64,000 nucleotides of DNA, taken from contig NZ_PGTB01000012.1 in NCBI RefSeq assembly GCF_002786325.1, positions 1 to 64,000 of the forward strand, read 5' to 3'. Each line of letters begins with the position of its first letter. The first letter of the stretch is position 1. The stretch comes from Pseudooceanicola lipolyticus (GTDB lineage: Bacteria; Pseudomonadota; Alphaproteobacteria; Rhodobacterales; Rhodobacteraceae). The position numbers and the translations under genes are program-made. Below are positions 1 through 64,000 of the stretch, one piece after another. The notes beneath the pieces were generated by a model that did not search any database, was not told where the DNA came from, and worked only from the letters and a program-made list of their open reading frames with translations.

Positions 1-404
1 CAAACCGAAACCCATGATTATCAAGATCAAACCCGCAGACTCTCGTTATGAACGAGGGACCGAAGGGGGGCAGGTCACGTTAAGATCGATATCCGTCATC
101 TGGTCCTCATTTATTGTCCGTTGGCTTTGAGCCCGAGTTCACGGGAAGGAAGGCGTCCGGCGCTGGAAAGCAGGCACCGCGATTGCGTGTCAGATAAGCG
201 CAGATATCCTGGGGATTACAACACGTCGGGGATTGGGGCTCGCGAGTGTTGGCTTTTGCCTTTTTACGCCTGGCTCGGCTGAATGCGGGGATTGTCTGGG
301 GGAAAGTCTTCCCCCTGGTCGGCACTGGCGTTGCCGACGCACCCCCATCAGCGGGGAGACCCCGCAACCCCCCCCGAGAGTGAAAGTGCGGGCGGGTTTT
401 CCGT
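1..404. other. Left-edge stretch without a convincing gene
   Basis: No reading frame here has a credible start, ribosome binding site and protein-like composition. A short frame from base 1 ends at about base 51 and could be the tail of an upstream gene cut off by the window edge, but nothing identifies it. The stretch ends in the structured leader of the ardC-like gene. Confidence 0.4.
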
Positions 405-444
405 GACGGGTTGAGGGCTGGAGGAGAGGCCTCCGGCGCCCGTC
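405..444 (+). promoter_or_regulatory. Stem-loop leader of the ardC-like gene
   Basis: GACGGG (405-410) pairs with CCCGTC (439-444), and an inner GGAGG pairs with CCTCC. The structure ends 15 nt before the ATG at 460. The parB leader at 1885-1926 has the same outer arms and nearly the same sequence, so the two look duplicated. Function is inferred only: RNA structure, attenuation or a single-strand promoter. Confidence 0.5.
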
Positions 445-459
445 GCGGAGATCATTCCG

Positions 460-1422
460 ATGGCCAGAGAGCATCGTGCAGCCCGCCAGAACGGCCCGCG
501 AACGAACCTATATGACGACATCACCGACAAGATCATCGCCGAGCTGGAGGAAGGCCGGCTGCCCTGGGTCCAGCCCTGGGGAACGGCGGCGGTTCAGGCG
601 CCGCTCGCCATGCCGTGCAACGCCAGCACGGGTCGGCAATATTCCGGGATCAATGTCCTGATCCTCTGGGGCGCCGTGATCCAGCAGGGCTATGCAACCC
701 AGCACTGGCTGACGTTCCGCCAGGCGCTGTCGCTCGGCGGCAATGTTCGCAAGGGCGAGCGGGGCACGACCGTCGTCTATGCCGACCGATTCACGCCTGA
801 AGACGAGAAGCGCCGCGCCCGGGAGACAGGGGAAGACGCAAGCAGCATCCCGTTCCTGAAGCGCTTTACCGTGTTCAACGCGGCGCAATGCGAGGGTCTG
901 CCCGAAGACATCGCCATCGAAGCGCCGCCACCCGCGCCCGGGCTGATCGAGCCGCGGGTCGAGGCATTGATCGCCGCGACTGGTATCGACTTCCGGATTG
1001 GTGGCAACCGCGCCTGCTATGTTCCCGCGCTCGATTACGTGCAGGTGCCACCTCCGCAGGCCTATTTCGAGCCGATCAACTGGCACCGGACCGCCCTGCA
1101 CGAGATGGGGCACGCGACCGGACATGCCTCACGGTTGGGGCGGGACTTCTCGGGCGGTTTCGGCACGAAGAAATACGCCTTCGAGGAACTGATCGCCGAG
1201 ATTTCGAGCGCGTTCTGCTGCGCCTCGCTCGGGATCGTCCCGACGGTGCGCCACGCTGATTACGTGGGCGCGTGGCTGGAGGTGATGCGCGAGGATTCGC
1301 GGGCCATCGTGCGTGCCGCCTCGCAGGCCAGCAAGGCGGCCGACTGGCTGCTCGCCCATCTGCCCGACGACAGCACCGATGTTGATCGGCAAACCCCGAC
1401 GGAAGGGAGGACTGCGGCATGA
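460..1422 (+). CDS. ardC: ArdC-like antirestriction protein with zincin domain
   Basis: This is a 320-residue protein with the two-part ArdC architecture. An N-terminal ssDNA-binding-type domain (about residues 15-145, with the typical LPWVQPW and YSGINVLIL segments) is followed by a zinc-metallopeptidase-like domain carrying HEMGH at 214-218 and an EELIAEI helix near 242-248 that would supply the third ligand. ArdC proteins of conjugative elements protect incoming single-stranded DNA from host restriction. The stop overlaps the start of the DUF2958 gene by 4 bp, so the two are probably translationally coupled. It would act early after transfer. Family assignment is firm; the activity is inferred from relatives. 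Confidence 0.9.
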   Translation: MAREHRAARQNGPRTNLYDDITDKIIAELEEGRLPWVQPWGTAAVQAPLAMPCNASTGRQYSGINVLILWGAVIQQGYATQHWLTFRQALSLGGNVRKGERGTTVVYADRFTPEDEKRRARETGEDASSIPFLKRFTVFNAAQCEGLPEDIAIEAPPPAPGLIEPRVEALIAATGIDFRIGGNRACYVPALDYVQVPPPQAYFEPINWHRTALHEMGHATGHASRLGRDFSGGFGTKKYAFEELIAEISSAFCCASLGIVPTVRHADYVGAWLEVMREDSRAIVRAASQASKAADWLLAHLPDDSTDVDRQTPTEGRTAA

Positions 1423-1814
1423 TCCTCCTGACCGACACACAGCGTGACCGTTTGCTGGCGAATGGCCGCGATCGCGATCAGGATCACATCCCCGTCGTGA
1501 AATTCTTCAATCCGTTCGGCGCGGGCGTCTGGCTCGCCACCGAAATCGACGAAGACGGCGACATCATGTTTGGCCTGGCCGATATCGGCTACCCCGAACT
1601 TGGCTCCTGGAGCCTCAACGAACTGCGCACCGTTCGGCTACCCTTCGGCATGGGCATCGAGCGGGATCTGCTCTTCACCGGAGACCTGCCGATTTCGGTC
1701 TGGGCCAACGCGGCGCGGGAGACTGGCAGTATCCGGGAGGCTGAGCGCCTACTTTATGGCTCGGGTCTTCTGTTGACCGGGACACCCTTCGATACGCAAA
1801 CCCGGCATTCCTGA
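1419..1814 (+). CDS. DUF2958 domain protein
   Basis: A 131-residue protein starting at the ATGA overlap with the ardC-like gene. The conserved DUF2958 features are visible: an N-terminal LLT..QRD.LLANG, then HIPVVKFFNPFGAGVWLATE-type strands, an acidic FGLADIGYPELGSWSL segment and a C-terminal ERDLLF. DUF2958 proteins are common in conjugative elements, next to antirestriction genes, and have no established biochemical role. Its place in the same transcription unit suggests early post-transfer function. Function unknown. Confidence 0.85.
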   Translation: MILLTDTQRDRLLANGRDRDQDHIPVVKFFNPFGAGVWLATEIDEDGDIMFGLADIGYPELGSWSLNELRTVRLPFGMGIERDLLFTGDLPISVWANAARETGSIREAERLLYGSGLLLTGTPFDTQTRHS

Positions 1815-1822
1815 TTGCCGGG
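1801..1822 (+). terminator. Hairpin at the end of the ardC-DUF2958 unit
   Basis: CCCGGCA (1801-1807) and TGCCGGG (1816-1822) form a 7-bp stem that spans the stop codon at 1812-1814. No clear T-tract follows, so it may be a weak terminator or an mRNA 3'-end stabiliser. Confidence 0.35.
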
Positions 1823-1884
1823 CTTGTGGTTCTGTGGGCTCGGCGTCGCTCTCTTTAGAGGAAGAGGGCGGCGCTTCGCTTCGT

Positions 1885-1926
1885 GACGGGCTTGTAGCCG
1901 GAGAGAGAGGCTCCCCGGCGTCCGTC
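1885..1926 (+). promoter_or_regulatory. Stem-loop leader of the parB-like gene
   Basis: Outer arms GACGG (1885-1889) and CCGTC (1922-1926) enclose an inner GCCGG/CCGGC stem (1897-1901 with 1915-1919) flanked by GGAG/CTCC. It ends 14 nt before the ATG at 1941 and is clearly homologous to the leader at 405-444. Confidence 0.5.
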
Positions 1927-1940
1927 ATGGAGACCCTGAC

Positions 1941-4067
1941 ATGGCCACTGCCACTCAGAAGATCACCCTGTCGTCCTCAGGCGACATCCCCTTCAACAAG
2001 CTGGTGCTGAGCCAGTCCAACGTCCGGCGGGTGAAAGCCGGTATCTCGGTCGAGGAACTAGCCGAGTCCATCGCCCGCCGCGGGCTGATCCAATCGCTGC
2101 ATGTCCGTCCCGAGCTCGACGCGGAGGGCAAGGAGACCGGCCTCTTCGAGGTGCCCGCCGGCGGGCGGCGCTACCGCGCGCTGGAACTGCTGGTCAAGCA
2201 GAAGCGCCTCAACAAGACCGCGCCGGTGCCCTGCGTCGTCTCGGATGCCGGAGACGACATCCTGATCGACGAGGTCTCGCTGGCCGAGAATATCGAGCGT
2301 GCGCCGCTGCATCCGCTCGACCAGTTCCGCGCCTTCCAGGTGCTGCGCGAGAAGGGCATGAGCGAGGAGGAAATCGCCGCCGCCTTCTTCGTCGACGCCA
2401 GGGTGGTGAAGCAGCGTCTGCGGCTGGTCTCGGTCTCGCCGGCGCTGCTCGAGACCTATGCCGAGGACGGTATGACGCTGGAACAGCTCATGGCCTTCAC
2501 CGTCTCCGACGACCATGCCCGGCAGGAACAGGTCTGGGAGGCGATCAAGGATGGCTGGCAGAAAGAGCCATATACCATCCGTCGCATGCTGACCGAGACC
2601 ACGGTGCGGGCCTCCGACAAGCGGGCGCTCTTCGTCGGTATCGAGGCCTATGAGGCGGCGGGCGGCTATGTGCTGCGCGATCTCTTCCAGCAGGACGATG
2701 GTGGTTGGCTCCAGGACCCGGTTCTGCTCGACCGGCTGGTGGGCGAGAAACTGAAGGCCGAGGCGGAGACCATCGCCGCCGAGGGCTGGAAGTGGATCGA
2801 GGTCGCGACCGATTTCCCCTATGGCCATACCGGCGGCATGCGCCGTCTGGCCGGCACCACCATCGACCTGACCGACGAGGGACGTGCCGAGCGCGAAAAG
2901 CTCCGCGACGAGTTCGACGCGTTGGAGGCGGAATATGCCCAGGCCGACGAGTTTCCCGACGAGGTGGATGCGCGCCTCGGCGAGATCGAGGAGGCGCTGG
3001 ACGCCTTGGAATCCCGGTCGATGCGCTATGACGCGGATCAGATGGCCCGCGCCGGTGTTTTCGTCAGCATCCGCTATGACGGCCAGCTTGCCGTCGAGCG
3101 CGGTTTTGTCCGCCCCGAAGACGAGGTGGTGGAAGGCCGGGAGGGCGATGGCGACGATGGTGCATCTGTTGAAGGCGACGAAGACGGCAGCGTCCAGCGT
3201 GCCGTCATCACAGTAGGCGGAGCCGCGCCGGAGGCCGACGAGGACGAAGAGGTCGATACCATGCGGCCACTGCCCGACCGCCTCGTCAGCGAGTTGACCG
3301 CGCATCGCACCCTGGCGCTCCGGGATGCAGTGGCGTCCAGCCCGCATGTCGCCATGACGGCGCTGCTGCACCGGCTGGTCGCGGATTGCTTTCTGCCACA
3401 TTCCACCAAGGGGTGCCTCGAGGCCCATGTCCGGGAGGTTTACTTCCCGGCGCAGGCCAAGGATCTGGGTGAAAGCGCCTCCGCGAAGTCCATCCAGGAA
3501 CGGCATGAACGCTGGGGCGATCATGTCCCGGCCGACGATGCGGCGCTCTGGGACTGGCTCTCCGATCAGGAGGACGACACCCGTATGGAGCTGCTCGCCC
3601 ATTGCATCAGCTTCGGCGTCAACGCCTTGCACGAGAAGCCCAACCCCTATAGCGGCATGGGCGTCAGCCAGCACGGTCTCGACGTCCGCCTGTCCCAGGC
3701 CGAACGGCTGGCGCAGGCGACCGGGCTCGACATGGTGGCGGTGGGCTGGCGCCCGACCGTCGGCAACTATCTCGGCCGCGTGACCAAACCGCGGATCATC
3801 GAGGCGGTGCGCGAAGGCGCCGGCGAACGGGCGGCGCAGCTCATCGACCATCTGAAGAAGGGCGACATGGCCAAGGAGGCCGAGCGCCTGCTGGCTGAAA
3901 CCGGCTGGTTGCCGGAGCCGCTGCGCATGGTCGATCCCGATGCAGATATCGCGTTGGATGCCGGGGTCGACACCGAGGCGGATGATCTGCCTGAATTCCT
4001 TGCCGGCGATGGAGAGGATGAAGACGCCACGGAGGACGAAGAGCAGTCGATGGTCGCTGCCGAATGA
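1941..4067 (+). CDS. parB: ParB/RepB/Spo0J-family partition protein, extended
   Basis: A 708-residue ParB-family protein, about twice the usual length. The N-terminal ParB/sulfiredoxin-like fold is clear: a conserved SNVRR segment near 26-30, GGRRYRAL (74-81), the second box ENIER (117-121) and a helix-turn-helix near 141-165. The remaining 450 residues are acidic and helical and hold no domain I recognise; long ParB forms of this kind occur on Rhizobiales and Rhodobacterales elements. It would bind centromere-like DNA and work with a ParA ATPase; a ParA gene lies at 15408 rather than beside it. It may serve element stability or leading-region regulation rather than classical partition. Confidence 0.88.
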   Translation: MATATQKITLSSSGDIPFNKLVLSQSNVRRVKAGISVEELAESIARRGLIQSLHVRPELDAEGKETGLFEVPAGGRRYRALELLVKQKRLNKTAPVPCVVSDAGDDILIDEVSLAENIERAPLHPLDQFRAFQVLREKGMSEEEIAAAFFVDARVVKQRLRLVSVSPALLETYAEDGMTLEQLMAFTVSDDHARQEQVWEAIKDGWQKEPYTIRRMLTETTVRASDKRALFVGIEAYEAAGGYVLRDLFQQDDGGWLQDPVLLDRLVGEKLKAEAETIAAEGWKWIEVATDFPYGHTGGMRRLAGTTIDLTDEGRAEREKLRDEFDALEAEYAQADEFPDEVDARLGEIEEALDALESRSMRYDADQMARAGVFVSIRYDGQLAVERGFVRPEDEVVEGREGDGDDGASVEGDEDGSVQRAVITVGGAAPEADEDEEVDTMRPLPDRLVSELTAHRTLALRDAVASSPHVAMTALLHRLVADCFLPHSTKGCLEAHVREVYFPAQAKDLGESASAKSIQERHERWGDHVPADDAALWDWLSDQEDDTRMELLAHCISFGVNALHEKPNPYSGMGVSQHGLDVRLSQAERLAQATGLDMVAVGWRPTVGNYLGRVTKPRIIEAVREGAGERAAQLIDHLKKGDMAKEAERLLAETGWLPEPLRMVDPDADIALDAGVDTEADDLPEFLAGDGEDEDATEDEEQSMVAAE

Positions 4068-4123
4068 TGATCAGGCGGGGTGGCCTTCGCCGCCCCGTCC
4101 ACCTTTATTCCGTTTTCACTTCG

Positions 4124-4142
4124 CCCGGTCCTCGTGACCGGG
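4124..4142 (+). promoter_or_regulatory. Stem-loop leader before the gene at 4164
   Basis: CCCGGTC (4124-4130), loop CTCGT, GACCGGG (4136-4142): a perfect 7-bp stem ending 21 nt before the ATG at 4164, followed by CTATTTCTTTGGAG, which supplies the ribosome binding site. It is placed like the ardC and parB leaders, with unrelated stem sequence. It could also terminate parB transcripts. Confidence 0.5.
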
Positions 4143-4163
4143 CTATTTCTTTGGAGACATCCG

Positions 4164-4517
4164 ATGTCCGCACATATCGATATTGACCAGATCTTCCGCG
4201 AGGACAGCGCCAACCCGCCTTCGGAGCGCACGCTGCCCTGGGAGGAAACCCGCGATGGCATCACGGTGGTCGTCGAACCGAAGCCGCATTGGGCGGACGA
4301 CATGCGCGCCTTCCGTCTCGAAGCCCGCGCATATTGCCGCTACGCCGATTGGACCGCGAACGGCGGTCATGCCCGGTTCGACGTTCACATCGACACCAGC
4401 GGTGACGACGTGATGATGAGCCGTGTTTATCGTCTCCAGACCGACGAAGGGGAACGCATCATCGGCCGCCGGGTCTCGCCTACCTGGGCTGCCAATCGTC
4501 GGCCAGCGGCTCGGTGA
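4164..4517 (+). CDS. Hypothetical protein, possibly part of a frameshifted strawberry-notch-type gene
   Basis: A 117-residue protein with no family that I recognise with confidence. The ATG at 4164 has TTTGGAG 9 nt upstream. The first 35 residues are polar and acidic; the segment from about residue 75 (a VYRLQTDEGERIIGRRVSP stretch) resembles the region just before the C-terminal end of bacterial strawberry-notch-like helicases as I remember them. The following frame (4514-4807) continues that resemblance in another frame. Either the two are separate coupled genes (GTGA overlap) or they are one frameshifted remnant of a much longer gene. Function unknown. Confidence 0.55.
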   Translation: MSAHIDIDQIFREDSANPPSERTLPWEETRDGITVVVEPKPHWADDMRAFRLEARAYCRYADWTANGGHARFDVHIDTSGDDVMMSRVYRLQTDEGERIIGRRVSPTWAANRRPAAR

Positions 4518-4807
4518 CGCTTACGCCCAAGCAGGCCCATGCGGCGCTGATCGACGGACGCACGGTTATCGACCTGGCGGAAGGTCTGCAGTTGCGCCGC
4601 TCCCGTGTCATGACCATGAACCGGATCGAACTGACCGGCTTCACCGAGGGCATGCGGGACCGCCTCAAGAGCTGGGGGCTGTTTTCCGAGATCATCACCT
4701 GGAAGCTGCGCTTCTTTGTGCCCGTCGACAGCGCCGGCCCGGCCATTCTTGGCAAGGTGATCGAGACCTATCCGATCGAGCGTGTCTCCGAGCGGGCGGC
4801 GGCCTGA
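4514..4807 (+). CDS. Small protein resembling the C-terminus of strawberry-notch-like helicases
   Basis: A 97-residue frame that starts with GTG overlapping the preceding TGA (GTGA). Its RIELTGF...RDRLKSWGLFSEIITWKLRFFVP core resembles, from memory, the C-terminal tail of strawberry-notch-family ATPases usually found at this point in related elements, next to parB and a toprim gene. No helicase motifs are present, so it cannot be an ATPase. I infer that most of the large gene was deleted. The alternative is a genuine small gene. The stop overlaps the toprim start (TGATG). Confidence 0.5.
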   Translation: MTLTPKQAHAALIDGRTVIDLAEGLQLRRSRVMTMNRIELTGFTEGMRDRLKSWGLFSEIITWKLRFFVPVDSAGPAILGKVIETYPIERVSERAAA

Positions 4808-5844
4808 TGTCCGGCCATGCTTCCGATCTGGCTGGCCGCTTGGCAAGCGATGCCGAAGCGGTCTGCCGCCATTACCTTCCGGCCGGGCGAAGGTCCGGCC
4901 GGTACTGGCTGGTGGGCGATGTTCACGGCACGCCCGGCGGCTCCATGTTTGTTCGCCTCGACGGCCCGCAGAGCGGCAAGGGCGCCGCCGGAAAATGGAC
5001 CGATGCCGCCACCGGCGAACATGGCGATCTGCTCGACGTTATCCGCAACAGTCTTGGACTGGTCGACTTTGTCGATGTTGCCGATGAGGCCAGGCGCTTT
5101 TTGAACATGCCGCGTCCGACACCGATCGTCCGACCGCCCTGTGAGAAACCGCCACCGGCACCATCCGGCTCCGCGGAGGCGGCGCGGCGGCTCTTTGCCA
5201 TGTCGCAGGTCCTGTCCGGTACGCTGGTGGAGACGTATTTGCGCAACCGTACAATTACGGCTCTGCACGAAACCGCAAGCCTGCGTTTCCATCCAAACTG
5301 TTATTGGCGGCCAGATGGCGGCGGCCCGACCCGACAACTGCCCGCGATGGTCGCTGCCGTCACCGATCTCTCTGGCGCGATCACCGGTGCGCATCGCACC
5401 TGGCTTTCCCCGGATGGGTCTGCGAAGGCCGCTGTCGATCCGCCGAGGAAGGCAATGGGCGGCTTGCTCGGCCAAGGCGTCTGGTTCGGTTCGGCCGGCG
5501 ATGTCATGGCGGCGGGCGAAGGGATCGAGACCGTGCTGTCCCTGCGCACGGCACTTCCTGACCTCCCCGTTCAGGCGGCGCTCTCCGCGGCGCATCTCGC
5601 AGCCATCCTGCTTCCGGACGGGTTGGGTCGGCTCTACATCCTGCGCGACCGCGATCCCGCCGGCGAAACGGCCCGGGAGACCCTGCGCACCAGAGCGGCC
5701 GGGGTTGGGGTGGAGGCGCTGGTTCTGATGCCGCGGCACGGGGACTTCAACGACGATCTGCGCCACGACGGGGTGGATGCCTTGCGGGCGCGCCTGGCGC
5801 TTCAGCTTCATCCCGATGATATCGCGCGGTTCCTGCCGGGGTGA
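4807..5844 (+). CDS. Toprim-domain protein (DNA primase-like)
   Basis: A 345-residue protein whose ATG at 4807 overlaps the upstream stop. The first 100 residues hold a DUF7146/zinc-binding-primase-like segment (YWLVGD, GDLLDVI). The C-terminal half is a toprim domain with the acidic motif GEGIET (237-242) and DRDPAG (281-286), the metal-binding residues shared by primases and topoisomerases. Such proteins on mobile elements are thought to make primers or process DNA on the transferred strand. There is no helicase domain, so it is not a full primase-helicase. It is the last gene of the 4164-5844 unit. Confidence 0.85.
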   Translation: MSGHASDLAGRLASDAEAVCRHYLPAGRRSGRYWLVGDVHGTPGGSMFVRLDGPQSGKGAAGKWTDAATGEHGDLLDVIRNSLGLVDFVDVADEARRFLNMPRPTPIVRPPCEKPPPAPSGSAEAARRLFAMSQVLSGTLVETYLRNRTITALHETASLRFHPNCYWRPDGGGPTRQLPAMVAAVTDLSGAITGAHRTWLSPDGSAKAAVDPPRKAMGGLLGQGVWFGSAGDVMAAGEGIETVLSLRTALPDLPVQAALSAAHLAAILLPDGLGRLYILRDRDPAGETARETLRTRAAGVGVEALVLMPRHGDFNDDLRHDGVDALRARLALQLHPDDIARFLPG

Positions 5845-6161
5845 GGAGCGTATCCGCGCGGAGCCGGAACCGGCTCTGCCGGTGGTCTTGTCCCGGCCAT
5901 TCAAGGGCCTCTTCGCGGCGGGTCGCTGCGCCCGGCCTTCTCAGAGGGCAGGCGGCCCATAAACGGGCCGGATGGGCAATGGCCGCGCCTCGGCCAATTT
6001 CCGCCGCGCCCCAAAGGGGCGCTTTGCATCGCAAAGCAAATTGACCGGGCTTGGCCATCAAGGCCCTCGCGGGCGCTCGGGCTGCCAGACCGGCCCGCCC
6101 ATGGGCTGATCGCTGCCACGAAGGCCGCGATGGGCGCGGCTCACTCGAAAAGGAACCCGAA
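5845..6161 (+). other. Highly structured 317-bp intergenic region
   Basis: No coding frame is credible. The stretch is dense in inverted repeats: GCGCCCC/GGGGCGC (6006-6012 with 6016-6022) runs directly into CTTTGC/GCAAAG (6022-6027 with 6031-6036), and GGGCC/GGCCC-type motifs recur throughout. A regulatory RNA, an origin-like element or nested leader hairpins are possible; nothing separates these. Confidence 0.4.
6124..6140 (+). promoter_or_regulatory. Stem-loop leader of the DUF2493 gene
   Basis: GCCGCG (6124-6129), loop ATGGG, CGCGGC (6135-6140). It ends 21 nt before the ATG at 6162, placed like the other leaders of this element. Confidence 0.45.
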
Positions 6162-7097
6162 ATGGCCTATCAGAACGATCACGCTGGCAACGAACCGATC
6201 CATAGCTCCTCACAGACCGATCACGCTCTCACCGAACTCCAGCTCTACGGCTGGCGCCCCTTCGAGGACGAACCCGATCCCCGGCCACTTCCCGACGGCA
6301 ATCGCGTCGCGAGTGCCGTCGCAGACATCCTCGATGCCCTTATCGCCTCGCTGGAAGAGACGCGTCTCGAACCGGACCTCGACGAACTGCTCTGGGGCAC
6401 GGTCAACTTGTTCCATCGCGCGACAGCGCGGGTCGAGCGCGAACTGGACGATAACGAACAGGCGCAGAAACGCCTTCAGCGCGAACAGGACGGCTCGGAG
6501 GTGAAGTCCGTCGAGCTCGAACGCCTGACGGCCGAAGGCCAGAGCCTGATCGAACGCCGCAATGCGCTCGAACTGTTCCGGGATCTGGCCGCCAATGGCT
6601 TCGAATATCATCTCGGCAAACCCTGGTACCCTCGTAGCGGTTCACGCGTCAGTCACCGCAACCTGACTTCCGCGATGATCGACAGCAGGGACTACCTGGC
6701 CGCCAAACACGGCAGCGAGGCTGAACTACTCCTGCCCGAAGGCCCGAAGGTCGCCGTGACCGGTGGCGCTGAGTTCAACGACCATCGGCTGATCTGGGCG
6801 CGGCTTGATCAGGTTCGCACCAAATATCCCGACATGGTCCTGCTGCATGGCGGCTCGCCACGGGGTGCTGAGCTGATCGCATCCCGCTGGGCCGATCACC
6901 GCAAGGTGTCCCAGGTGGCGTTCAAGCCGGACTGGGCAAAACATGCCAAGGCAGCGCCCTTCAAGCGCAACGATGCCATGCTCGATGCGCTGCCTGTCGG
7001 GGTACTGGTATTCCCTGGCACCGGGATCCAGGAAAACCTCGCCGACAAAGCCCGCAAGCTCGGTATCCCGGTCATGAAACACGACGGCGGCGCTTAG
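6162..7097 (+). CDS. DUF2493 (SLOG-superfamily) protein
   Basis: A 311-residue protein; the ATG at 6162 is chosen because AAAGGAAC lies just upstream and the frame before it is low-complexity. The N-terminal 190 residues are helical and unassigned. The C-terminal 120 residues are a Rossmann-like DUF2493/YspA domain: a LIWARLDQVR strand-helix, LLHGGSPRGAELIASRWA, which matches the nucleotide-binding loop of SLOG proteins, then FKPDWA and a late VLVFPGTGIQENLADKARKLGIPV. SLOG proteins sense or process nucleotides or nucleic-acid ligands; the role in conjugative elements is unknown. Confidence 0.85.
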   Translation: MAYQNDHAGNEPIHSSSQTDHALTELQLYGWRPFEDEPDPRPLPDGNRVASAVADILDALIASLEETRLEPDLDELLWGTVNLFHRATARVERELDDNEQAQKRLQREQDGSEVKSVELERLTAEGQSLIERRNALELFRDLAANGFEYHLGKPWYPRSGSRVSHRNLTSAMIDSRDYLAAKHGSEAELLLPEGPKVAVTGGAEFNDHRLIWARLDQVRTKYPDMVLLHGGSPRGAELIASRWADHRKVSQVAFKPDWAKHAKAAPFKRNDAMLDALPVGVLVFPGTGIQENLADKARKLGIPVMKHDGGA

Positions 7098-7174
7098 GCG
7101 TCGCTTTCGCGGGTAGCTTGCTTGGAAGACGCCTTATCTTGAATAGACAGTGGCCGACACTGTGGCCAAGGACT

Positions 7175-7202
7175 GCTTTGAGCCGATTCTGTGGAAAAAC
7201 AC
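7175..7202 (+). repeat. Left terminal inverted repeat of the IS1182-family element
   Basis: It begins GCTTTGAGCC and ends TGGAAAAACAC; it pairs with 8702-8729. Confidence 0.65.
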
Positions 7203-7253
7203 CCGTTCGCAATTGCAGAAATTGGAAGCTTTGGTGATGCGCGGCTGCCTTTC

Positions 7254-8642
7254 CTATAAGGCTTTTCGCGGTTGCTGCGGTGCGGGAAGGATCTTCGCCA
7301 GCTTCCTGAGGTTCTGGGCGGCTGCGGCGAGGAGAAATTCGTCATTTGCGCCACACGGGCCACGTAGTCGGAGGCGTCCGAGGCCAAGGATGCGTTTGAG
7401 GTGCGCGAAGAGCATCTCGACCTTCTTCCGGAGCTTCATCGAGACTTCGTATTGCCTGGTTTTCGCGATATCTCGGGCGATCTGTCGGGCGTCTTCGTGT
7501 TCCTCGCGGGTGATGGAGCGGAAGTCCATGTTCGGGCAGCAGCGCGGCTTCGAAGGGCAGGCCTGGCAGATGTGCTTTAGGCCGCGGTATTTGGCGGCGC
7601 CCTTGCCGGTCAGCCCACGGTTCGGGTCGGAATAGTTCCGGCGGAACTGCTTCAACGTCTGGCCCGCCGGGCAGATGTATTGATTGTTCTCGGCGTCCCA
7701 CTCGAAGTCGGCTCGGGTCCAGGTGCCATCGTTGCGGCCCGACTTGTCGAAGACCGGGATGTGCGGCGCGATCTTGCGGTCGACCAGCCAGCCCAGCATC
7801 GGCCCGGTGCCATAGGCGGTATCTGCGATCAGGCGTTCGGGATGCAAATCGAACTTGGCCTGCACCCGGTCCAGCATGGTGCGCGTCGAGCCGACCTCCG
7901 CCTGCCGGATCGACCGCGTCGCCTCGACATCGACGATCACACCATGATCCGTGTCAATCAGGTAGTTGTCTGAATAGCTGAAGAATGCCGGACCCTTGCG
8001 CGCTGCCGTCCACTGGCTGGCCGGGTCGGAATGCGAGGTGAACTTGGGCTGGACCTCGCTGGCGGCACCGAAGGCGGCCTCGTCCAGCGTCTCGAGATAC
8101 TCGCGAACGGCGCGGGGCGCATCCGTCGCGTCGATTTGCAAGGCGTCCCAGTCTTCCTTCGGCGTCGAGTTCTGCTTGTTCGCGTCCGCTTCGATCAGGC
8201 TGGCATCGACCGCCATGCGCTGCCCACTCACCAGGCCTTCCTCGATGCAGCGTGCGACCGTCATCTCGAACAGGTGGCGTAGCAGCTCGCTGTCACGAAA
8301 CCGGCCATGGCGGTTCTTCGAAAAGGTGGAGTGATCCGGCACCCGGTCAGCAAGGTCGAGGCGGCAGAACCAGCGATACGCGAGGTTCAGATGGACCTCT
8401 TCGCAGAGCCGCCGCTCAGACCGGATGCCAAAGCAATAGCCGACCAGAAGCATGCGGATCAGCAGTTCGGGATCGACAGACGGACGGCCCGTGTGGCTGT
8501 AGAAATCCGCAAGATGGACACGGATGCTGCTCAGGTCGACGAACCGATCGATGGATCGAAGCAGGTGATCTTGCGGAACATGATCCTCCAGCGAGAACTC
8601 GTAGAACAGGGCTGGTTGAGCCTCCTGCTTCGGTCCCATCAT
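7254..8642 (-). CDS. IS1182-family transposase
   Basis: A 462-residue transposase. The start at 8642 is preceded by GGGAGAATTGGCG, a good ribosome binding site; the frame extends further upstream without one. The N-terminal DUF772-type domain is visible (FYEFSLEDHVPQDHLLRSID, then SVDPELLIRMLLVGYCFGIRSERRL). The DDE catalytic core follows: AVDASLIEAD, DTDHGVIVDVEAT, IADTAYGTG, and a C-terminal VEMLFAHLKRILGLGRLRLRG segment with the final acidic/His region. It is full length for the family and shows no disruption, so the element may be active. Confidence 0.9.
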   Translation of the reverse strand: MMGPKQEAQPALFYEFSLEDHVPQDHLLRSIDRFVDLSSIRVHLADFYSHTGRPSVDPELLIRMLLVGYCFGIRSERRLCEEVHLNLAYRWFCRLDLADRVPDHSTFSKNRHGRFRDSELLRHLFEMTVARCIEEGLVSGQRMAVDASLIEADANKQNSTPKEDWDALQIDATDAPRAVREYLETLDEAAFGAASEVQPKFTSHSDPASQWTAARKGPAFFSYSDNYLIDTDHGVIVDVEATRSIRQAEVGSTRTMLDRVQAKFDLHPERLIADTAYGTGPMLGWLVDRKIAPHIPVFDKSGRNDGTWTRADFEWDAENNQYICPAGQTLKQFRRNYSDPNRGLTGKGAAKYRGLKHICQACPSKPRCCPNMDFRSITREEHEDARQIARDIAKTRQYEVSMKLRKKVEMLFAHLKRILGLGRLRLRGPCGANDEFLLAAAAQNLRKLAKILPAPQQPRKAL

Positions 8643-8701
8643 CGCCAATTCTCCCGCCCGATGTCGGAATTGAATCAGCGCCACGCCCAGCAATCAAGCG
8701 T

Positions 8702-8729
8702 GAGTTTTTCAACGGAATAAGCCCAAAGC
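8702..8729 (-). repeat. Right terminal inverted repeat of the IS1182-family element
   Basis: Read on the minus strand it begins GCTTTGGGC and ends TGAAAAACTC; it matches 7175-7202 at 22 of 28 positions. Confidence 0.65.
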
Positions 8730-8745
8730 TAACTTCTGAGCGAGT

Positions 8746-9009
8746 CTATTCGATAGATCTCCGCGCCCTCAACAGACTGAGCTTGGCGGTGTTGTAGTCG
8801 TGAATGCTTCCGAGCAGCGTCAAAGAACCGTTTGCTCCCCGCTCAAGTCGTAAGTCGATAGTGTAAAGAACACCCTCCGCTTCGCCCCAAACCTCTTCGG
8901 AAAGCGAGAGATCTTCGGACAGCGTGCTCGATGCAGCGTCTGCATCAAATTGCTCCATTCGCTGTGTCAGGAGCCGGTATGCCTCTACCCGATCCATTCG
9001 GTTTCTCAA
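8746..9009 (-). CDS. Small hypothetical protein
   Basis: An 87-residue frame of ordinary soluble-protein composition: a helical N-terminus rich in acidic residues (EAYRLLTQRMEQFDAD), then strand-like segments (VLYTIDLRLER, SLTLLGSIHDY) and a basic C-terminus. The start is uncertain: ATG at 9009 or ATG at 8997, neither with a strong ribosome binding site. It lies between the IS and a membrane-protein gene of opposite orientation. No family recognised. Confidence 0.5.
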   Translation of the reverse strand: MRNRMDRVEAYRLLTQRMEQFDADAASSTLSEDLSLSEEVWGEAEGVLYTIDLRLERGANGSLTLLGSIHDYNTAKLSLLRARRSIE

Positions 9010-9322
9010 TTGCTTGCTCGATCACTCTATGCCTCAAACAATGACAACGGCAACGGCAGCTCCGTCCGCTTAGCGGTCAAATCGCGCAGCACTGGTGAAC
9101 ATCACTGGTTGGGTTTGCCGGTGAACATCCGCTAGGGGATAACATTTTAGCTAGGGGATGAGTTTCTCACTAGGCACGGTTTTCGGACTTGACCCAAAAC
9201 CGTCTTCCGGGCTCGTATACGCCATCCTTGCAGAACCGGCGAAATTGCATAAGTCTAGGCGTCTCCTCCAAATCGGTGGCAATACGCCTCGACTCCATTG
9301 CCACCGAACTGTGGAGATCGAC

Positions 9323-9742
9323 ATGACCCTCATTCTGCTCGCCATATCGTTGTCGATTGCGCTCTGTGTGATCGCCTTCAACTTCGCCATTTACGCTCTG
9401 CCGGTGATGACCGGGATCGCCGCGTTTCAATATGTCCACTTGGACGGGAGAGGCTTCGCCTTCTCAGTTCTTGCGGCACTTGCCGCTGCGGTGCTCTCGA
9501 TCGGCTTTGTCGTCGCGGTGCTCGGCTTTGCGAAGAACCCCTTCTTGCGTCTCGCGGCTCTCGGTCTTTTCGCTGCGCCAGCCGCGGTTGCCGGGTTCTC
9601 TTTGGCGCATGGTGTTGCCAAGAACGCCATGGATCCAGGCCTTGCCCTGAACCTCCTTTGCGGGGTCAGCGGCCTGTTCGTGGCTGTGGCGGCAATGATC
9701 AATCTCAACGCCGTGGGCAAGGATGTACTTTCACGCGTTTGA
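9323..9742 (+). CDS. Small integral membrane protein, unknown function
   Basis: A 139-residue protein starting at ATG 9323, with GTGGAG 8 nt upstream. Hydrophobicity suggests four membrane helices: residues about 2-38 (a long or double span), 47-70, 76-96 and 106-130. There is no charged catalytic motif and no recognisable family. It stands alone, with no gene within 300 bp on the same strand except ssb, about 660 bp downstream. It resembles accessory membrane proteins found next to ssb in conjugative elements, but that is only positional. Confidence 0.6.
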   Translation: MTLILLAISLSIALCVIAFNFAIYALPVMTGIAAFQYVHLDGRGFAFSVLAALAAAVLSIGFVVAVLGFAKNPFLRLAALGLFAAPAAVAGFSLAHGVAKNAMDPGLALNLLCGVSGLFVAVAAMINLNAVGKDVLSRV

Positions 9743-10361
9743 TCTCGTCTTGAGAAACCCAACGCCATTCACCGCTGCATCTTGGGTAGATGATGTGAGA
9801 AATCGTCGTCGCTATACCGCCAAGTTCCCGCAGTTTGCATGGCACAATCCGGGCCAGTCGACAGGACGATGATCTTACTTGCTAGATCGTCCGGTCCTGC
9901 GCCTTGAGACTGGTCCAATGCGGTAGGTGAAACCACGCTTACCTTCATCCCATTCACGCAATGCGGATCCGTCTTTCCTTGTTTTCGGCAGCCAGCGGTG
10001 CATTCGTCCGGACGGGCTTTCCGTTTGAGCGCGAACAACCGGGCCTGAAGAGATTCTTCCGCGGTGACAGGTGGGCGGTCAGAGCGGAGCAGGCCCAGGT
10101 TGTTGGTTGCCGCCTGTCGGCAACGCTACCAGCGAGAATGTTGTTTTGGTGCTCTGTCTCCGAAGGCGCTCCTCCGAATGGCTCCGTCCCTCCTCCTGAC
10201 TGATCCCCTAATCCCGTTCGGTTTCGGCCAGCAACCCCCGCGGCGCGGGACCCGTGTTGGCGCGTTTCCGCGCCTGCCCGCACCACGTCCCGACCTTGGG
10301 GGTCAGGCGGGTGCCAAGGCCCCCGTGCAGACCGCTCCCGACGGTCTTTTCCGGGCATCAT
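9743..10361 (+). other. Non-coding stretch before ssb
   Basis: About 620 bp with no convincing gene: the open frames present lack ribosome binding sites and look out of frame. The last 150 bp are GC-rich with several short inverted repeats and lead into the ssb stem-loop. A promoter for ssb probably lies here but cannot be placed. Confidence 0.35.
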
Positions 10362-10380
10362 CGGAGGGGCGATCCCTCCG
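10362..10380 (+). promoter_or_regulatory. Stem-loop leader of ssb
   Basis: CGGAGGG (10362-10368), loop GCGAT, CCCTCCG (10374-10380): a perfect 7-bp stem ending 23 nt before the ssb ATG. CGGAGA follows as the ribosome binding site. It belongs to the same placement class as the leaders at 405, 1885, 4124 and 6124. Confidence 0.55.
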
Positions 10381-10403
10381 GTAGAAGCAACGGAGACAGT
10401 AAA

Positions 10404-10805
10404 ATGCAAAACATCGTAATCCTCGCCGGCAACATCGGTCAGGCCCTGGAAACCCGCACAACCCAGGGCAACACCACAATCACCACTTTCTCCCTGGCGA
10501 CCTCGCGGCCGCGCTACTCCGAAGGCCGGGTTCTCCGCGACGAAAACGGCTACCGCGTCCAGGATACCGAATGGCACCGCATCACCTGCTTCAATGGTCT
10601 CGGCAAGACGATCGAGCAGCATTGCGAGAAAGGCATGAAGGTTCTGGTGCGGGGCCGCATCCACTACACCAAGTGGACCGACGGCGCGGGCGTAGACCGC
10701 TACGGCTGCGAGATCATCGCCGAGACGGTCGACTTCCTGAGCCGCGCGAAGCAAACCGAGAACGAGGACGGCAAGTTCATTGACGACGATGACATCCCGT
10801 TTTGA
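10404..10805 (+). CDS. ssb: Single-stranded DNA-binding protein
   Basis: A 133-residue SSB with a single OB fold: NIVILAGNIGQALETR at the N-terminus, TTFSLATSRP, then the diagnostic DTEWHRITCFNGLGKTIEQHCEKGMKVLVRGRIHYTKW block (about residues 52-92). It ends in the acidic tail DDDDIPF that recruits DNA-metabolism partners in SSBs generally. It is shorter than the host SSBs of alphaproteobacteria (usually over 150 residues, with a glycine/proline-rich linker), which fits an element-borne copy coating transferred single-stranded DNA. A strong terminator follows. Confidence 0.95.
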   Translation: MQNIVILAGNIGQALETRTTQGNTTITTFSLATSRPRYSEGRVLRDENGYRVQDTEWHRITCFNGLGKTIEQHCEKGMKVLVRGRIHYTKWTDGAGVDRYGCEIIAETVDFLSRAKQTENEDGKFIDDDDIPF

Positions 10806-10821
10806 GCCCCACGACAAGAGA

Positions 10822-10848
10822 CCCGGCGGCAAAAGCCGCCGGGTTTTT
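10822..10848 (+). terminator. Intrinsic terminator after ssb
   Basis: CCCGGCGGC (10822-10830), loop AAAA, GCCGCCGGG (10835-10843), followed by TTTTT: a perfect 9-bp stem with a U-tract, 17 nt after the ssb stop. Confidence 0.9.
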
Positions 10849-11026
10849 CCTTCGAGGCATTCCGGTCGGCGCTGTCCAGATGCCCGTAAACTGGTTCTAA
10901 AAGCGACCGATCTGATTCGTGGAAGCGCACCAGCGTCACTTGAAATCAACATGTTCTGTCTGGTCATGGAGTTCAAGAGCGACTAAAATAGTCGTAGTTC
11001 TGGCGTGCACACAGCTTGCAGTGGGA

Positions 11027-11046
11027 GGTGATCATGCATGATCACC
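11027..11046 (+). promoter_or_regulatory. Perfect 20-bp palindrome over the XRE gene start
   Basis: GGTGATCATG and its reverse complement CATGATCACC lie back to back. The palindrome covers the end of the ribosome binding site (GGGAGG, 11023-11028) and the start codon at 11038. The position suits an autoregulatory operator of the encoded helix-turn-helix protein, or an RNA element masking the start. Confidence 0.5.
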
Positions 11047-11316
11047 GCCCGACAATCGCGGGCCGCGCGTGCTCTGCTGGGTTGGACACAGGAGACGCTC
11101 GCCGAACAGGCCCAGGTATCTCTGACCGCGCTCAAGCGCCTCGAATCCGAAAACGGTCTCGAGGTCCATGAAACGACACGCGATCAGGTTCGCAGGGCTT
11201 TGGAAGCTGCCGGAATTGTTTTATTGTCGACGGATAAGGGCCAGGGGGTTCTACTGCTTCATGATCGAATTATGGATAATGTTTCGGGGGAACATGTCCA
11301 CCGGCTGTTGCCTTGA
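11038..11316 (+). CDS. XRE-family helix-turn-helix regulator
   Basis: A 92-residue regulator consisting almost entirely of one XRE domain: RQSRAARALLGWTQETLAEQAQVSLTALKRLE (about residues 5-36) is a textbook helix-turn-helix, followed by VRRALEAAGIVLL. It stands upstream of a QseM-like gene and the FseA-like pair, in the position where the mobile element ICEMlSymR7A has its QseC/QseM control switch, although here the genes run in one direction. It probably represses its own promoter through the 20-bp palindrome over its start. Role in transfer control is inferred from position. Confidence 0.8.
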   Translation: MITARQSRAARALLGWTQETLAEQAQVSLTALKRLESENGLEVHETTRDQVRRALEAAGIVLLSTDKGQGVLLLHDRIMDNVSGEHVHRLLP

Positions 11317-11376
11317 CCGGCTATTCTGTGGCTCCCTGTTCAGCAGGGGCGTGGTCAGTGCGCCCATGGGGGATTG

Positions 11377-11649
11377 ATGGTCGATGCGACACACGCATTT
11401 CTGGATGAGCCACCCGGCGATCAGAACCTGACGCCCTATGATCGAGAACATATGATCCTGTACCTCCGCCTGCTAGATGCAGAGCGCGATGGCGCAGATT
11501 GGCAGGAGGCCGTCGAGATTCTGTTCGGCCTCGATCCTTCCGAAGAACCTGAACGTTGCCGGAAGGTACATGACAGCCATTTGGCCCGCGCCCGCTGGAT
11601 GACTGAACAGGGGTATCGGCATCTCGTCCGCGAAAGCCAACGCAACTGA
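11377..11649 (+). CDS. Small DUF2285-type protein, QseM-like
   Basis: A 90-residue protein with ATG at 11377 just behind a GGGGGA ribosome binding site; a TTG at 11374 is an alternative. The sequence LTPYDREHMILYLRLLDAERDGADW and the C-terminal HLARARWMTEQGYRHLV are typical of small DUF2285-related proteins of alphaproteobacterial ICEs. QseM of ICEMlSymR7A, an antiactivator that binds TraR and FseA, belongs to this group as I recall. The next gene pair encodes an FseA-like activator, so an antagonist role is plausible. Identity with QseM is not proven. Confidence 0.65.
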   Translation: MVDATHAFLDEPPGDQNLTPYDREHMILYLRLLDAERDGADWQEAVEILFGLDPSEEPERCRKVHDSHLARARWMTEQGYRHLVRESQRN

Positions 11650-11761
11650 TTTTGTGATGCCGCTTTGGCACTCCCCTTTGCCAATTCCCATAGTTCCCGA
11701 AAACAATCTAAGCGGGAACGATGAACCTCCTGCCTCTCTGTTTGCGCGTAGGAGGATCACA

Positions 11762-12016
11762 ATGACACCCGATGCATCATCTTGGCGAACAAACGCACGC
11801 TATGACTACGTCGAAAACCTTTCCCCATCTGATCTCGCTTGGGAATGGCTACGCCGGAATGACAGCTATGACCGAGATTTTGCGCTCCTTTTGAAGGCTG
11901 GTGACCAAAGGTCAACAATGCTGGCAAAGATTCGCCAGCGCTGGGGGTTGCGATTTCCCGGTCGACCCATTGAAGTCCCCGCCCACTGCGCCAGTTTTCT
12001 GGATGCCCCAGCATGA
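11762..12016 (+). CDS. FseA-like activator, N-terminal frame (DUF6499)
   Basis: An 84-residue frame starting at ATG 11762 behind a perfect AGGAGG. The segment SWRTNARYDYVENLSPSDLAWEWLRRNDSYDRDF is the DUF6499/transcriptional-regulator domain. Family similarity stops at the RWGL segment near residue 63; after that the frame reads unconserved residues to a TGA at 12014. The conserved continuation (PVDP...APVFW) lies in the +1 frame, so the functional product is probably a fusion with the DUF2285 frame. In ICEMlSymR7A the equivalent genes msi172 and msi171 are joined by +1 ribosomal frameshifting to make FseA, the activator of excision. Confidence 0.75.
   Translation: MTPDASSWRTNARYDYVENLSPSDLAWEWLRRNDSYDRDFALLLKAGDQRSTMLAKIRQRWGLRFPGRPIEVPAHCASFLDAPA
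11942..11956 (+). other. Probable +1 programmed frameshift site
   Basis: In the upstream frame the ribosome reads TGG GGG TTG (11942-11950). Skipping C11951 continues as GAT TTC in the DUF2285 frame and restores the family pattern RWGL-DFPVDP...APVFW. The fused product would have 257 residues. The site is placed from protein conservation as I remember it; the exact slip codon is inferred. Confidence 0.6.
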
Positions 12017-12536
12017 TACGAGCGTCGTCTTATTAGAAGGTGTACCGCCGGCGTCGGGCGTGGAAAGTACCCGATTTCCGGTTCGCGGCGTTGACCATGT
12101 TCGGACCGATCACGATACGATGGCGGTATTGAGGAACCTCGGTGATGGTCAGCGCCTTAGCGTCTTGCAACTTCAAGGCACCGTCGGTTCTTCGACTTTT
12201 GCCGCTCTCGTAACTTTAGGCTTGGAGGGGTTTGATCGCCTTGAATCCGTTCACAGACTGCTTGCGTCCCTGCATGAGCGTGCAATCCCACCTGACACAA
12301 GATTGACGGTACAGCAGCGCCTTCGGCTTCGGCGTATGTTACAGGCATTTGACGGACGCCGGGATGGCGCAACACAAAAGGAGATAGGGGAGACAATTTT
12401 CCGGACCGGACATCTCAGCCGCCATGACTGGCAGGCCCACTCGGCTCGCCATGCGGTTATGGCCCTGCTCAAGGACGCACGTAGCATGGTCGAAGGTGGG
12501 TACCTGCAACTGCTTCGGCATAAAAGACGGGAATGA
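11952..12536 (+). CDS. FseA-like activator, C-terminal frame (DUF2285)
   Basis: A 194-residue continuation of the activator in the +1 frame. It holds the DUF2285 domain: PVFWMPQHDTSVVLLEGVP, a central LQLQGTVGSSTFAALVTLG, and a helix-turn-helix-like C-terminus ending KDARSMVEGGYLQLLR. The frame is open from at least 11901, but the only ATGs near its beginning (11901, 12003) lack ribosome binding sites, which supports expression by frameshifting from the upstream gene. In ICEMlSymR7A the equivalent domain activates the recombination directionality factor gene. No clear rdfS homologue other than the AlpA-like gene at 13972 is seen in this window. Confidence 0.72.
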   Translation, partial: DFPVDPLKSPPTAPVFWMPQHDTSVVLLEGVPPASGVESTRFPVRGVDHVRTDHDTMAVLRNLGDGQRLSVLQLQGTVGSSTFAALVTLGLEGFDRLESVHRLLASLHERAIPPDTRLTVQQRLRLRRMLQAFDGRRDGATQKEIGETIFRTGHLSRHDWQAHSARHAVMALLKDARSMVEGGYLQLLRHKRRE

Positions 12537-12661
12537 AGGCGCTAAAGGTTTTCGCGTGTCGTCCCTTACGATCCCAAAAATACTGTCGAAGCAGGCTTTC
12601 GACCGACTTCCGTCGGGCCTCTCCCATGGCATTCAAGTCGTCTGCAGCAACGGAGACACAG

Positions 12662-12816
12662 ATGAATCGAATTTCTGCATCAGACCTTGCCCGCCGAAAG
12701 CCGAAATCAAGCTGCTGCGATTGCGGACGCGAAGCCACGAGTGCGTCAGGTACTTGGACGATATAAGGGGGAACTATCGCTGCCCCTCTTGCTCGCGGAA
12801 CGAAGGCCTGTATTGA
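12662..12816 (+). pseudogene. Possible frameshifted zinc-ribbon mini-gene
   Basis: An ATG at 12662 with GGAGACACAG before it opens a frame that includes CCDCGREA and stops at 12766. Switching by -1 near 12745 continues as VRYLDDIRG.YRCPSC to 12816. Together these give about 51 residues with two CxxC pairs, as in a zinc ribbon. No canonical slippery site is visible. It may be a damaged gene, a sequencing error or coincidence. Confidence 0.3.
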
Positions 12817-12822
12817 TCTGGA

Positions 12823-13695
12823 ATGACTGAAATAACGCAGCAGCAGGCCCTTCGCAACAATATCACTTACGACATGTTCGTCGATTCAGCCGACCAGAAC
12901 TACGTCGTCGCACGCTGGTGTTTTCAGCAGGGCCTGGCCCTCGACTTCCTCTGGAACGCCACACATTGCCTGGAAAAGCTGATGAAGGCGGTCCTTCTCA
13001 TGAACGGTCGCTCTACGATCAGTTCCGCCCCGGGGCAGCGTCCTTTCGGCCACGATCTGTCCAGCCTTTACCCCGAGGTTGCAGCGCTGGCAGGTGATCT
13101 GCTTCCGGATCTCCTGATTCAACCGACAGAAATCGACATGCACTGGCGCGTCGAAACGACGGGAGAGTTTGTCGGCCGGATTTCCGCGAACGGCGATGCG
13201 CATAACCGCTACCAGATCTATGGGCACACCCTCCATCGGGAAGACCTCTACAAGCTCGACCGCGTGGTGTTCGCTATCCGTCGCTTATGCTGTCCGCTTG
13301 GCAGCTACCTGTTCGGGAACGTGAGGCTCGGACAACCGCAGATCACATTTCGCGACCAACTCGGTAGGCAGCCGGGCTTCATGCCACATATGGCGGGCTC
13401 GCGTTGGCAGAAACTCACGGACCATCGGGCCCCAGAAGAGCTTCGCCATGCCGCGCTCAACCATAACCTGATTTTCGCACCCGACTATGAGCATGGCGAG
13501 CTTCGCTGTGGAAGCTCGTCGCTAAATCCCGTTCTTGGCCGTCGTATTCTTCAGGCGGATCGAGGTGGTGTGAGCGGGCAGCACGCAGCTGAGATCGTAG
13601 AGCTGGTCGACTGGGTGGTGCAAAATATCTACCTGCCGTCATCCGTCCGGCAGCAGCTTTTCGACGCTCGTGATCGTTTGGCGGCCCGCACATAG
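12823..13695 (+). CDS. HEPN-like domain protein
   Basis: A 290-residue protein. The N-terminal 80 residues look like a HEPN helical bundle: NYVVARWCFQQGLALDFLWNATHCLEKLMKAVLLMNG, a variable loop, then GHDL preceding a helix (SSLYPEVAAL). HEPN proteins are often RNases with an R-X4-6-H motif; here only RPFGH (R-X3-H) is seen, so catalysis is uncertain. The C-terminal 190 residues are unassigned. There is no partner nucleotidyltransferase gene, so this is not an evident MNT-HEPN toxin pair. Position among ICE control genes suggests a defence or nucleic-acid function, which is speculative. Confidence 0.55.
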   Translation: MTEITQQQALRNNITYDMFVDSADQNYVVARWCFQQGLALDFLWNATHCLEKLMKAVLLMNGRSTISSAPGQRPFGHDLSSLYPEVAALAGDLLPDLLIQPTEIDMHWRVETTGEFVGRISANGDAHNRYQIYGHTLHREDLYKLDRVVFAIRRLCCPLGSYLFGNVRLGQPQITFRDQLGRQPGFMPHMAGSRWQKLTDHRAPEELRHAALNHNLIFAPDYEHGELRCGSSSLNPVLGRRILQADRGGVSGQHAAEIVELVDWVVQNIYLPSSVRQQLFDARDRLAART

Positions 13696-13917
13696 GCCGC
13701 CTGGCCGGGCATTTCGGCAGGTCCTGCGACGACAGGGCTGAACCCGATTGCGTACACCAATTGATCAGCGCCGTGCGGGTGTAGTGTTTCAACACGGGAA
13801 AATGCAGCGCGGCTCGAAGGGCACCCTCGACAATTCGATGCGTATCGTCCCGGTGTGGGAATCCGATACCTCCTGAATTCCCCCTGCATCACGCCGTTTC
13901 TCCTTCGCCATCCTGAT

Positions 13918-13962
13918 CTCCGTCAGCCGCCGATGACCGGCGGCCTCACCGAACAGACGGAG
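13918..13962 (+). promoter_or_regulatory. Nested stem-loop masking the ribosome binding site of the AlpA-like gene
   Basis: An inner perfect stem GCCGCCG/CGGCGGC (13926-13932 with 13938-13944, loop ATGAC) sits inside an outer perfect stem CTCCGTC/GACGGAG (13918-13924 with 13956-13962). The outer right arm contains most of the GGAGG ribosome binding site (13959-13963) for the ATG at 13972, so folding would block translation. Confidence 0.55.
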
Positions 13963-13971
13963 GCCCGAACC

Positions 13972-14256
13972 ATGCGACCCGATCTCGCAGCACTCCCACC
14001 ACGCTACTTGCGCACCAAGGAAGCCGCCGAATTTCTCTCCCTTTCGGCCCGCACCCTGGAAAAACACCGCACCTACGGGACCGGACCGGCCTATCACAAA
14101 CTCGGCGGCAGGGTAGTCTATTCCATCGAGGATCTGGAGGCTTGGGTTGCACGCGGGGCTGTGACCTCGACCACCGACCCGCGCGGTGGCCGCGTGCTCC
14201 CGGCGAAGCGGCAGAGCCCGCCCGACCGTCCGCAACCTGGCCGATATGCACGTTGA
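13972..14256 (+). CDS. AlpA/MerR-like helix-turn-helix protein (excisionase-type)
   Basis: A 94-residue protein with ATG at 13972 behind GGAGG. RYLRTKEAAEFLSLSARTLEKHRTYGTGPAYHKLGGRVVYSIEDLEAWVA (about residues 11-60) is the winged-helix helix_turn_helix_17/AlpA domain used by excisionases and recombination directionality factors. The tail is basic and proline-rich. It precedes the repA-like gene by 18 bp and probably heads that operon. In related ICEs small proteins of this class either control replication or transfer operons or act as RDF. Which one applies here is open. Confidence 0.8.
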   Translation: MRPDLAALPPRYLRTKEAAEFLSLSARTLEKHRTYGTGPAYHKLGGRVVYSIEDLEAWVARGAVTSTTDPRGGRVLPAKRQSPPDRPQPGRYAR

Positions 14257-14274
14257 TCGCGGGCGGTTTCAGTC

Positions 14275-15411
14275 ATGGCAAGATGGCGCAAGGCACGCTC
14301 GGAGCGCGGACAGCTCGATCTGTTCCGGGCGCTCCCGGGGGATTTCGCGCCGAGAGATGCACAGGATCTGATGTCCTATCCCTTCTTCTCCCTTTCCAAA
14401 TCCCATCGTGTCGCACCCATCGACTTCGTCGCCGGTGGCGTCTCGATCCGGGTGGAAGCTGTCCCCGATCACGGTATGGCCACGATCTGGGACGCGGATA
14501 TCCTGATCTGGGCCGCAAGCCAGATCGTAGAGGCGCGCGACGGGGGCTTGCGTACCTCGCGCCTCATAGCCGCCACACCCTACGAAATCCTGACCTTCAT
14601 CGGTCGCGGTACCTCCGCCCGTGACTACATGCGCCTGAAGGCCTCCCTAGACCGGCTGCAATCCACCACCGTTATGACTTCGATCCGGCATCCGACCGAG
14701 GGCGGGCGCCACCGTTTCTCCTGGATCAACGAATGGCAGGAGCGCACCGACGCGCATGGCCGCCCGGACGGGATTGAGCTGATTGTGCCGGATTGGTTCT
14801 ATCGCGCGGTTCTGGATGACGCGCTCGTTCTCACGATCGACCGGGCCTATTTCGATCTGACAGGCGGTCTCGACCGCTGGCTCTACCGGCTGGTGCGTAA
14901 ACACGGTGGCCGTCAGCGGGACGGGTGGCGCTTCGACTTCCGCCACCTCTACCTCAAATCCGGCGTTCTTTCGCCGTTCAAACGCTTCTCCTTTGAACTC
15001 CGCGCTATCATCCGCCGCCAGCCGCTGCCCGGTTACCGCCTGTTTCTGGAGGTTGAATCCGGAGGCCGCACATTGCTGGCTTTCGAACCATCGCCAGCCT
15101 GTGGACAAGCTGTGAATGGCCTCGTGCCATCAGGAACCCAAGGTGTCGTGCTATCGGGAACCGGGGTATCGTGCTATCGGGAACCCAAACCGGGGTTAAT
15201 GCCCGGACAAAAAACAGAAAATCGCGCCCTTAACTTAGATTCTAACAAAGACTCTAACTTTTGTTGCACCGCGCTTGCTGGGGAAAATCCCACAGGCCAC
15301 CCCACTACAGCTGCTGATGACGCGCGCAGTGAAGCTCAATCAAACCCCGTCAACGCGGACATCGCCTCCGACGACGTGCCCCCGAACTCCCGCTCGGAGG
15401 GCAAGCGATGA
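14275..15411 (+). CDS. repA: Replication initiator protein A (RepA-like)
   Basis: A 378-residue protein of the RepA/RPA family found on alphaproteobacterial plasmids and ICEs. The core reads [31 protein letters not shown] at residues about 13-45, then [14 protein letters not shown] and a [33 protein letters not shown] segment typical of the DNA-binding winged-helix part. The last 90 residues are low-complexity and polar. In an integrated element this protein would support replication of the excised circle, or initiation near oriT. The stop overlaps the parA start (ATGA). Confidence 0.88.
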
Positions 15412-16061
15412 TCGTGGCGTTTCTCAATCAGAAGGGTGGTGTTGGCAAGACCACCCTGGCGCTCAATCTTGCCGGAGAATGGGACAGGAGAGGCAGCCGT
15501 GTCATCCTGATCGACGCCGACCCGCAAGGCTCTGCTCCCGACTGGTCCGAGCAGCGAGATCGTGAAGGATTGCCAAGGCGTTTTGGTGTGGTCGGGCTGG
15601 CGCGCGATACTGTGTATCGTGAAGCGCCCGAGCTGGCGCAACATGTCGATCATGTGGTGATCGATGGCCCACTCCGCGTGCCAGGCCTAATGCGCTCTGC
15701 CCTGTTGGCTACCGATCTTGTGCTGATCTCCGTCCAAGCATCGCCCTTCGATGGTTGGGCCTCGGCCGAAATACTCGCGCTTGTCGCCGAGGCGCGGATT
15801 TACCGTCCAGGCTTGATCTCCCGCTTCGTCCTGAACCGTTGCGCCACGCGCACGGTCCTTGAACGGGAAACCGCTGAGACGTTCGCAGACCATGATCCGC
15901 CGGCCCTTACCACCACGATCGGTCAGCGCATCGCTTTTGCGAGTGCTGCACAAACCGGTCGCCTGGTTGGTGAACTCAAAGCTGCAACGCCCGCAACAGA
16001 TGAAATCGCCGCCCTTGCATCGGAGATCGACCGCCTCCCCAACGCGAGGGCGTCATCATGA
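15408..16061 (+). CDS. parA: ParA-family partition ATPase
   Basis: A 217-residue P-loop ATPase of the compact ParA/MinD type without an N-terminal DNA-binding domain. It carries the deviant Walker A KGGVGKTT at residues 9-16, Walker A' [15 protein letters not shown], and Walker [10 protein letters not shown]. This size matches ParA proteins encoded between repA and DUF2840 on related ICEs, where they stabilise the circular form. The parB-like gene is 11 kb away. Four-base overlaps on both sides show a tightly coupled operon. Confidence 0.92.
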
Positions 16062-16309
16062 CGGATCGACCGACGGTGCGGCGCTTCACCACCCGACCGG
16101 TCGATCCCGAGCGATGGATCCGCGATGGCAAAGACAAGACCGGCAAGCCTGCTCGACCGGACTTCACCGCACGTCTCACCATCGACGTTACCCCCGAACG
16201 ACGTGTCGCGATCAAGATTGCCGCCTTCCGGCGCGGTGTAACCGTCGCCGACATGTTGCGCGACCTGCTCGCTCGCGAATTCCCCCAGGACGAAGGAGAG
16301 AGCAAATGA
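16058..16309 (+). CDS. Ribbon-helix-helix-type small protein, parA partner
   Basis: An 83-residue protein that overlaps parA by 4 bp. The C-terminal half ([41 protein letters not shown]) is a ribbon-helix-helix dimer unit of the CopG/ParG type. The N-terminus is basic and probably disordered, as in ParG-like centromere-binding proteins. Because it follows a ParA of the short type, it is a good candidate for the centromere-binding partner and autorepressor. Confidence 0.75.
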
Positions 16310-16824
16310 CTTCCAATCTGCATCGGCCACGCGCCACACGAGCGTTGCCGGGCGACATTCCCCGCGATCTGACCTTGGTCGAACTGACCTGGCGGGAGGG
16401 CGAAATCGAAAACTGGGTGCGGTTCGGCCGACCGGTTTGCGGACGGTATCTCGATCGCCAGACCCGGCTCCTCGGCTTTGCACCCGGCTCGATCTTCGCA
16501 TTCGTGCGATGGGCCTCCAACGCGTACGGTACCGTGGTTTCGCGTCTCGATATCGTCAGTGCGATTGGTCCTGGTGTCGCATTCCAGACTCTGCCTTTCG
16601 TCACGCCTGGCGGTGAGCTGCTCCTGCACATCCATGGGTGGCCCAAGGTCGAACGCGTGCTGCAATGCATCGACGCGGTCGAGGCGCTTGCTATCGATCC
16701 CGCGGATGTCTCGCCGGACTATTGGCGGCACCTCCACAACCGTTTGAGCGTCAGCCAGGAACCACATCCCTACACACGTCTTCAGCACAACGCCTGGCTC
16801 AAGCGGCGGAAGGTTCTGTCATGA
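16306..16824 (+). CDS. DUF2840 protein
   Basis: A 172-residue protein with ATG at 16306 behind GGAGAGAGC, overlapping the preceding gene. It matches the DUF2840 family by position and by the segments LTLVELTWREG, ENWVRFGRPV, LGFAPGSIFAFVRWASNAYGTV and LLHIHGWPKVERVL. The family is found almost exclusively between parA and traF on alphaproteobacterial conjugative elements. Function is unknown. Confidence 0.85.
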   Translation: MTSNLHRPRATRALPGDIPRDLTLVELTWREGEIENWVRFGRPVCGRYLDRQTRLLGFAPGSIFAFVRWASNAYGTVVSRLDIVSAIGPGVAFQTLPFVTPGGELLLHIHGWPKVERVLQCIDAVEALAIDPADVSPDYWRHLHNRLSVSQEPHPYTRLQHNAWLKRRKVLS

Positions 16825-17432
16825 CCGCCCGTTCTGCTCTGCTATGGACAACCACGCTGGCCGTGGCTCTTGTCGCTTTGCCACTGCGTTTTTCCTGGTT
16901 GCCGCGCGTCATCTGGAACGCGTCCGCGAGCGTACCCATAGGCCTCTATACGATGCGTCCAGTGGGGCATGTCGCGGTCGGTGATCTCGTGGCCGTCGCC
17001 CCGCTGGATCCGCTCGCGGTCTTCCTTGCAGAGCGGGGCTATCTGCCCCTCGGGGTTCTCCTCATCAAGCGTGTGCTTGCGCTCCCCGGCACAGAGGTAT
17101 GCCGGACAGGGCTGGAAATCATCGCGTACGATCTTTCCTACGGCACGGCACTTGCGCAAGACCGCCTTGGCCGGGATTTGCCGAGCTGGCAGGGCTGTCA
17201 TGTCCTCGCCGAAGGCGAAGTTTTTCTCATGAACTGGGACACGCCCGACAGCCTCGACGGACGGTATTTCGGGCCGCTCCCGCTCTCGACGATCACCGCC
17301 CAGCTCTCACCTCTCTGGACCGATGAAGAGGGCAACGGAGATTTCGAATGGCGCGCGGGCGCGCCGTTATCGCCCGCAAACCCAGCAACTGACCTTAGCA
17401 GAAAGGAACGACCCCATGCCACAGATCGGTGA
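16821..17432 (+). CDS. traF: TraF-type S26 signal peptidase
   Basis: A 203-residue membrane-anchored peptidase. A hydrophobic N-terminal helix (about 8-24) is followed by NASASVPIGLY with the likely nucleophile Ser37 and by LLIKRVLALPG with Lys83, the Ser/Lys dyad of the S26 family. GDLVAVAP and a late GEVFLMNWDTPDSLDGRYFGPL complete the fold. In RP4, TraF matures and cyclises the TrbC pilin. A TrbC gene is at 53996. The 3' end overlaps the DUF736 gene by 17 bp. Confidence 0.9.
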   Translation: MTARSALLWTTTLAVALVALPLRFSWLPRVIWNASASVPIGLYTMRPVGHVAVGDLVAVAPLDPLAVFLAERGYLPLGVLLIKRVLALPGTEVCRTGLEIIAYDLSYGTALAQDRLGRDLPSWQGCHVLAEGEVFLMNWDTPDSLDGRYFGPLPLSTITAQLSPLWTDEEGNGDFEWRAGAPLSPANPATDLSRKERPHATDR

Positions 17433-17754
17433 ATTTACCCGCAACAGCATCGGCTTTTCCGGCCGTATCAGAACCCTCACACTGGACCTTGAAGTGGCCA
17501 TCACGCCCGCCGAGGAAACGGAAACCGAGAACGCGCCGGACTACCGTCTGCATCACGGCACCGAGGAACACGCGCGCGAGATCGGCGCGGCCTGGAGCCG
17601 CACCGGCGAAAAGGCCGGCGAATACCTTTCGGTGCTGATCGACGATCCGATGCTCGCCCATCCGATCCGCGCCAATCTCTTCCAGAACGGTGCACAGAGC
17701 AAATCCTGGTCGCTGCAATGGAACCGTCCGCCCAAGCGCGACGGAAAGGACTGA
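17416..17754 (+). CDS. DUF736 protein
   Basis: A 112-residue protein, ATG at 17416 behind AAAGGAACG. The N-terminal IGEFTRNSIGFSGRIRTLTLD, a central NAPDYRLHHG and the C-terminal EYLSVLIDDPMLAHPIRANLFQ are standard DUF736 signatures. These proteins are abundant on Rhizobiales elements and appear to bind or regulate DNA, but no mechanism is established. It lies 3 bp before the lytic transglycosylase gene. Confidence 0.88.
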   Translation: MPQIGEFTRNSIGFSGRIRTLTLDLEVAITPAEETETENAPDYRLHHGTEEHAREIGAAWSRTGEKAGEYLSVLIDDPMLAHPIRANLFQNGAQSKSWSLQWNRPPKRDGKD

Positions 17755-17757
17755 ACC

Positions 17758-18495
17758 ATGCTGCGCATCCCGCAACGGCAAAGCCGGTCCGCGGCCGGGC
17801 ACCCACACGGTGCCCGCCGCATCCTTTCCTTTCTCCTTTCCGGCTTGCTGCTCTGCCTCGTGCTGCCAGAGCCCAGTCTGGCGCAGCACGCCGCGCCTGC
17901 CGGGCAGACCGAAACCACACCTTATGCCCGGCAGATCACTGCAGCCTCGCAGCGTTTCGGCATTCCCGAGCACTGGATTCGCGCCGTGATGAGCGTCGAA
18001 AGCGCGGGAAATCCGCGTGCGGTCTCCTCCGCCGGTGCCATGGGGTTGATGCAGATCATGCCGGAGACCTGGACGGGCTTGCGTCTGCGTCATCGGCTCG
18101 GAACCGATCCGTTCTCGCCGCGTGACAACGTGCTTGCCGGCACCGCCTATCTGCGCGAAATGTTCGACCGCTACGGTAACATCGCCGCGATGCTTGCGGC
18201 CTATAATGCCGGCCCCGCACGCTACGATGCCTATCTGGAGAGCGGTCGTCCGTTGCCTGCGGAAACCCGCGCCTATGTTGCGACACTGGTTCCGCTTCTT
18301 GGCGAGCGGGCCACGGTCTTGGCGGCCAGTCGGCCCGCGGACTGGCGCGATGCCGGTCTTTTCGTTGGCGGCGCAATTGCAGAAATCGTGCAAGACGATG
18401 GTAGTTCCACAGCACCGCCGCCGCGCGCCGCGCATAGCCCAGGCATTCCACGCGAGATATTCGCGCCTCGATCGGGCGGCGAGGACGTGCCATGA
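17758..18495 (+). CDS. Periplasmic lytic transglycosylase of the conjugation system
   Basis: A 245-residue protein with a long basic N-region, a hydrophobic helix (about 22-40) and a cleavage-like SLAQH site, so it is exported. The SLT domain starts near residue 58: RFGIPEHWIRAVMSVESAGNPRAVSSAGAMGLMQIMPETW contains the catalytic Glu of VESAGN; NVLAGTAYLREMFDRYGN and MLAAYNAGPARY follow. VirB1-like enzymes open peptidoglycan for assembly of the type IV secretion channel. The C-terminal 60 residues are low-complexity. Confidence 0.9.
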   Translation: MLRIPQRQSRSAAGHPHGARRILSFLLSGLLLCLVLPEPSLAQHAAPAGQTETTPYARQITAASQRFGIPEHWIRAVMSVESAGNPRAVSSAGAMGLMQIMPETWTGLRLRHRLGTDPFSPRDNVLAGTAYLREMFDRYGNIAAMLAAYNAGPARYDAYLESGRPLPAETRAYVATLVPLLGERATVLAASRPADWRDAGLFVGGAIAEIVQDDGSSTAPPPRAAHSPGIPREIFAPRSGGEDVP

Positions 18496-18742
18496 GCGTC
18501 CCCGTAGCTTGGTGTGGATTGGCGGACCTGCGGATAGCCTCGGCGAAGAGGCGGGCGGGAAAGCGGGTCGCGAAGGAAGGAGGGCAAGATAAAAGCGCCT
18601 GCCACGAACGCCGTAAGCCTCTGGTGAGGCTTGGCCTTTCCTGTGCATACGCGGTGGTCGCGGGCAAGTTGCCCGGTTTTTGTCAGCGTTTTCAACGCTT
18701 CGATATGCACAGTGGTGAATTACGCCGCCGGAGAGGGGGCTC
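18496..18742 (+). other. oriT: Candidate origin of transfer (oriT)
   Basis: This non-coding interval just upstream of the relaxase gene, where related elements carry oriT, holds a perfect inverted repeat AAGCCTC-TGGT-GAGGCTT (18615-18632). Downstream is CGGGC-AAGTT-GCCCG followed by GTTTTT (18661-18681). An inverted repeat followed by a unique stretch is the usual relaxase-recognition layout. The nick site cannot be placed from sequence alone. Confidence 0.5.
18661..18681 (+). terminator. Terminator-like hairpin upstream of the relaxase gene
   Basis: CGGGC (18661-18665) and GCCCG (18671-18675) with a 5-nt loop, then GTTTTT. It could separate the traF-transglycosylase operon from the relaxase gene, or form part of oriT. 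Confidence 0.5.
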
Positions 18743-20512
18743 GTGAGTGATTCCGAACGCGAATTCCGCATCCGCCCCGGTAAGTCTCGTTCTACCCGTG
18801 CACCGCGCAGCAAGGGTTTCGTTGGTAAGGTGCTCCGCGCCGCCCAGAAGTCCGGCCACGTAAGGCCGCATCGCAGCACCGCCGGCTCCCCCGGCGGTTC
18901 CACCTTCGGTCGCGGCCAAAGCCGCTTCGGGAGATGCAGGCTCTTCTCGCCCGCCCGCCGCGTCACCGTGACGGCCAGGATTGCGCGTCACAAGGGCCGC
19001 GCCTATCGCTCCGCACCGCTCGCCAGGCATCTGTCCTATCTCAAACGCGAAGGTGTCAGTCGGGACGGAGAGAAGGGTGTGCCTTTCGGAGCCGAGACCG
19101 ATCGGGCCGACGATTCTGGGTTCGCCAGGCGGTGCGAAGAGGATCGTCACCATTTCCGCTTCATAGTTTCTCCGGAAGACGCTGCCGAAATGCAGGATCT
19201 CAAGGCGTTCACCCGCGATCTCATGCGGCAGATGGAAGCCGATCTCGGTACGAAGCTCGACTGGCTCGCCGTCGATCACTGGAATACGAATAATCCACAT
19301 GTTCACCTGCTTGTCCGCGGCGTCGACGAGACCGGCGCCGATCTGGTGATCTCGCGCGACTATATCAGTTCGGGTTTGCGCTCGCGGGCCGAGGACCTGG
19401 TCTCACTGGAGCTTGGGCCGAAGCCGGAGCATGAAATCCGAAACGCGCTCGAACGGGAAGTCACGGCAGAACGCTGGACGCGGATCGATCGCGAGATCCG
19501 CTTTCGCGCCGACGAACTCGGCCTGATCGACCTGCGCCCCGAGGCAAAAGGACTGCGTGATCCCGAACTCCGCCGCCTGATGATCGGTCGCCTCCAGCAC
19601 CTGCGCAAACTCGGTTTGGCCTTCGAAGGCGGTCCTGGCGAATGGATGGTTGGGCTCGAGGCAGAACGTACGCTACGCGATCTCGGAACGCGGGGCGACA
19701 TCATCAAGACAATGCACAAGGCGTTCTCAGAACGGGGGCAGGATCGTGGGATCACCGACTTCGCGATCGTAGGCGACGCACCGGATGGACCGATTGTCGG
19801 GCGCTTGGTCGAGAAGGGGTTGCACAACGAACTGACGGGCGAAGCCTATGCCGTAGTCGATAGCACCGATGGCCGTGCCCATCATGTTCGGTTCCGGGGC
19901 CTCAATGCCTTCGACGATGCCCCTCCCGAAGGTGGCATTGTCGAGCTCCGCCGTTTTGGAGGCGCGGATGACGTGCGCCCGAGCCTGATACTCGCCAACC
20001 GGTCCGATCTCGATCTGCAAAGCCAGGTTTCCGCCCCGGGTGCGACCTGGCTTGATCACCGGCTGGTGGAGCGGGAGCGGATGCCACTATCGACCGGCGG
20101 GTTTGGGCGCGAGGTCCGCGATGCCTTGGAGGCAAGGGCGGAGCACCTGGTGGGAGAGGGCCTTGCGCATCGGCAGAACCAGCGTCTTGTGCTGCAGCGC
20201 AACCTGCTCGCAACACTGCGTCGTCGTGAACTTGATGCGGTGGCGGAAGGTCTCTCCTCCGAGACCGGCCTGCCGCATCGCCCTGCACAGGTTGGGGAGC
20301 ATGTTGCCGGCACCTATCGGCGGCGGCTCACGCTGTCGTCGGGCCGCTACGCGATGATCGAGGGTATCGGTCCGGATGGTGGCCACGGTTTCCAACTCGT
20401 GCCCTGGTCACGCGAGATCGAGCAGAAGCTCGGGCAGCATATCTCGGGCGTGGCAAGAAGCAGCGGTGGCATCGACTGGAGCTTCGGGCGCAAGCTCGGG
20501 CTCGGTCTCTAA
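18743..20512 (+). CDS. Conjugative relaxase, DUF3363/RlxS type
   Basis: A 589-residue relaxase with a GTG start at 18743 preceded by GGAGAGGGGG. After a basic 80-residue leader come HLSYLKREG with Tyr99 as likely nucleophile, RHHFRFIVSPEDA (metal-binding His136/His137) and HWNTNNPHVHLLVRG (His186, His188), the three-histidine motif of MOBP-like relaxases. The rest is the DUF3363 region, ending in WSREIEQKLGQHISG. It nicks oriT, stays bound to the 5' end and is delivered through VirD4 (48852). The relaxase gene is intact. The catabolic cargo begins directly after it. Confidence 0.92.
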   Translation: MSDSEREFRIRPGKSRSTRAPRSKGFVGKVLRAAQKSGHVRPHRSTAGSPGGSTFGRGQSRFGRCRLFSPARRVTVTARIARHKGRAYRSAPLARHLSYLKREGVSRDGEKGVPFGAETDRADDSGFARRCEEDRHHFRFIVSPEDAAEMQDLKAFTRDLMRQMEADLGTKLDWLAVDHWNTNNPHVHLLVRGVDETGADLVISRDYISSGLRSRAEDLVSLELGPKPEHEIRNALEREVTAERWTRIDREIRFRADELGLIDLRPEAKGLRDPELRRLMIGRLQHLRKLGLAFEGGPGEWMVGLEAERTLRDLGTRGDIIKTMHKAFSERGQDRGITDFAIVGDAPDGPIVGRLVEKGLHNELTGEAYAVVDSTDGRAHHVRFRGLNAFDDAPPEGGIVELRRFGGADDVRPSLILANRSDLDLQSQVSAPGATWLDHRLVERERMPLSTGGFGREVRDALEARAEHLVGEGLAHRQNQRLVLQRNLLATLRRRELDAVAEGLSSETGLPHRPAQVGEHVAGTYRRRLTLSSGRYAMIEGIGPDGGHGFQLVPWSREIEQKLGQHISGVARSSGGIDWSFGRKLGLGL

Positions 20513-20780
20513 AGGCTTACTGATGCGCTTTCTCTTCCCAATCAGCCTTCAGGCTGAGACTGGTTGGGCTGGAAGCGAGGGCATCCGAGTCTTGGAATTT
20601 CAGCTTGAACAGATCGGAAGCGCCGAGGGCTCCCAACGATCTTGGATTGCTTTCTGCCAATCGCTCCAATCTTGCCATTGCAAGGTTGACACCGGGCAAG
20701 CCGGACCGCGACCCCCTTGGGTTCTATGAGAGGCTACTAGATATCGAGCTGAAAATTAGAGGGTTTTTCGTTCAGAAAGA
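20513..20780. other. Junction between ICE backbone and catabolic cargo
   Basis: The interval has no convincing gene. A 60-codon minus-strand frame (20517-20699) and a plus-strand frame from 20523 both lack ribosome binding sites and family resemblance. No IS end or long repeat is seen, so how the cargo was joined is not visible. Confidence 0.4.
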
Positions 20781-20798
20781 ACCAAAGGAAAACCAAAG
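20781..20798 (+). promoter_or_regulatory. SARP-type tandem heptamer upstream of tmoA
   Basis: ACCAAAG occurs at 20781-20787 and again at 20792-20798, an exact 11-bp period with spacer GAAA. SARP/BTAD activators bind such heptamer direct repeats overlapping the -35 region, about 8 bp before the -10. A weak -10-like ACTAAC starts 8 bp after the second repeat. The identical arrangement lies upstream of the P450 operon (29194-29211). Confidence 0.7.
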
Positions 20799-21018
20799 AT
20801 TGGCCCACTAACGTGATTCCCAAGCTGCACGGAAAGTGTGGAACTTGACAGAGCGCCTAACGGGAGGAGGGGCGCAATGTTCGGTCTTGGTTGGACGTCA
20901 ACAGCTATACATTGGCGGCTTACCGGAAAGCAAGCAAATCGGCCTCCCAGAGTTTTTCCCCGACCATCGGACATGGTTGGCACGGGGATCGTCAAGGCAC
21001 CAACTGGGAGATTTGTCC

Positions 21019-22503
21019 ATGCCGAAGCTGCAACGCCACGATTACTACGACATCGCCAGGGACATGAATTGGGCTTTCACCTATGTGCCCGAGGAAGATG
21101 CTTTCCCCGAGGCCCTGTCCAAGAGTTTCGGCATCGAGAACGAAAAGTGGTGGGGTTGGGATGAGCCTTACAAGCTGACCTATCGCGAATACGTTCACAA
21201 CCAGGCCGGCAAGGACGCGGGCATCTATTCGATCCGCTCGACCATCGCTCGCTCGAACATGTACGACAATCTCGACGAAGGTTGGAAGTCGGCGGTGAAA
21301 GCTCACTACGGCGCAATACCGGTGCCGGAGTATCTGGCATCGATTGGCGAGGCGCGGATGGCGCGTTTTGGCCGGGCTGCCGCTTGGCGCAACATGGCAA
21401 GCTTCGGCACACTTGACGAATGCCGTCATGGCCAGGCGCAGATCTACTTCCCCTACTGTCTGACTGACAAGGACCCGCAGATGGACTGGGCGCACAAGAC
21501 CGTCCACACCAACGAGTGGGCCGCGATCGCTGCGCGGAGCCTCTTCGATGATATGTTTACCGCCAACGATGCGGTTTCCACGGCGATCCAGCTGACCTTC
21601 ACCTTCGAAACCGGCTTCACCAACCTCCAGTTCCTCGGCATGTCGGCCGATGCGCTGCATGTGGGCGACGTCGAGTTCGGGGCGCTGATTTCCTCGATCC
21701 AGACCGACGAGGCCCGCCATTCGCAACAGGGCGAGCCGACGCTCAAGATCATGGTCGAGAACGGCCGGAAGGAAGAGGCGCAAAAGCTGGTCGATCAGAT
21801 GTTCTGGCGGTCGTGGCGCATCTTCGGTCTGCTGACCGGGTTCTCGATGGACTACTACACGCCGCTCGAGAACCGCACCATGAGCTTCAAGGAGTTTATG
21901 ACCGAGTGGATCGTCCGCCAGTTCGTCGACCAGTTCAAGGATCTCGGCATGGATCTGCCCTGGTACTGGGAGGAGCATTTCCTGCCTGAACTCGACTGGT
22001 ATCACCATGCCCAGCACCTCGGCGTGTGGTTCTGGCGTCCGACGGTGTGGTGGAACCCCGATGCCGGTGTGTCGCCCGACGAGCGGGATTGGCTGGAAGA
22101 GAAATACCCGGGCTGGAATGACAGCTTCGGCAAATACTGGGACGTGATCACCGAGAACGTTCGGGCTGGCAGGATCGAGAAGACCTATCCCGAGACGCTG
22201 CCGATGGTGTGCAACGGCTGCCAACTGCCGGTCACCGGCACCCATGCAGGCAAGAAACCGTTCAGCCATGTGCACAACGGTCGCAAGGTGACCTTCTGCA
22301 GCGAGATGTGCCAGTGGGTCTGGCAGAGCCAGCCCGAACGCTACGACACGCATCTCAACATCATCGACCGTTTCCTAGCCGGGCATATCCAGCCGCCGAA
22401 CCTCGAAGGCGCACTGCAATATATGGGGATCACGCCCGATGTCGCGGGCAACGATGCCGACAACTACGCCTGGGCGCAGCAAATGCGTCACGCGGCGGAG
22501 TAA
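21019..22503 (+). CDS. tmoA: Toluene 4-monooxygenase-type hydroxylase, alpha subunit
   Basis: A 494-residue diiron hydroxylase subunit. The ATG at 21019 follows GGGAG; the upstream open frame does not resemble the family. All six diiron ligands occupy the positions known from T4MO: Glu104, Glu134, His137, Glu197, Glu231, His234 (motifs DECRH and DEARH). Pocket residues Ile100, Ala107, Gln141, Phe176, Phe196, Thr201 and Phe205 are also as in T4MO, but position 103, glycine in T4MO, is proline here. With TmoE and TmoB it forms the (abc)2 hydroxylase that inserts O2-derived oxygen into the ring of toluene, giving p-cresol. Substrate is inferred from family and downstream genes; benzene or phenols are alternatives. 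Confidence 0.92.
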   Translation: MPKLQRHDYYDIARDMNWAFTYVPEEDAFPEALSKSFGIENEKWWGWDEPYKLTYREYVHNQAGKDAGIYSIRSTIARSNMYDNLDEGWKSAVKAHYGAIPVPEYLASIGEARMARFGRAAAWRNMASFGTLDECRHGQAQIYFPYCLTDKDPQMDWAHKTVHTNEWAAIAARSLFDDMFTANDAVSTAIQLTFTFETGFTNLQFLGMSADALHVGDVEFGALISSIQTDEARHSQQGEPTLKIMVENGRKEEAQKLVDQMFWRSWRIFGLLTGFSMDYYTPLENRTMSFKEFMTEWIVRQFVDQFKDLGMDLPWYWEEHFLPELDWYHHAQHLGVWFWRPTVWWNPDAGVSPDERDWLEEKYPGWNDSFGKYWDVITENVRAGRIEKTYPETLPMVCNGCQLPVTGTHAGKKPFSHVHNGRKVTFCSEMCQWVWQSQPERYDTHLNIIDRFLAGHIQPPNLEGALQYMGITPDVAGNDADNYAWAQQMRHAAE

Positions 22504-22593
22504 ACCGCGAAACATAAAGACAGTCCAAGCAGGCACTCGCGTCGCCGAGCGGAGCGGTGTGTCTGCCCGGACCCTGGAGATTTGGAGGAACAC

Positions 22594-22842
22594 ATGGCGA
22601 TGATCCCTTTGATGGCGGCCTTCCGAGGCGATTTTCTGACACAGCTCGTACCTGTGGACGATGGCGACGACATGGCCGCAGTCGCCGCCAAGGTCGCTCA
22701 TCACGCCGTCGGCCTGCGCGTCAAAGAGCGCGATGCGCCGATTGCCGTCTGGTTCAATGACAAGCAACTGCCCGCCGACATGAGCTTTGCCGAGAGTGGC
22801 ATCGGCGTGATGGACTACATCGAGGCTGGCTATGTCGAATGA
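22594..22842 (+). CDS. tmoB: Aromatic monooxygenase gamma subunit
   Basis: An 82-residue ubiquitin-like subunit; ATG 22594 behind GGAGGAACAC. MAMIPLMAAFRGDFLTQLVPVDDGDDMAAVAAKVAHHAVGLRV is typical of TmoB, followed by a conserved C-terminal IEAGYVE. It is the structural gamma subunit of the hydroxylase. Length is close to T4MO TmoB. It overlaps tmoC by 11 bp. Confidence 0.9.
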   Translation: MAMIPLMAAFRGDFLTQLVPVDDGDDMAAVAAKVAHHAVGLRVKERDAPIAVWFNDKQLPADMSFAESGIGVMDYIEAGYVE

Positions 22843-23203
22843 CTTGAACTGGGTTCCAGCGACCACGCTCGACGATCTGTGGGAAGGCGACTTCGTCGAC
22901 GTCGAGATCGAGGGCGAGGTCGTAATCATTCTTCATCGTGAAGGAGGTGAGCTTCGGGCCTTTCAGGGCATGTGTCCGCACCAGGAAATCCTGTTGGCCG
23001 ACGGTGATATCGACTTTGAGGCCGGAACAATCACCTGCTCTGCACATGAATGGCAGTTCGACATGGATTGCGGCAAGGGCATCAATCCCAGCGGCTGCCG
23101 CCTGTTTCAGTACGAAGTGAAACTCGAAGGTGAAAACGTTCTGGTCGGCGTGCCGACCGACGGTCGCCTTCGCCGTCTGCGCCACGAATCTGAGGACGCC
23201 TGA
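22832..23203 (+). CDS. tmoC: Rieske ferredoxin of the monooxygenase
   Basis: A 123-residue Rieske protein. Both cluster-binding motifs are intact: CPHQ (Cys-X-His) near residue 48 and CSAH (Cys-X2-His) near residue 70. It carries electrons from TmoF to the diiron site. Typical T4MO-type length is about 112 residues; the extra residues are a charged C-terminal tail. The start lies inside tmoB, so translation is probably coupled. Confidence 0.92.
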   Translation: MSNDLNWVPATTLDDLWEGDFVDVEIEGEVVIILHREGGELRAFQGMCPHQEILLADGDIDFEAGTITCSAHEWQFDMDCGKGINPSGCRLFQYEVKLEGENVLVGVPTDGRLRRLRHESEDA

Positions 23204-23214
23204 GGAGAACCAAC

Positions 23215-23511
23215 ATGGCAGAACAACAACCAAAGAAACTTGTAGGGCCGATCATTCGCGGCATTGATGACGACATCATCGATGCGGTGATCGGCGCTGC
23301 CGAGCAAGACAATCCGGACCGCGAGATCCTCGTCGAAGATCGCTCCGGCTACGTGCGGGTGCAGGCCGAACAGGCAATGGTTCTGACCGAGAAGAGCTTG
23401 ATCGAAATGCTGGGTCGCCCATTCCGGCTCTCGGAGCTTGAGCCGAGCCTCGTCTCGTTCGCAGGCAGGCTCAATACCATGGACGACCGCTGGGAATGGG
23501 CCCTTCGTTGA
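23215..23511 (+). CDS. tmoD: Effector/coupling protein of the monooxygenase
   Basis: A 98-residue cofactorless effector. The KLVGPIIRGIDDDIIDAVIGAAEQDNPDREILVEDRSGYVRVQAE block is characteristic of TmoD/MmoB-family proteins, which dock on the hydroxylase and control O2 activation and coupling. GAGGAGAACC precedes the ATG. It sits between the ferredoxin and beta-subunit genes, as in all tmo/tbu/iso clusters. Confidence 0.92.
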   Translation: MAEQQPKKLVGPIIRGIDDDIIDAVIGAAEQDNPDREILVEDRSGYVRVQAEQAMVLTEKSLIEMLGRPFRLSELEPSLVSFAGRLNTMDDRWEWALR

Positions 23512-23545
23512 CAAGACGGCCAAGGGCCAGGGAGGAAATACAGAA

Positions 23546-24568
23546 ATGATCGCAAATTCAAAAACACGCAAACGCAAACAGCCGTGGAGCCTTTGGAACG
23601 AGAGGCGGGTGCCCTCGGAATATGAGGCCGTCACCTACAAGTTTCACAACCATTTCCGGAACGAACCGGCTCCCTTCGAACTGTCGGAGGAGTGGGGTAT
23701 CAACGTCTTCTACAAGACGAACCGTGAGGGCTCCGCATTGGTCGCGGCGGTCGAGGATTGGGAAGGCTACCGCGATACACGCGCCTATACCTACCGCCGC
23801 TATGTCGAAGATCAGAAGGACCGCGAGGTCTATTGCGACAACCTGATCGACGAATTCGAGACGCGCAACCACTATGCGAGCCTTGCCCCGGCCTGGCTGG
23901 ATTTCCTCGGAGAATTTTATCTGCCGGTCCGCTTCGCAGGCCACGCCCAGCAGATGAGTGCCGTCTATATCGGCCAGATGGCCCCCTCGGCCTTCGTCAC
24001 CAACACATTCTACTTCCAGATGGCCAACGAAATGCGCCGTGTCCAACGCCAGGCCTATCTGGCGCAGGTTCTGGCGATGGATACCGAGCGGCCGGAACTG
24101 GCGGACAGCAATCGCACCCGTGCCACATGGACTGGCGGTGCCACCTGGCAGGGCCTGCGGGAACTGATCGAGAAACAGCTTTGCGCCTATGACTTCGGCG
24201 AGGCCTTCGCATCGCGCCAACTCGTGCTGCGGCCGATCTTCGATCATCTGTTCAACACGGAGTTTGCCCGCATTGCCGAAGCCAACGACGATCGTCTTCT
24301 GACAATGCTTCACGACGATTTCCGTACCTATGACGAGGCATATGCCGTCGCAAACACTCAAGGCTTTGTCCAATATGCGGTCGAATGTGGCGATGGGAAT
24401 GCGGAGCTGCTGCGTTCGCTCGCTTCACGTTGGCAGCCATTGGGCGAGAAAGCCGCGCGTGGGATTGCTGAAGGGTTCGCGCAAGCGCAAGGAGCGGATA
24501 GCGCCGACGCAATCGTGGAGCGGACACTGGCGGCGCAGAGCGAACTGATCTCCTCCTGCGGGCTTTGA
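23546..24568 (+). CDS. tmoE: Aromatic monooxygenase beta subunit
   Basis: A 340-residue subunit; ATG 23546 is chosen for GGGAGG ten bases upstream. It has the ferritin-like fold of the beta chain but lacks the metal ligands, as expected. Recognisable segments are KQPWSLWNERRVPSEYEAVTYKF (N-terminus), WLDFLGEFYLPVRFAGHAQQM and NEMRRVQRQAYLAQVL. It dimerises with TmoA in the hydroxylase core. A strong hairpin separates it from tmoF. Confidence 0.9.
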   Translation: MIANSKTRKRKQPWSLWNERRVPSEYEAVTYKFHNHFRNEPAPFELSEEWGINVFYKTNREGSALVAAVEDWEGYRDTRAYTYRRYVEDQKDREVYCDNLIDEFETRNHYASLAPAWLDFLGEFYLPVRFAGHAQQMSAVYIGQMAPSAFVTNTFYFQMANEMRRVQRQAYLAQVLAMDTERPELADSNRTRATWTGGATWQGLRELIEKQLCAYDFGEAFASRQLVLRPIFDHLFNTEFARIAEANDDRLLTMLHDDFRTYDEAYAVANTQGFVQYAVECGDGNAELLRSLASRWQPLGEKAARGIAEGFAQAQGADSADAIVERTLAAQSELISSCGL

Positions 24569-24575
24569 GCCGCTG

Positions 24576-24598
24576 GGCCGGCGGCATCGCCGCCGGCC
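24576..24598 (+). other. Intercistronic hairpin between tmoE and tmoF
   Basis: GGCCGGCGGC (24576-24585), loop ATC, GCCGCCGGCC (24589-24598): a perfect 10-bp stem eight nt after the tmoE stop. With no T-tract, it is more likely an RNA-stability or partial-termination element, lowering reductase output relative to the hydroxylase. Confidence 0.55.
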
Positions 24599-24618
24599 GT
24601 CAAATTCAGGACACTCCG

Positions 24619-25608
24619 ATGAGCTACACCGTCACCATCGTGCCGGATGGGCCGAGCTTTGACGCCCAACCGGAAGAAACGCTCCTTGAAGCCGCACGGC
24701 GCGCCGGGGTCGCATTCCCGCACGAATGTGGTTGGGGTAGCTGCGGCACCTGCAAGGTTACGCTGGTCTCGGGCGATACCGAACTGTTGTTTCCGGATGC
24801 TCCGGCGATCAACCCTCGGGATGTGCGGACCGGGCGTATCGTAGCATGCCAATCCATGGCCCGAAGCGATCTCACCATTCGCCTCTCGCCGGCGGCCCCT
24901 CCGCAGCTTCCCGTTCCAGACCGCTTATTCGAAACTGAATTGGTGTCGGTAGAAGACCTAGCACCAGAGATTCGGCGCTTCACATTTCGTGCGGAAGAAG
25001 ACATCGACTTTCTGCCAGGCCAATACGCGATCCTTCACCTCGGGCCGGGTCTCAGGCGGGCCTACTCGATGTGCAACCTCCCGGGCGAGGGAGTGTTGCA
25101 GGTCATTTCCAAGCGCTATTCTGGTGGCTCCGGATCAGAGGCACTTGCTGCCATGGCCACGGGTGACCGGCTGACGCTGGAGGCGCCATTTGGCACCTGC
25201 ACACTGAATCGGAGTCCGGGGCGTAAGGTGTTCATAGCCGGGGGCACCGGAATTTCACCGATCCTTGCTCTGGTGCGTCAGGTGGCGCGGGAAGGCGTCG
25301 ACTTCGCTGCCCCCGTGGATGTTATTTACTGCGCTCGCCGCCCGGAGGATCTCGCGGCAAGTGCTGAGTTATCTGATGCTGTCGATCGTGTGGCTGGAGC
25401 GAGTTGCCGACTCTACGCCGAGGACTGCACAGGCCAACCGGCAGTGTCTTCCGGCCGGGCGACCGAGGCCATTGCCGAAACGCGCCACGACCCGGCCGAA
25501 ACCGAATTCTACGTGGCCGGGCCACCGGTAATGGTCAATGCGGTCAAGGCTCATCTAAAGGAGGCCGGTGTACCGATTACCCGGGTTCGCTATGACAGTT
25601 TCGGCTAG
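24619..25608 (+). CDS. tmoF: NADH:ferredoxin oxidoreductase of the monooxygenase
   Basis: A 329-residue reductase. Residues 1-95 form a plant-type 2Fe-2S domain with CGWGSCGTC (Cys-X4-Cys-X2-Cys) and a late Cys in VACQS. An FAD domain follows (LPGQYAILHL, RRAYSMCN near 155-165), then an NAD domain (FIAGGTGISPILAL). The C-terminal EFYVAGPPVMVNAV is standard. It transfers electrons from NADH to TmoC. The last 17 bp overlap the next gene, so the operon continues. Confidence 0.92.
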   Translation: MSYTVTIVPDGPSFDAQPEETLLEAARRAGVAFPHECGWGSCGTCKVTLVSGDTELLFPDAPAINPRDVRTGRIVACQSMARSDLTIRLSPAAPPQLPVPDRLFETELVSVEDLAPEIRRFTFRAEEDIDFLPGQYAILHLGPGLRRAYSMCNLPGEGVLQVISKRYSGGSGSEALAAMATGDRLTLEAPFGTCTLNRSPGRKVFIAGGTGISPILALVRQVAREGVDFAAPVDVIYCARRPEDLAASAELSDAVDRVAGASCRLYAEDCTGQPAVSSGRATEAIAETRHDPAETEFYVAGPPVMVNAVKAHLKEAGVPITRVRYDSFG

Positions 25609-26143
25609 ACAGCGAACCAACGCGGGTTCCGGTGTGCCTTTCCCGCCAGGTCTAAAACGACTTGTGCGCCGCACAGATGCAAGGCCACGCATCGAGCCCA
25701 GATGGCCATGCCAGCAATTGGAGCAAACCTCTGACCAGTCTCTACGCGATGCCCTTGAGCTAGCTGTTCTCGAATTTTCCGGCGTGTCAGCCTGTGCTAG
25801 CCCATTCGACGCGCCCGGTATCGGCTTTGCCCTGAACGACGATCTTGCTCGTGGACAGCCCGAAGCCTTCATCACTGGCAATTGCTGGCTATCGCTTCAG
25901 CCGACGGGTGCGATGCACCTGAGCCTGCGCCCGGAATGGGCGCAAAAGATCGTAAACCACGGCTGGGCCACGGTTCATCCCTTTGCCCGATATATGGCCG
26001 GAGCTGTGCCTCCGCAGAGCCTTGTCGTCTATGCGCCGCGCGATCCCGCGGAGCTTGCCGTTGTCTGCCGTATCGCAAGCGCCGCTCATGCCTACGCAAT
26101 GGGAAGGATCGGGGATGTAATTCTCCCCGATACCCGTTGGTGA
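25592..26143 (+). CDS. Luciferase-like/DUF5519-type protein in the tmo operon
   Basis: A 183-residue protein whose ATG overlaps the end of tmoF. It resembles the DUF5519 'luciferase family' fold: a GVSACASPFDAPGIGFALND segment, EAFITGNCWLSLQPTGAMHLSLRPEWAQKIVNHGWATVHPFA, and LVVYAPRDPAELAVVCRIAS near the C-terminus. The family has no established enzymatic role and is unrelated in sequence to flavin luciferases. Coupling to tmoF suggests an accessory role in toluene metabolism. Assignment is by memory of the family pattern. Confidence 0.6.
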   Translation: MTVSARQRTNAGSGVPFPPGLKRLVRRTDARPRIEPRWPCQQLEQTSDQSLRDALELAVLEFSGVSACASPFDAPGIGFALNDDLARGQPEAFITGNCWLSLQPTGAMHLSLRPEWAQKIVNHGWATVHPFARYMAGAVPPQSLVVYAPRDPAELAVVCRIASAAHAYAMGRIGDVILPDTRW

Positions 26144-26151
26144 CGAACGCG

Positions 26152-26613
26152 ATGGGCAAACCTGAACCTCAGTATTTTCGGGTGACCTTGAAGCGGCCCG
26201 AGGGCGTGTTTTCCTTGGACGCGCCTTCGGACGAGTACCTGCTCTACGCAATGCAGGATGCGGGTATTGAGAGTCCGTTCATTTGCGAGCAGGGCTGGTG
26301 TTTGGCTTGCGCCGCACTGTTGGTCGACGGTCAGGTCGACCGCTCTGCCGCGCTCACGAATTACCCGGAAGATGCCGCGGCTGGCTTCGTCCTGCTCTGC
26401 TCTTCACGGCCTCTTTCCGATCTCGTCTTGACGCAGGACGTCCACGAAACGCGCCGTGCCATGACGCAACACCGCATAGCCCATAACCAGCTTGCCCGGG
26501 CGTATCCACCGGGATCGAGAGCGGGCTTTCGACGTGGCCGCGCAGCGTCGACCGCACCAACACCTTGCTGCAATTCCAATAATTTAGGGAGGAATGAAAG
26601 TGATGAAACTTAG
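26152..26613 (+). CDS. Plant-type 2Fe-2S ferredoxin, accessory to the monooxygenase
   Basis: A 153-residue protein starting at ATG 26152. A plant-type ferredoxin domain fills the first 100 residues: FICEQGWCLACAAL gives Cys-X4-Cys-X2-Cys and VLLCSS the fourth ligand. Similar ferredoxins in phenol and dioxygenase clusters (DmpQ, XylT) reactivate catechol 2,3-dioxygenase, but no such enzyme is encoded here. The C-terminal 50 residues are basic and unconserved, and overlap ompW. It could repair or feed electrons to the diiron enzyme, which is inference. Confidence 0.75.
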   Translation: MGKPEPQYFRVTLKRPEGVFSLDAPSDEYLLYAMQDAGIESPFICEQGWCLACAALLVDGQVDRSAALTNYPEDAAAGFVLLCSSRPLSDLVLTQDVHETRRAMTQHRIAHNQLARAYPPGSRAGFRRGRAASTAPTPCCNSNNLGRNESDET

Positions 26614-27253
26614 AACATTGGCACTTACCTTGTCGGCGCTGGCGATCGCGCCCCCGGCTGTCGCAGATGACAGTAAGATCGGATGGTATCTTCAGCTTGG
26701 ACCCGCCGGCGTCGCCTTCTCAGAGGGTGCCAGTATTTCCGCCGGAGGCAGTACGATCCCGGGTGCCAGTACAACATTGTCCGACAATGTCACGCTCGGT
26801 TTTGGTCTCGGATATCGTTTCACCGAGGATTTTTCAGTCATCGCAATTGGCGGCATTCCCCCAACCACAACGATCAAAGGCACCGGACCGTTGAACGGAG
26901 TAACGGTCGGAAAGGTCACCTATGGCCCATTGATCGTGGCAGCCAACTACCACATACCGACGAAAGGAAAATTCCAACCCTTCATCGGGGCGGGCATCAA
27001 CTACACTATGGTGTTCGATACCAAGGACAGCGGGATCTCCAACTTAAAGGCTGACAGTGCCTTCGGAGGCGTTCTGCGGCTCGGCTTCGATTACATGGTA
27101 GACGATAGCAATGGCTTTTTCTTTTCGGCCAACAAGGTCTTCGTGAACACGAAGGCTACGGGCAACGCGGTTGCTCTCGGTGGTGCGCCGGTCGATGCGA
27201 AGATCGATCTGGACCCGCTCATTCTCCATGCGGGTTGGGTTCATCGCTTTTGA
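26603..27253 (+). CDS. OmpW-family outer-membrane protein
   Basis: A 216-residue beta-barrel protein with a signal peptide (hydrophobic LALTLSALAIA, cleavage after AVAD). ATG 26603 has GGGAGG at a workable distance; ATG 26594 is too close to it. The body has alternating strands ending in the typical ILHAGWVHRF, with a C-terminal Phe for outer-membrane insertion. OmpW/AlkL-type channels let hydrophobic compounds into the cell; placement behind tmoABCDEF suggests toluene uptake. Confidence 0.85.
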   Translation: MKLRTLALTLSALAIAPPAVADDSKIGWYLQLGPAGVAFSEGASISAGGSTIPGASTTLSDNVTLGFGLGYRFTEDFSVIAIGGIPPTTTIKGTGPLNGVTVGKVTYGPLIVAANYHIPTKGKFQPFIGAGINYTMVFDTKDSGISNLKADSAFGGVLRLGFDYMVDDSNGFFFSANKVFVNTKATGNAVALGGAPVDAKIDLDPLILHAGWVHRF

Positions 27254-27348
27254 CTGCCATGGGCCCAGTCGCCCAGGCTGGGCCCATGTCTCTGTATCGA
27301 AGAAGATGCCATGCTTGTCTTAAGCGAGCTCGATTGATTTGATACTGT

Positions 27349-28842
27349 ATGGCAGCCGCAAAACAAATACATGCAACGGCAAAGAGCTTCGCCTTCTTCG
27401 GTGCGAAGCAGAACGCGCTTTTGCGAAGCACCGTTCGGCTGGCCAAAACCCATCTTCACATAACTGGCGTTCTTCACGTCGGGCCCGTGCCCCTGACACG
27501 AACTGGACGGATTGCGAAGATTGACGGTTTCCGGCCGGAGCAGGTTTTGGCCGGAGAACTCGGCTTTGACCGGGTTCCCGTTTCTTTCTCGATGATCGAG
27601 AAAGAACTCGGCAAGAGATTGCTTGAAACGCCCGGGGGAACGGCATTGACCGTCGATATGGAATGGGGGCTTCAGACAGCGTCTGCTACGGCGAATTTCG
27701 AAGGCTGGATGGCGGTCGCACAGACGCTGGCTGAGAGGTTCGATCGCCCGATCATCTCACTCTACAACCGAAGTTTGTTGATCGACGAGCACCTTTTGGC
27801 GGCGCTGCGCGGCCATCCGGCAGTGCTTGCGCCAGAGGGGATCGTGCCCAATCCTCACTGGCTGCCGCCGCCGCTCTACGCAAAGGGGACGCTGCGCGAG
27901 CAGGTCAACTTCTGGCTTGGCGGCATCGCGCCCAGCCTCATTCGAGACAACCCAAATGCCGACCGACACGCGGCCGAAGGAGCCGATCCGATGTGGCTTC
28001 TCAACCGAGGGGCGGACGAACCGGCGATTCCGGGCGAAGACCTTCGTGAGCGTTGGAAGATCCGCTGTTTTGGGCGACTACGGATATACCGCGCGAATGG
28101 CAGCCAGGTCGAATGGGCCATTCCCGGCGGAGCCACAATGAAAACCAAAACGCTATTCGCATATCTTCTGCAGCAGGGGGGCAAAGGCGCACGCACGGAC
28201 GATCTTGCCGACCTTCTTTGGCCCGAAGCAGAAAGTGCCGAGGCAGCGCGTAACCGACTGTATCATACGGTTCGCGGGCTTCGCCAGGCGTTGCAGGGGC
28301 CTGAGGGGAACAAGAGTACGAGCTACGTGCTTCGCGACGGTACCAGCTATGTGCTTTCACCTCCGGATCGAAGCTGGCTGGATATTTCGGCGTTCGAACA
28401 GCTGTGTCGGCAATCGCAAAGCCATCTAAAGGCGCGGGATTTCGATGAAGCTCTGGTTTGCTTGCGGGCAGCGGACCGCCTCTATACCGGCGATCTCTTC
28501 GAAGACATTCCGTCAGAATATGTCGACGATCAGGAACGCGACTGGTGTTGGACGCGCCGTTACTGGCTGCGCGACATGTATCTCAAGGTCCAGCGCGACG
28601 CAGCACGCATATACCGTGAACGAGCTGAATACTCGGCAGCCTTAAGCCATTGCCAGAAAGCGCTGAAGGTTGATCCACTCGCAGAATTTGCGCATGAGGA
28701 GGCAATGTTGGCTTTCGCGGCGCAGGGACGCCGCGAAGCCATTGAGCGACAATATGCGCTCTACTCCGAGTCACTTTCGCGGTTCGATGATCGTCCACGC
28801 AGCGCGGAACTGACTAAGATATTTCATTCATTGGTAAAATAG
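27349..28842 (+). CDS. MEDS-SARP (BTAD) fusion transcriptional activator
   Basis: A 497-residue regulator of unusual architecture. Residues about 40-190 resemble the MEDS sensory domain of DcmR-like regulators: VDMEWG (102-107), ISLYNRSLLI (136-145), HPAVLAPEGIVPNPHWLPP (156-174). Residues about 240-345 form an OmpR-type winged helix (IRCFGRLRIYR...LADLLWPEAESAEAARNRLYHTVRGLRQAL) and 350-495 the BTAD tetratricopeptide region, together a SARP-type activator. It lies between the tmo and P450 operons, each preceded by a SARP-like heptamer repeat, so it is the likely toluene- or cresol-responsive switch. The start has no clear ribosome binding site and may be further downstream. Confidence 0.8.
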   Translation: MAAAKQIHATAKSFAFFGAKQNALLRSTVRLAKTHLHITGVLHVGPVPLTRTGRIAKIDGFRPEQVLAGELGFDRVPVSFSMIEKELGKRLLETPGGTALTVDMEWGLQTASATANFEGWMAVAQTLAERFDRPIISLYNRSLLIDEHLLAALRGHPAVLAPEGIVPNPHWLPPPLYAKGTLREQVNFWLGGIAPSLIRDNPNADRHAAEGADPMWLLNRGADEPAIPGEDLRERWKIRCFGRLRIYRANGSQVEWAIPGGATMKTKTLFAYLLQQGGKGARTDDLADLLWPEAESAEAARNRLYHTVRGLRQALQGPEGNKSTSYVLRDGTSYVLSPPDRSWLDISAFEQLCRQSQSHLKARDFDEALVCLRAADRLYTGDLFEDIPSEYVDDQERDWCWTRRYWLRDMYLKVQRDAARIYRERAEYSAALSHCQKALKVDPLAEFAHEEAMLAFAAQGRREAIERQYALYSESLSRFDDRPRSAELTKIFHSLVK

Positions 28843-29193
28843 CAGGTAGGTGCTGCGTTCTGCCGTGCTCGACATCATTAGTCGCCTCTATCAGCATCCC
28901 GTTGCTCAGTCCTGGTTCCACTCGCAGCAAATGTGCTGCCCTGAAGTCCTATCTGACCACGATGTTCCCCAAGAATTGGTAGGTCGTGCCATCGGTACAC
29001 TCCAAGCGTGGCAGCTGTCCTTGAACCATCCGGCCGGGCATCGATTCGGCGTTGTCCATGCCTCCGGCTTTTAGAAAGGCGGGTTTCCGAAATGCGGCGG
29101 AGACGTTCGAGACTGTGCGAGAATCTCCGCCCATCCTACCTTCAGGTCTTTGGAAAATGTATGAATTTCAGTAAATTGAGCGCCAACGAGATA
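28843..29193 (+). other. Intergenic stretch before the cresol operon
   Basis: About 350 bp with short open frames on both strands, none with a ribosome binding site or family resemblance. It ends in the SARP-type repeat of the P450 operon. Confidence 0.4.
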
Positions 29194-29211
29194 ACCAAAG
29201 AAAAACCAAAG
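29194..29211 (+). promoter_or_regulatory. SARP-type tandem heptamer upstream of the P450 operon
   Basis: ACCAAAG at 29194-29200 and 29205-29211, 11-bp period, spacer AAAA. A -10-like TATTCT begins 9 bp after the second heptamer. It shares the sequence AACCAAAG-n-AAAACCAAAG (n being G or A) with the site before tmoA at 20781. A degenerate third unit, GCCAACG, lies at 29182. Confidence 0.72.
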
Positions 29212-29271
29212 CTCGACTGCTATTCTGCACGTTGAAAGCACATCATAGCGCACATCATGGGAGGACTTGCG

Positions 29272-30504
29272 ATGAGCGTTGCGGAAATCGCCCGCAGAGA
29301 CGACGGATTCGATCCGTTCGATCTGAACGCCCCATTCGACACATGGGAACAGCTGCGCGAAGAGCAGCCCGTCTTTTTCCACGAACCCACCGGCTACTTT
29401 GTCGTGACCCGTCATGCGGACGTGAAAGCGGTGTTCGACGACTGGGAGACTTTTTCCTCGGAAAATGCCCAGGCGCCGATGCGCCCGATGTGCGAAGAGG
29501 GCAAGCGCATCATGAAAGAGGGCGGCTTTACTGCTTATTCCGGGCTTTCGGCCCGCGTGCCCCCCGATCACACACGTATTCGCAAGATCGTGCAGGGTTG
29601 TTTCGGTCCGCGCCGGTTCAAGTCGATCGAGCCGAAGATCGAGGCGATCATCGACCGCCAACTGAACAAGGTCGCGCCGCAGGGTGGCTGCGATTTCTTC
29701 CGCGAAGTCGCCTATGAGGTGCCTGCGCTGGTGCTCTTTACCTTGATGGGCATCCCCGATGCGGATGTGCCGAAGGTTAAGGACTGGGCGGTGAGCCGCG
29801 CACTCCTGACATGGGGCAACCTCACCGACGAGGAACAAATCCCGCATGCGCACAAGATGGTTGAATACTGGGCCTATTGCCGGGCCTTGGTCGCAGCGCG
29901 CAAGGAAGTGCCGGGTGACGACCTTCCATCGGACCTGGTTCGGCTTCAGGCCGAGGGCGCTGAGATTACTGACGAGGAAATCGCTGGCGTGATGTATTCC
30001 GTGCTCTTTGCTGGGCACGAGACGACTACGACCCTGATGGCAAACGCCGTAATTTCCCTGATGAACAATCGCGATCAATGGGATGCGATCTGTGCTGATC
30101 CATCCCTGATCCCCTCTGCGACTGAAGAGGTGCTGCGCTATTCGCCCTCTATCGTCGCCTGGCGTCGTAGGGCGAAAAAGGACACCGAAATCGGTGGTGT
30201 GGCCGTGCCGAAAGGCTCCGACATCCTGCTGATCATGGGCTCGGCCAACCGCGACGAGGCTGTGTTCGAGAACGGGTGCCAGTTCGATGTGACACGCAAG
30301 AACGCACGTACTCACCTCAGTTTCGGTTTCGGTATTCACTTTTGCATCGGCTCCCAACTCGCAAAGCTCGAGTTCGGCATCATGCTGCGTGAGCTGACAA
30401 GGCGCTTCCCGGAGATGCGCCTCAAGGAAGGGCAGGAGATCACCTTCCTCCACAACATCTCGTTCCGAGTGCCGGCACGGGTCGATGTCCAATGGGGAGC
30501 GTGA
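29272..30504 (+). CDS. creJ: Cytochrome P450 for aryl-phosphate methyl oxidation (CreJ-like)
   Basis: A 410-residue soluble bacterial P450; ATG 29272 lies 7 nt after GGGAGG. Visible motifs are the I-helix AGHETT (247-252), EEVLR (285-289) of the ExxR motif and the heme loop FGFGIHFCIG (351-360) with Cys358 as iron ligand. The operon encodes its own ferredoxin and reductase plus a two-part PEP-synthase-like kinase, the composition of the creJEF/HI system of Corynebacterium glutamicum, where the P450 oxidises the methyl group of 4-methylphenyl phosphate. The same substrate is inferred here. Confidence 0.82.
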   Translation: MSVAEIARRDDGFDPFDLNAPFDTWEQLREEQPVFFHEPTGYFVVTRHADVKAVFDDWETFSSENAQAPMRPMCEEGKRIMKEGGFTAYSGLSARVPPDHTRIRKIVQGCFGPRRFKSIEPKIEAIIDRQLNKVAPQGGCDFFREVAYEVPALVLFTLMGIPDADVPKVKDWAVSRALLTWGNLTDEEQIPHAHKMVEYWAYCRALVAARKEVPGDDLPSDLVRLQAEGAEITDEEIAGVMYSVLFAGHETTTTLMANAVISLMNNRDQWDAICADPSLIPSATEEVLRYSPSIVAWRRRAKKDTEIGGVAVPKGSDILLIMGSANRDEAVFENGCQFDVTRKNARTHLSFGFGIHFCIGSQLAKLEFGIMLRELTRRFPEMRLKEGQEITFLHNISFRVPARVDVQWGA

Positions 30505-30506
30505 GC

Positions 30507-31574
30507 ATGACAGATATGAAGTTCATCCTGCCTTTCGACCGGATCACGGCAGCGGATCATGGGCGTGTGGGCGGCAAATGCGCCTCGCTGGGCGATATGA
30601 CCCAAGCGGGGGTGGCGGTGCCGCCGGGTTACGCGGTCACGACGGAGGCCTATGAGGCGATGTTGAACGAGACCGGATTGCGCGCTGAAATCGAAGCCCA
30701 ACTGGCCCGGCTCGATTTCGACGATGTCACCGATCAGGAACGCGCCGCACAGGCGATCCAGATCCGCTTCCGTTCGCATCCGCTGCCTCCCGCGGTCGAA
30801 GCCGCGATCCGGTCTGAATATGCCACATTGGGGGAGGATATGCCGGTCGCGGTACGTTCGTCAGCCACCGCCGAGGACTTGCCGGATGCGAGTTTCGCCG
30901 GACAGCAGGACACTTACCTCTGGGTCACCGGCGCCGATGCCGTGGTCGAGAAGGTCCGCGATTGCTGGGCTTCTCTGTTCACCGCCCGGGCCATGGCTTA
31001 TCGGCACAAACACGAGCTCGGTCAGATCGAGGTGCTGATGAGCGTTGCCGTGCAGAAGATGGTGAACGCCCGCGCCGCCGGTGTGGCAATGACGCTTGAT
31101 CCGGTCAATGGCGATCGTACGCGGATCGTGATCGACGCATCCTATGGGTTGGGCGAAATGGTGGTGTCCGGGATCGTGACGCCGGACAATTACTCGGTCG
31201 AAAAGGTGCTGATGGAAATCGTGGATCGCAAGATCTCTGACAAGCATCTCGAACTCTTGCCCGATCCCGCCGCCCGCACCACTGTTGAGCGCGAGATTGA
31301 GGGCCCGCGCCGCACCGCGCAATGCCTGTCCGATGCCGAGATCATCGCGGTGGCCAAGCTTGCCAAGGATCTGGAGCGCATCAAAGGCTGCCCGCAGGAT
31401 GTGGAATGGGCTATCGACGCCGATCTGCCGGAAGGCGAGAACCTTCTGGCCTTGCAGGCGCGGCCCGAAACTGTCTGGTCGCGCAAACCCGCCGAAAAAC
31501 CGAAAGCAAGCTATGCCACCGGCATGATGGGTATCGTCGGTGCTTTGAACAACCCAATTGGCTCCGGCAGTTGA
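30507..31574 (+). CDS. PEP-synthase-like ATP-binding subunit (cresol/phenyl phosphate synthase type)
   Basis: A 355-residue protein equal to only the N-terminal PPDK_N/ATP-grasp domain of PEP synthase. GGKCASLGDMTQAGVAVPPGYAVTTEAY starts the fold; VRSSATAEDLPDASFAGQQDTYLWV, the ATP-binding block DPVNGDR and LLALQARPETVWSR are intact. ATG 30507 has GGGGAG 7 nt upstream. It matches the 40-kDa subunit of Thauera phenylphosphate synthase and one of the CreH/CreI pair: it would transfer the beta-phosphate of ATP to the histidine of the next gene's product. Confidence 0.82.
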   Translation: MTDMKFILPFDRITAADHGRVGGKCASLGDMTQAGVAVPPGYAVTTEAYEAMLNETGLRAEIEAQLARLDFDDVTDQERAAQAIQIRFRSHPLPPAVEAAIRSEYATLGEDMPVAVRSSATAEDLPDASFAGQQDTYLWVTGADAVVEKVRDCWASLFTARAMAYRHKHELGQIEVLMSVAVQKMVNARAAGVAMTLDPVNGDRTRIVIDASYGLGEMVVSGIVTPDNYSVEKVLMEIVDRKISDKHLELLPDPAARTTVEREIEGPRRTAQCLSDAEIIAVAKLAKDLERIKGCPQDVEWAIDADLPEGENLLALQARPETVWSRKPAEKPKASYATGMMGIVGALNNPIGSGS

Positions 31575-31634
31575 TCGCCGGGCCCAATACAGCACCAACA
31601 AAAACACTCGGTATTCTAGGGAGGAGTAACCTGA

Positions 31635-33446
31635 ATGGACCAACAAACCCCGCTGTTTCCCAGCGCCTATGACGTCAAGGCTCCGCAAGGCGCTGAGGGT
31701 TGGGAAGAACTGTATCCGTATTATCTGACGTTCCAGCCCAACCTGCGCGAAAAGGAAGACGCGAAATTCTGGTTCTGCGACAGCCAGCACTGGCCGAACC
31801 CGTTCAAACCCTTCGATGCGGTGACGGTGGAGTATGCGGTTCGCTGCCTCGGGCAGTATAATACCCGCCACTATCTTGTGCCGCCGGCAAACGGTGTCGA
31901 TTACCGCATTCACAACGGCTATTGTTACATGTCGCCGATCGCGGTGGCGCCCGAACTGATCGAGGGCCGTATTCCGCAGTTCCTCGAACGTGCGGGCCAC
32001 TATTTCCAGAACTGGGACAGCCTGCTCGAGAATTGGCACAAGAAGGTCAAGGCGAACATCGCCGACATGGAAGCGCTGAATTTCGAGAAGCTGCCCGAGA
32101 CGGTGCATATCGACTGGATCACCGAAGGGCGCGGTGCCGATCCGCATCTCGATATGATGGCCAGCTACGATGCCGCCATCCAGCTGCTCTACAAGACCTG
32201 GCAGTACCATTTCGAGTTCCTCAATCTCGGCTATGCCGCCTATCTCGACTTCTTCGGCTTCATGAAGGGCCAGTTCCCGACCATTCCCGATCAGGCCATC
32301 GCCAAGATGGTGCAGGGGGTCGATAGCGATCTGTTCCGTCCCGACGACGAGCTGAAGAAGCTCGCGCGTCTGGCCATCGAACTGGGCGTTGCCGATGCAC
32401 TGAAGTCTGGCACGGTCGACGAGGCTCTTGCGGCGGTGGCCAAAGCCGCCAAAGGTCAGCTCTGGCTCGATGCCTGGGAGGCCGCGAAAGACCCGTGGTT
32501 CAACTTTACTTCCGGCAACGGGTTCTATTCGACCGACAAGTACTGGATCGAACATCTCGATATCCCCATGGGCTATCTGCGCGACTACATCATCCGCGCC
32601 GAGGCCGGCGAGACCATCGAGCGGCCGACCGAAAAGCTGGTGGCTGAACGCGACCGGATCACCGGCGAATACGAGGCGATGATGGACGAGGAAGCTCGCG
32701 GCGTTTTTGCCGAGAAGCTTGGACTTGCCCGCGTCGTCTTCCCCTATGTGGAGAACCACAATTTCTACATCGAACACTGGTCGATGTGCGTGTTCTGGAA
32801 AAAGATGCGTGCGTTGAGCAAACTCCTGATGGAAGAGGGCTTCTGGCCGACCGAGGACGGCATGTTCTATCTGAGCCGTCAGGAAGTGCGCGATGTTCTG
32901 TTCGACTATGGCAATGCCTGGGCCACGGGCGGCGAATGGATCGGGCCGAGTTATTGGCCGCAGGAAATCGAACGCCGCCGTGGCATCATCGATGCGCTCT
33001 CGACCCAGCCGCCGCAGCCGGCGCTGAACAACCCGCCGGAGGTCATCACCGAACCCTTCACCATCATGCTTTGGGGCATCACGTCGGAATCGATCCAGAA
33101 CTGGGTCGGTGGTGGCGATGCCGAAGACGGGTTGAAGGGCATGGCGGCCAGCCCTGGTGCGGTCGAGGGCATCGCCCGCGTGGTGCGCAGCCCCGATCAG
33201 CTTGATGAAATCCAGGAGGGCGAAATCCTCGTGACGCCGGTTACGGCTCCAAGCTGGGCGCCGGTCTTCGGCAAGATCAAGGCTACGGTCACCGATATCG
33301 GCGGGATGATGAGCCATGCGGCCATCGTCTGCCGCGAATACGGGCTTCCGGCCGTGACCGGGACAGGCAACGGGTCGTCCGTGATCAAGACCGGGCAGAA
33401 GCTTCGGGTCGATGGCAACACCGGCAAAGTGACGCTTTTGGACTGA
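31635..33446 (+). CDS. PEP-synthase-like phosphohistidine subunit (cresol phosphate synthase type)
   Basis: A 603-residue protein with GGGAGGAG before its ATG. The last 85 residues are the PEP-utilising mobile domain: GEILVTPVTAPSW, then DIGGMMSHAAI with the phospho-acceptor His561, and GLPAVTGTG. The first 500 residues lack the TIM-barrel pyruvate site of PEP synthase; they resemble the central part of the 70-kDa subunit of phenylphosphate synthase and probably bind the phenol. Reaction inferred: p-cresol + ATP gives 4-methylphenyl phosphate + AMP + Pi. A third stimulating subunit, known in Thauera, is not evident. Confidence 0.8.
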   Translation: MDQQTPLFPSAYDVKAPQGAEGWEELYPYYLTFQPNLREKEDAKFWFCDSQHWPNPFKPFDAVTVEYAVRCLGQYNTRHYLVPPANGVDYRIHNGYCYMSPIAVAPELIEGRIPQFLERAGHYFQNWDSLLENWHKKVKANIADMEALNFEKLPETVHIDWITEGRGADPHLDMMASYDAAIQLLYKTWQYHFEFLNLGYAAYLDFFGFMKGQFPTIPDQAIAKMVQGVDSDLFRPDDELKKLARLAIELGVADALKSGTVDEALAAVAKAAKGQLWLDAWEAAKDPWFNFTSGNGFYSTDKYWIEHLDIPMGYLRDYIIRAEAGETIERPTEKLVAERDRITGEYEAMMDEEARGVFAEKLGLARVVFPYVENHNFYIEHWSMCVFWKKMRALSKLLMEEGFWPTEDGMFYLSRQEVRDVLFDYGNAWATGGEWIGPSYWPQEIERRRGIIDALSTQPPQPALNNPPEVITEPFTIMLWGITSESIQNWVGGGDAEDGLKGMAASPGAVEGIARVVRSPDQLDEIQEGEILVTPVTAPSWAPVFGKIKATVTDIGGMMSHAAIVCREYGLPAVTGTGNGSSVIKTGQKLRVDGNTGKVTLLD

Positions 33447-33451
33447 ACGAT

Positions 33452-33492
33452 TTCGGGGGCCAGGAGAACTATTAACTTCGCTGGCCCCCGAA
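33452..33492 (+). other. Strong intercistronic hairpin
   Basis: TTCGGGGGCCAG (33452-33463) pairs perfectly with CTGGCCCCCGAA (33481-33492) over a 17-nt loop. It starts 6 nt after the phosphotransfer-subunit stop and precedes the HD gene. It lacks a T-tract. Such elements often protect upstream mRNA, which would favour the P450 and kinase genes. Confidence 0.65.
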
Positions 33493-33515
33493 CCCGAACT
33501 GACACCGAGGTTCCG

Positions 33516-34121
33516 ATGCTCGATAAACCCACCGACCTGAGCCGGTACGATGCCGTTTGGCGAGCGGCAGAACGCTATATGCGAGCCCGAAAAAACGACG
33601 TTCATATCCCTCTTTCTTTCGCCTGGGCGCAAAAGCTGCTTGCCGAATATCCCGAGGCGGATCGCGATGTCTGTTCGCTCGCGATCCTGCTCCACGACAT
33701 CGGCTGGTATGCGATCGATATGGAAGACATCATCGAAAAGGGTTTTTCCGGCCCCAACATGCTCCAGTCAGATGTACGCTATCTGCACGAAGCCGAAGGG
33801 GTTCGGATGGCAACCGAGGTGCTGGAAGACACCGGCTGGGAGGCGGCGGTCATCGCCCAGGTTTGCGAGATCATCGACGGGCACGATACCCGGCCTGACC
33901 CGCGCCATCTCAATGACCGGATCGTCCGTGACGCTGACAAACTGTGGCGCTTTTCCGTGACAGGGGTCTCGGTCGCCTGCGACTGGTTCAAGACGACGCC
34001 ACATGGTTACGCCGACCGGTTGGAGAAACAGAAGACGCAGCTAGAGACCGAGGCCGGGGTGCGCATGGCGACGGAAACCCTGGCTGAAACGCGCAAGGCG
34101 CTCATGCTGCATGTGATCTGA
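33516..34121 (+). CDS. HD-domain phosphohydrolase-like protein 1
   Basis: A 201-residue protein with an HD-type metal-binding site: His30 (NDVH), LLHDIGW with His60-Asp61, EIIDGHDT, and a later DADKLWRF that supplies the final Asp. HD proteins hydrolyse phosphate esters. In the cre pathway CreD dephosphorylates the aryl phosphate after oxidation; this protein and its paralogue at 35567 are the candidates. Spacing to the aldehyde dehydrogenase gene is 9 bp. Confidence 0.8.
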   Translation: MLDKPTDLSRYDAVWRAAERYMRARKNDVHIPLSFAWAQKLLAEYPEADRDVCSLAILLHDIGWYAIDMEDIIEKGFSGPNMLQSDVRYLHEAEGVRMATEVLEDTGWEAAVIAQVCEIIDGHDTRPDPRHLNDRIVRDADKLWRFSVTGVSVACDWFKTTPHGYADRLEKQKTQLETEAGVRMATETLAETRKALMLHVI

Positions 34122-34130
34122 GGGCAAACC

Positions 34131-35570
34131 ATGGAAATGTTCATTGATGGGGCGTGGCGCGCGGCCACGAGCGGAGAGCGATTGAATGTCATCGCGCCAG
34201 CCACGGGGCAGGTGATCGATACGGTCCCGCATGGCAACGCTTCCGATGCCGATCTGGCCATTCGCGCCGCGGAACGCGCAATGGCGGAGTGGAAGCGACG
34301 CCCGATGGCCGACCGCGTGGCGATCCAGAAGACCTGCGCCCAGGCAATGCGAGATCACGCCGAGACCGTTGGGAACGCGCTTCACGCTGAACTGGGCCGG
34401 CCCTTGCCCGCCTGCATCGCTGAGATCACCCGCTCTGCCGACCTGCTCGATGTCTATGCCGAAGAGGGACTGCGCCTGTCGGCCAGCATGTCGCTCGGGG
34501 CGGCGCCGGGCGAGCGGACGGTGGTGACGCGTGAGCCGGTCGGGGTGGTAATCGCGATCACTCCCTTCAACTATCCCATCACCCTTTTGATGTTCAAACT
34601 CGGGGCTGCTCTGATTGCGGGCTGTACCGTGGTTGCCAAGCCTGCAGAAGACACGCCGATATCGACGCTGATGCTGGCGGAGATTTTCCATAGCGCCGGT
34701 CTTCCGGCGGGCGTGTTCAATGTCGTGACCGGCAAAGGCCGCGAGATCGGCACGGCGATGATCGAACACCCCATCCCCCGAAAGATCGCCTTCACGGGTG
34801 GCACGGCGGCGGGCAAGGCCATCGCCGCAGCAGCCACAGGAACGATGAAGCGGGTGACACTGGAACTTGGGGGGCAAAGCGCAGCCATCGTCTGCGCGGA
34901 TGCGGATCTCGACAAGGCAACCACAGCTATCGCGCGCCACGGCTTCGCGAATTCCGGTCAGTTCTGTTACCGCGTAAACCGCGTGTTCGTTGAGCGACCG
35001 GTCTACGAGGAGGTGCTTAGGCGTCTTGCGGAGAAAGCGGGCAAGCTGACCCTGCAGCCGGTCGGGGGCGAGGGCGATCTCGGCCCGCTGGTAAACGAGA
35101 AGATCTATTCCAACAGTGCGCTGCAATCCGATGACGCCCGTGAGAAAGGTGCGCGCATCCTTCTGGGGGGAACGCGGCAGACCGGCCCCGGCTTTGACGA
35201 TGGTTTCTATTTCCCGCCAACGTTGATCGCCGACGCAACGCAGGACATGCTGATCATGCGCGAAGAAACCTTTGGCCCGGTGCTCGGCATCGCGCCGGTG
35301 GACAGCGCGCAGGAAGCGCTGGACCTGGCCAACCGAAGCCGCTACGGGCTTGCCGGCTTCGTCTTCTGCCGCGATTTGGCGAAGGGCTTGACGCTATGCG
35401 AAGGGCTTGAGGCAGGCTCGGTCTGGCTCAATGATATTCACCGCTCTTCGCATTATGTTCCCTTCGGCGGTATGAAGGAGAGCGGGCTGGGGCGTGAGAA
35501 GGGCCGCTACGGGGTCGAAAGCTACCTCGAATACAAGACCATGTATCTCAGCTACGAGGTGCCGATATGA
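34131..35570 (+). CDS. creC: Aldehyde dehydrogenase, 4-hydroxybenzaldehyde type (CreC-like)
   Basis: A 479-residue NAD(P)-dependent aldehyde dehydrogenase of normal length. ITPFNYPI (143-150), VVAKPAEDTP (167-175), GGT of the Rossmann loop, LELGGQSA with general base Glu245, and SGQFCYR with nucleophile Cys279 are intact; the C-terminus has PFGGMKESGLGREKG. By context it oxidises 4-hydroxybenzaldehyde to 4-hydroxybenzoate, feeding PobA. The HD gene downstream overlaps by 4 bp. Confidence 0.88.
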   Translation: MEMFIDGAWRAATSGERLNVIAPATGQVIDTVPHGNASDADLAIRAAERAMAEWKRRPMADRVAIQKTCAQAMRDHAETVGNALHAELGRPLPACIAEITRSADLLDVYAEEGLRLSASMSLGAAPGERTVVTREPVGVVIAITPFNYPITLLMFKLGAALIAGCTVVAKPAEDTPISTLMLAEIFHSAGLPAGVFNVVTGKGREIGTAMIEHPIPRKIAFTGGTAAGKAIAAAATGTMKRVTLELGGQSAAIVCADADLDKATTAIARHGFANSGQFCYRVNRVFVERPVYEEVLRRLAEKAGKLTLQPVGGEGDLGPLVNEKIYSNSALQSDDAREKGARILLGGTRQTGPGFDDGFYFPPTLIADATQDMLIMREETFGPVLGIAPVDSAQEALDLANRSRYGLAGFVFCRDLAKGLTLCEGLEAGSVWLNDIHRSSHYVPFGGMKESGLGREKGRYGVESYLEYKTMYLSYEVPI

Positions 35571-36187
35571 CGCCCTCGACGCTCATGCCCCGCGATCTGC
35601 CGCTTTGGGAGGAGGCTCGCGGCTTTCTCGATGTGCGCTCGAACGATGTGCATACGCTGATCTCATACGGCATCGCGAAGGCGCTGCTGGTGGAACATCC
35701 GGGGGTGGTGGAAAGCATCGTTTTGCCTGCGATCCTGCTGCATGACGTGGGTTGGAAGCGGATCGACCCCGCGCTCATGGCGGATGCGATCGGGCCGAAC
35801 CCGACGCGCAAGGAGCTGGTGCGCGAACACGAGATCTATGGCGTCGAGATCGCCGGAGACATCCTGCGCCGTCATCGCCCCGAGGGCGTCGATATCGACG
35901 CGGTGCTGGCGATCATCGACCAGCACGACACTCTGAAAGAGGCCAGCTCGCCCGAGGATGCGCTGGTCAAAGATGCCGACAAGGGCTGGCGCTTTTCTCC
36001 GCATGGGGTTGAGACCATCTGCGGCTGGTTCGGAACGCCCGCCGCCGAGACGCTCGACATGCTGGAGGATTTCGTGCTGCCGCAATTTCTGACTGATACC
36101 GGGCGGATCATGGCCCGAGCCTATCTGGCAGCTGGGCGTGCCACGTTCGAAGCCCCGGCCTATCTCAAGGAGAGCGCCAATGTCTGA
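35567..36187 (+). CDS. HD-domain phosphohydrolase-like protein 2
   Basis: A 206-residue paralogue of the protein at 33516. It has the same metal-site pattern: NDVH with His29, LLHDVGW with His59-Asp60, IIDQHDT and DADKGWRFS. Overlaps with both neighbours (4 and 8 bp) show strict operon coupling. Either this protein or the one at 33516 is the CreD-like aryl-phosphate phosphatase; the second may act on a different phosphorylated intermediate, or the two may form a heteromer. Confidence 0.8.
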   Translation: MTPSTLMPRDLPLWEEARGFLDVRSNDVHTLISYGIAKALLVEHPGVVESIVLPAILLHDVGWKRIDPALMADAIGPNPTRKELVREHEIYGVEIAGDILRRHRPEGVDIDAVLAIIDQHDTLKEASSPEDALVKDADKGWRFSPHGVETICGWFGTPAAETLDMLEDFVLPQFLTDTGRIMARAYLAAGRATFEAPAYLKESANV

Positions 36188-36941
36188 TCTCGATCTGCAA
36201 GGCAAGCGAGCCGTCATCACCGGCGCAGCGGGCGGTTTGGGCCGGGCCTTTGCCGAAGGCTTCGCCAAGGCCGGGGCGGAGGTGCTGGTCGCCGACATCA
36301 ACGCCGAAGGGTGCGCCGAAACCGTGGCCTTGATTGAGGCAGCAGGCGGCAAGGCCCATGCCACGAGCGTGGATGTCACGGACCGCGAAAGCTGCATCGC
36401 GCTGGCTCGCACCGCCGAAACCACGCTGGGCGGCGCGGATGTGCTGGTGAACAATGCTGCGATCTATGCGGGGCTGGAACGCCGGTCGCTCGAAGACATC
36501 GACGAGGCGATCTGGGACAAGGTGATGGCGGTCAACGTCAAGGGCGTCTGGCAGGTCAGCCGTGCCCTTACCCCCGTCATGCGCAAGGGTGGTGGCGGGG
36601 CCATCGTCAATGTCTCGTCGGCGACTGTTTTTTCCGGCTCGCCGCAATGGCTTCACTACGTCGCTTCGAAAGGCGCGGTGATCGCCATGTCGCGGGCCAT
36701 GGCCCGCGAGCTGGGCGATGACAACATCCGGGTCAACGTGCTGGCGCCGGGCTTCACCCTGACCGAAGCAAGCCTCGGGCTGATGGACGACGCGGCTTCC
36801 TACGGGGTCACGCGCGGAGCGCTCAAACGTGCGGCGGGGGCCGAGGACATGGTTGGCGGCGCACTCTATCTTGCATCGCCGCTGGCTGGTTTCGTGACCG
36901 GACAGACCCTGATTGTCGATGGCGGACGCCAATTCAACTGA
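36180..36941 (+). CDS. creG: Short-chain dehydrogenase, 4-hydroxybenzyl alcohol type (CreG-like)
   Basis: A 253-residue classical SDR. AVITGAAGGLGRAFAEGF holds the TGxxxGxG nucleotide motif, NNAAIYAG the NNAG-like motif, VNVSSATVFSG the catalytic Ser, and YVASKGAV the Tyr-X3-Lys pair. The sequence ends in TGQTLIVDGGRQFN. By operon context it oxidises 4-hydroxybenzyl alcohol to the aldehyde. It could instead act on the phosphorylated alcohol. Its start lies 8 bp inside the HD gene. Confidence 0.82.
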   Translation: MSDLDLQGKRAVITGAAGGLGRAFAEGFAKAGAEVLVADINAEGCAETVALIEAAGGKAHATSVDVTDRESCIALARTAETTLGGADVLVNNAAIYAGLERRSLEDIDEAIWDKVMAVNVKGVWQVSRALTPVMRKGGGGAIVNVSSATVFSGSPQWLHYVASKGAVIAMSRAMARELGDDNIRVNVLAPGFTLTEASLGLMDDAASYGVTRGALKRAAGAEDMVGGALYLASPLAGFVTGQTLIVDGGRQFN

Positions 36942-36950
36942 GGAACAATA

Positions 36951-37265
36951 ATGGTCAAACTGATATTCATCGAGCCGTCGGGCAACCGCAGGGAAATTGA
37001 GGCCGAGCCGGGCCAGAGCGTGATGGTCGCCGCCACTTCGGCAGGCGTGGGCGGAATCGTGGCAGAATGCGGCGGCTCGTGCGTTTGCGCGACCTGCCAT
37101 TGCCGGGTCGTCGAACACGGCGACGCCCTGCCCACGATGGAGGATGCCGAGCGGGACACGTTGGAATTCACCTCGGATGCGATGGGCGAAACCAGCCGTC
37201 TAACCTGTCAGATCGAAGTGACGTCGGCTCTCGAAGGTGTCGTCTTCGAAGTCGTCGGGCACTGA
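36951..37265 (+). CDS. creF: Adrenodoxin/putidaredoxin-type 2Fe-2S ferredoxin (CreF-like)
   Basis: A 104-residue ferredoxin. AECGGSCVCATCHC provides Cys-X5-Cys-X2-Cys, and LTCQIE the fourth cysteine, the pattern of P450 redox partners. The C-terminus EGVVFEVVGH is close to putidaredoxin-type ends. It delivers electrons from the reductase at 37269 to the P450. GAGGAACA precedes the ATG. Confidence 0.9.
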   Translation: MVKLIFIEPSGNRREIEAEPGQSVMVAATSAGVGGIVAECGGSCVCATCHCRVVEHGDALPTMEDAERDTLEFTSDAMGETSRLTCQIEVTSALEGVVFEVVGH

Positions 37266-37268
37266 GTG

Positions 37269-38489
37269 ATGGCGGGGATCGTCATCATCGGCGCGGGGCA
37301 TGGTGGCACACAACTGGCCATATCCCTGCGCGAGGAAGGCTATACGGCGCCGATCAACCTAATCTCGGCGGATCCGGACCATCCCTACCACAAGCCACCG
37401 CTATCCAAATCCTTCATGAAGGCCCCCGATGTCGCGCTGCAGCCTCTGCGTGCGCCGCAAGTCTTCGCGGATCAAGACATCAACCTGGGGCTTGGTGTGT
37501 CGGTCGAAATGGTGGATCGGCCCGGCCAGACGGTGCGCCTGTCTGGCGGGGAAACCTGCGCTTACGACAAGCTTGTCTTCGCGACCGGCACAGTGGCGCG
37601 CAAGCTGGCCGTGCCGGGCCACGACCTGAACGGGGTATTCACCTTGCGTACCGCAGAGGATGCACGTGCCCTGCGGACTGCTCTGCCGGATGCCGCGCGC
37701 GTCGTGGTGATCGGTGGCGGGTTCATTGGGCTCGAAGCCGCGGCAATGCTCTCGGCGCGCGGACTTGCGGTCAGTGTCGTCGAACTCGCGCCACGTCTCC
37801 TCGGCCGTGCGGCCAGCGCCACATTGGCTTCGGTCGTCGAGGGCACCTTGATCGAAACGGGTGTCGAGGTTCTGACGGTGGCGAAGATTGAAGGGATCGA
37901 AGGGACGGCGGGGCAGGTCGATGCTGTCCGGCTCGAAGATAGGACGCTGCCTGCTGATCTTGTCATCGTCGGTGTCGGTGCGCTTCCGGTGGTCGGTTTG
38001 GCCGAAGAGGCGGGCCTGACCATCGACAATGGCATTGTGGCGGACGCATACCTTGCGACCTCTGATCCGGATATCTACGCGCTGGGCGATTGTGCCTCGT
38101 TTCCGATGGGGGGATCGAGGCTGCGGCTGGAGTCCGTCCAGAACGCAACCGATCAGGCGCGAACGCTCGCGAAGACACTGGCTGGGATGCCGACTGAATA
38201 TTCCGCCGTCCCGTGGTTCTGGTCGGATATCGGCGCCATGAAGTTGCAGATCGCGGGCCTTTCGGCGGGCGCGGATGCCGAGGTCACGAGCGTTACGGCG
38301 GAAGGGCGTCTGAAGTCGATCTATCATCTGCGCGGCGGGCGTTTGATCGCGGTCGAAACCATAAACAGTACTGGCGAACACATGCTGGCCCGGCAGATGC
38401 TGGCGGCGGGCTTCACGCCGCCCGAGGATCTGATGCGGCAGGGCGACCCGCGTGCGCTCAAGGCGGCTTTTCAGGGTTTGACCGCCTGA
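37269..38489 (+). CDS. creE: FAD-dependent ferredoxin reductase (CreE-like)
   Basis: A 406-residue putidaredoxin-reductase-type flavoprotein. Two dinucleotide folds are visible: IVIIGAGHGGTQLA at the N-terminus for FAD and VVVIGGGFIGLEAAAMLSARG near 145-160 for NADH. ISADPDHPYHKPPLSK and IYALGDCASF are class signatures. It completes the three-component P450 system. ATG 37269 follows GTG 37266, which overlaps nothing and is less likely. It is the last gene of the cresol operon. Confidence 0.92.
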   Translation: MAGIVIIGAGHGGTQLAISLREEGYTAPINLISADPDHPYHKPPLSKSFMKAPDVALQPLRAPQVFADQDINLGLGVSVEMVDRPGQTVRLSGGETCAYDKLVFATGTVARKLAVPGHDLNGVFTLRTAEDARALRTALPDAARVVVIGGGFIGLEAAAMLSARGLAVSVVELAPRLLGRAASATLASVVEGTLIETGVEVLTVAKIEGIEGTAGQVDAVRLEDRTLPADLVIVGVGALPVVGLAEEAGLTIDNGIVADAYLATSDPDIYALGDCASFPMGGSRLRLESVQNATDQARTLAKTLAGMPTEYSAVPWFWSDIGAMKLQIAGLSAGADAEVTSVTAEGRLKSIYHLRGGRLIAVETINSTGEHMLARQMLAAGFTPPEDLMRQGDPRALKAAFQGLTA

Positions 38490-38499
38490 CAGAAGCCCC

Positions 38500-39258
38500 T
38501 CAGAGCAGACGCCGCAAACCGGCCTGTACCTTCAAGAGTTTCGGCAGATAGATCTCGGCCAGTTGCCCGGCATTTTCCTGCGTCGCGGCCATACCGGTGT
38601 TCAGCGCGGCGATAACCCGGCCCCGCGCATCGAAGAGCGGCACGGCTATGGAGCGTAAACCGATCTCGACCTCCTGGTCGATGATCGCGTAGCCCTGCGC
38701 CCGGGCACCGTCGATTTGATCCATGATTTCGTCGGGATCGGCGAGGGAATGGCTCGTGCGCGGCGAAAGATCCGATGCCTCAACGAGCGCGAACGCCCGC
38801 TCGCGCGGCAGCGCGGCGAGAAGCACGCGTCCCATCGAGGTGGTGCAGGCGGGAAGCCGGGACCCGGGCATCAGTCCGATCGACATCACCCGCTTTTGCG
38901 CGGCCCGGGCGATGTAGACGATCTCGGTCTCATCCAGAAGTGCCACGGAACAGCTCTGTCCGATCTGCTCGGACAGTTGGTCGAGCCAGGGTTGCACGAT
39001 CTGGGGCAGGGGCAGCGAGGCAATCGCGGCGACCCCGAGCCGCAGGACGCGCGGCGTGAGGGTAAAGAACTTGCCGTCGTAGTCGGCATAGCCCTCCCGG
39101 TGCAGGGTCAGGAGGACGCGCCGCGCGGTGGCACGGTCCAGCCCGCTGTTTTCGGCGGCCTCGGTGATTGACAGCCGCGGCGTTTCGGAACTGAAAGCCT
39201 CGATGACCTTCAGGCCCTTCACCAGAGAGGCGACGTAATCGGTGGATTTGTTCAACAT
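38500..39258 (-). CDS. pcaR: IclR-family regulator (PcaR/PcaU type)
   Basis: A 252-residue IclR regulator; ATG 39258 is preferred to the GTG at 39264. The winged helix is at residues 8-70 (VASLVKGLKVIEAF, LSITEAAENSGLDRATARRVLLTL) and the effector domain follows, with DETEIVYIARAAQKRVMS and GRVLLAALP. The subgroup with LKVIEAF-x-LSIT..A...GL.RA.ARR controls beta-ketoadipate genes. It is divergent from pcaIJF with TGAACAAA repeats between. Confidence 0.85.
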   Translation of the reverse strand: MLNKSTDYVASLVKGLKVIEAFSSETPRLSITEAAENSGLDRATARRVLLTLHREGYADYDGKFFTLTPRVLRLGVAAIASLPLPQIVQPWLDQLSEQIGQSCSVALLDETEIVYIARAAQKRVMSIGLMPGSRLPACTTSMGRVLLAALPRERAFALVEASDLSPRTSHSLADPDEIMDQIDGARAQGYAIIDQEVEIGLRSIAVPLFDARGRVIAALNTGMAATQENAGQLAEIYLPKLLKVQAGLRRLL

Positions 39259-39306
39259 GCGCACTTGTTTCTACATATTTTGAACAAAGATCAACATATG
39301 AACAAA
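39247..39306. promoter_or_regulatory. Repeated TGAACAAA motifs in the pcaR-pcaI intergenic region
   Basis: TGAACAAA occurs at 39281-39288 and 39299-39306 (18-bp period) and in inverted form, TTTGTTCA, at 39247-39254 over the regulator's start. Repeats of this kind suit an IclR-type operator controlling both divergent genes. Confidence 0.5.
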
Positions 39307-39363
39307 TGACTCGCTCCAGCCTCCGATCCGGCGCTATGGCAGGGACATCAAGCGGAGGAGCAT

Positions 39364-40083
39364 ATGAGCAAGGTTGCAGCATCCCTGGCCGAGGCAGTCG
39401 CGGAGATCCCGGACGGGGCACAGGTCATGATCGGCGGTTTCGGGGGATCCGGCGCGCCGATCGAACTGATTCACGCACTGATCGACCGGTACCGTGCCAC
39501 CGGCAGTCCGAAGAGCCTGACGGTCATCAACAACAACGCCGGCAACGGGGCAATCGGCATCGCCGCGATGATCAAGGCGGGCATGGTTGCCAAGATGATC
39601 TGCTCGTTCCCGCGCTCGTCGAATGCCGAGGCGTTCAACGAGAAATACCTGGCAGACGAAATCGCGCTGGAACTCGTCCCGCAAGGCACGCTGGCCGAGC
39701 GGATCCGCGCGGCCGGAGCGGGCATTCCCGCCTTTTACACACCGTCGAGCTATGGAACCGAGCTGGCAGCAGGCAAGCCGGTCGAGGAATTCGACGGCAA
39801 GATGTATGTGTGCGAGCGCTGGCTGAAGGCCGACTATGCGCTCATCAAGGGCCAGAACGGCGACCAAGCGGGCAACCTGACCTATCGGCTGGCGGGGCGG
39901 AACTTCAATCCGTTGATGGCGATGGCGGCGGCGAGAACCATCGCTCAGGTCGCCGATCTCGGCGCGCCAGGCTCCATCGACGCCGAACAGGTCGTCACCC
40001 CCGGTATCTTCGTCGACGTGGTCGTCGCGGTGCCGGACCCGCAGCAGGAAGAAGTGCTCGTTCGCAGGGGGGTGGTCTACTGA
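39364..40083 (+). CDS. pcaI: 3-oxoadipate CoA-transferase subunit A
   Basis: A 239-residue family I CoA-transferase alpha subunit: VMIGGFGGSGAPIELIHAL near the N-terminus is the glycine-rich CoA loop, and ELVPQGTLAERIRAAGAGIPAFYTPSSYGTEL is typical. With PcaJ it converts 3-oxoadipate to its CoA thioester using succinyl-CoA. GGAGGAGCAT precedes the ATG, which overlaps nothing. The stop overlaps pcaJ (TGATG). Confidence 0.93.
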   Translation: MSKVAASLAEAVAEIPDGAQVMIGGFGGSGAPIELIHALIDRYRATGSPKSLTVINNNAGNGAIGIAAMIKAGMVAKMICSFPRSSNAEAFNEKYLADEIALELVPQGTLAERIRAAGAGIPAFYTPSSYGTELAAGKPVEEFDGKMYVCERWLKADYALIKGQNGDQAGNLTYRLAGRNFNPLMAMAAARTIAQVADLGAPGSIDAEQVVTPGIFVDVVVAVPDPQQEEVLVRRGVVY

Positions 40084-40775
40084 TGTCCGGTTTCAATGTG
40101 ATGGAAGACAAGCTGTCGAACGCGCAGATCGCATGGCGCGCAGCGCAGGATATCGAAGACGGGTCCTATGTGAACCTCGGCATCGGTTTCCCCGAGATGA
40201 TCGCCACCTTCCAGCCCGAGGGTCGCGAGGTGACCTATCATACCGAGAACGGCGTCCTTGGCTTCGGCGAGGCACCGGCCAAGGGCGAAGAGGACTGGGA
40301 CCTCATCAACGCGGGCAAGAAAGCGATCACGCTGAAGCCGGGCGCGGCCTTCTTCCACCATGCCGACAGCTTCGCCATGGTGCGCGGCGGGCATCTGGAT
40401 CTGGCTGTCCTCGGCGCCTATCAGGTCGCGCAGAACGGCGACCTTGCCAACTGGCGCGTGGGGTCCAAAGGTGTCCCGGCGGTCGGCGGCGCGATGGACC
40501 TTGTCCACGGCGCGAAACGCGTCGCGGTCGTGACCGACCACGTCACCAAGGAGGGCGGGCCGAAACTGGTCGAGACCTGCACCTTCCCGCTGACCGGCGT
40601 CGGCTGCGTTACCCGAGTCTATACCTCGCTTGCGGTGGTGGACATCGAGGGCAGCAGATTCGTGCTGCGCGAAAAGCTGCCCGTGATTTCCATGGAAGAG
40701 CTACAGGCGGTGACCGGCGCGCTGCTGCATATCGACGGGCCGGTCGGCGATCTCATCGTGCCGGAGGGGATTTGA
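40083..40775 (+). CDS. pcaJ: 3-oxoadipate CoA-transferase subunit B
   Basis: A 230-residue beta subunit of the CoA-transferase. SYVNLGIGFPEMIATF and the catalytic glutamate motif TENGVLGFGE are intact, as are GGHLDLAVLGAYQV and TSLAVVDIEG. It starts within the pcaI stop codon and ends within the pcaF start (TGATG), so the three subunits are coupled. Confidence 0.94.
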   Translation: MSGFNVMEDKLSNAQIAWRAAQDIEDGSYVNLGIGFPEMIATFQPEGREVTYHTENGVLGFGEAPAKGEEDWDLINAGKKAITLKPGAAFFHHADSFAMVRGGHLDLAVLGAYQVAQNGDLANWRVGSKGVPAVGGAMDLVHGAKRVAVVTDHVTKEGGPKLVETCTFPLTGVGCVTRVYTSLAVVDIEGSRFVLREKLPVISMEELQAVTGALLHIDGPVGDLIVPEGI

Positions 40776-41974
40776 TGACCGAGGTTTTCATCTGCGACTA
40801 CATCCGTACCCCGATCGGCCGTTATGGCGGCGCGCTCTCGGCGATCCGGACCGACGATCTGGGCGCGATCCCGCTGCGGGCGCTGGCGGAGCGAAACCCC
40901 GGGATGGACCTTGCGGCGATCGACGAGGTGATCTTCGGTTGCGCCAATCAGGCTGGCGAGGACAACCGCAACGTCGCGCGGATGTCGCTCCTGCTCGCGG
41001 GCTACCCGGAGACGGTACCGGGCACCACGATGAACCGGCTCTGCGGTTCGGGGATGGATGCGGTCATCACCGCCGCCCGTGCGATCAAGGCGGCCGAGGC
41101 GGAACTGATCGTTGCGGGCGGGGTCGAGTCGATGTCGCGTGCACCCTTCGTCATGCCGAAGGCCACCACCGCCTTTTCCCGTGCGAACGAGGTGCATGAC
41201 ACCACCATCGGCTGGCGCTTAGTCAATCCGCTGATGAAGGCGCAATACGGCGTCGATTCCATGCCCGAGACGGCCGAGAACGTCGCCGAGGATTTCGGGA
41301 TCAGCCGCGCCGATCAGGATGCCTTTGCAATCCGCTCGCAACAGAAGGCGGGTGCCGCGATGGTAAGCGGCCGGCTCGCGCAGGAGATCGTGCCGGTCCA
41401 GATCCCGCAGCGCAGGGGCGCGCCGGTGATCGTGGCCGAAGACGAACATCCGCGACCCGCGACGACAATGGCGGATCTTGAGAAACTGAAAACCTTCGTG
41501 AAGGCGGACGGCACCGTGACGGCGGGCAATTCCTCCGGCGTGAACGACGGGGCGGCGGCTCTCATCCTTGCGACCAAGACGGCGGCACTGAAGCACGGCC
41601 TGACGCCCATCGCCAAGGTGCTCGGCGGCGCGACGGCTGGTGTGGCCCCCCGCATCATGGGGTTCGGCCCGGCGCCCGCGTCGAAGAAGCTGATGGCGCG
41701 GCTCGGGCTTGCGCCTGACGACTTTGCGGTGATCGAGCTGAATGAGGCCTTCGCCTCGCAAGGGCTGGCGACGCTTCGTGACCTCGGCATCGCCGACGAC
41801 GATCCGCGGGTGAACCCGAACGGCGGCGCCATCGCGCTTGGCCATCCCCTCGGCATGTCTGGCGCGCGCATCACCGGCACCGCGATGCTCGGGCTGGAGC
41901 CGGGCGAGAGGTCGCTCTCGACCATGTGTATCGGTGTCGGCCAGGGCATCGCCATCGCGCTGGAAGCGGTCTGA
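40775..41974 (+). CDS. pcaF: 3-oxoadipyl-CoA thiolase
   Basis: A 399-residue thiolase. NRLCGSGMDAV carries the nucleophilic Cys (near residue 90), GGAIALGHPLGMSGAR the catalytic His, and MCIGVGQGIA the second Cys. It cleaves 3-oxoadipyl-CoA to succinyl-CoA and acetyl-CoA, the last step of the pathway. The N-terminal VFICDYIRTPIGRYGGALS is the PcaF-type start. Confidence 0.94.
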   Translation: MTEVFICDYIRTPIGRYGGALSAIRTDDLGAIPLRALAERNPGMDLAAIDEVIFGCANQAGEDNRNVARMSLLLAGYPETVPGTTMNRLCGSGMDAVITAARAIKAAEAELIVAGGVESMSRAPFVMPKATTAFSRANEVHDTTIGWRLVNPLMKAQYGVDSMPETAENVAEDFGISRADQDAFAIRSQQKAGAAMVSGRLAQEIVPVQIPQRRGAPVIVAEDEHPRPATTMADLEKLKTFVKADGTVTAGNSSGVNDGAAALILATKTAALKHGLTPIAKVLGGATAGVAPRIMGFGPAPASKKLMARLGLAPDDFAVIELNEAFASQGLATLRDLGIADDDPRVNPNGGAIALGHPLGMSGARITGTAMLGLEPGERSLSTMCIGVGQGIAIALEAV

Positions 41975-41979
41975 GGCGG

Positions 41980-42894
41980 TCAGTTCGTTGGGTCTTCCTC
42001 CGCCTGCCGGTGCAGCAGCCTTGCCAGAAGATCGGCCGGGCTGTTTTCGCCGAAGGTAAATTTCCGCGTCAGCCCCACCGCGCCGGCCATGTAGTCCGAT
42101 TTCAGCGGCAGCGAGGCGAGCGTGCCGGCGCGCAGTTCGCGTTCGACCACCCCGCGAGAGATGAACCAGAGCATGTCGGACTGTTCCAGAAGCGCAAGTG
42201 CGACGGGCAGCGCCACTGTCTCGAAGGCGGGGACGACGCCCGAAAGGCCCATCGCGGACAGATAGCGGTCGACGCTATCGCGGATGATCGCACCGGGATT
42301 AGGCAGGATCAGCGGGAAGGCCGAAAGCGCCTCGCGCGACCGCAGCGACAGGGCAGGGTGGCCCGCGCGGGCGACCAACAGGATGGACTCGTCATAGAGA
42401 TACTCGAAGGCGAGACCCGGCATGTCCCGGGCCGAGGGCATCCGTCCAACCATCAGGTCGATCTTTCCGCCGCGCAGCATCTCGATCAGATAGCGGTTGG
42501 GGCCGGTGATGATGCCGATGCGCACTTCGGGGCGGTTTTGCGCTAGGGCGAGCGCGACCGAAGGGAAGAACCCGCCTGCCACGGTCGGCAGCACGCCGAC
42601 CTTGACGAGATCCGCCGCCGACCGGCCGGAAAGGTTGCGCACCCCCGCCTCAAGGCTCTGCACCGCCGCGAGCGCATGGGCGCGGAACCCTTCACCCGCC
42701 GGTGTCAGGATGGCGCGGCGACCGGCACGGTCGAAGAGGGTCGTGCCGAGCAGTGCCTCAAGCTCCGTAATCGTTTTCGACAGTGCGGGCTGGGACACGT
42801 TCCGTGCCCGTGCGGCTGCGGAAATGTTCCCGTTTTGCGAGACCGCGAGAAACGCCTCGAGATGACGCAGCTTCATGCCGTTTGGTATATTCAT
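41980..42894 (-). CDS. pcaQ: LysR-family activator of the pca genes (PcaQ)
   Basis: A 304-residue LysR regulator divergent from pcaD. The start at 42894 gives the N-terminus MNIPNGMKLRHLEAFLAV, which fits PcaQ; ATG 42876 is possible and neither has a good ribosome binding site. The helix-turn-helix is NISAAARARNVSQPALSKTITELE. PcaQ activates pcaDCHGB in response to pathway intermediates in Agrobacterium and Sinorhizobium. The same gene order here supports that role. Confidence 0.88.
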   Translation of the reverse strand: MNIPNGMKLRHLEAFLAVSQNGNISAAARARNVSQPALSKTITELEALLGTTLFDRAGRRAILTPAGEGFRAHALAAVQSLEAGVRNLSGRSAADLVKVGVLPTVAGGFFPSVALALAQNRPEVRIGIITGPNRYLIEMLRGGKIDLMVGRMPSARDMPGLAFEYLYDESILLVARAGHPALSLRSREALSAFPLILPNPGAIIRDSVDRYLSAMGLSGVVPAFETVALPVALALLEQSDMLWFISRGVVERELRAGTLASLPLKSDYMAGAVGLTRKFTFGENSPADLLARLLHRQAEEDPTN

Positions 42895-42970
42895 TTGGTT
42901 ATGCTTTTTGCATGAATTCGTATTTTTGTTAATAGGGGGATTATGCCACTTTGGCGACAGGAGGATCCCC

Positions 42971-43753
42971 ATGCAGGCTCTGGAACGCGACTGGGGCACG
43001 ATGCATCTGAACCTTTCCGGAGGGGATGGCACGGCACTGGTTTTTATCAATTCGCTCGGCACCGATCTGCGGATGTGGGACGCGGTCACGTCGCGCCTGC
43101 CGGCGAGTTTGCGCGCGCTGCGCATGGACAAGCGTGGGCATGGCTTGTCCGGGACCGGATCCCAAGGCTACAGGATTTCTGACCTGGCTGAAGATGTGAT
43201 CGCGGCTATGGATCACGTCGGAATTGCGCGCGCGGTGATTGTCGGCTGTTCCATCGGCGGGCTGATCGCGCAGCATATCGCGCTGATGACGCCGGGCCGG
43301 GTCATCGGTCTTGTCCTGTCGAACACCGCATCGAAGCTGGGCGCGGCGGAAGGCTGGCTGGAGCGCATCGAGGCGGTGCGCGTGAATGGCATGGCGGCGA
43401 TGGCGGACAATATCCTGCGACGCTGGTTCGGGCAGGCGATGCTGGACCGGCCCGAGGCGGCGCTTTGGCGTCAAATGCTCGCGCGGACGGATGCCGAGGG
43501 CTATATCGCCACCTGCGCCGCCATCGCGGGCGCTGACATCACGGACCGGCTGGGTGAGATCGCGCACCCCGCGCTGGTCCTCGGCGGCCAGCACGACCTG
43601 GCGACCCCGCCCGAGGTGGTCGCCAATCTTGCTCAGGCCCTGCCGCGCGCCGACTTTTTGATGTTCGAGACGACCGGCCACCTGCCGGCCGTCGAGGCGC
43701 CGGAGGCTTTTGCCGATGCGCTGATAAAATTCGTGGAGAGGATCACCGGATGA
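42971..43753 (+). CDS. pcaD: 3-oxoadipate enol-lactonase
   Basis: A 260-residue alpha/beta hydrolase; ATG 42971 follows CAGGAGGATCCCC. Gly-X-Ser-X-Gly-like nucleophile elbow VGCSIGG, oxyanion segment FINSLGTD, and a late ETTGHLPAVEAPEAFAD with the catalytic His are seen. It hydrolyses 3-oxoadipate enol-lactone. First gene of the pcaDCHGB operon; it overlaps pcaC by 4 bp. Confidence 0.92.
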   Translation: MQALERDWGTMHLNLSGGDGTALVFINSLGTDLRMWDAVTSRLPASLRALRMDKRGHGLSGTGSQGYRISDLAEDVIAAMDHVGIARAVIVGCSIGGLIAQHIALMTPGRVIGLVLSNTASKLGAAEGWLERIEAVRVNGMAAMADNILRRWFGQAMLDRPEAALWRQMLARTDAEGYIATCAAIAGADITDRLGEIAHPALVLGGQHDLATPPEVVANLAQALPRADFLMFETTGHLPAVEAPEAFADALIKFVERITG

Positions 43754-44133
43754 GCGAAACATTCGATCGCGGGATGGCAGTACGACGCGAAGTCCTGGGC
43801 AATGCCCATGTGGACCGGGCCGAGGCTGCCAAGACCGAATTCGACCTGCCGTTCCAGACGCTCATCACCGAAAGCGCCTGGGGCACGGTCTGGGCTTCAG
43901 ACCGCCTGACCCGGCGGGAAAGGTCGATGCTGACCGTCGCGCTTCTGGCGGCGACCGGCAATTTCGAGGAGATCCCGATGCATATCCGTGCCACCACGCG
44001 CACCGGCGCAACGAAAGCCGATATCGCGGAGGCGTTGCAGCATGTGGCGATCTATTCCGGCGTGCCGAGGGCGAACCATGCCTTGAAACTTGCCAAGCAG
44101 ACCTATGCGGAAATGGAGGAGAGCGAGGAATGA
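43750..44133 (+). CDS. pcaC: 4-carboxymuconolactone decarboxylase
   Basis: A 127-residue CMD/AhpD-fold protein: FDRGMAVRREVLGNAHVDRA at the N-terminus, SAWGTVWASDRLTRRERSMLTVALLAATGNFEE and AEALQHVAIYSGVPRANHALKLA. It decarboxylates 4-carboxymuconolactone to the enol-lactone. It overlaps both neighbours by 4 bp (ATGA). Confidence 0.93.
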   Translation: MSETFDRGMAVRREVLGNAHVDRAEAAKTEFDLPFQTLITESAWGTVWASDRLTRRERSMLTVALLAATGNFEEIPMHIRATTRTGATKADIAEALQHVAIYSGVPRANHALKLAKQTYAEMEESEE

Positions 44134-44858
44134 CTGACCTTGGACCGCTGATCCCGCGCAACCGCGCGATCCACCCGGCCCCCTACGATCCGGGTTACAA
44201 GACGAGCGTCGCACGCTCGCCCAACCTGCCGCTTCTGTCGATGGAAAGCTCTCCGTCGGAAGAGACTGGCCCAACGTTCGGCCACGGTCAACTCGGTGCG
44301 CTTGATAACAACCTGATCTTGAACTGGACCAAAGGCGCGGCTCCTGCCGTTGGCGAACGCATCCTGATGCACGGCCGTGTCCTCGACGAGATGGGCCGCC
44401 CGGTGCCTCAGACGCTGATCGAGATCTGGCAGGCTAATGCCGGCGGGCGCTACCGCCACAAGAAGGACACCTATTTCGCCCCGCTCGACCCCAATTTCGG
44501 CGGCTGTGGCCGCACCATCACCGATGAGACCGGCTATTATGAATTCCTGACGGTCCGGCCCGGGGCCTATCCTTGGCCAAACCGGGGTAACGACTGGCGA
44601 CCGATGCATATCCACATCTCGGTCTATGGTCACAGCTTCGGTCAGCGCCTGATCACCCAGATGTATTTCGAGGGCGACCCGCTGATCGGCCATTGTCCGA
44701 TTGCCGCGACGATCAAGGACCGCAGCCAGCTCGACCGGCTGGTCGCGCCGCTCGACTTCTCGAAGTCGCGCCCGCTCGATTTTCTCGCCTACAAATTCGA
44801 CATTGTCCTGCGCGGTCGCCGCCAGACCATGTTCGAGAACAAGTTGGAGGGCATGTAA
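44130..44858 (+). CDS. pcaH: Protocatechuate 3,4-dioxygenase beta subunit
   Basis: A 242-residue intradiol dioxygenase subunit that holds the non-heme Fe(III) site. GRVLDEMGRPVPQTLIEIWQANAGGRYRHKKD contains the first Tyr ligand; a second Tyr in the YYEFLTVRPGAYPW segment and the His-Ile-His of WRPMHIHISVYG complete the set. With PcaG it opens the ring of protocatechuate between the hydroxyls. Length is normal. Confidence 0.95.
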   Translation: MTDLGPLIPRNRAIHPAPYDPGYKTSVARSPNLPLLSMESSPSEETGPTFGHGQLGALDNNLILNWTKGAAPAVGERILMHGRVLDEMGRPVPQTLIEIWQANAGGRYRHKKDTYFAPLDPNFGGCGRTITDETGYYEFLTVRPGAYPWPNRGNDWRPMHIHISVYGHSFGQRLITQMYFEGDPLIGHCPIAATIKDRSQLDRLVAPLDFSKSRPLDFLAYKFDIVLRGRRQTMFENKLEGM

Positions 44859-44860
44859 TC

Positions 44861-45460
44861 ATGGTCCAGAAACTCGACACGCTGATCGAAACCGCGTCCC
44901 AGACCGCAGGGCCCTATGTCCATATCGGGCTGATGCCGACCTATGCGGGCAACGCCGGGTACTACCAGTTGGAGATCGGCACCTCGCCGATTGCTGGCGA
45001 CGTAACCGGCGAGGTCATCGAGATCGTCGGCTCGGTTTTCGACGGTACCGGCTGGGCGATGCGGGATGCGCTGATCGAAAGCTGGCAATGCGACGCGAGT
45101 GGTCTTTTCCCCGGCCAGGAGGGCGCCGACCCGAACTTCACCGGTCATTGCCGTTTCGCGGCTGATGCCGAAACGGGCGAGTTCACTTTGCGCACGGTCA
45201 AGCCAGGGTCCTACAAGGGACGCGGCGGGGCGGAATCCGCGCCACATATCTCGCTCTGGATCGTCGCGCGCGGGATCAACATCGGCCTCAATACACGGGT
45301 CTATTTCGACGATGAGGACAACTCCGAGGATCCGCTCCTCGGCCGCATCGAACAACGCCCGCGGGTCGACACGCTGATCGCCAAGAAGATCGGAGAGAGG
45401 AAGTACCGGTTCGATATCCGGTTGCAGGGACAAGGTGAAACGGTGTTTCTCGATCTCTGA
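44861..45460 (+). CDS. pcaG: Protocatechuate 3,4-dioxygenase alpha subunit
   Basis: A 199-residue alpha subunit. LIETASQTAGPYVHIGLMP is the standard start, followed by SVFDGTGWAMRDALIESWQCDASGLFP and HISLWIVARGINIGLNTRVYFDDE. It lacks the full iron ligand set, as expected of the alpha chain. The start is 2 bp after the pcaH stop. A terminator-like hairpin follows. Confidence 0.95.
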   Translation: MVQKLDTLIETASQTAGPYVHIGLMPTYAGNAGYYQLEIGTSPIAGDVTGEVIEIVGSVFDGTGWAMRDALIESWQCDASGLFPGQEGADPNFTGHCRFAADAETGEFTLRTVKPGSYKGRGGAESAPHISLWIVARGINIGLNTRVYFDDEDNSEDPLLGRIEQRPRVDTLIAKKIGERKYRFDIRLQGQGETVFLDL

Positions 45461-45480
45461 CCGGCTCGGCACGAGAACGG

Positions 45481-45507
45481 AAGGGGCGGCAAAGACTGCC
45501 CCTTTTT
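45481..45507 (+). terminator. Terminator-like hairpin between pcaG and pcaB
   Basis: GGGGC (45483-45487) and GCCCC (45498-45502) with a 10-nt loop, followed by TTTTT. It may partly terminate transcripts and lower pcaB relative to the dioxygenase. Confidence 0.6.
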
Positions 45508-45530
45508 GCCATGAGGAAAGGGCACCTACG

Positions 45531-46583
45531 ATGAGCGTTTCCGTCTTCGACCATCCCTGGCTCTCGGGCCACTTCGGCGACGCGGAGATGGCGGCGATCC
45601 TCGCTCCCGAGCGGCAGATGGCCCATATGCTCGCGTTCGAGGCGGTGTGGTCGCGGGCCTGCGGGCGCGCGGGCCTGTTCGATGCGGCGGCGGCCGAGGC
45701 GGCCACACGCGCGATCGAGACGGTGCGGATCGACCTTGCGGACATCGCCACCGGAATGGCGCAGGACGGCGTGCCCATCCCGCGCCTCGTCAAGCAGCTG
45801 AAGGCGGTCGCGGGATCGGAGGCGGTGCACAAGGGCACGACTTCTCAGGACGTCATGGACACGGCTCTGGCTTTGACCCTGCAAGAGGCGTCGGACCTCC
45901 TCGCCGCGCGTCTCGAGGTTCTTGCCGGCTGTCTCGACGGGCTCAACACCCGATTCGGCGATGCCCCGCTGATGGGGCGCACGCGGATGCAGGCGGCGGA
46001 GCCGATCACCGTGCGTGACCGGGTGGCGACGTGGCGGCTCCCTTTGGGCGATCACCTTGAACGGCTCGCGGTCGTGCGCAAGCGTGTCGAGAAGGTGCAG
46101 ATAGGCGGTGCCGCGGGCGACCGCAAGGCGCTGGGGCCGAAGGCCGATCAGGTCGTCGCCGATGTCGCGGCGGCGCTCGGCCTTGCCCCCACCGCCAGGG
46201 CGTGGCACGCGATACGGGACGGGGTGGCGGATTATGCGTCCTTCCTGTCGCTCGTCACCGGCACGCTCGGCAAGTTAGGGCAGGACGTTGTGCTGATGGC
46301 GCAGCAGGGCATAGACGAGATCGCGATGTCTGGCGGCGGTGGCTCCTCTGCCATGCCGCATAAGCAGAACCCTGTCGCGGCCGAACTTCTCCTGACGCTC
46401 GCGCGGTTCAACGCGGTGCAGGTTTCGGCCATGCACCTTGCGATGATCCATGAACAGGAACGCTCGGGGGCGGCATGGACCCTTGAATGGATGGTGCTGC
46501 CGCAAATGCTGATGACGACAGCACGCGCGCTTGCCGTCGCCATCGAGATTTCGCAGAGGATCACGCGGATCGGCCGCCCCTAG
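45531..46583 (+). CDS. pcaB: 3-carboxy-cis,cis-muconate cycloisomerase
   Basis: A 350-residue member of the fumarase/aspartase superfamily. The signature GGGGSSAMPHKQNPVAAE is at about 295-312, with KGTTSQDVMDTALAL and GRTRMQAAEP earlier. It lactonises 3-carboxymuconate. Shorter than the 450-residue gammaproteobacterial forms but normal for alphaproteobacteria. Its stop overlaps the pobA stop on the other strand by 4 bp. Confidence 0.92.
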   Translation: MSVSVFDHPWLSGHFGDAEMAAILAPERQMAHMLAFEAVWSRACGRAGLFDAAAAEAATRAIETVRIDLADIATGMAQDGVPIPRLVKQLKAVAGSEAVHKGTTSQDVMDTALALTLQEASDLLAARLEVLAGCLDGLNTRFGDAPLMGRTRMQAAEPITVRDRVATWRLPLGDHLERLAVVRKRVEKVQIGGAAGDRKALGPKADQVVADVAAALGLAPTARAWHAIRDGVADYASFLSLVTGTLGKLGQDVVLMAQQGIDEIAMSGGGGSSAMPHKQNPVAAELLLTLARFNAVQVSAMHLAMIHEQERSGAAWTLEWMVLPQMLMTTARALAVAIEISQRITRIGRP

Positions 46584-47749
46584 AAGGGCAGCCCGATATA
46601 GTTTTCCGCCAGGTCCCGCCGCGCGGTTTCAGAGTGCGCCAGATGGCTCAGCGTGGCTTTCCGCATCTGTTCGGCAAAGGCATCTTCGCCGTCGAAACGG
46701 TGCAGCATCGTCGTCATCTGCCAGCTGAAACGCATGGCTTTCCAGATCCGGGCCAGCGCTCGGGCAGAGTATTCGTCGATACCGGTCGTGCTCTTTCCAT
46801 TCAGCGCGTCAATCAGCGTGGTATAGAGGTAGTATACGTCCGAGGCGGCAAGGTTCAGGCCCTTCGCGCCAGTCGGCGGCACAATATGGGCGGCATCGCC
46901 CACCAAGAACAGATTCCCCCAACGCAGCGGTTCAGAAACGAAGCTGCGCAGCGGAGCGATACTTTTCTCAATGGACGGCCCGGTTACAAGGCGCCTGGCG
47001 GCTTCTGACGGAATGCGACGCGAAAACTCGTCCCAGAAGCGCTGATCCGACCAATCCTCAACCGTATCGCTGAGCGGCACCTGCACATAGTAGCGCACGA
47101 GATTTTCGTTGCGCATCGACGCCAGCGCAAAACCGTGACTGGAATTGGAATAGATAAGCTCATCATTCACTGGCGGAGTTTCCGACAAGATACCGAGCCA
47201 ACCAAAAGGATAGACCCGCTCAAACTCACGGCGTATTTCATCGGGAATAGTCCTGCGGGAAACGCCGTGGAAGCCGTCGCATCCTGCCACGTAAAAACAA
47301 TTGAGGCGCTTGCGTGTGCCCTCATGGGTAAACTCGATATGGGATTTCGCCTGGTCGAGGTCGTGGATTTCCACTTCGGACACGTCGTGCAGGATCGTCG
47401 TGCCCATCGCGTCCTGCGCCGCATAGAGATCGGTTGTCACCTCGGTCTGGCCATAGACCATAACGCGCTTGCCGGTGAGCTCCTTAAAGTCGATATGGAT
47501 CATCGTCGAGTCATCAGACAGATAGCACCCGTCGTGTGGGATGCCTTCTGCATCCATTCGCGCCCCGACACCGGCTTCGTGCAGCAACTCAACCGTGCCC
47601 CACTCAAGGATCCCGGCACGAATCCGCGCCAGAACATGCGCACGGCTCGACCGTTCCAGTATAACGGTTCCGATCCCCGCACGGTTGAGCAACTGGGACA
47701 GCAGCAACCCTGAAGGTCCACCGCCGATGATGGCGACCTGTGTGTCCAT
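46580..47749 (-). CDS. pobA: 4-hydroxybenzoate 3-monooxygenase
   Basis: A 389-residue flavoprotein hydroxylase: VAIIGGGPSGLLLSQLLNRAGI (FAD), a central CDGFHGVSR (DG motif, NADPH) and LVGDAAHIVPPTGAKGLNLAASD (GD motif). It hydroxylates 4-hydroxybenzoate to protocatechuate. ATG 47749 matches the family N-terminus; a TTG at 47758 has a better-spaced GGGAGG and may be the true start. It is the link between the cresol operon and the pca genes. Confidence 0.94.
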   Translation of the reverse strand: MDTQVAIIGGGPSGLLLSQLLNRAGIGTVILERSSRAHVLARIRAGILEWGTVELLHEAGVGARMDAEGIPHDGCYLSDDSTMIHIDFKELTGKRVMVYGQTEVTTDLYAAQDAMGTTILHDVSEVEIHDLDQAKSHIEFTHEGTRKRLNCFYVAGCDGFHGVSRRTIPDEIRREFERVYPFGWLGILSETPPVNDELIYSNSSHGFALASMRNENLVRYYVQVPLSDTVEDWSDQRFWDEFSRRIPSEAARRLVTGPSIEKSIAPLRSFVSEPLRWGNLFLVGDAAHIVPPTGAKGLNLAASDVYYLYTTLIDALNGKSTTGIDEYSARALARIWKAMRFSWQMTTMLHRFDGEDAFAEQMRKATLSHLAHSETARRDLAENYIGLPF

Positions 47750-47849
47750 GGTGATCAATGCCGTTTCCTCCCGTATCTTTGCTGAACCGTAGCTCGGCAT
47801 ACGCCGCCAACGAATGGACTGTATCGTCATTGACTGGTACTATTCAGGC

Positions 47850-48710
47850 ATGACCGACGCGCATTCGATCCCGCTCTTCAATCTCTTCGGCGAGACGACG
47901 GTTTTCCCTGACGTCGTGCATTGCGAACGTGTTCTGGATCGCGCCGGCCTGCATGATTGGGTCATTGCACCGCACCGGCACAGCCAGATGTCGCAAGTCT
48001 TCTTCATTGAGCATGGTTCCGCACATGTAGTGCTGGACGGCGCCGAAGAGAGGCTGGCTAGTGGCCGGTATCTTTACGTCCCGCCACAAATCGTACATGG
48101 GTTTGAATTCACCCGCGGTACCGAGGGGACTGTTCTTTCGTTCCCCTCACCGGTCGTTTCCCGGCTGGGCCCGAAGGCCGCTGCATTAACATCCTGGCTG
48201 GCGACCCCTCAGCGGGGAGTCGTAACGGCGGACGTTGCGCAACTCATCGCGGCACTTGCTGCAACATATACTTCTACTGGCACATTTCGTGCACAGAGGT
48301 TGGTCGCGCTCGCCCATGTTCTTCTCGCAACGCTGGCCGAAGACGACCTCGCCGATGCCGCATTCGAGGATCCGCAGGCCGGACGGCAGATTCAACGGCT
48401 TGACGCGCTCATCGCCAAGCATCTGACCGACGGTTGGGCCGGGCGGGATTATGCGGCGGCTCTTCACGTCACGACCGGTCATCTTAACCGTATCGTTCGG
48501 ATGGCGACCGGGCGCAGCCTGACGGCACATCTCGAGACCGCAACGATGACCGAAGCGTGCCGGCTGATCGCTTTCACCCGCCTGCCACTGGCCGAGGTGG
48601 GTTACCGGCTTGGATACTCCGACCCTTCCTATTTCTCGCGCCGCTTTCGCTCCCGAATGGGTGAAGCTCCGTCGGCGTATCGTAAGAGGGTGGTTGGGTC
48701 AGAGCTCTGA
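47850..48710 (+). CDS. pobR: AraC-family regulator of pobA (PobR type)
   Basis: A 286-residue regulator with ATG 47850 and only a weak CAGG upstream. The N-terminal cupin (APHRHSQMSQVFFIEHGSAHVVLDGAEERL, YLYVPPQIVHGF) binds effector, and the C-terminal AraC domain has two helix-turn-helices ending LAEVGYRLGYSDPSYFSRRFRSRMGEAPSAYRKR. It is divergent from pobA, as AraC-type PobR is in other proteobacteria, so it probably activates pobA with 4-hydroxybenzoate. It is the last cargo gene before the transfer genes. Confidence 0.88.
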   Translation: MTDAHSIPLFNLFGETTVFPDVVHCERVLDRAGLHDWVIAPHRHSQMSQVFFIEHGSAHVVLDGAEERLASGRYLYVPPQIVHGFEFTRGTEGTVLSFPSPVVSRLGPKAAALTSWLATPQRGVVTADVAQLIAALAATYTSTGTFRAQRLVALAHVLLATLAEDDLADAAFEDPQAGRQIQRLDALIAKHLTDGWAGRDYAAALHVTTGHLNRIVRMATGRSLTAHLETATMTEACRLIAFTRLPLAEVGYRLGYSDPSYFSRRFRSRMGEAPSAYRKRVVGSEL

Positions 48711-48851
48711 TTGCCTATGTTGTAGTGCAACGGCAATTTATCAGTAAGGTACGATTGCAGCATTTTCCTATTCGTACTCTACGGCCGCCGGACCTGCGAC
48801 ATGCGCAAACCCGGCCTTGAATGCGCAGACTGCGTGCTGACCATGGGCGCC

Positions 48852-50840
48852 ATGACAGCAACAAGGATCCTCTGGGGCCAAATTCTGGTCGTTTTCCTGA
48901 TCGTGCTCACCACGACCTGGGGCGCGACCCAATGGGTTGCCTGGCGGTTGGGGTTTCAGGCCCAACTGGGAAGCCCGTGGTTCGACTTGTTTGGCACGCC
49001 GGTCTACCCGCCGCCTGCGGTTTTCTGGTGGTGGTATTTCTACGATGCCTATGCACGCAGCGTATTCTGGGAAGGTGGCGCCATCGCCGCCTCGGGTGGT
49101 TTCCTTTCCATCGCCGTCGCCATCACGCTGTCGGTGCTGCGCGCACGCGAAGCGGCCGATGTCGATACCTATGGTTCCGCAAGATGGGCCGAGGGCAAGG
49201 AGGTCGAGGCGACCGGACTTCTCGGCCCCGACGGAGTGGTGCTTGGCAAACTGGACAAGGATTACCTGCGCCATGACGGGCCGGAGCATGTACTTTGTTT
49301 TGCGCCGACCCGCTCGGGCAAGGGTGTCGGTCTGGTCGTTCCATCCCTCTTGACCTGGCCTGGCTCAGCCATCGTCCACGATATCAAGGGCGAGAACTGG
49401 GAACTGACCGCCGGGTTTCGCGGACAACATGGGCGTGTCCTGCGCTTTGACCCCACCAACGCCACATCAAGCTCCTATAATCCCCTCCTTGAAGTCCGTC
49501 GTGGTGAATGGGAGGTGCGCGACGTCCAGAATGTTGCGGACGTGCTCGTCGATCCCGAAGGTTCGCTTGAAAAGCGCAATCATTGGGAAAAAACGTCCCA
49601 CTCCCTTTTGGTGGGGACGATCCTCCATGTCCTTTATGCGGAAAATGACAAGACGCTTGCCGGTGTAGCTTCTTTTCTGTCCGATCCGCGCCGACCGATC
49701 GAGGCTACGCTGAAAGCGATGATGACGACCCGGCACCTCGGTGAAGACGGTCCGCATCCGGTTATCGCTTCGACCGCCCGGGAGCTTTTGAACAAGTCCG
49801 ATAACGAAAGGTCCGGCGTGCTCTCTACAGCCATGTCGTTCTTGGGCCTCTATCGCGATCCGGTTGTCGCCCATGTCACCCGGCGATGCGACTGGCGGAT
49901 CGCTGATCTTATCGCCGATCCAACACCCGCCACACTTTATCTCGTTGTACCACCGTCGGATATTTCCCGTACCAAACCGCTCATCCGCCTGGTCTTGAAT
50001 CAGATCGGTCGCCGGTTGACTGAAGACCTCCACGCAAAGCACCGCAAGCACCGAGTTCTGATGATGCTCGACGAATTCCCCGCGCTCGGTCGCCTCGACT
50101 TCTTCGAGAGCGCGCTAGCGTTCATGGCTGGCTACGGCATCAAGAGTTTCCTGATCGCCCAGTCTCTCAATCAAATCGAGAAGTCCTATGGTCAGAATAA
50201 CTCGATCCTGGACAACTGCCATGTTCGGGTGAGCTTTGCCACCAATGACGAACGCACCGCAAAACGTGTGTCCGATGCGCTGGGCACCGCGACGGAGATG
50301 CGCGCGATGCGCAACTATGCGGGCCATCGACTGGCGCCTTGGCTTGGCCACCTGATGGTATCCCGATCCGAAACGGCGCGCCAACTCCTGACTCCCGGTG
50401 AAATCATGCAACTTCCCCCAGATGACGAGATCGTCATGGTGGCTGGCTCTCCTCCGATCCGCGCGAAAAAGGCTCGGTACTATACCGATCAGCGCTTTCT
50501 TGATCGCATATTCCCCCCGCCTGAATCCGCGAAGAAGGAGAAAGCGGCAAAGGTTGATGAATGGTCGAACCTCGATCCTTTGCAGCCGGATGCAACCTTG
50601 CTGGCCGAAACTACAGGAATTGGGGAGGACGAAGCGAATGCCGGTTTGCGGCGCGAGCCAGAGCTTCCGCAGCATGTTTCGATCGCCCGCAAAGCCTCCA
50701 AAGAACCTGCTAGGGAATTCGAGGGAATGCTGGATGACGAGCCCGAAGACATCGTGCGCCAGCGACAGGCTTTGCGGCAAAGCATGGGGCAGGTGGCTCG
50801 GCAAGTAACTCTGGATTTGGATGACGGCATGGAATTTTGA
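48852..50840 (+). CDS. traG: VirD4/TraG-type coupling protein
   Basis: A 662-residue coupling ATPase; ATG 48852 fits the family N-terminus (MTATRILWGQ) though an upstream ATG at 48801 is open. Two membrane helices lie at about 8-28 and 63-90. Walker A is TRSGKGVG near residue 158, Walker B LMMLDEFPALG near 410. It links the relaxosome to the Trb secretion channel. The gene is intact, so the cargo insertion left the transfer module functional by appearance. Confidence 0.93.
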   Translation: MTATRILWGQILVVFLIVLTTTWGATQWVAWRLGFQAQLGSPWFDLFGTPVYPPPAVFWWWYFYDAYARSVFWEGGAIAASGGFLSIAVAITLSVLRAREAADVDTYGSARWAEGKEVEATGLLGPDGVVLGKLDKDYLRHDGPEHVLCFAPTRSGKGVGLVVPSLLTWPGSAIVHDIKGENWELTAGFRGQHGRVLRFDPTNATSSSYNPLLEVRRGEWEVRDVQNVADVLVDPEGSLEKRNHWEKTSHSLLVGTILHVLYAENDKTLAGVASFLSDPRRPIEATLKAMMTTRHLGEDGPHPVIASTARELLNKSDNERSGVLSTAMSFLGLYRDPVVAHVTRRCDWRIADLIADPTPATLYLVVPPSDISRTKPLIRLVLNQIGRRLTEDLHAKHRKHRVLMMLDEFPALGRLDFFESALAFMAGYGIKSFLIAQSLNQIEKSYGQNNSILDNCHVRVSFATNDERTAKRVSDALGTATEMRAMRNYAGHRLAPWLGHLMVSRSETARQLLTPGEIMQLPPDDEIVMVAGSPPIRAKKARYYTDQRFLDRIFPPPESAKKEKAAKVDEWSNLDPLQPDATLLAETTGIGEDEANAGLRREPELPQHVSIARKASKEPAREFEGMLDDEPEDIVRQRQALRQSMGQVARQVTLDLDDGMEF

Positions 50841-50850
50841 GGCAGAGAAA

Positions 50851-51258
50851 ATGCGAGACAGAATGAACCTCTCCCTACCTGTAGAAATGATCGGTCGTAT
50901 TCGCGATTTGGCTGATCGCAAACGCCTTACGCGCTCTGCAGTGGTCGAGGCGGCCGTCGAAAGTTTCCTCTCACCTGATCACGCCGACATGCAGGAGGCG
51001 GCGCTGACCCGCAGGTTGGATCGTCTCTCGCGGCAAGTCGCTCGCCTGGAACGCGACCAGCACATCACCGTCGAAACCCTTGCGCTCTTTGTGCGCTTCT
51101 GGCTTACGATCACGCCCCCTTTGCCGGAAGAAGATCAGAGCGCCGTTCAGGCCAAGGGTCGCGAACGGTTCGATGGGTTCGTCGAGACACTCGGGCGGAG
51201 GCTCCAAAAGGCAAATAGCTTTGTCGACGAGCTAGCAGAAGAAAGCCCAGCCCCTTGA
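50851..51258 (+). CDS. CopG-type ribbon-helix-helix protein of the conjugation locus
   Basis: A 135-residue protein, ATG 50851 preceded by GAGGCAGAGAAA. RMNLSLPVEMIGRIRDLADRKRLTRSAVVEAAVESFLSPD is the ribbon-helix-helix; QEAALTRRLDRLSRQVARLERDQHITVETLALFVRFWL is the conserved coiled segment of this ICE family. It probably regulates the trb operon or assists relaxosome assembly. In related elements it directly precedes trbB; here 1.7 kb separate them. Confidence 0.85.
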   Translation: MRDRMNLSLPVEMIGRIRDLADRKRLTRSAVVEAAVESFLSPDHADMQEAALTRRLDRLSRQVARLERDQHITVETLALFVRFWLTITPPLPEEDQSAVQAKGRERFDGFVETLGRRLQKANSFVDELAEESPAP

Positions 51259-51879
51259 AGTCCTGTGGGAGAGGGAGAGTCCGCCCGGAAGAGCAGCACT
51301 GCCACGTGCAAGTATTGAGTATCGTGAAATCGTTGCAACGACTGCATGGCTTGCTTGCTTCATCATGGCATGCAGGACGCAGGTCTCTGTCACTGCCTTT
51401 GCGAGGACTTCTAGGTTCATCGAACCCATGAGCGTCAGGCAGCGGATTTTTGCTCCTGCAACAACTTGGAAGCCAAAGCATTGGAAATAGTTGACGCTGT
51501 AGGATAGCTTACGCTTCACTTCTAGAAAAAAGATATCACAAAGCGAAAAGGTCTTGGCAGTCTACGGTGAAATAAATCGCAGACATGGTATTGGAAATTC
51601 AGGATTTCCAGTTCATTGGCTCTGATGTTCCGGTGTCGATTATGCAGCGCGCGGGACCAAATGAAAATTCCGCCCAGTAGGATTTCGCCTATAGAAAGAT
51701 GATCCTGCCAAGTCGCGGGGGGGGTGCGTGTCTAGATAAGCATCAACGTTCCTGCGACCTCAAATCTATTACGTATGTCATAGGTGTAAAGTGGAGCCTG
51801 CATTTCTCTCCCGGCTACTTATTAAGGCGTGAGATTTTGCAGCAATTTCAGCCATTAAGTTAGTTGCACGATTATATTA
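51259..51879. other. Lower-GC non-coding stretch between copG and the LysR gene
   Basis: No convincing gene. A minus-strand frame (51232-51519) has a GTG start and no ribosome binding site. Base composition is visibly AT-richer than the neighbouring transfer genes, up to the LysR gene and through it, suggesting inserted DNA. Confidence 0.4.
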
Positions 51880-51927
51880 GTGGCTGTGGTGTCGAATGTT
51901 TGCATGGACCTCAGAAAAGTTAGTCAA

Positions 51928-52836
51928 ATGAGTAAACTCCCACGTAGATTCGGGTTGCATCACCTTCACTATTTTGTTGTTAGCGCCGAGAACGGGAGCT
52001 TTCGGCAAGCCGCGAGGGAGCTTGAAATTCAGGAGTCCGCTGTAAGTCGTAGAGTTCGCGACTTGGAGGATCAAGTTGGTGCTTCTCTTTTTCATCGCCA
52101 TAGCGCGGGTGTAACCCTCACTTTTGCGGGAGAAACCTTCCTTAAAGCCGCTCGAAATATTCTGGGTAATGTTGAAGAGACGATTACGGATATTTGCGCG
52201 GCTGGGCGGGGAGAAAAGGGCCGATTGACAATCGGCATATTTTCATCCCTTGCGTCTGGCTTTTTGAACAATCTCATTGTGAGCTTTGGAAGGAGTTTCC
52301 CCGAGATTGAAATTGAGTTGGTGAATGGAAATCCAACCGATCACTTCGGTGCGATACGTAGTCTAAGGCTTGATATCGCCTTTGTCTCCGAAAGTAAGAG
52401 CTGGCCAGATTGTGATAACGAGGAGCTGTGGAAAGAACGGGTCTTCTTGGTTTGCCCCGAGCACCATGAACTTGCTGCTGGTCGAATGTCTACTTGGGAC
52501 GAAATTGCGGACGAGACATTCTTGGTAAGTGAAGTAGCGCCGGGGCAAGAGATGCGTGATTATCTTGTTCGGCGTCTTGCAAGTGTCAGTCGTGCTCCAA
52601 GAATTCAGACACATGCTGTCGGCCGAGACAACCTTCATGCACTCGTGGCTATGGGGCGTGGGCTGGCGGTTACCAGAGAAGCAAGTACTGCAACCCAATT
52701 TCCCGGCGTCATATACCTCCCAATCGAAGGGGAAACCTTGACCTATAGTGCTGTCTGGTTGCCCCACAATGACAACCCAGCCCTACGCCGCTTGCTCAGC
52801 ATGGCGCGTGATCTTGCGGGTAACAATCGAGGCTGA
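51928..52836 (+). CDS. LysR-family regulator inserted in the transfer region
   Basis: A 302-residue LysR protein; ATG 51928 gives a standard N-terminus (MSKLPRRFGLHHLHYFVVSAENGSF), with GTG 51880 and ATG 51904 as alternatives. The helix-turn-helix is FRQAARELEIQESAVSRRVRDLEDQ. The effector-binding part has the usual LTIGIFSSLASGFL start. Codon use is AT-richer than in all transfer genes, and it splits copG from trbB, so it is probably a later insertion. Targets are unknown. Confidence 0.82.
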   Translation: MSKLPRRFGLHHLHYFVVSAENGSFRQAARELEIQESAVSRRVRDLEDQVGASLFHRHSAGVTLTFAGETFLKAARNILGNVEETITDICAAGRGEKGRLTIGIFSSLASGFLNNLIVSFGRSFPEIEIELVNGNPTDHFGAIRSLRLDIAFVSESKSWPDCDNEELWKERVFLVCPEHHELAAGRMSTWDEIADETFLVSEVAPGQEMRDYLVRRLASVSRAPRIQTHAVGRDNLHALVAMGRGLAVTREASTATQFPGVIYLPIEGETLTYSAVWLPHNDNPALRRLLSMARDLAGNNRG

Positions 52837-52840
52837 AACC

Positions 52841-52863
52841 GGGGAGGGGAGAGGTTCCTCCCC
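52841..52863 (+). other. Hairpin after the LysR gene
   Basis: GGGGAGG (52841-52847) and CCTCCCC (52857-52863) with a 9-nt loop, six nt after the stop. No T-tract. A 12-bp palindrome GCCGGATCCGGC follows near 52925, before trbB. Confidence 0.4.
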
Positions 52864-53000
52864 GCCTGTGTCTATCCAGCCCTACGCCAGGTTACTACGC
52901 CTCTTAAGTTGCTGTTGAGCCAAGGCCGGATCCGGCTTTCTTAATCGACCCCGATCCAGGGCCGTCCGTTGGAGGCGCCCAAAACAGGAACGGGGACGAC

Positions 53001-53999
53001 ATGGTTCAGACCAGCCAACAACCAGAGGCAATCCGGAGAGGCGCGCGGATGCTCCGCACCGCGCTCGGGCCCGCGATCGCGCGGTTTCTGGAAGATCCCA
53101 TGACCGTCGAGGTGATGCTCAACCCCGATGGGCGGCTCTGGATCGACCGCCTGTCCGAAGGCCTCTCCGATACCGGCGAAACGCTGCCCCCGGCCGACGG
53201 GGAACGTATCGTTCGGCTCGTGGCACATCATGTCGGTGCTGAGGTCCATGTCTCATCCCCGCGCGTCTCCGCTGAACTGCCCGAGACGGGAGAGCGATTC
53301 GAGGGACTGCTGCCCCCCGTAGTCACGGCCCCGGCCTTCGCCATTCGCAAACCGGCTGTCGCGGTCTTCATGCTGGACGACTATGTCGATGCGGGAATCA
53401 TGACCCGCCTCCAGGCGGAAGCGCTACGCCTGGGCGTTGCCACGCGCGCCAATATTCTCGTGGCCGGCGGCACCTCCACCGGCAAAACCACGCTAACCAA
53501 TGCGCTGCTTGCAGAGGTCGCGGAAACCCAGGACCGCGTTGTCATCATCGAAGACACCCGCGAGTTGCAATGCGCGGCGCCGAACCTGGTTGCGATGCGG
53601 ACCAAGGACGGCGTGGCGTCGCTTTCCGATCTCGTGCGCTCCTCGCTGCGCCTGCGTCCCGACCGGATCCCGGTTGGAGAGGTCCGTGGCGCCGAGGCCC
53701 TCGATCTCCTGAAGGCTTGGGGAACAGGCCATCCCGGCGGGATCGGCACCATCCATGCAGGCTCCGCGCTTGGGGCGCTCCGTCGGATGGAGCAACTCAT
53801 CCAGGAGGTGGTGATCACCGTCCCCCGCGCCCTGATCGCAGAAACTATCGATCTCGTTGCCGTTCTTTCCGGCCGTGGGTCCGCGCGCCGTTTGACCGAG
53901 CTCGCCCGCGTCAAAGGGCTCGGCCCGGACGGCGACTACCTGGTCTCGACCACCGAATTTCCATCGATCCCCACTCACGAAACAGGAGATGCTTCATGA
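53001..53999 (+). CDS. trbB: Conjugal transfer ATPase TrbB
   Basis: A 332-residue VirB11-type hexameric ATPase. Walker [11 protein letters not shown] is near residue 155, the Asp box [12 protein letters not shown], and Walker B/His boxes in [28 protein letters not shown]. It powers assembly of the channel and pilus at the inner membrane. First gene of the trb operon. It overlaps trbC by 4 bp. Confidence 0.95.
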
Positions 54000-54328
54000 T
54001 CCGCCAAGCCTTGCGCGTCCGCCAGAACGTCGCAACCGTCGCAACCGTTGCCTGGGTGAGCCTTCTGTTCGCACAGCCCGCCCATGCCTCGGGTTCCTCG
54101 ATGCCTTGGGAAGCGCCATTGCAGGCGATCCTTCAATCCATCGAGGGGCCCGTCGCCAAGATCGTGGCGGTGATCATCATCATCGTCACTGGGCTCGCAC
54201 TGGCCTTCGGCGATACTTCGGGTGGCTTTCGTCGCCTCATCCAGATCGTGTTCGGCATCTCCATCGCCTTTGCGGCCAGTTCCTTCTTCCTGAGCTTCTT
54301 CAGCTTCGGTGGTGGGGCGCTGATCTGA
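53996..54328 (+). CDS. trbC: Pilin subunit TrbC
   Basis: A 110-residue prepilin with a hydrophobic signal (VATVATVAWVSLLFAQPAHA) and two membrane helices (IVAVIIIIVTGLALAFG and IVFGISIAFAASSFFLSFFSFGGG). In RP4 TrbC is cyclised by TraF; a TraF is encoded at 16821. The stop overlaps trbD (TGATG). Confidence 0.92.
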   Translation: MIRQALRVRQNVATVATVAWVSLLFAQPAHASGSSMPWEAPLQAILQSIEGPVAKIVAVIIIIVTGLALAFGDTSGGFRRLIQIVFGISIAFAASSFFLSFFSFGGGALI

Positions 54329-54600
54329 TGCTGGAGCAGCTCTCAGGCGTGCCGGGTTATTCCGTCCCGGTGCACCGCGCTTTGACCGAACCAATCCTAC
54401 TCGGTGGTGCGCCGCGGGCATTCGCCATCCTCAACGGCACTCTCGCCGGGGCCATCGGTCTCGGTCTTCAGCTCTGGGTCGCCGGGATCGTGATCGGCAT
54501 TCTCGGCCACGTGTTCGCGGTCTGGGCCGCCCGTCGCGATCCGCTTTTCGTGGAGGTCGGACGCCGACATCTGCGGCTGCCCGGACATCTTCAGGTCTGA
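54328..54600 (+). CDS. trbD: Conjugal transfer protein TrbD
   Basis: A 90-residue VirB3-like membrane protein: VPVHRALTEPILLGGAPRAFAILNGTLAGAIGLGLQLW and GHVFAVWAARRDPLFVEVGRRHL are typical. It is a membrane partner of the TrbE ATPase. Starts within the trbC stop codon. Confidence 0.93.
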   Translation: MLEQLSGVPGYSVPVHRALTEPILLGGAPRAFAILNGTLAGAIGLGLQLWVAGIVIGILGHVFAVWAARRDPLFVEVGRRHLRLPGHLQV

Positions 54601-54613
54601 GGAGAGTATCAAG

Positions 54614-57124
54614 ATGATGAACCTCGCCGAGTATCGTCGGGGCAGCGCCCAGCTTGCCGATTACCTGCCCTGGGCCGCGCTGGTTGCCGAGGGTGTGGTC
54701 CTGAACAAGGACGGCAGTTTCCAGCGCACGGCGCGGTTTCGCGGGCCGGACCTCGACAGTGCCGTCGCGGCCGAACTGGTCGCGGTGGCCGGTCGTCTCA
54801 ACAATGCTTTCCGCCGGCTCGGCTCCGGTTGGGCCATTTTCGTCGAAGCGCAACGCATGGAGGCCGCCACCTATCCCGAGAGCAGATTCCCGGATCCGGC
54901 CTCCGCCTTGCTTGATGCCGAGCGCAAGGCCGGCTTCGAGGAGGAGGGCGTGCATTTCATCTCCGGCTACTTCCTGACCTTGCTCTACCTTCCGCCAGCC
55001 GAGGACAGTGCGCGCGCCGAGACCTGGCTCTACGAGGGGCGTGAAAACTCCGGCGTCGATGCCCGGGAAATCCTGCGAAGCTTCATCGACCGCGCCGATC
55101 GCGTATTGGCGCTTCTCGACGGCTTCATGCCCGAATGTCGCTGGCTCGATGATGGCGAGACGTTGACCTACCTGCATTCGACCATCTCCACCAATCGCCA
55201 GCGGGTGCGGGTGCCGGAAGTACCGATGCATCTCGACGCCCTGCTGGCCGATCAGCCGGTTATCGGGGGCCTGGAACCCCGACTGGGGCAGGCGCATCTG
55301 CGCGTTTTGACCATCACTGGTTTTCCGACTGCGACCACGCCCGGCATCCTCGACGATCTGAACCGGCTGGCCTTTCCCTATCGCTGGTCGACCCGTGCGA
55401 TCCTGATGGACAAGACCGATGCAACACGCATGGTCACCCGGATCCGCCGCCAATGGTTCGCCAAACGCAAGAGCATCGCCGCGATCATCAAGGAGGTGAT
55501 GACCAACGAGCAATCGGTGCTCATGGACAGCGATGCCTCGAACAAGGCCGCCGATGCCGATCTCGCACTGCAGGAACTCGGCGCCGATGTTGCAGGCGAA
55601 GCTTATGTCACCGCAACGCTTACCGTTTGGGATGAAGATCCGCGCCTCGCCGACGAAAAACTCCGTTTGCTGGAAAAAGCCATCCAGGGCCGTGACTTCA
55701 CCGCCATGATCGAAACCGTGAACGCGCTGGATGCCTGGCTCGGGTCACTGCCCGGCCATGTCTACGCAAATGTGCGCCAGCCACCGGTCTCAACACTCAA
55801 TCTCGCCCACATGATCCCCCTTAGCGCCGTGTGGGCGGGGCCGGAACGGGACGAGCATTTCGCAGCTCCCCCACTGCTCCTCGGCAAGACCGAGGGCTCG
55901 ACCCCGTTCCGGCTGTCTCTTCATGTCGGCGATGTGGGACATATGCTGGTCGTCGGTCCCACCGGCGCCGGTAAATCCGTACTGCTCGCCGCCATGGCGC
56001 TGCAGTTCCGGCGCTATGACCGCGCGCAGGTCTTCGCATTCGACTATGGCGGCTCGATCCGCGCTGCAGCACTTGCCATGAAGGGCGATTGGCACGATCT
56101 CGGCGGTGAGCTCACCGACGCTGCCGAGCCCACGGTTTCGCTACAGCCTCTTGCCCGGATCGTCGAACCCTCGGAGCGATCCTGGGCCGCTGACTGGATC
56201 GCCACCATCCTCGATCGCGAAGGCGTGCCCATCACACCCGCTATGAAAGAGCATCTCTGGACCGCGCTCACATCTCTGGCGTCTGCCCCTGTTACCGAGC
56301 GGACCATCACCGGCCTTTCCGTGCTTTTGCAGTCGAACGATCTCAAACAGGCGCTTCGGCCATATTGCGTGGGCGGCGCCTATGGACGGCTGCTCGATGC
56401 GGAAGTCGAAGATCTGGGAGCCGCCTCTGTCCAGGCCTTCGAGATCGAGGGTCTGGTCGGAACAGGTGCGGCGCCAGCCGTGCTTTCCTATCTGTTCCAC
56501 CGGATCGGGGACCAGCTCGATGGCCGTCCGACCCTTCTCATCATTGACGAGGGCTGGCTGGCGTTGGACGACAAGGGCTTTGCCGGGCAGTTGCGTGAGT
56601 GGTTGAAGACGCTTCGGAAGAAAAACGCCTCCGTCATCTTCGCCACGCAATCGCTATCCGATATCGATAATTCCGGCATTGCGCCCGCGATTATCGAGAG
56701 CTGCCCGACCCGGCTCCTTCTGCCCAATGAACGCGCGATCGAGCCGCAGATCACCGCGATCTATCGGCGTTTTGGGCTCAATGATCGCCAGATCGAGATC
56801 CTGGCCCGCGCCATGCCCAAGCAGGACTATTACTGCCAGTCCCGTCGCGGCAACCGGCTGTTCGAGCTCGGCCTGTCCGAAGTCGGGCTCGCGCTTTGCG
56901 CGGCCTCGTCCAAATCCGACCAGGCATTGATCGGCGAGGTTCTCGCCGAACAGGGCCGTGACGGTTTTCTGGCGGCTTGGCTTCGTATCCGCGGTGCCGA
57001 TTGGGCCGCCGATCTTCTTCCGGACCTGACCAATCTCACGCTCGCCCCGACCCACGGCACGACAGACGCGGAGCTCCCCCACGATCCACCAAAGCTTCAA
57101 CCAAAACAGGAGACCACGACATGA
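54614..57124 (+). CDS. trbE: Conjugal transfer ATPase TrbE
   Basis: An 836-residue VirB4-type ATPase with the CagE/TrbE/VirB N-domain and a RecA-like C-domain. Walker A VVGPTGAGKSVLLAAM is near residue 450, Walker B LLIIDEGWLALDD near 645. It energises pilus biogenesis and substrate transfer. ATG 54614 or the adjacent ATG 54617 is the start, with AGGAGAGTATCAAG upstream. It overlaps trbJ by 4 bp. Confidence 0.95.
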   Translation: MMNLAEYRRGSAQLADYLPWAALVAEGVVLNKDGSFQRTARFRGPDLDSAVAAELVAVAGRLNNAFRRLGSGWAIFVEAQRMEAATYPESRFPDPASALLDAERKAGFEEEGVHFISGYFLTLLYLPPAEDSARAETWLYEGRENSGVDAREILRSFIDRADRVLALLDGFMPECRWLDDGETLTYLHSTISTNRQRVRVPEVPMHLDALLADQPVIGGLEPRLGQAHLRVLTITGFPTATTPGILDDLNRLAFPYRWSTRAILMDKTDATRMVTRIRRQWFAKRKSIAAIIKEVMTNEQSVLMDSDASNKAADADLALQELGADVAGEAYVTATLTVWDEDPRLADEKLRLLEKAIQGRDFTAMIETVNALDAWLGSLPGHVYANVRQPPVSTLNLAHMIPLSAVWAGPERDEHFAAPPLLLGKTEGSTPFRLSLHVGDVGHMLVVGPTGAGKSVLLAAMALQFRRYDRAQVFAFDYGGSIRAAALAMKGDWHDLGGELTDAAEPTVSLQPLARIVEPSERSWAADWIATILDREGVPITPAMKEHLWTALTSLASAPVTERTITGLSVLLQSNDLKQALRPYCVGGAYGRLLDAEVEDLGAASVQAFEIEGLVGTGAAPAVLSYLFHRIGDQLDGRPTLLIIDEGWLALDDKGFAGQLREWLKTLRKKNASVIFATQSLSDIDNSGIAPAIIESCPTRLLLPNERAIEPQITAIYRRFGLNDRQIEILARAMPKQDYYCQSRRGNRLFELGLSEVGLALCAASSKSDQALIGEVLAEQGRDGFLAAWLRIRGADWAADLLPDLTNLTLAPTHGTTDAELPHDPPKLQPKQETTT

Positions 57125-57906
57125 CCCGCCAATCTCATCACCGCTTCGGCCTTCTTCGTACCTCGGCTGTTGCTCTGGCGCTGGCAGTACCTTTGGCGAT
57201 GGCGCCGGTATTCACGACGCCGGCCCACGCGTTGTTCGGAGGGTTCGGGCGGATCGTCTACGATCCGACCAACCATGCGGAAAACCTGCTGACGGCAGCA
57301 CGTGCCCTGGAACAGATCAACAACCAGATCGCCTCGCTACAGAACGAAGCGCAGATGCTGATCAATCAGGCTCGCAACCTCACGAGCCTGCCGTTCTCAG
57401 CACTGAGCGATCTGCAAAGGAATGTCGATCGCACCCGCCAGCTTCTGGCGCAGGCACAGAACATTGCCTTCGACGTTCAGCAGATCGACCAGCTGTTCCA
57501 GCAGGACTATGCCAACATCCCGCAGACCGCGACCGACGCCCAGCTTGTTGCCGATGCCCGCGCTCGTTGGGGCTATACGGTCGGCGGTCTTCAGGATGCG
57601 ATGCGGGTACAGGCCGGCGTCGTTGGCAATATCGATGCGCAGCGCGCACAGCTTTCTGCGCTTGTCGGCGAAAGCCAGACCGCGGTCGGTGCGCTTCAGG
57701 CCACGCAGGCGGGGAATCAACTCCTGGCACTGCAAGCTCAACAGATTGCCGATCTCACCGCCGTCATTGCCGCCAATGGCCGTGCCGAAGCCCTAGTCGA
57801 AGCTGAGCGTTCCGCTACGGCCGAGCAGGGGCGTGTTCAACGCGAGCGCTTCCTCACCCCCGGCTCGGGCTACCAGCCCGGTACGGCGCAGATGTTCCAC
57901 AACTAG
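57121..57906 (+). CDS. trbJ: Conjugal transfer protein TrbJ
   Basis: A 261-residue exported protein: signal peptide with ALALAVPLAMAPVFTTPAHA, then FGRIVYDPTNHAENLLTAARALEQINNQIASLQNEAQMLINQARNL, the standard TrbJ start, and a long coiled coil. It is a VirB5-like minor pilus component or adhesin. The final 30 residues are polar. Confidence 0.92.
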   Translation: MTRQSHHRFGLLRTSAVALALAVPLAMAPVFTTPAHALFGGFGRIVYDPTNHAENLLTAARALEQINNQIASLQNEAQMLINQARNLTSLPFSALSDLQRNVDRTRQLLAQAQNIAFDVQQIDQLFQQDYANIPQTATDAQLVADARARWGYTVGGLQDAMRVQAGVVGNIDAQRAQLSALVGESQTAVGALQATQAGNQLLALQAQQIADLTAVIAANGRAEALVEAERSATAEQGRVQRERFLTPGSGYQPGTAQMFHN

Positions 57907-57926
57907 GTCCGACGCAGGAGGGGCAG

Positions 57927-58217
57927 ATGGAATCCAGGGTGCTGACCCGCATCGCGGCCATCGTCTTCATTGCCTTCGCCGTCACGGCGACGGTGATCGA
58001 GATGACCCGGCAGGAGGGAGAGCCGAGCCAGGCCAGGCCCGCTTCGGTTCCCCACCCCCCCGTCGATTCACTGCGCGCGGGCCAGCGCCGATGCCAACAA
58101 ATGGGGGAAGCGGCCGCCAATGACCCGGTCTGTCTTCAGGTCTGGAGCGAAACCCGCGACCGGTTTCTTGGACGCACCCCCGACACGGCAGCCCCCCGCA
58201 GGACCGAGGAGCGTTGA
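57927..58217 (+). CDS. TrbK-like putative entry-exclusion protein
   Basis: A 96-residue protein with one N-terminal membrane helix (IAAIVFIAFAVTATVIE) and a periplasmic tail with RAGQRRCQQMGEAAANDPVCLQVWSETRDRFLG, containing two cysteines. This is the TrbK-alt family, which replaces lipoprotein TrbK between trbJ and trbL in Rhizobiales elements and probably blocks redundant entry. CAGGAGGGGCAG precedes the ATG. Confidence 0.82.
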   Translation: MESRVLTRIAAIVFIAFAVTATVIEMTRQEGEPSQARPASVPHPPVDSLRAGQRRCQQMGEAAANDPVCLQVWSETRDRFLGRTPDTAAPRRTEER

Positions 58218-58220
58218 TCG

Positions 58221-59573
58221 ATGGGTGGCACCGGCGTTATTGACAATTTCCTTGGGGTCTTCACCTCCTATATCGATTCCGGTTTTGGACTGCTTGGTGG
58301 CGAAGTTGCCTTCATCGCCACCACGCTGATCGTGATCGACGTAACGCTCGCCGCACTCTTCTGGGCCTGGGGCGCCGATGACGACATTCTCGCCCGGCTC
58401 GTGAAGAAGACGCTCTTTGTCGGGGTCTTCGCTTATCTGATCTCTAACTGGAACAGCCTGGCGCAGATCGTCTTCGACAGTTTCGCCGGACTCGGCCTGA
58501 TGGGGTCGGGAACGAGCTTCTCCGCCACGGACCTTCTGCGGCCAGGGCGCGTTGCGCAAACAGGTCTCGATGCCGGACGGCCGCTTCTCGAGAGCATCTC
58601 CGATCTGATGGGTTTCGTCTCCTTCTTCGAGAACTTCATCCAGATCGCCTGCCTGCTCTTTGCCTGGGCTCTGGTTCTGCTCGCCTTCTTTCTCCTCTCG
58701 ATCCAGCTCTTCATCACCTTGATCGAGTTCAAGCTGACGACCCTCGCAGGCTTCGTACTCATCCCGTTCGGACTCTTCGGCAAGACCGCCTTCATGGCCG
58801 AGCGCGTGCTGGGCAATGTCGTGTCCTCCGGGATCAAGGTATTGGTGCTGGCCGTCATCATCGGCATCGGTTCGACATTGTTCAGCCGGTTCACGACCGG
58901 TTTTGGGGGTATGACTCCGACCGTGGATGAGGCGATGGCAATTGTCCTGGCAGCCCTTTCCCTTCTGGGACTCGGAATCTTCGGGCCGGGTATTGCTACC
59001 GGCCTGGTGTCGGGCGGGCCGCAACTCGGGGCTGGCGCCGCCGTCGGGACCGGACTGGCGGTTGGCGGCGCAGCTCTGGCCACGGGCGGTGGCGCCATGC
59101 TTGCCGCCCGTGGCGCCGGAGGTGTTCTCTCGACCGGTGCGGCCGCCACACGCGGCGTTGCAGCAACTGCGGGTGCTGCGTCTTCGGCCTATTCCCTGGG
59201 ATCCATGGGACGGTCCGGCGCAGCGGGGATTGCCGCCGGTTTGGGCGGCGTCGCGCGGGCCGGTGGCAGCACCGCCGTCTCCCCGCTACGGCGGATGGCG
59301 TCACGCGCCTCGGACAGTATCAAGTCGAGTTTCTCCGATGGCGCCCAATCCGGCTTCGCCGCAACAGGTGGTGCGTCGTCAATGGGGACCGTTAGCAGCG
59401 GAGCCGCTCAAGGCACATCCGTCGCCGCCGTTGGAGCGCCTGCCTGGGCCAAATCCATGCGTCGCAATCAAGCGATGAGCCACGGCGTCACTTCAGTGGG
59501 CCATGCTCTGCGCTCGGGTGACAGCCACGGTTCCGGTGCCTCCATCAATCTTTCGGAAAGTGACCGCTCATGA
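58221..59573 (+). CDS. trbL: Conjugal transfer protein TrbL
   Basis: A 450-residue VirB6-like channel protein with at least six membrane helices in the first 290 residues and a glycine/alanine/serine-rich C-terminal tail of 160 residues. VIDNFLGVFTSYIDSGFGLLGGEVAFIATTLIVIDVTLAALFW is the family start. It forms the inner-membrane core of the channel. It begins 3 bp after the TrbK-like gene and overlaps trbF by 4. Confidence 0.94.
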   Translation: MGGTGVIDNFLGVFTSYIDSGFGLLGGEVAFIATTLIVIDVTLAALFWAWGADDDILARLVKKTLFVGVFAYLISNWNSLAQIVFDSFAGLGLMGSGTSFSATDLLRPGRVAQTGLDAGRPLLESISDLMGFVSFFENFIQIACLLFAWALVLLAFFLLSIQLFITLIEFKLTTLAGFVLIPFGLFGKTAFMAERVLGNVVSSGIKVLVLAVIIGIGSTLFSRFTTGFGGMTPTVDEAMAIVLAALSLLGLGIFGPGIATGLVSGGPQLGAGAAVGTGLAVGGAALATGGGAMLAARGAGGVLSTGAAATRGVAATAGAASSAYSLGSMGRSGAAGIAAGLGGVARAGGSTAVSPLRRMASRASDSIKSSFSDGAQSGFAATGGASSMGTVSSGAAQGTSVAAVGAPAWAKSMRRNQAMSHGVTSVGHALRSGDSHGSGASINLSESDRS

Positions 59574-60259
59574 GCCTCTTCAAACGATCCACGACACATT
59601 ATGGCAAGCTCCCCGAACCCGAGACTCCGTATCAGAAAGCCGCTCAGGTCTGGGACGAGCGAATAGGCTCGGCACGCGTGCAGGCCCGCAACTGGCGTAT
59701 CATGGCTTTTGGCAGCCTGATCCTTTCCGCAGGATTTGCGGCATCGCTGGTCTGGCAATCGGCGCGCGGTACAGTTGTTCCCTGGATTGTCGAGATCGAC
59801 ACGTATGGCGAAGCGCGGGCGGTCGAGCCGGCTTCGGCCGACTATCGCCCGACCGATCCACAGATCGCTTTCCATCTCGCTCGCTTTATCGAAGAGGTGC
59901 GGGGACTTTCAACCGATCCTGTCGTCGTGCGCCAGAGCTGGCTTCGCGCATATGAATTCACCACCGATCGCGGGGCCGTGGCGCTCAATGACTACGCACG
60001 TGCCAATGACCCCTTTACGCGCGTTGGCGAAGAACAGGTGTCGGTCGAGGTCTCCAGCGTCATCCGCGCCTCCCCGGACAGTTTTCGTGTTGCCTGGACC
60101 GAGCAGCACTATGACAATGGCCAACTCGCACAGACCGAGCGCTGGACGGCTATCCTCACCATCGCGATTCAGCCACCGCGCGACGCGCAGCGCCTGCGCG
60201 CCAATCCTCTCGGCATCTACATCAATGCAATCAACTGGTCGCGGGAGATGAGCCAATGA
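59570..60259 (+). CDS. trbF: Conjugal transfer protein TrbF
   Basis: A 229-residue VirB8-like protein: KRSTTHYGKLPEPETPYQKAAQVWDERIGSARVQARNWR, one membrane helix (about 44-64), then a periplasmic NTF2-like domain. It bridges inner-membrane components. Overlaps trbG by 4 bp. Confidence 0.94.
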   Translation: MSLFKRSTTHYGKLPEPETPYQKAAQVWDERIGSARVQARNWRIMAFGSLILSAGFAASLVWQSARGTVVPWIVEIDTYGEARAVEPASADYRPTDPQIAFHLARFIEEVRGLSTDPVVVRQSWLRAYEFTTDRGAVALNDYARANDPFTRVGEEQVSVEVSSVIRASPDSFRVAWTEQHYDNGQLAQTERWTAILTIAIQPPRDAQRLRANPLGIYINAINWSREMSQ

Positions 60260-61245
60260 CCCGAATCCCGTACCTGACAACCGGTTTCCTCCTTACTGCC
60301 ACTGTACTCTCAGGATGTGCCGCAAACCGTCCGCCACAGTTTTCCTATGATGACGACGTACCGCCCATGCCTGCGGTGCGCACCGCCGTGACCGATGACA
60401 GGCCTCGCCCGCTACACACGCCGCCGCGCTGGACGCCGAGCCATGGCGGTGCAGCGGCTGGCACCCCAACGGCGCGCGTCGAAAATGCGAATGCAGCCGC
60501 CCGGGTCGAACCGCGTCGAGAAGGCTACTACAACTCCATCCAGATCTATCCCTGGTCGGAGGGGGCGCTCTACCAAGTCTATGCCTCTCCGGGGCAGATC
60601 ACCTCGATCGCGCTCGAGCCGGGCGAAGCCCTGACCGGCGCCGGGCCGATAGCAGCTGGCGATACTGCCCGCTGGATTATCGGAGATACCGAAAGCGGCT
60701 CCGGGAACAACCGCAGGGTTCTCGTCCTCGTCAAGCCAACACGCCCCGACATCACGACCAACCTTGTGATCTCGACGGACAGGCGAACCTATCTCATAGA
60801 ACTGCGCGCCGCCGAGGACATCTGGATGCCATCTGTGTCCTGGGCCTATCCCCGCACCGCCCGCACACAACAGGTCGCTGCGGCGACGCCGACGATTCCG
60901 CCCTCGAATGCCCGCAATCATCGCTACGGGCTGCAGGTGCGCGGCGACAGTCCGCCCTGGCGCCCGGTCTCGGTCTTCGACGATGGACGTCGCGTCTATA
61001 TCGTGTTCCCGCGCGGTATCGTTCAGGGTGAGATGCCGCCGCTGTTCGTTCTCGGATCGGATGGCGAGCCTGAGATTGTTAATAGCCGCATTTACCGCAA
61101 CATCCTGATCGTCGACCGGCTCTTCGGTGCAGCCGAACTGCGCCTTGGACGGGGCAATGCCCAACAAGTGATCCGGATCGTTCGCTTCGAAGAACAGCAG
61201 GCGAGGGCGCAACCGCATCGGGCTTCCGGAAAGGCACCCCCATGA
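60256..61245 (+). CDS. trbG: Conjugal transfer protein TrbG
   Basis: A 329-residue VirB9-like outer-membrane-associated protein. The N-terminus ends in LSGC, a lipobox, so it is probably a lipoprotein. The PWSEGALYQVYASPGQITSIALEPGE segment and late PLFVLGSDGEPEIVNSRIYRNILIVDRLF are TrbG signatures. It forms the periplasmic/outer-membrane ring with TrbI. Confidence 0.94.
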   Translation: MTRIPYLTTGFLLTATVLSGCAANRPPQFSYDDDVPPMPAVRTAVTDDRPRPLHTPPRWTPSHGGAAAGTPTARVENANAAARVEPRREGYYNSIQIYPWSEGALYQVYASPGQITSIALEPGEALTGAGPIAAGDTARWIIGDTESGSGNNRRVLVLVKPTRPDITTNLVISTDRRTYLIELRAAEDIWMPSVSWAYPRTARTQQVAAATPTIPPSNARNHRYGLQVRGDSPPWRPVSVFDDGRRVYIVFPRGIVQGEMPPLFVLGSDGEPEIVNSRIYRNILIVDRLFGAAELRLGRGNAQQVIRIVRFEEQQARAQPHRASGKAPP

Positions 61246-62384
61246 CCGAAAACAGCGTCCTTGAAGCCAATATCGAAACGATGCGCTTGCGGGCCGATCC
61301 GCCGCGCGTCACCCGCATCTCCCGAAAGGTCATGACCGGGCTCGGCGTGCTTGCGGGGCTGGCCGTCGGAGGCGCACTCATCTACGCCCTTCAAAGCACA
61401 GATCGTCAGGTGCAGCCCGAAGAGCTGATCACCACCGATCGCCGACAGCCGGCGGATGGATTGCGCGATCTACCTGGCAGCTATGACGCCGTCCCGCGGC
61501 TCGGCCCACCCTTACCTGGCGATCTCGGTGGTCCGATCCTGGATGCGCAAGAACGAGGGCGTCCGGTCGTGTCGCCGACAATCCAGAGCCCGGCAGCCGA
61601 TCCCGAGGAACAAAGACGGCTCGCCGAGATGGAAACCGCCAGAACGAGCGCATTGTTTTTCCAAACACGGCCTGGTACGCAAGCAACGCCCTCTGTTGGA
61701 GCAAGCCCGGCTGTCATCGCGCCGGGGCCAGGTTCTGCGGTCAGCGAAGATCGGCAACACGCCTTCCTGAACGCCCAGGTTGATCGTCGCACTGTAGCAC
61801 CGGATCGGATCATGCCGCCGGCATCCCCTTACATTCTTCAGGCGGGAGCTGTGATCCCCGCCGCCCTGATCACAGGGATTCGTTCTGACCTGCCCGGACT
61901 GATTACCGCCCAGGTGACTCAGAATGTCTACGACAGCCCAACAGGAAGCCTTCTCCTCATTCCGCAAGGCACACGCATTGTTGGCGAATACGACAATGGT
62001 GTCACATTCGGTCAGCGCCGTGTGCTCTTGGTCTGGAACAGACTGATCCTGCCCAACGGCCGCTCCATCATTCTCGAAAGACAGCCTGGCGCAGATGCGG
62101 CTGGCTATGCCGGTCTCGAGGATGGCGTCGACTACCATTGGTGGGATCTGATGAAAGCCGCCGGCCTGTCAACGCTTCTTGCCGTGGGCGCCGAGCTTGC
62201 TACCGACGACGAGGATCGTCTGGTTCAGGCGATCCGGGACGGGGCCGTAGACACAATCAACGACGCAGGCCAGCAAATCGTACAGCGCCAGCTGCAGGTC
62301 CAGCCGACCCTGACCATTCGGCCAGGGTTCCCAGTCCGCGTGATCGTGACCCGCGATCTCATCCTCGAACCCTATGGAGGCTGA
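61242..62384 (+). CDS. trbI: Conjugal transfer protein TrbI
   Basis: A 380-residue VirB10-like protein. One membrane helix (about residues 29-47) anchors it in the inner membrane; a proline-rich spacer follows; the C-domain has QAGAVIPAALITGIRSDLPGLITAQVTQNVYDSPTGSLLLIPQGTRIVGEYD, the conserved TrbI/VirB10 beta-barrel region. It spans the periplasm and gates the channel. Last of the trb genes; the DUF2274 gene follows after 1 bp. Confidence 0.95.
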   Translation: MTENSVLEANIETMRLRADPPRVTRISRKVMTGLGVLAGLAVGGALIYALQSTDRQVQPEELITTDRRQPADGLRDLPGSYDAVPRLGPPLPGDLGGPILDAQERGRPVVSPTIQSPAADPEEQRRLAEMETARTSALFFQTRPGTQATPSVGASPAVIAPGPGSAVSEDRQHAFLNAQVDRRTVAPDRIMPPASPYILQAGAVIPAALITGIRSDLPGLITAQVTQNVYDSPTGSLLLIPQGTRIVGEYDNGVTFGQRRVLLVWNRLILPNGRSIILERQPGADAAGYAGLEDGVDYHWWDLMKAAGLSTLLAVGAELATDDEDRLVQAIRDGAVDTINDAGQQIVQRQLQVQPTLTIRPGFPVRVIVTRDLILEPYGG

Positions 62385-62385
62385 C

Positions 62386-62622
62386 ATGACAAAGCTCAAG
62401 CTCGGACCATTGCCCGACGACAAGCCGGTCAAATTGACCGTTGAATTGCCCGCAGCGCTCCACCGCGACCTTGTCGCCTATGGCGAGATCCTCGGGAGTG
62501 AGAGCGGACAGGGAGCAATTGATCCTGCTCGGCTCATTGTGCCAATGCTCGAACGGTTCATTGCGACTGATCGCGGGTTCTCCAAGGCACGCAAATTAGA
62601 CCGAAAGGCGCCGAACCCATGA
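62386..62622 (+). CDS. DUF2274 protein
   Basis: A 78-residue protein with GGAGG 5 nt before ATG 62386. KLKLGPLPDDKPVKLTVELPAALHRDLVAYGEIL...IDPARLIVPMLERFIATDRGF is the DUF2274 pattern, which looks like a ribbon-helix-helix fold. It closes the trb operon in this ICE family and may regulate it. Confidence 0.88.
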   Translation: MTKLKLGPLPDDKPVKLTVELPAALHRDLVAYGEILGSESGQGAIDPARLIVPMLERFIATDRGFSKARKLDRKAPNP

Positions 62623-62808
62623 TCAAAAAAAATTTGCAGCAAGCTTAGAGATTTTGCATTCCCGGATAGATTCCGCAGAAATCGCCTATTGCGCTCTCCC
62701 GCAACCAACGACGCACTGATAGTTTGAAGGCATACCGCTTGGAGTTTGGCCAATTTGAGCCGATCTCTATGGTCTTGGCTGGTGAACTTTCGGCAAGGTG
62801 GGCAGGCC

Positions 62809-63879
62809 TCAGGCTTTGTCGATTGCAAGTTGTAGGCTAGGCCACTTTACATATTTGTCGCCCGTTTCCCGGATGTGCGTATATCGTTTCAGGCTGACCC
62901 ATGACCTGTGCCCACTGACTGCGGCGACATGGGGAATATTCCAACCCATCTCGAACAGGCGTGAAATGCCTTCGTGGCGCAGATCGTGGAAGTGCAGATC
63001 CTCGATCCCGAGCAGTTTGCAAGCGCGGGTGAAGTTGGCCGTGATCGCGTCCGGAGAGCATGGGAAGATCTCAGCTTTCCGTTCGGGCATGCTGTCGATG
63101 ATCCGAATGGCCTCCTTGGGCAGATCGACCCAGGTATCGTTGCCGAGCTTTTCGCCGGGATGCTTCATGTCACGGACCAAAATGCGTTTGTGCTCCTTCT
63201 GGAAGTCATCCCAGGTGAGGCGGGTGATCTCTGCCTGTCGGCGCGTAGAGAAGAGAGCGAACACGATCACCTTGTGCATGGGCATCGCCTGGGGTGTTCT
63301 CTGGCGCCGATCAATGAAATGGGCCAGCAGCCGGTCGAGTTCATCGAGAGTGGGTCTGCGGTTCCGTTGCGCAGAACGGGAGATGATCCCCATACGGCGC
63401 GCGACGGTGATCGCGTCTCTCATCTCCCGGTCATCCAGTCGGAAGTCCCACATCGGTCGAGCTATCGCGAAAATGGAGGCGAGATGGCTCGCGTAGTTCC
63501 CGACTGTTTGCGGTTGTCCGGGCAGTGACTGAAGGAACTCGATGATATCCTTCGACTTGATGGTGGAACAGGGCAGATCGGCGATCGGGTAGGTCGCTAT
63601 GGTCCTGAGGACTTGCGCTTTCGTGCGACCGATTTCCTTCACGGCTTCTTCAGTATAGCGCTCGATCGCTTTGGACAGCGGTGGGTCGGATGCGTTCAAC
63701 TCTTCCAGCGCACCAGGTTTTGCTAGCTCTTTCTCGCGTTTCTTTATCCATGCGGCCGCAGCTGGGCGTCTGTCAAAAGTCTTCGTCTCGTGATAGACGG
63801 TGCCCTCGCGCATCACTCGTACACGTGCCCTGTAGCTGTGACTTCCATCCTTGCGTTTGCGTGTGGTGATCGAGCCCAT
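62809..63879 (-). CDS. int: Tyrosine site-specific integrase
   Basis: A 356-residue integrase; the start at 63879 has GGGGAG 5 nt upstream, better than a further ATG at 63921. An arm-binding DUF4102/AP2-like N-terminus (SITTRKRKDGSHSYRARVRV) is followed by a SAM-like core-binding domain and the catalytic domain: STRRQAEITRL (Arg), HDLRHEG (His-X2-Arg), GHRSW (His) and RYTHI (nucleophilic Tyr). It integrates and excises the element. The gene points inward, so the right attachment site should lie just outside, near or beyond the window end. Confidence 0.92.
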   Translation of the reverse strand: MGSITTRKRKDGSHSYRARVRVMREGTVYHETKTFDRRPAAAAWIKKREKELAKPGALEELNASDPPLSKAIERYTEEAVKEIGRTKAQVLRTIATYPIADLPCSTIKSKDIIEFLQSLPGQPQTVGNYASHLASIFAIARPMWDFRLDDREMRDAITVARRMGIISRSAQRNRRPTLDELDRLLAHFIDRRQRTPQAMPMHKVIVFALFSTRRQAEITRLTWDDFQKEHKRILVRDMKHPGEKLGNDTWVDLPKEAIRIIDSMPERKAEIFPCSPDAITANFTRACKLLGIEDLHFHDLRHEGISRLFEMGWNIPHVAAVSGHRSWVSLKRYTHIRETGDKYVKWPSLQLAIDKA

Positions 63880-63891
63880 GATGGTCTCCCC

Positions 63892-63960
63892 ATTTGGTCC
63901 ACGAAATTGTATTTGGTCCACGGGACCAAATCTAGTGCCAAAATCGACGGGTTTGGTCCA
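63892..63960. repeat. Repeated TTTGGTCCA motifs upstream of the integrase gene
   Basis: ATTTGGTCCACG occurs exactly at 63892-63903 and 63911-63922, a third TTTGGTCCA at 63952-63960, and the second copy pairs with GGACCAAAT (63923-63931) in a 9-bp palindrome. This resembles integrase arm-binding sites and/or an operator. The attachment core is not identified. Confidence 0.6.
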
Positions 63961-64000
63961 TAATGAGCGGAAATGAGACGAACTGTAGGTGCCAGTAAGT

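Follow-up and report, generated by a model that had tools for sequence, protein, structure and literature searches.

The window, a stretch of 64,000 nucleotides from Pseudooceanicola lipolyticus, carries a block of catabolic genes set within a conjugation backbone. The cargo runs from the stop of a relaxase gene (18743–20512, + strand; DUF3363/Relaxase in Pfam) at position 20512 to the end of an AraC-type regulator gene at 48710, 90 bp short of a traG/virD4 coupling-protein gene (48801–50840, +), and contains tmoABCDEF, a full cre set, pcaIJFDCHGB and pobA. All of the genes that the original prediction had named between relaxase and virD4 are present where it placed them. Not mentioned there were a luciferase-domain gene, a second ferredoxin gene, an OmpW gene and a BTAD-type regulator gene, all between tmo and cre, as well as a LysR gene past traG and a tyrosine-integrase gene.

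The backbone follows the Tn4371-type order (RepA-ParA-DUF2840-TraF-relaxase-cargo-TraG-Trb) and shares this order and the post-relaxase cargo site with the Tn4371 family ICEs and their alpha-type relatives (PMC2789088). There is no traR between cargo and traG, where the AraC gene stands instead, and the LysR gene (51880–52836) follows traG rather than preceding it as in Tn4371 ICEs. A further difference is that the integrase gene (Phage_integrase; 62809–63999, −) lies beyond the trb genes, past trbI, near the contig end at 64907. The element is Tn4371-related, has an integrase gene and is likely an ICE. The earlier description of the locus as a conjugative island is probable, although neither an attachment site nor flanking chromosomal sequence can be seen. 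A search of positions 20300–49000 for long repeats (at least 18 bases) at the cargo ends, a sign of a transposon, returned only short imperfect matches, none pairing both ends, and a search for near-identical plasmid copies matched four records, none of them covering 80% of the tmo-cre stretch. The relaxase-traG spacing elsewhere is 25 bp in Sphingobium pCHQ1 and 21 bp in Mesorhizobium B2-1-1. One Tn4371 member has a toluene monooxygenase (PMC9960961). The known toluene member, ICETn4371-6054 of C. metallidurans, uses meta-cleavage, unlike the element in the window.

The tmo module, entirely on the + strand, comprises tmoA (diiron hydroxylase alpha subunit; 21019–22503, with the reading frame open from 20836 and the start placed at M62 by alignment), tmoB (22582–22842; PF06234), tmoC (Rieske ferredoxin; 22832–23203) and tmoD (MmoB/DmpM effector; 23215–23511), both assigned by domain match, tmoE (hydroxylase beta subunit; 23546–24568, a probable start in a frame open from 23438) and tmoF (reductase; 24565–25608). 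The encoded domains (two Phenol_Hydrox, TmoB, Rieske, MmoB/DmpM and a Fer2/FAD/NAD reductase) and the six diiron ligands kept in TmoA are those of a group-2 toluene monooxygenase. Against solved structures TmoA scores 652 bits with ToMO, 639 with T4MO and 156 with phenol hydroxylase. ToMO residues 100, 107, 141, 176, 196, 201 and 205 are also kept; a proline occupies the position of ToMO Glu103, a difference that counts against the reading proposed below, in which toluene would be hydroxylated mainly at the para position. The A–F gene order, diiron ligands, Rieske ferredoxin and effector are thus as in T4MO and ToMO (tmo/tou), whereas the proline and three additional genes on the + strand set the module apart from them. 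These encode a luciferase-domain protein (25568–26143; PF17648) whose relatives adjoin tmo at three other loci, a plant-type [2Fe-2S] ferredoxin (26152–26613, with a predicted start), both putative tmo accessories, and an OmpW-type outer membrane protein (26594–27253) that may take part in hydrocarbon uptake.

A BTAD-type regulator gene (27349–28842, +), of a kind also found upstream of the alphaproteobacterial cre loci compared, precedes the cre module. The latter consists, again on the + strand, of a creJ-like P450 gene (29257–30504), a creI-like ATP-binding kinase subunit (PPDK_N; 30492–31574), a creH-like kinase subunit with a swivelling-His domain (SHAAIVCRE; 31635–33446), a creD-like HD phosphohydrolase (HD1; 33516–34121), a creC-like aldehyde dehydrogenase (34131–35570), a second HD protein (HD2; 35567–36187), a creG-like SDR alcohol dehydrogenase (36138–36941), a creF-like [2Fe-2S] ferredoxin (36951–37265) and a creE-like ferredoxin reductase (37266–38489), with domains in the order P450, PPDK_N, PEP-utilizers, HD, ALDH, HD, SDR, Fer2 and ferredoxin reductase. 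The proposed match to the Corynebacterium glutamicum cre set (CreHI, CreJEF, CreG, CreC and CreD) holds, with counterparts for all eight roles, creC–J, that are tabulated in a published account (PMC7764795). The window differs from that set in its order (P450-I-H-HD-ALDH-HD-SDR-Fdx-FdR), its extra HD protein, its upstream BTAD regulator and its junction to tmo, pob and pca. Rhodococcus cre loci, ordered creJIHGFEDC, have their kinase clade in common with the window.

The best PDB chains for the P450, 5xjn and 5gwe (about 505 bits, the next chain scoring 277), are listed only as 'Cytochrome P450' and are taken by us to be C. glutamicum CreJ. Identity to the 5xjn chain is 55.0%, the heme-ligand region and an AGHETT motif are present, and 98 positions are identical in all 30 rows of an alignment of the window, 28 relatives and that chain. 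The P450 is accompanied by adjoining genes for a ferredoxin (CreF) and a reductase (CreE). For the kinase, a CreH tree separates 24 cre-locus rows (kinases adjoining CreJ-like P450s, C. glutamicum CreHI and HpeHI not being among them) from four other kinases with support of 100/100, and the His motif of PEP-utilizers is kept, so that domains and tree together place CreH and CreI as a two-part aryl kinase of the alkylphenol clade. The phenol dikinases HpeHI and PpsAB are likewise two-part PEP-synthase-like aryl kinases (PMC12167813) and form separate clades (PMC9618137); a PpsAB-type row falls outside the cre clade in the CreH tree. Identity to an Azoarcus protein adjoining phenylphosphate carboxylase is only 47%, and a phenylphosphate-synthase identity is ruled out by the tree and the gene neighbours. 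HD1, ALDH and SDR, the counterparts of CreD, CreC and CreG, share 39–42%, 36–39% and 57–61% identity with the actinobacterial loci. HD1 had no match to any solved phosphatase.

Next in the cargo is an IclR regulator gene (38500–39264, −) that passes the PcaR/PcaU/PobR model (TIGR02431), followed on the + strand by pcaI (39364–40083), pcaJ (40080–40775), pcaF (40757–41974), pcaD (42875–43753), pcaC (43750–44133), pcaH (44130–44858), pcaG (44861–45460, a likely start in a frame open from 44693) and pcaB (45435–46583). The AraC-type gene (47814–48710, +), PobR-like by position, is divergent from pobA (46580–47830, −; TIGR02360). PcaI, PcaJ, PcaF, PcaD, PcaC, PcaH, PcaG and PobA score above their NCBIfam cut-offs, and pobA and all pca genes are present as had been claimed, PcaB by NF004631 (452.9 against 371) and not by TIGR02426 (337.8 against 355.75).

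In the classical T4MO pathway p-cresol is handled by p-cresol methylhydroxylase. The missing PchCF noted earlier is borne out: none is found among the cargo genes scanned, and no PchF-like protein is seen in the assembly, where all five FAD-oxidase_C proteins (PF02913, a family that presumably covers PchF) best match GlcD models, leaving no candidate for p-cresol use by the host through PchCF. A Dmp-type phenol hydroxylase of the host was also rejected, as the other Phenol_Hydrox genes found in the assembly are nearest to methane monooxygenase and, in a propane-monooxygenase-like manner, sit near a chaperonin gene and an alcohol dehydrogenase gene. Since the assembly has 439 contigs and 5.68% contamination, these absences are soft.

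From this gene content, the locus probably encodes a route from toluene through p-cresol, p-cresyl phosphate and 4-hydroxybenzoate to beta-ketoadipate. TmoABCDEF would hydroxylate the toluene ring, mainly at the para position, to p-cresol, whose phenol oxygen CreH/CreI, as a two-part PEP-synthase-like dikinase, would phosphorylate with ATP. With its ferredoxin and ferredoxin reductase, the CreJ-type P450 could then oxidise p-cresyl phosphate at its methyl group, the SDR and ALDH would aid the passage from alcohol to aldehyde to acid, and one or both HD phosphohydrolases may cleave off the phosphate, leaving 4-hydroxybenzoate. From this, PobA would form protocatechuate, which PcaHG, B, C, D, IJ and F would convert to succinyl-CoA and acetyl-CoA. 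Each reaction, the order of the steps and the substrate are predictions, as are the para preference, induction and transfer. Support for the idea that T4MO-type chemistry is joined here to phosphorylation-first cresol oxidation comes from the family assignment, the CreH tree and the recurrence of the pairing elsewhere.

This pairing takes several forms. Rhodobacteraceae N326-Z has tmo-BTAD-cre-IclR-pcaIJFD in the same order as the window; pcaC, pcaH, pcaG, pcaB and pobA were not found in the stretch read. On plasmids of R. oxybenzonivorans (pRB98) and R. ruber Y14 (unnamed1) the two modules lie side by side as in the window, with 67% identity in TmoA and 61–62% in CreH, but their order and orientation differ and no pob or pca genes are annotated within the stretches read, unlike in the window. 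R. opacus ATCC 51881 carries tmo and cre on a 26.8-kb contig, taken to be one and the same from its equal length, and a Maritimibacter MAG, in which the end of a cre-type reductase is directly 5' of tmo, probably has the link as well. There are at least three gene orders. The proximity of tmoA to a P450 and kinase pair is thus also found in N326-Z and Rhodococcus, and is not confined to this alphaproteobacterial element. Nor is cre known only from actinobacteria, as had been assumed: among 345 sampled genomes of the family (the window's counted throughout) the P450 occurs in 12, TmoA in two and both in two (hypergeometric 0.0011), although the two genomes with both hardly represent two events because their clusters are closely related. 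As to the claim that the link is undescribed, no paper on it was found in the open-access literature, but the primary cre papers lie outside that scope.

In many relatives only one of the two modules is present. TmoA occurs in four of 22 cre genomes, cre being mostly without tmo, and it is missing from Celeribacter persicus, whose CreH stands next to those of the window and N326-Z in the tree. Where TmoA is more distantly related, CreH, CreI and the cre P450 were found in none of the 15 surrounding regions (covering 18 of the 25 remaining TmoA places, with eight regions ending at contig edges). Chance proximity as the main reading was rejected, given the recurrence of the pairing in other genomes and gene orders and its absence from these 15 regions. 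The TmoA tree, in which the window copy groups with Xanthobacter, Ancylobacter, Thermomicrobium and Rhodococcus copies, favours separate joinings of tmo and cre.

The most serious alternative, which we nevertheless consider unlikely, is that the element holds two separate capacities, with Tmo acting on other substrates (cyclic ethers, chloroethenes or other alkylbenzenes) and cre-pob-pca on external p-cresol, sharing the element simply because the site between relaxase and traG collects cargo. The closest TmoA copies outside tmo-cre loci (83% identity) come from Xanthobacter dioxanivorans and Ancylobacter polymorphus; the stretches read around them contain no cre, and the Ancylobacter cluster also has the luciferase-domain, ferredoxin and OmpW genes. 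ZM13 is reported to initiate 1,4-dioxane breakdown (PMC12542641), so this TmoA clade may serve other substrates. Among six plasmid records with TmoA of at least 60% identity, cre is beside it in two and not in the other four within the stretches read. The frequent occurrence of cre alone, and a 414-bp gap 5' of the P450 that suggests separate promoters, point the same way. However, tmo and cre are also closely linked in Rhodococcus and in other Rhodobacteraceae, with several different gene orders, and the lack of cre genes in the regions around more distant TmoA copies also speaks against unrelated cargo.

It is less probable still that the main substrate of Tmo is not toluene but p-xylene, ethylbenzene or a different alkylbenzene, with cre oxidising the alkylphenol so formed. 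Group-2 diiron monooxygenases are promiscuous and one solved CreJ ligand is an ethylphenyl phosphate, but PobA and the full pca set fit 4-hydroxybenzoate and thus suggest a p-methyl phenol otherwise unsubstituted on the ring. That Tmo hydroxylates twice to 4-methylcatechol, opened by another route with cre as an accessory, is very improbable, for although ToMO, the closest solved relative, hydroxylates phenols further, the cargo genes scanned include none for catechol cleavage and no Dmp-type hydroxylase was found in the assembly.

Returning to the route through p-cresyl phosphate, each module is already known, and together they would make up another complete aerobic toluene route with a phosphorylated intermediate, on an apparently transferable element. 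Such a route would place a phosphate-handle P450 within a hydrocarbon pathway; genomes with tmo and without p-cresol methylhydroxylase would then be read differently, and tmoA with creJ/creH would serve as a marker pair for such degraders. More broadly, we propose tentatively, at somewhat less than even confidence, that toluene para-monooxygenase and phosphorylation-first cresol oxidation were joined on more than one occasion, both in Alphaproteobacteria and in Rhodococcus, giving a second, overlooked route of toluene mineralisation beside T4MO with p-cresol methylhydroxylase, which is here combined with pob and pca in one transferable unit. If so, the phosphate would hold cresol in the cell, reduce its toxicity and act as a recognition handle for the P450.

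The cargo (20513-48710) opens with tmoABCDEF, a luciferase-domain gene, a ferredoxin gene and OmpW, followed by a BTAD regulator, the P450-kinase operon, a PcaR-family IclR regulator, pcaIJF, pcaDCHGB, and pobA with a divergent AraC gene. Within tmo and within cre the genes overlap or are separated by no more than 78 bp, and 414 bp lie upstream of the P450, so tmo and cre are probably transcribed from separate promoters. The 900-bp gap between pcaF and pcaD (41975-42874) holds ORFs of 206 aa (scanned against Pfam and NCBIfam) and 122 aa (Pfam), with no family match for either. In several tmo clusters of the clade (window 25568-26613; loci L049 20591-22628 and L051 16601-17553), tmoF is followed by genes for a luciferase-domain protein and a small ferredoxin.

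Against solved structures, TmoA scores 652 bits to toluene/o-xylene monooxygenase (ToMO), 639 to toluene-4-monooxygenase and 156 to phenol hydroxylase. In alignment all six iron ligands are conserved, as are ToMO positions 100, 107, 141, 176, 196, 201 and 205. Pro replaces ToMO Glu103 and Phe replaces Met180, and regiochemistry is not readable from these residues.

The best solved relatives of the window P450 are 5xjn/7ccf and 5gwe (505 bits; next chain 277), which we take to be CreJ of Corynebacterium glutamicum. Identity to the 5xjn chain is 55.0% for the window P450 and 72-73% for Rhodococcus and Microtetraspora copies. Solved relatives of CreH are PEP synthases, matching its last 110 residues. 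In a tree of 28 CreH-type proteins, the window falls with the cre-locus proteins (24 rows), and the four other rows, all flagged as long branches, separate from them at 100/100; of these four, one is encoded beside phenylphosphate carboxylase, two are near biotin carboxylase genes and the last is unannotated. HD1 has no convincing relative among solved structures and is 39-42% identical to the protein in the actinobacterial CreD position; in R. ruber and R. zopfii, HD2 has a counterpart (46%) that precedes the cre genes. Motifs are intact in CreH (SHAAIVCRE), both HD proteins (HD and DADK), the heme-ligand region and the ferredoxin cysteines. In C. glutamicum, according to a table in PMC7764795, creC encodes a benzaldehyde dehydrogenase, creD a phosphohydrolase, creE/F/J the P450 system, creG an alcohol dehydrogenase and creH/I the 4-methylbenzyl phosphate synthase; passages of PMC9549646 and PMC8796525 name the same enzymes, and one of PMC12167813 describes CreHI, HpeHI and PpsAB as two-part ATP-dependent aryl kinases. 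Two-part PEP-synthase-like kinases also occur near biotin carboxylase genes in Rhizobium (L005 10001-19160, also with acetoacetate-CoA ligase) and Thermomicrobium (L119 8998-13508), which suggests phosphorylation-linked carboxylation of a ketone.

The p-cresol methylhydroxylase PchCF, noted as missing in the original prediction, was not seen in the host assembly either (5.23 Mb, 439 contigs, 99.16% complete, 5.68% contamination), where all five FAD-oxidase_C proteins best match GlcD models. Apart from tmo, Phenol_Hydrox genes were found only on contig C309, and these are nearest to methane monooxygenase (211 bits versus 108 for T4MO). Their diiron operon (L131 5317-14426) includes chaperonin, amidohydrolase and alcohol dehydrogenase genes and is propane-monooxygenase-like; chaperonin and alcohol dehydrogenase genes also accompany propane monooxygenase operons. 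A second pobA lies on contig C385.

Transfer genes flank the cargo on both sides. The left backbone comprises ArdC, ParB, Toprim, RepA, ParA, DUF2840, a TraF-type peptidase, DUF736, a transglycosylase and the relaxase; the right comprises TraG, a ribbon-helix-helix-like gene, LysR, TrbB, TrbE, TrbL, VirB8-type, TrbG-type and TrbI genes and a tyrosine integrase. The variable region of Tn4371-like ICEs lies 3' of the relaxase and 5' of traR and traG, as an excerpt of PMC2789088 states; according to PMC11448139, traR is downstream of the cargo in 30 of 32 Tn4371-family members, and in alpha I/II relatives both cargo and traR are missing from this position. Since the window carries its cargo at the family site but its LysR gene comes 3' of traG, the element is, judged by gene order, Tn4371-related and not placed within the family. 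The conjugative island originally proposed is probable; neither att sites nor chromosomal flanks are visible in the window (64,000 of the contig's 64,907 bases). TraG relatives are widespread (326 plasmid records at E <= 1e-150), and the cargo site is empty in Sphingobium pCHQ1 and Mesorhizobium B2-1-1, where relaxase and traG are 25 and 21 bp apart. The equivalent site in Indioceanicola (L121 2392-6581) is occupied by a CBASS-type cargo of about 5 kb.

The combination that the original prediction proposed to look for, tmoA near a P450 and a PEP-synthase-like kinase, also occurs in the uncultured Rhodobacteraceae isolate N326-Z, R. oxybenzonivorans pRB98, the R. ruber Y14 plasmid and R. opacus ATCC 51881. 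In N326-Z (L009, L058, L059) the order tmo-BTAD-cre-IclR-pcaIJFD is that of the window, at 65-95% identity; transporter and DmsC-type genes lie beyond the cluster, and the fetched stretches have no match to relaxase, traG, pcaCHGB or pobA. A contig of the Maritimibacter MAG HKST-UBA93 begins inside a cre-type ferredoxin reductase gene, whose terminal part (67%) is followed by tmo (TmoA 93%), ferredoxin and BTAD genes; this case is partial, the remaining cre genes being off the contig and its other cre locus (L038) separate. Plasmid pRB98 has tmo, IclR, creJIHGFEDC and, about 7 kb further, a second tmo operon facing cre; two different tmo operons flank cre in this species (L002, L120). On the Y14 plasmid tmo faces cre across 0.35 kb; in R. 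opacus roughly 7 kb separates them, on contig records of equal length (26,791 bases) that are therefore treated as a single contig, and in R. zopfii they are on different contigs. Runs of several hypothetical genes (~130-230 aa) stand beside tmo operons of pRB98 and pRWAY01 (L002 20916-25457; L050 9555-13697; L120 1-2078).

TmoA (E <= 1e-30) occurs in four of the 22 genomes in which the genome-contig scan placed a cre P450 (N326-Z, HKST-UBA93, R. opacus and R. zopfii; L018 was omitted as the same isolate as L017). Six plasmid records have TmoA at >= 60% identity; in four of them (Xanthobacter, Ancylobacter, Rhodococcus WAY2, Thermomicrobium) the stretch read shows no cre. Fourteen other genomes of the class have less similar TmoA copies (47-59% identity), and none of 15 regions fetched around these, covering 18 of 25 places and with eight shortened by contig ends, contained CreH, CreI or the cre P450.

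The alternative to separate joinings is that cre was lost beside the Xanthobacteraceae TmoA copies. In a TmoA tree of 22 rows (21 hand-picked from 42 extracted and one further copy from R. opacus), Xanthobacter dioxanivorans and Ancylobacter polymorphus, both without cre nearby in the stretches read, share a group (100/99) with the window, N326-Z and HKST-UBA93. Eight Rhodococcus copies stand apart from this group (100/98), and the two types of Rhodococcus tmo, which in pRB98 both occur close to cre, form distinct clades. The tree and the differing gene orders favour at least two separate tmo-cre joinings.

The original prediction knew cre from actinobacteria; such loci exist, but the P450 (E <= 1e-130) is also found in 12 of the 345 genomes sampled from the family to which the window belongs, the window's included. 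TmoA is in two, again counting the window's, and both carry the P450 (hypergeometric 0.0011). Because their clusters are closely related, this co-occurrence is at heart one event, and recurrence in other orders is the stronger argument. Celeribacter persicus, which adjoins the window and N326-Z in the CreH tree, lacks TmoA. Among the 61 closest relatives, two besides the window have any P450 match at E <= 1e-60, one just 36% identical; 11 plasmid records match at E <= 1e-80, none above 43% identity except the two tmo-cre plasmids of Rhodococcus. A P450-alignment scan of genome contigs gave 31 loci: 21 with P450 and kinase genes, two cut at the P450 by a contig end and eight without kinase in the available stretch. 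By these scans, the cre operon is uncommon among Rhodobacteraceae and in most cases has no tmo with it.

Titles and abstract openings among the open-access matches listed include no paper joining tmo and cre, although the primary cre papers (2016 JBC and two later) may mention it. The consulted portion of a degradative-ICE review (PMC9960961) describes a Tn4371-family toluene element with meta-cleavage and lacks the words cresol and P450; that of PMC13101518 gives ortho and meta routes for p-cresol in R. opacus 1CP, with no occurrence of 'phosphorylat'. The supposedly undescribed link on an alphaproteobacterial ICE thus has no counterpart in these texts, but the pairing itself recurs in Rhodococcus. 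The parts are already known, the whole was not found in the accessible literature, and the tmo-cre pairing recurs. For P. lipolyticus, the gene content makes it likely that the cargo would take toluene through a phosphorylated cresol to beta-ketoadipate.
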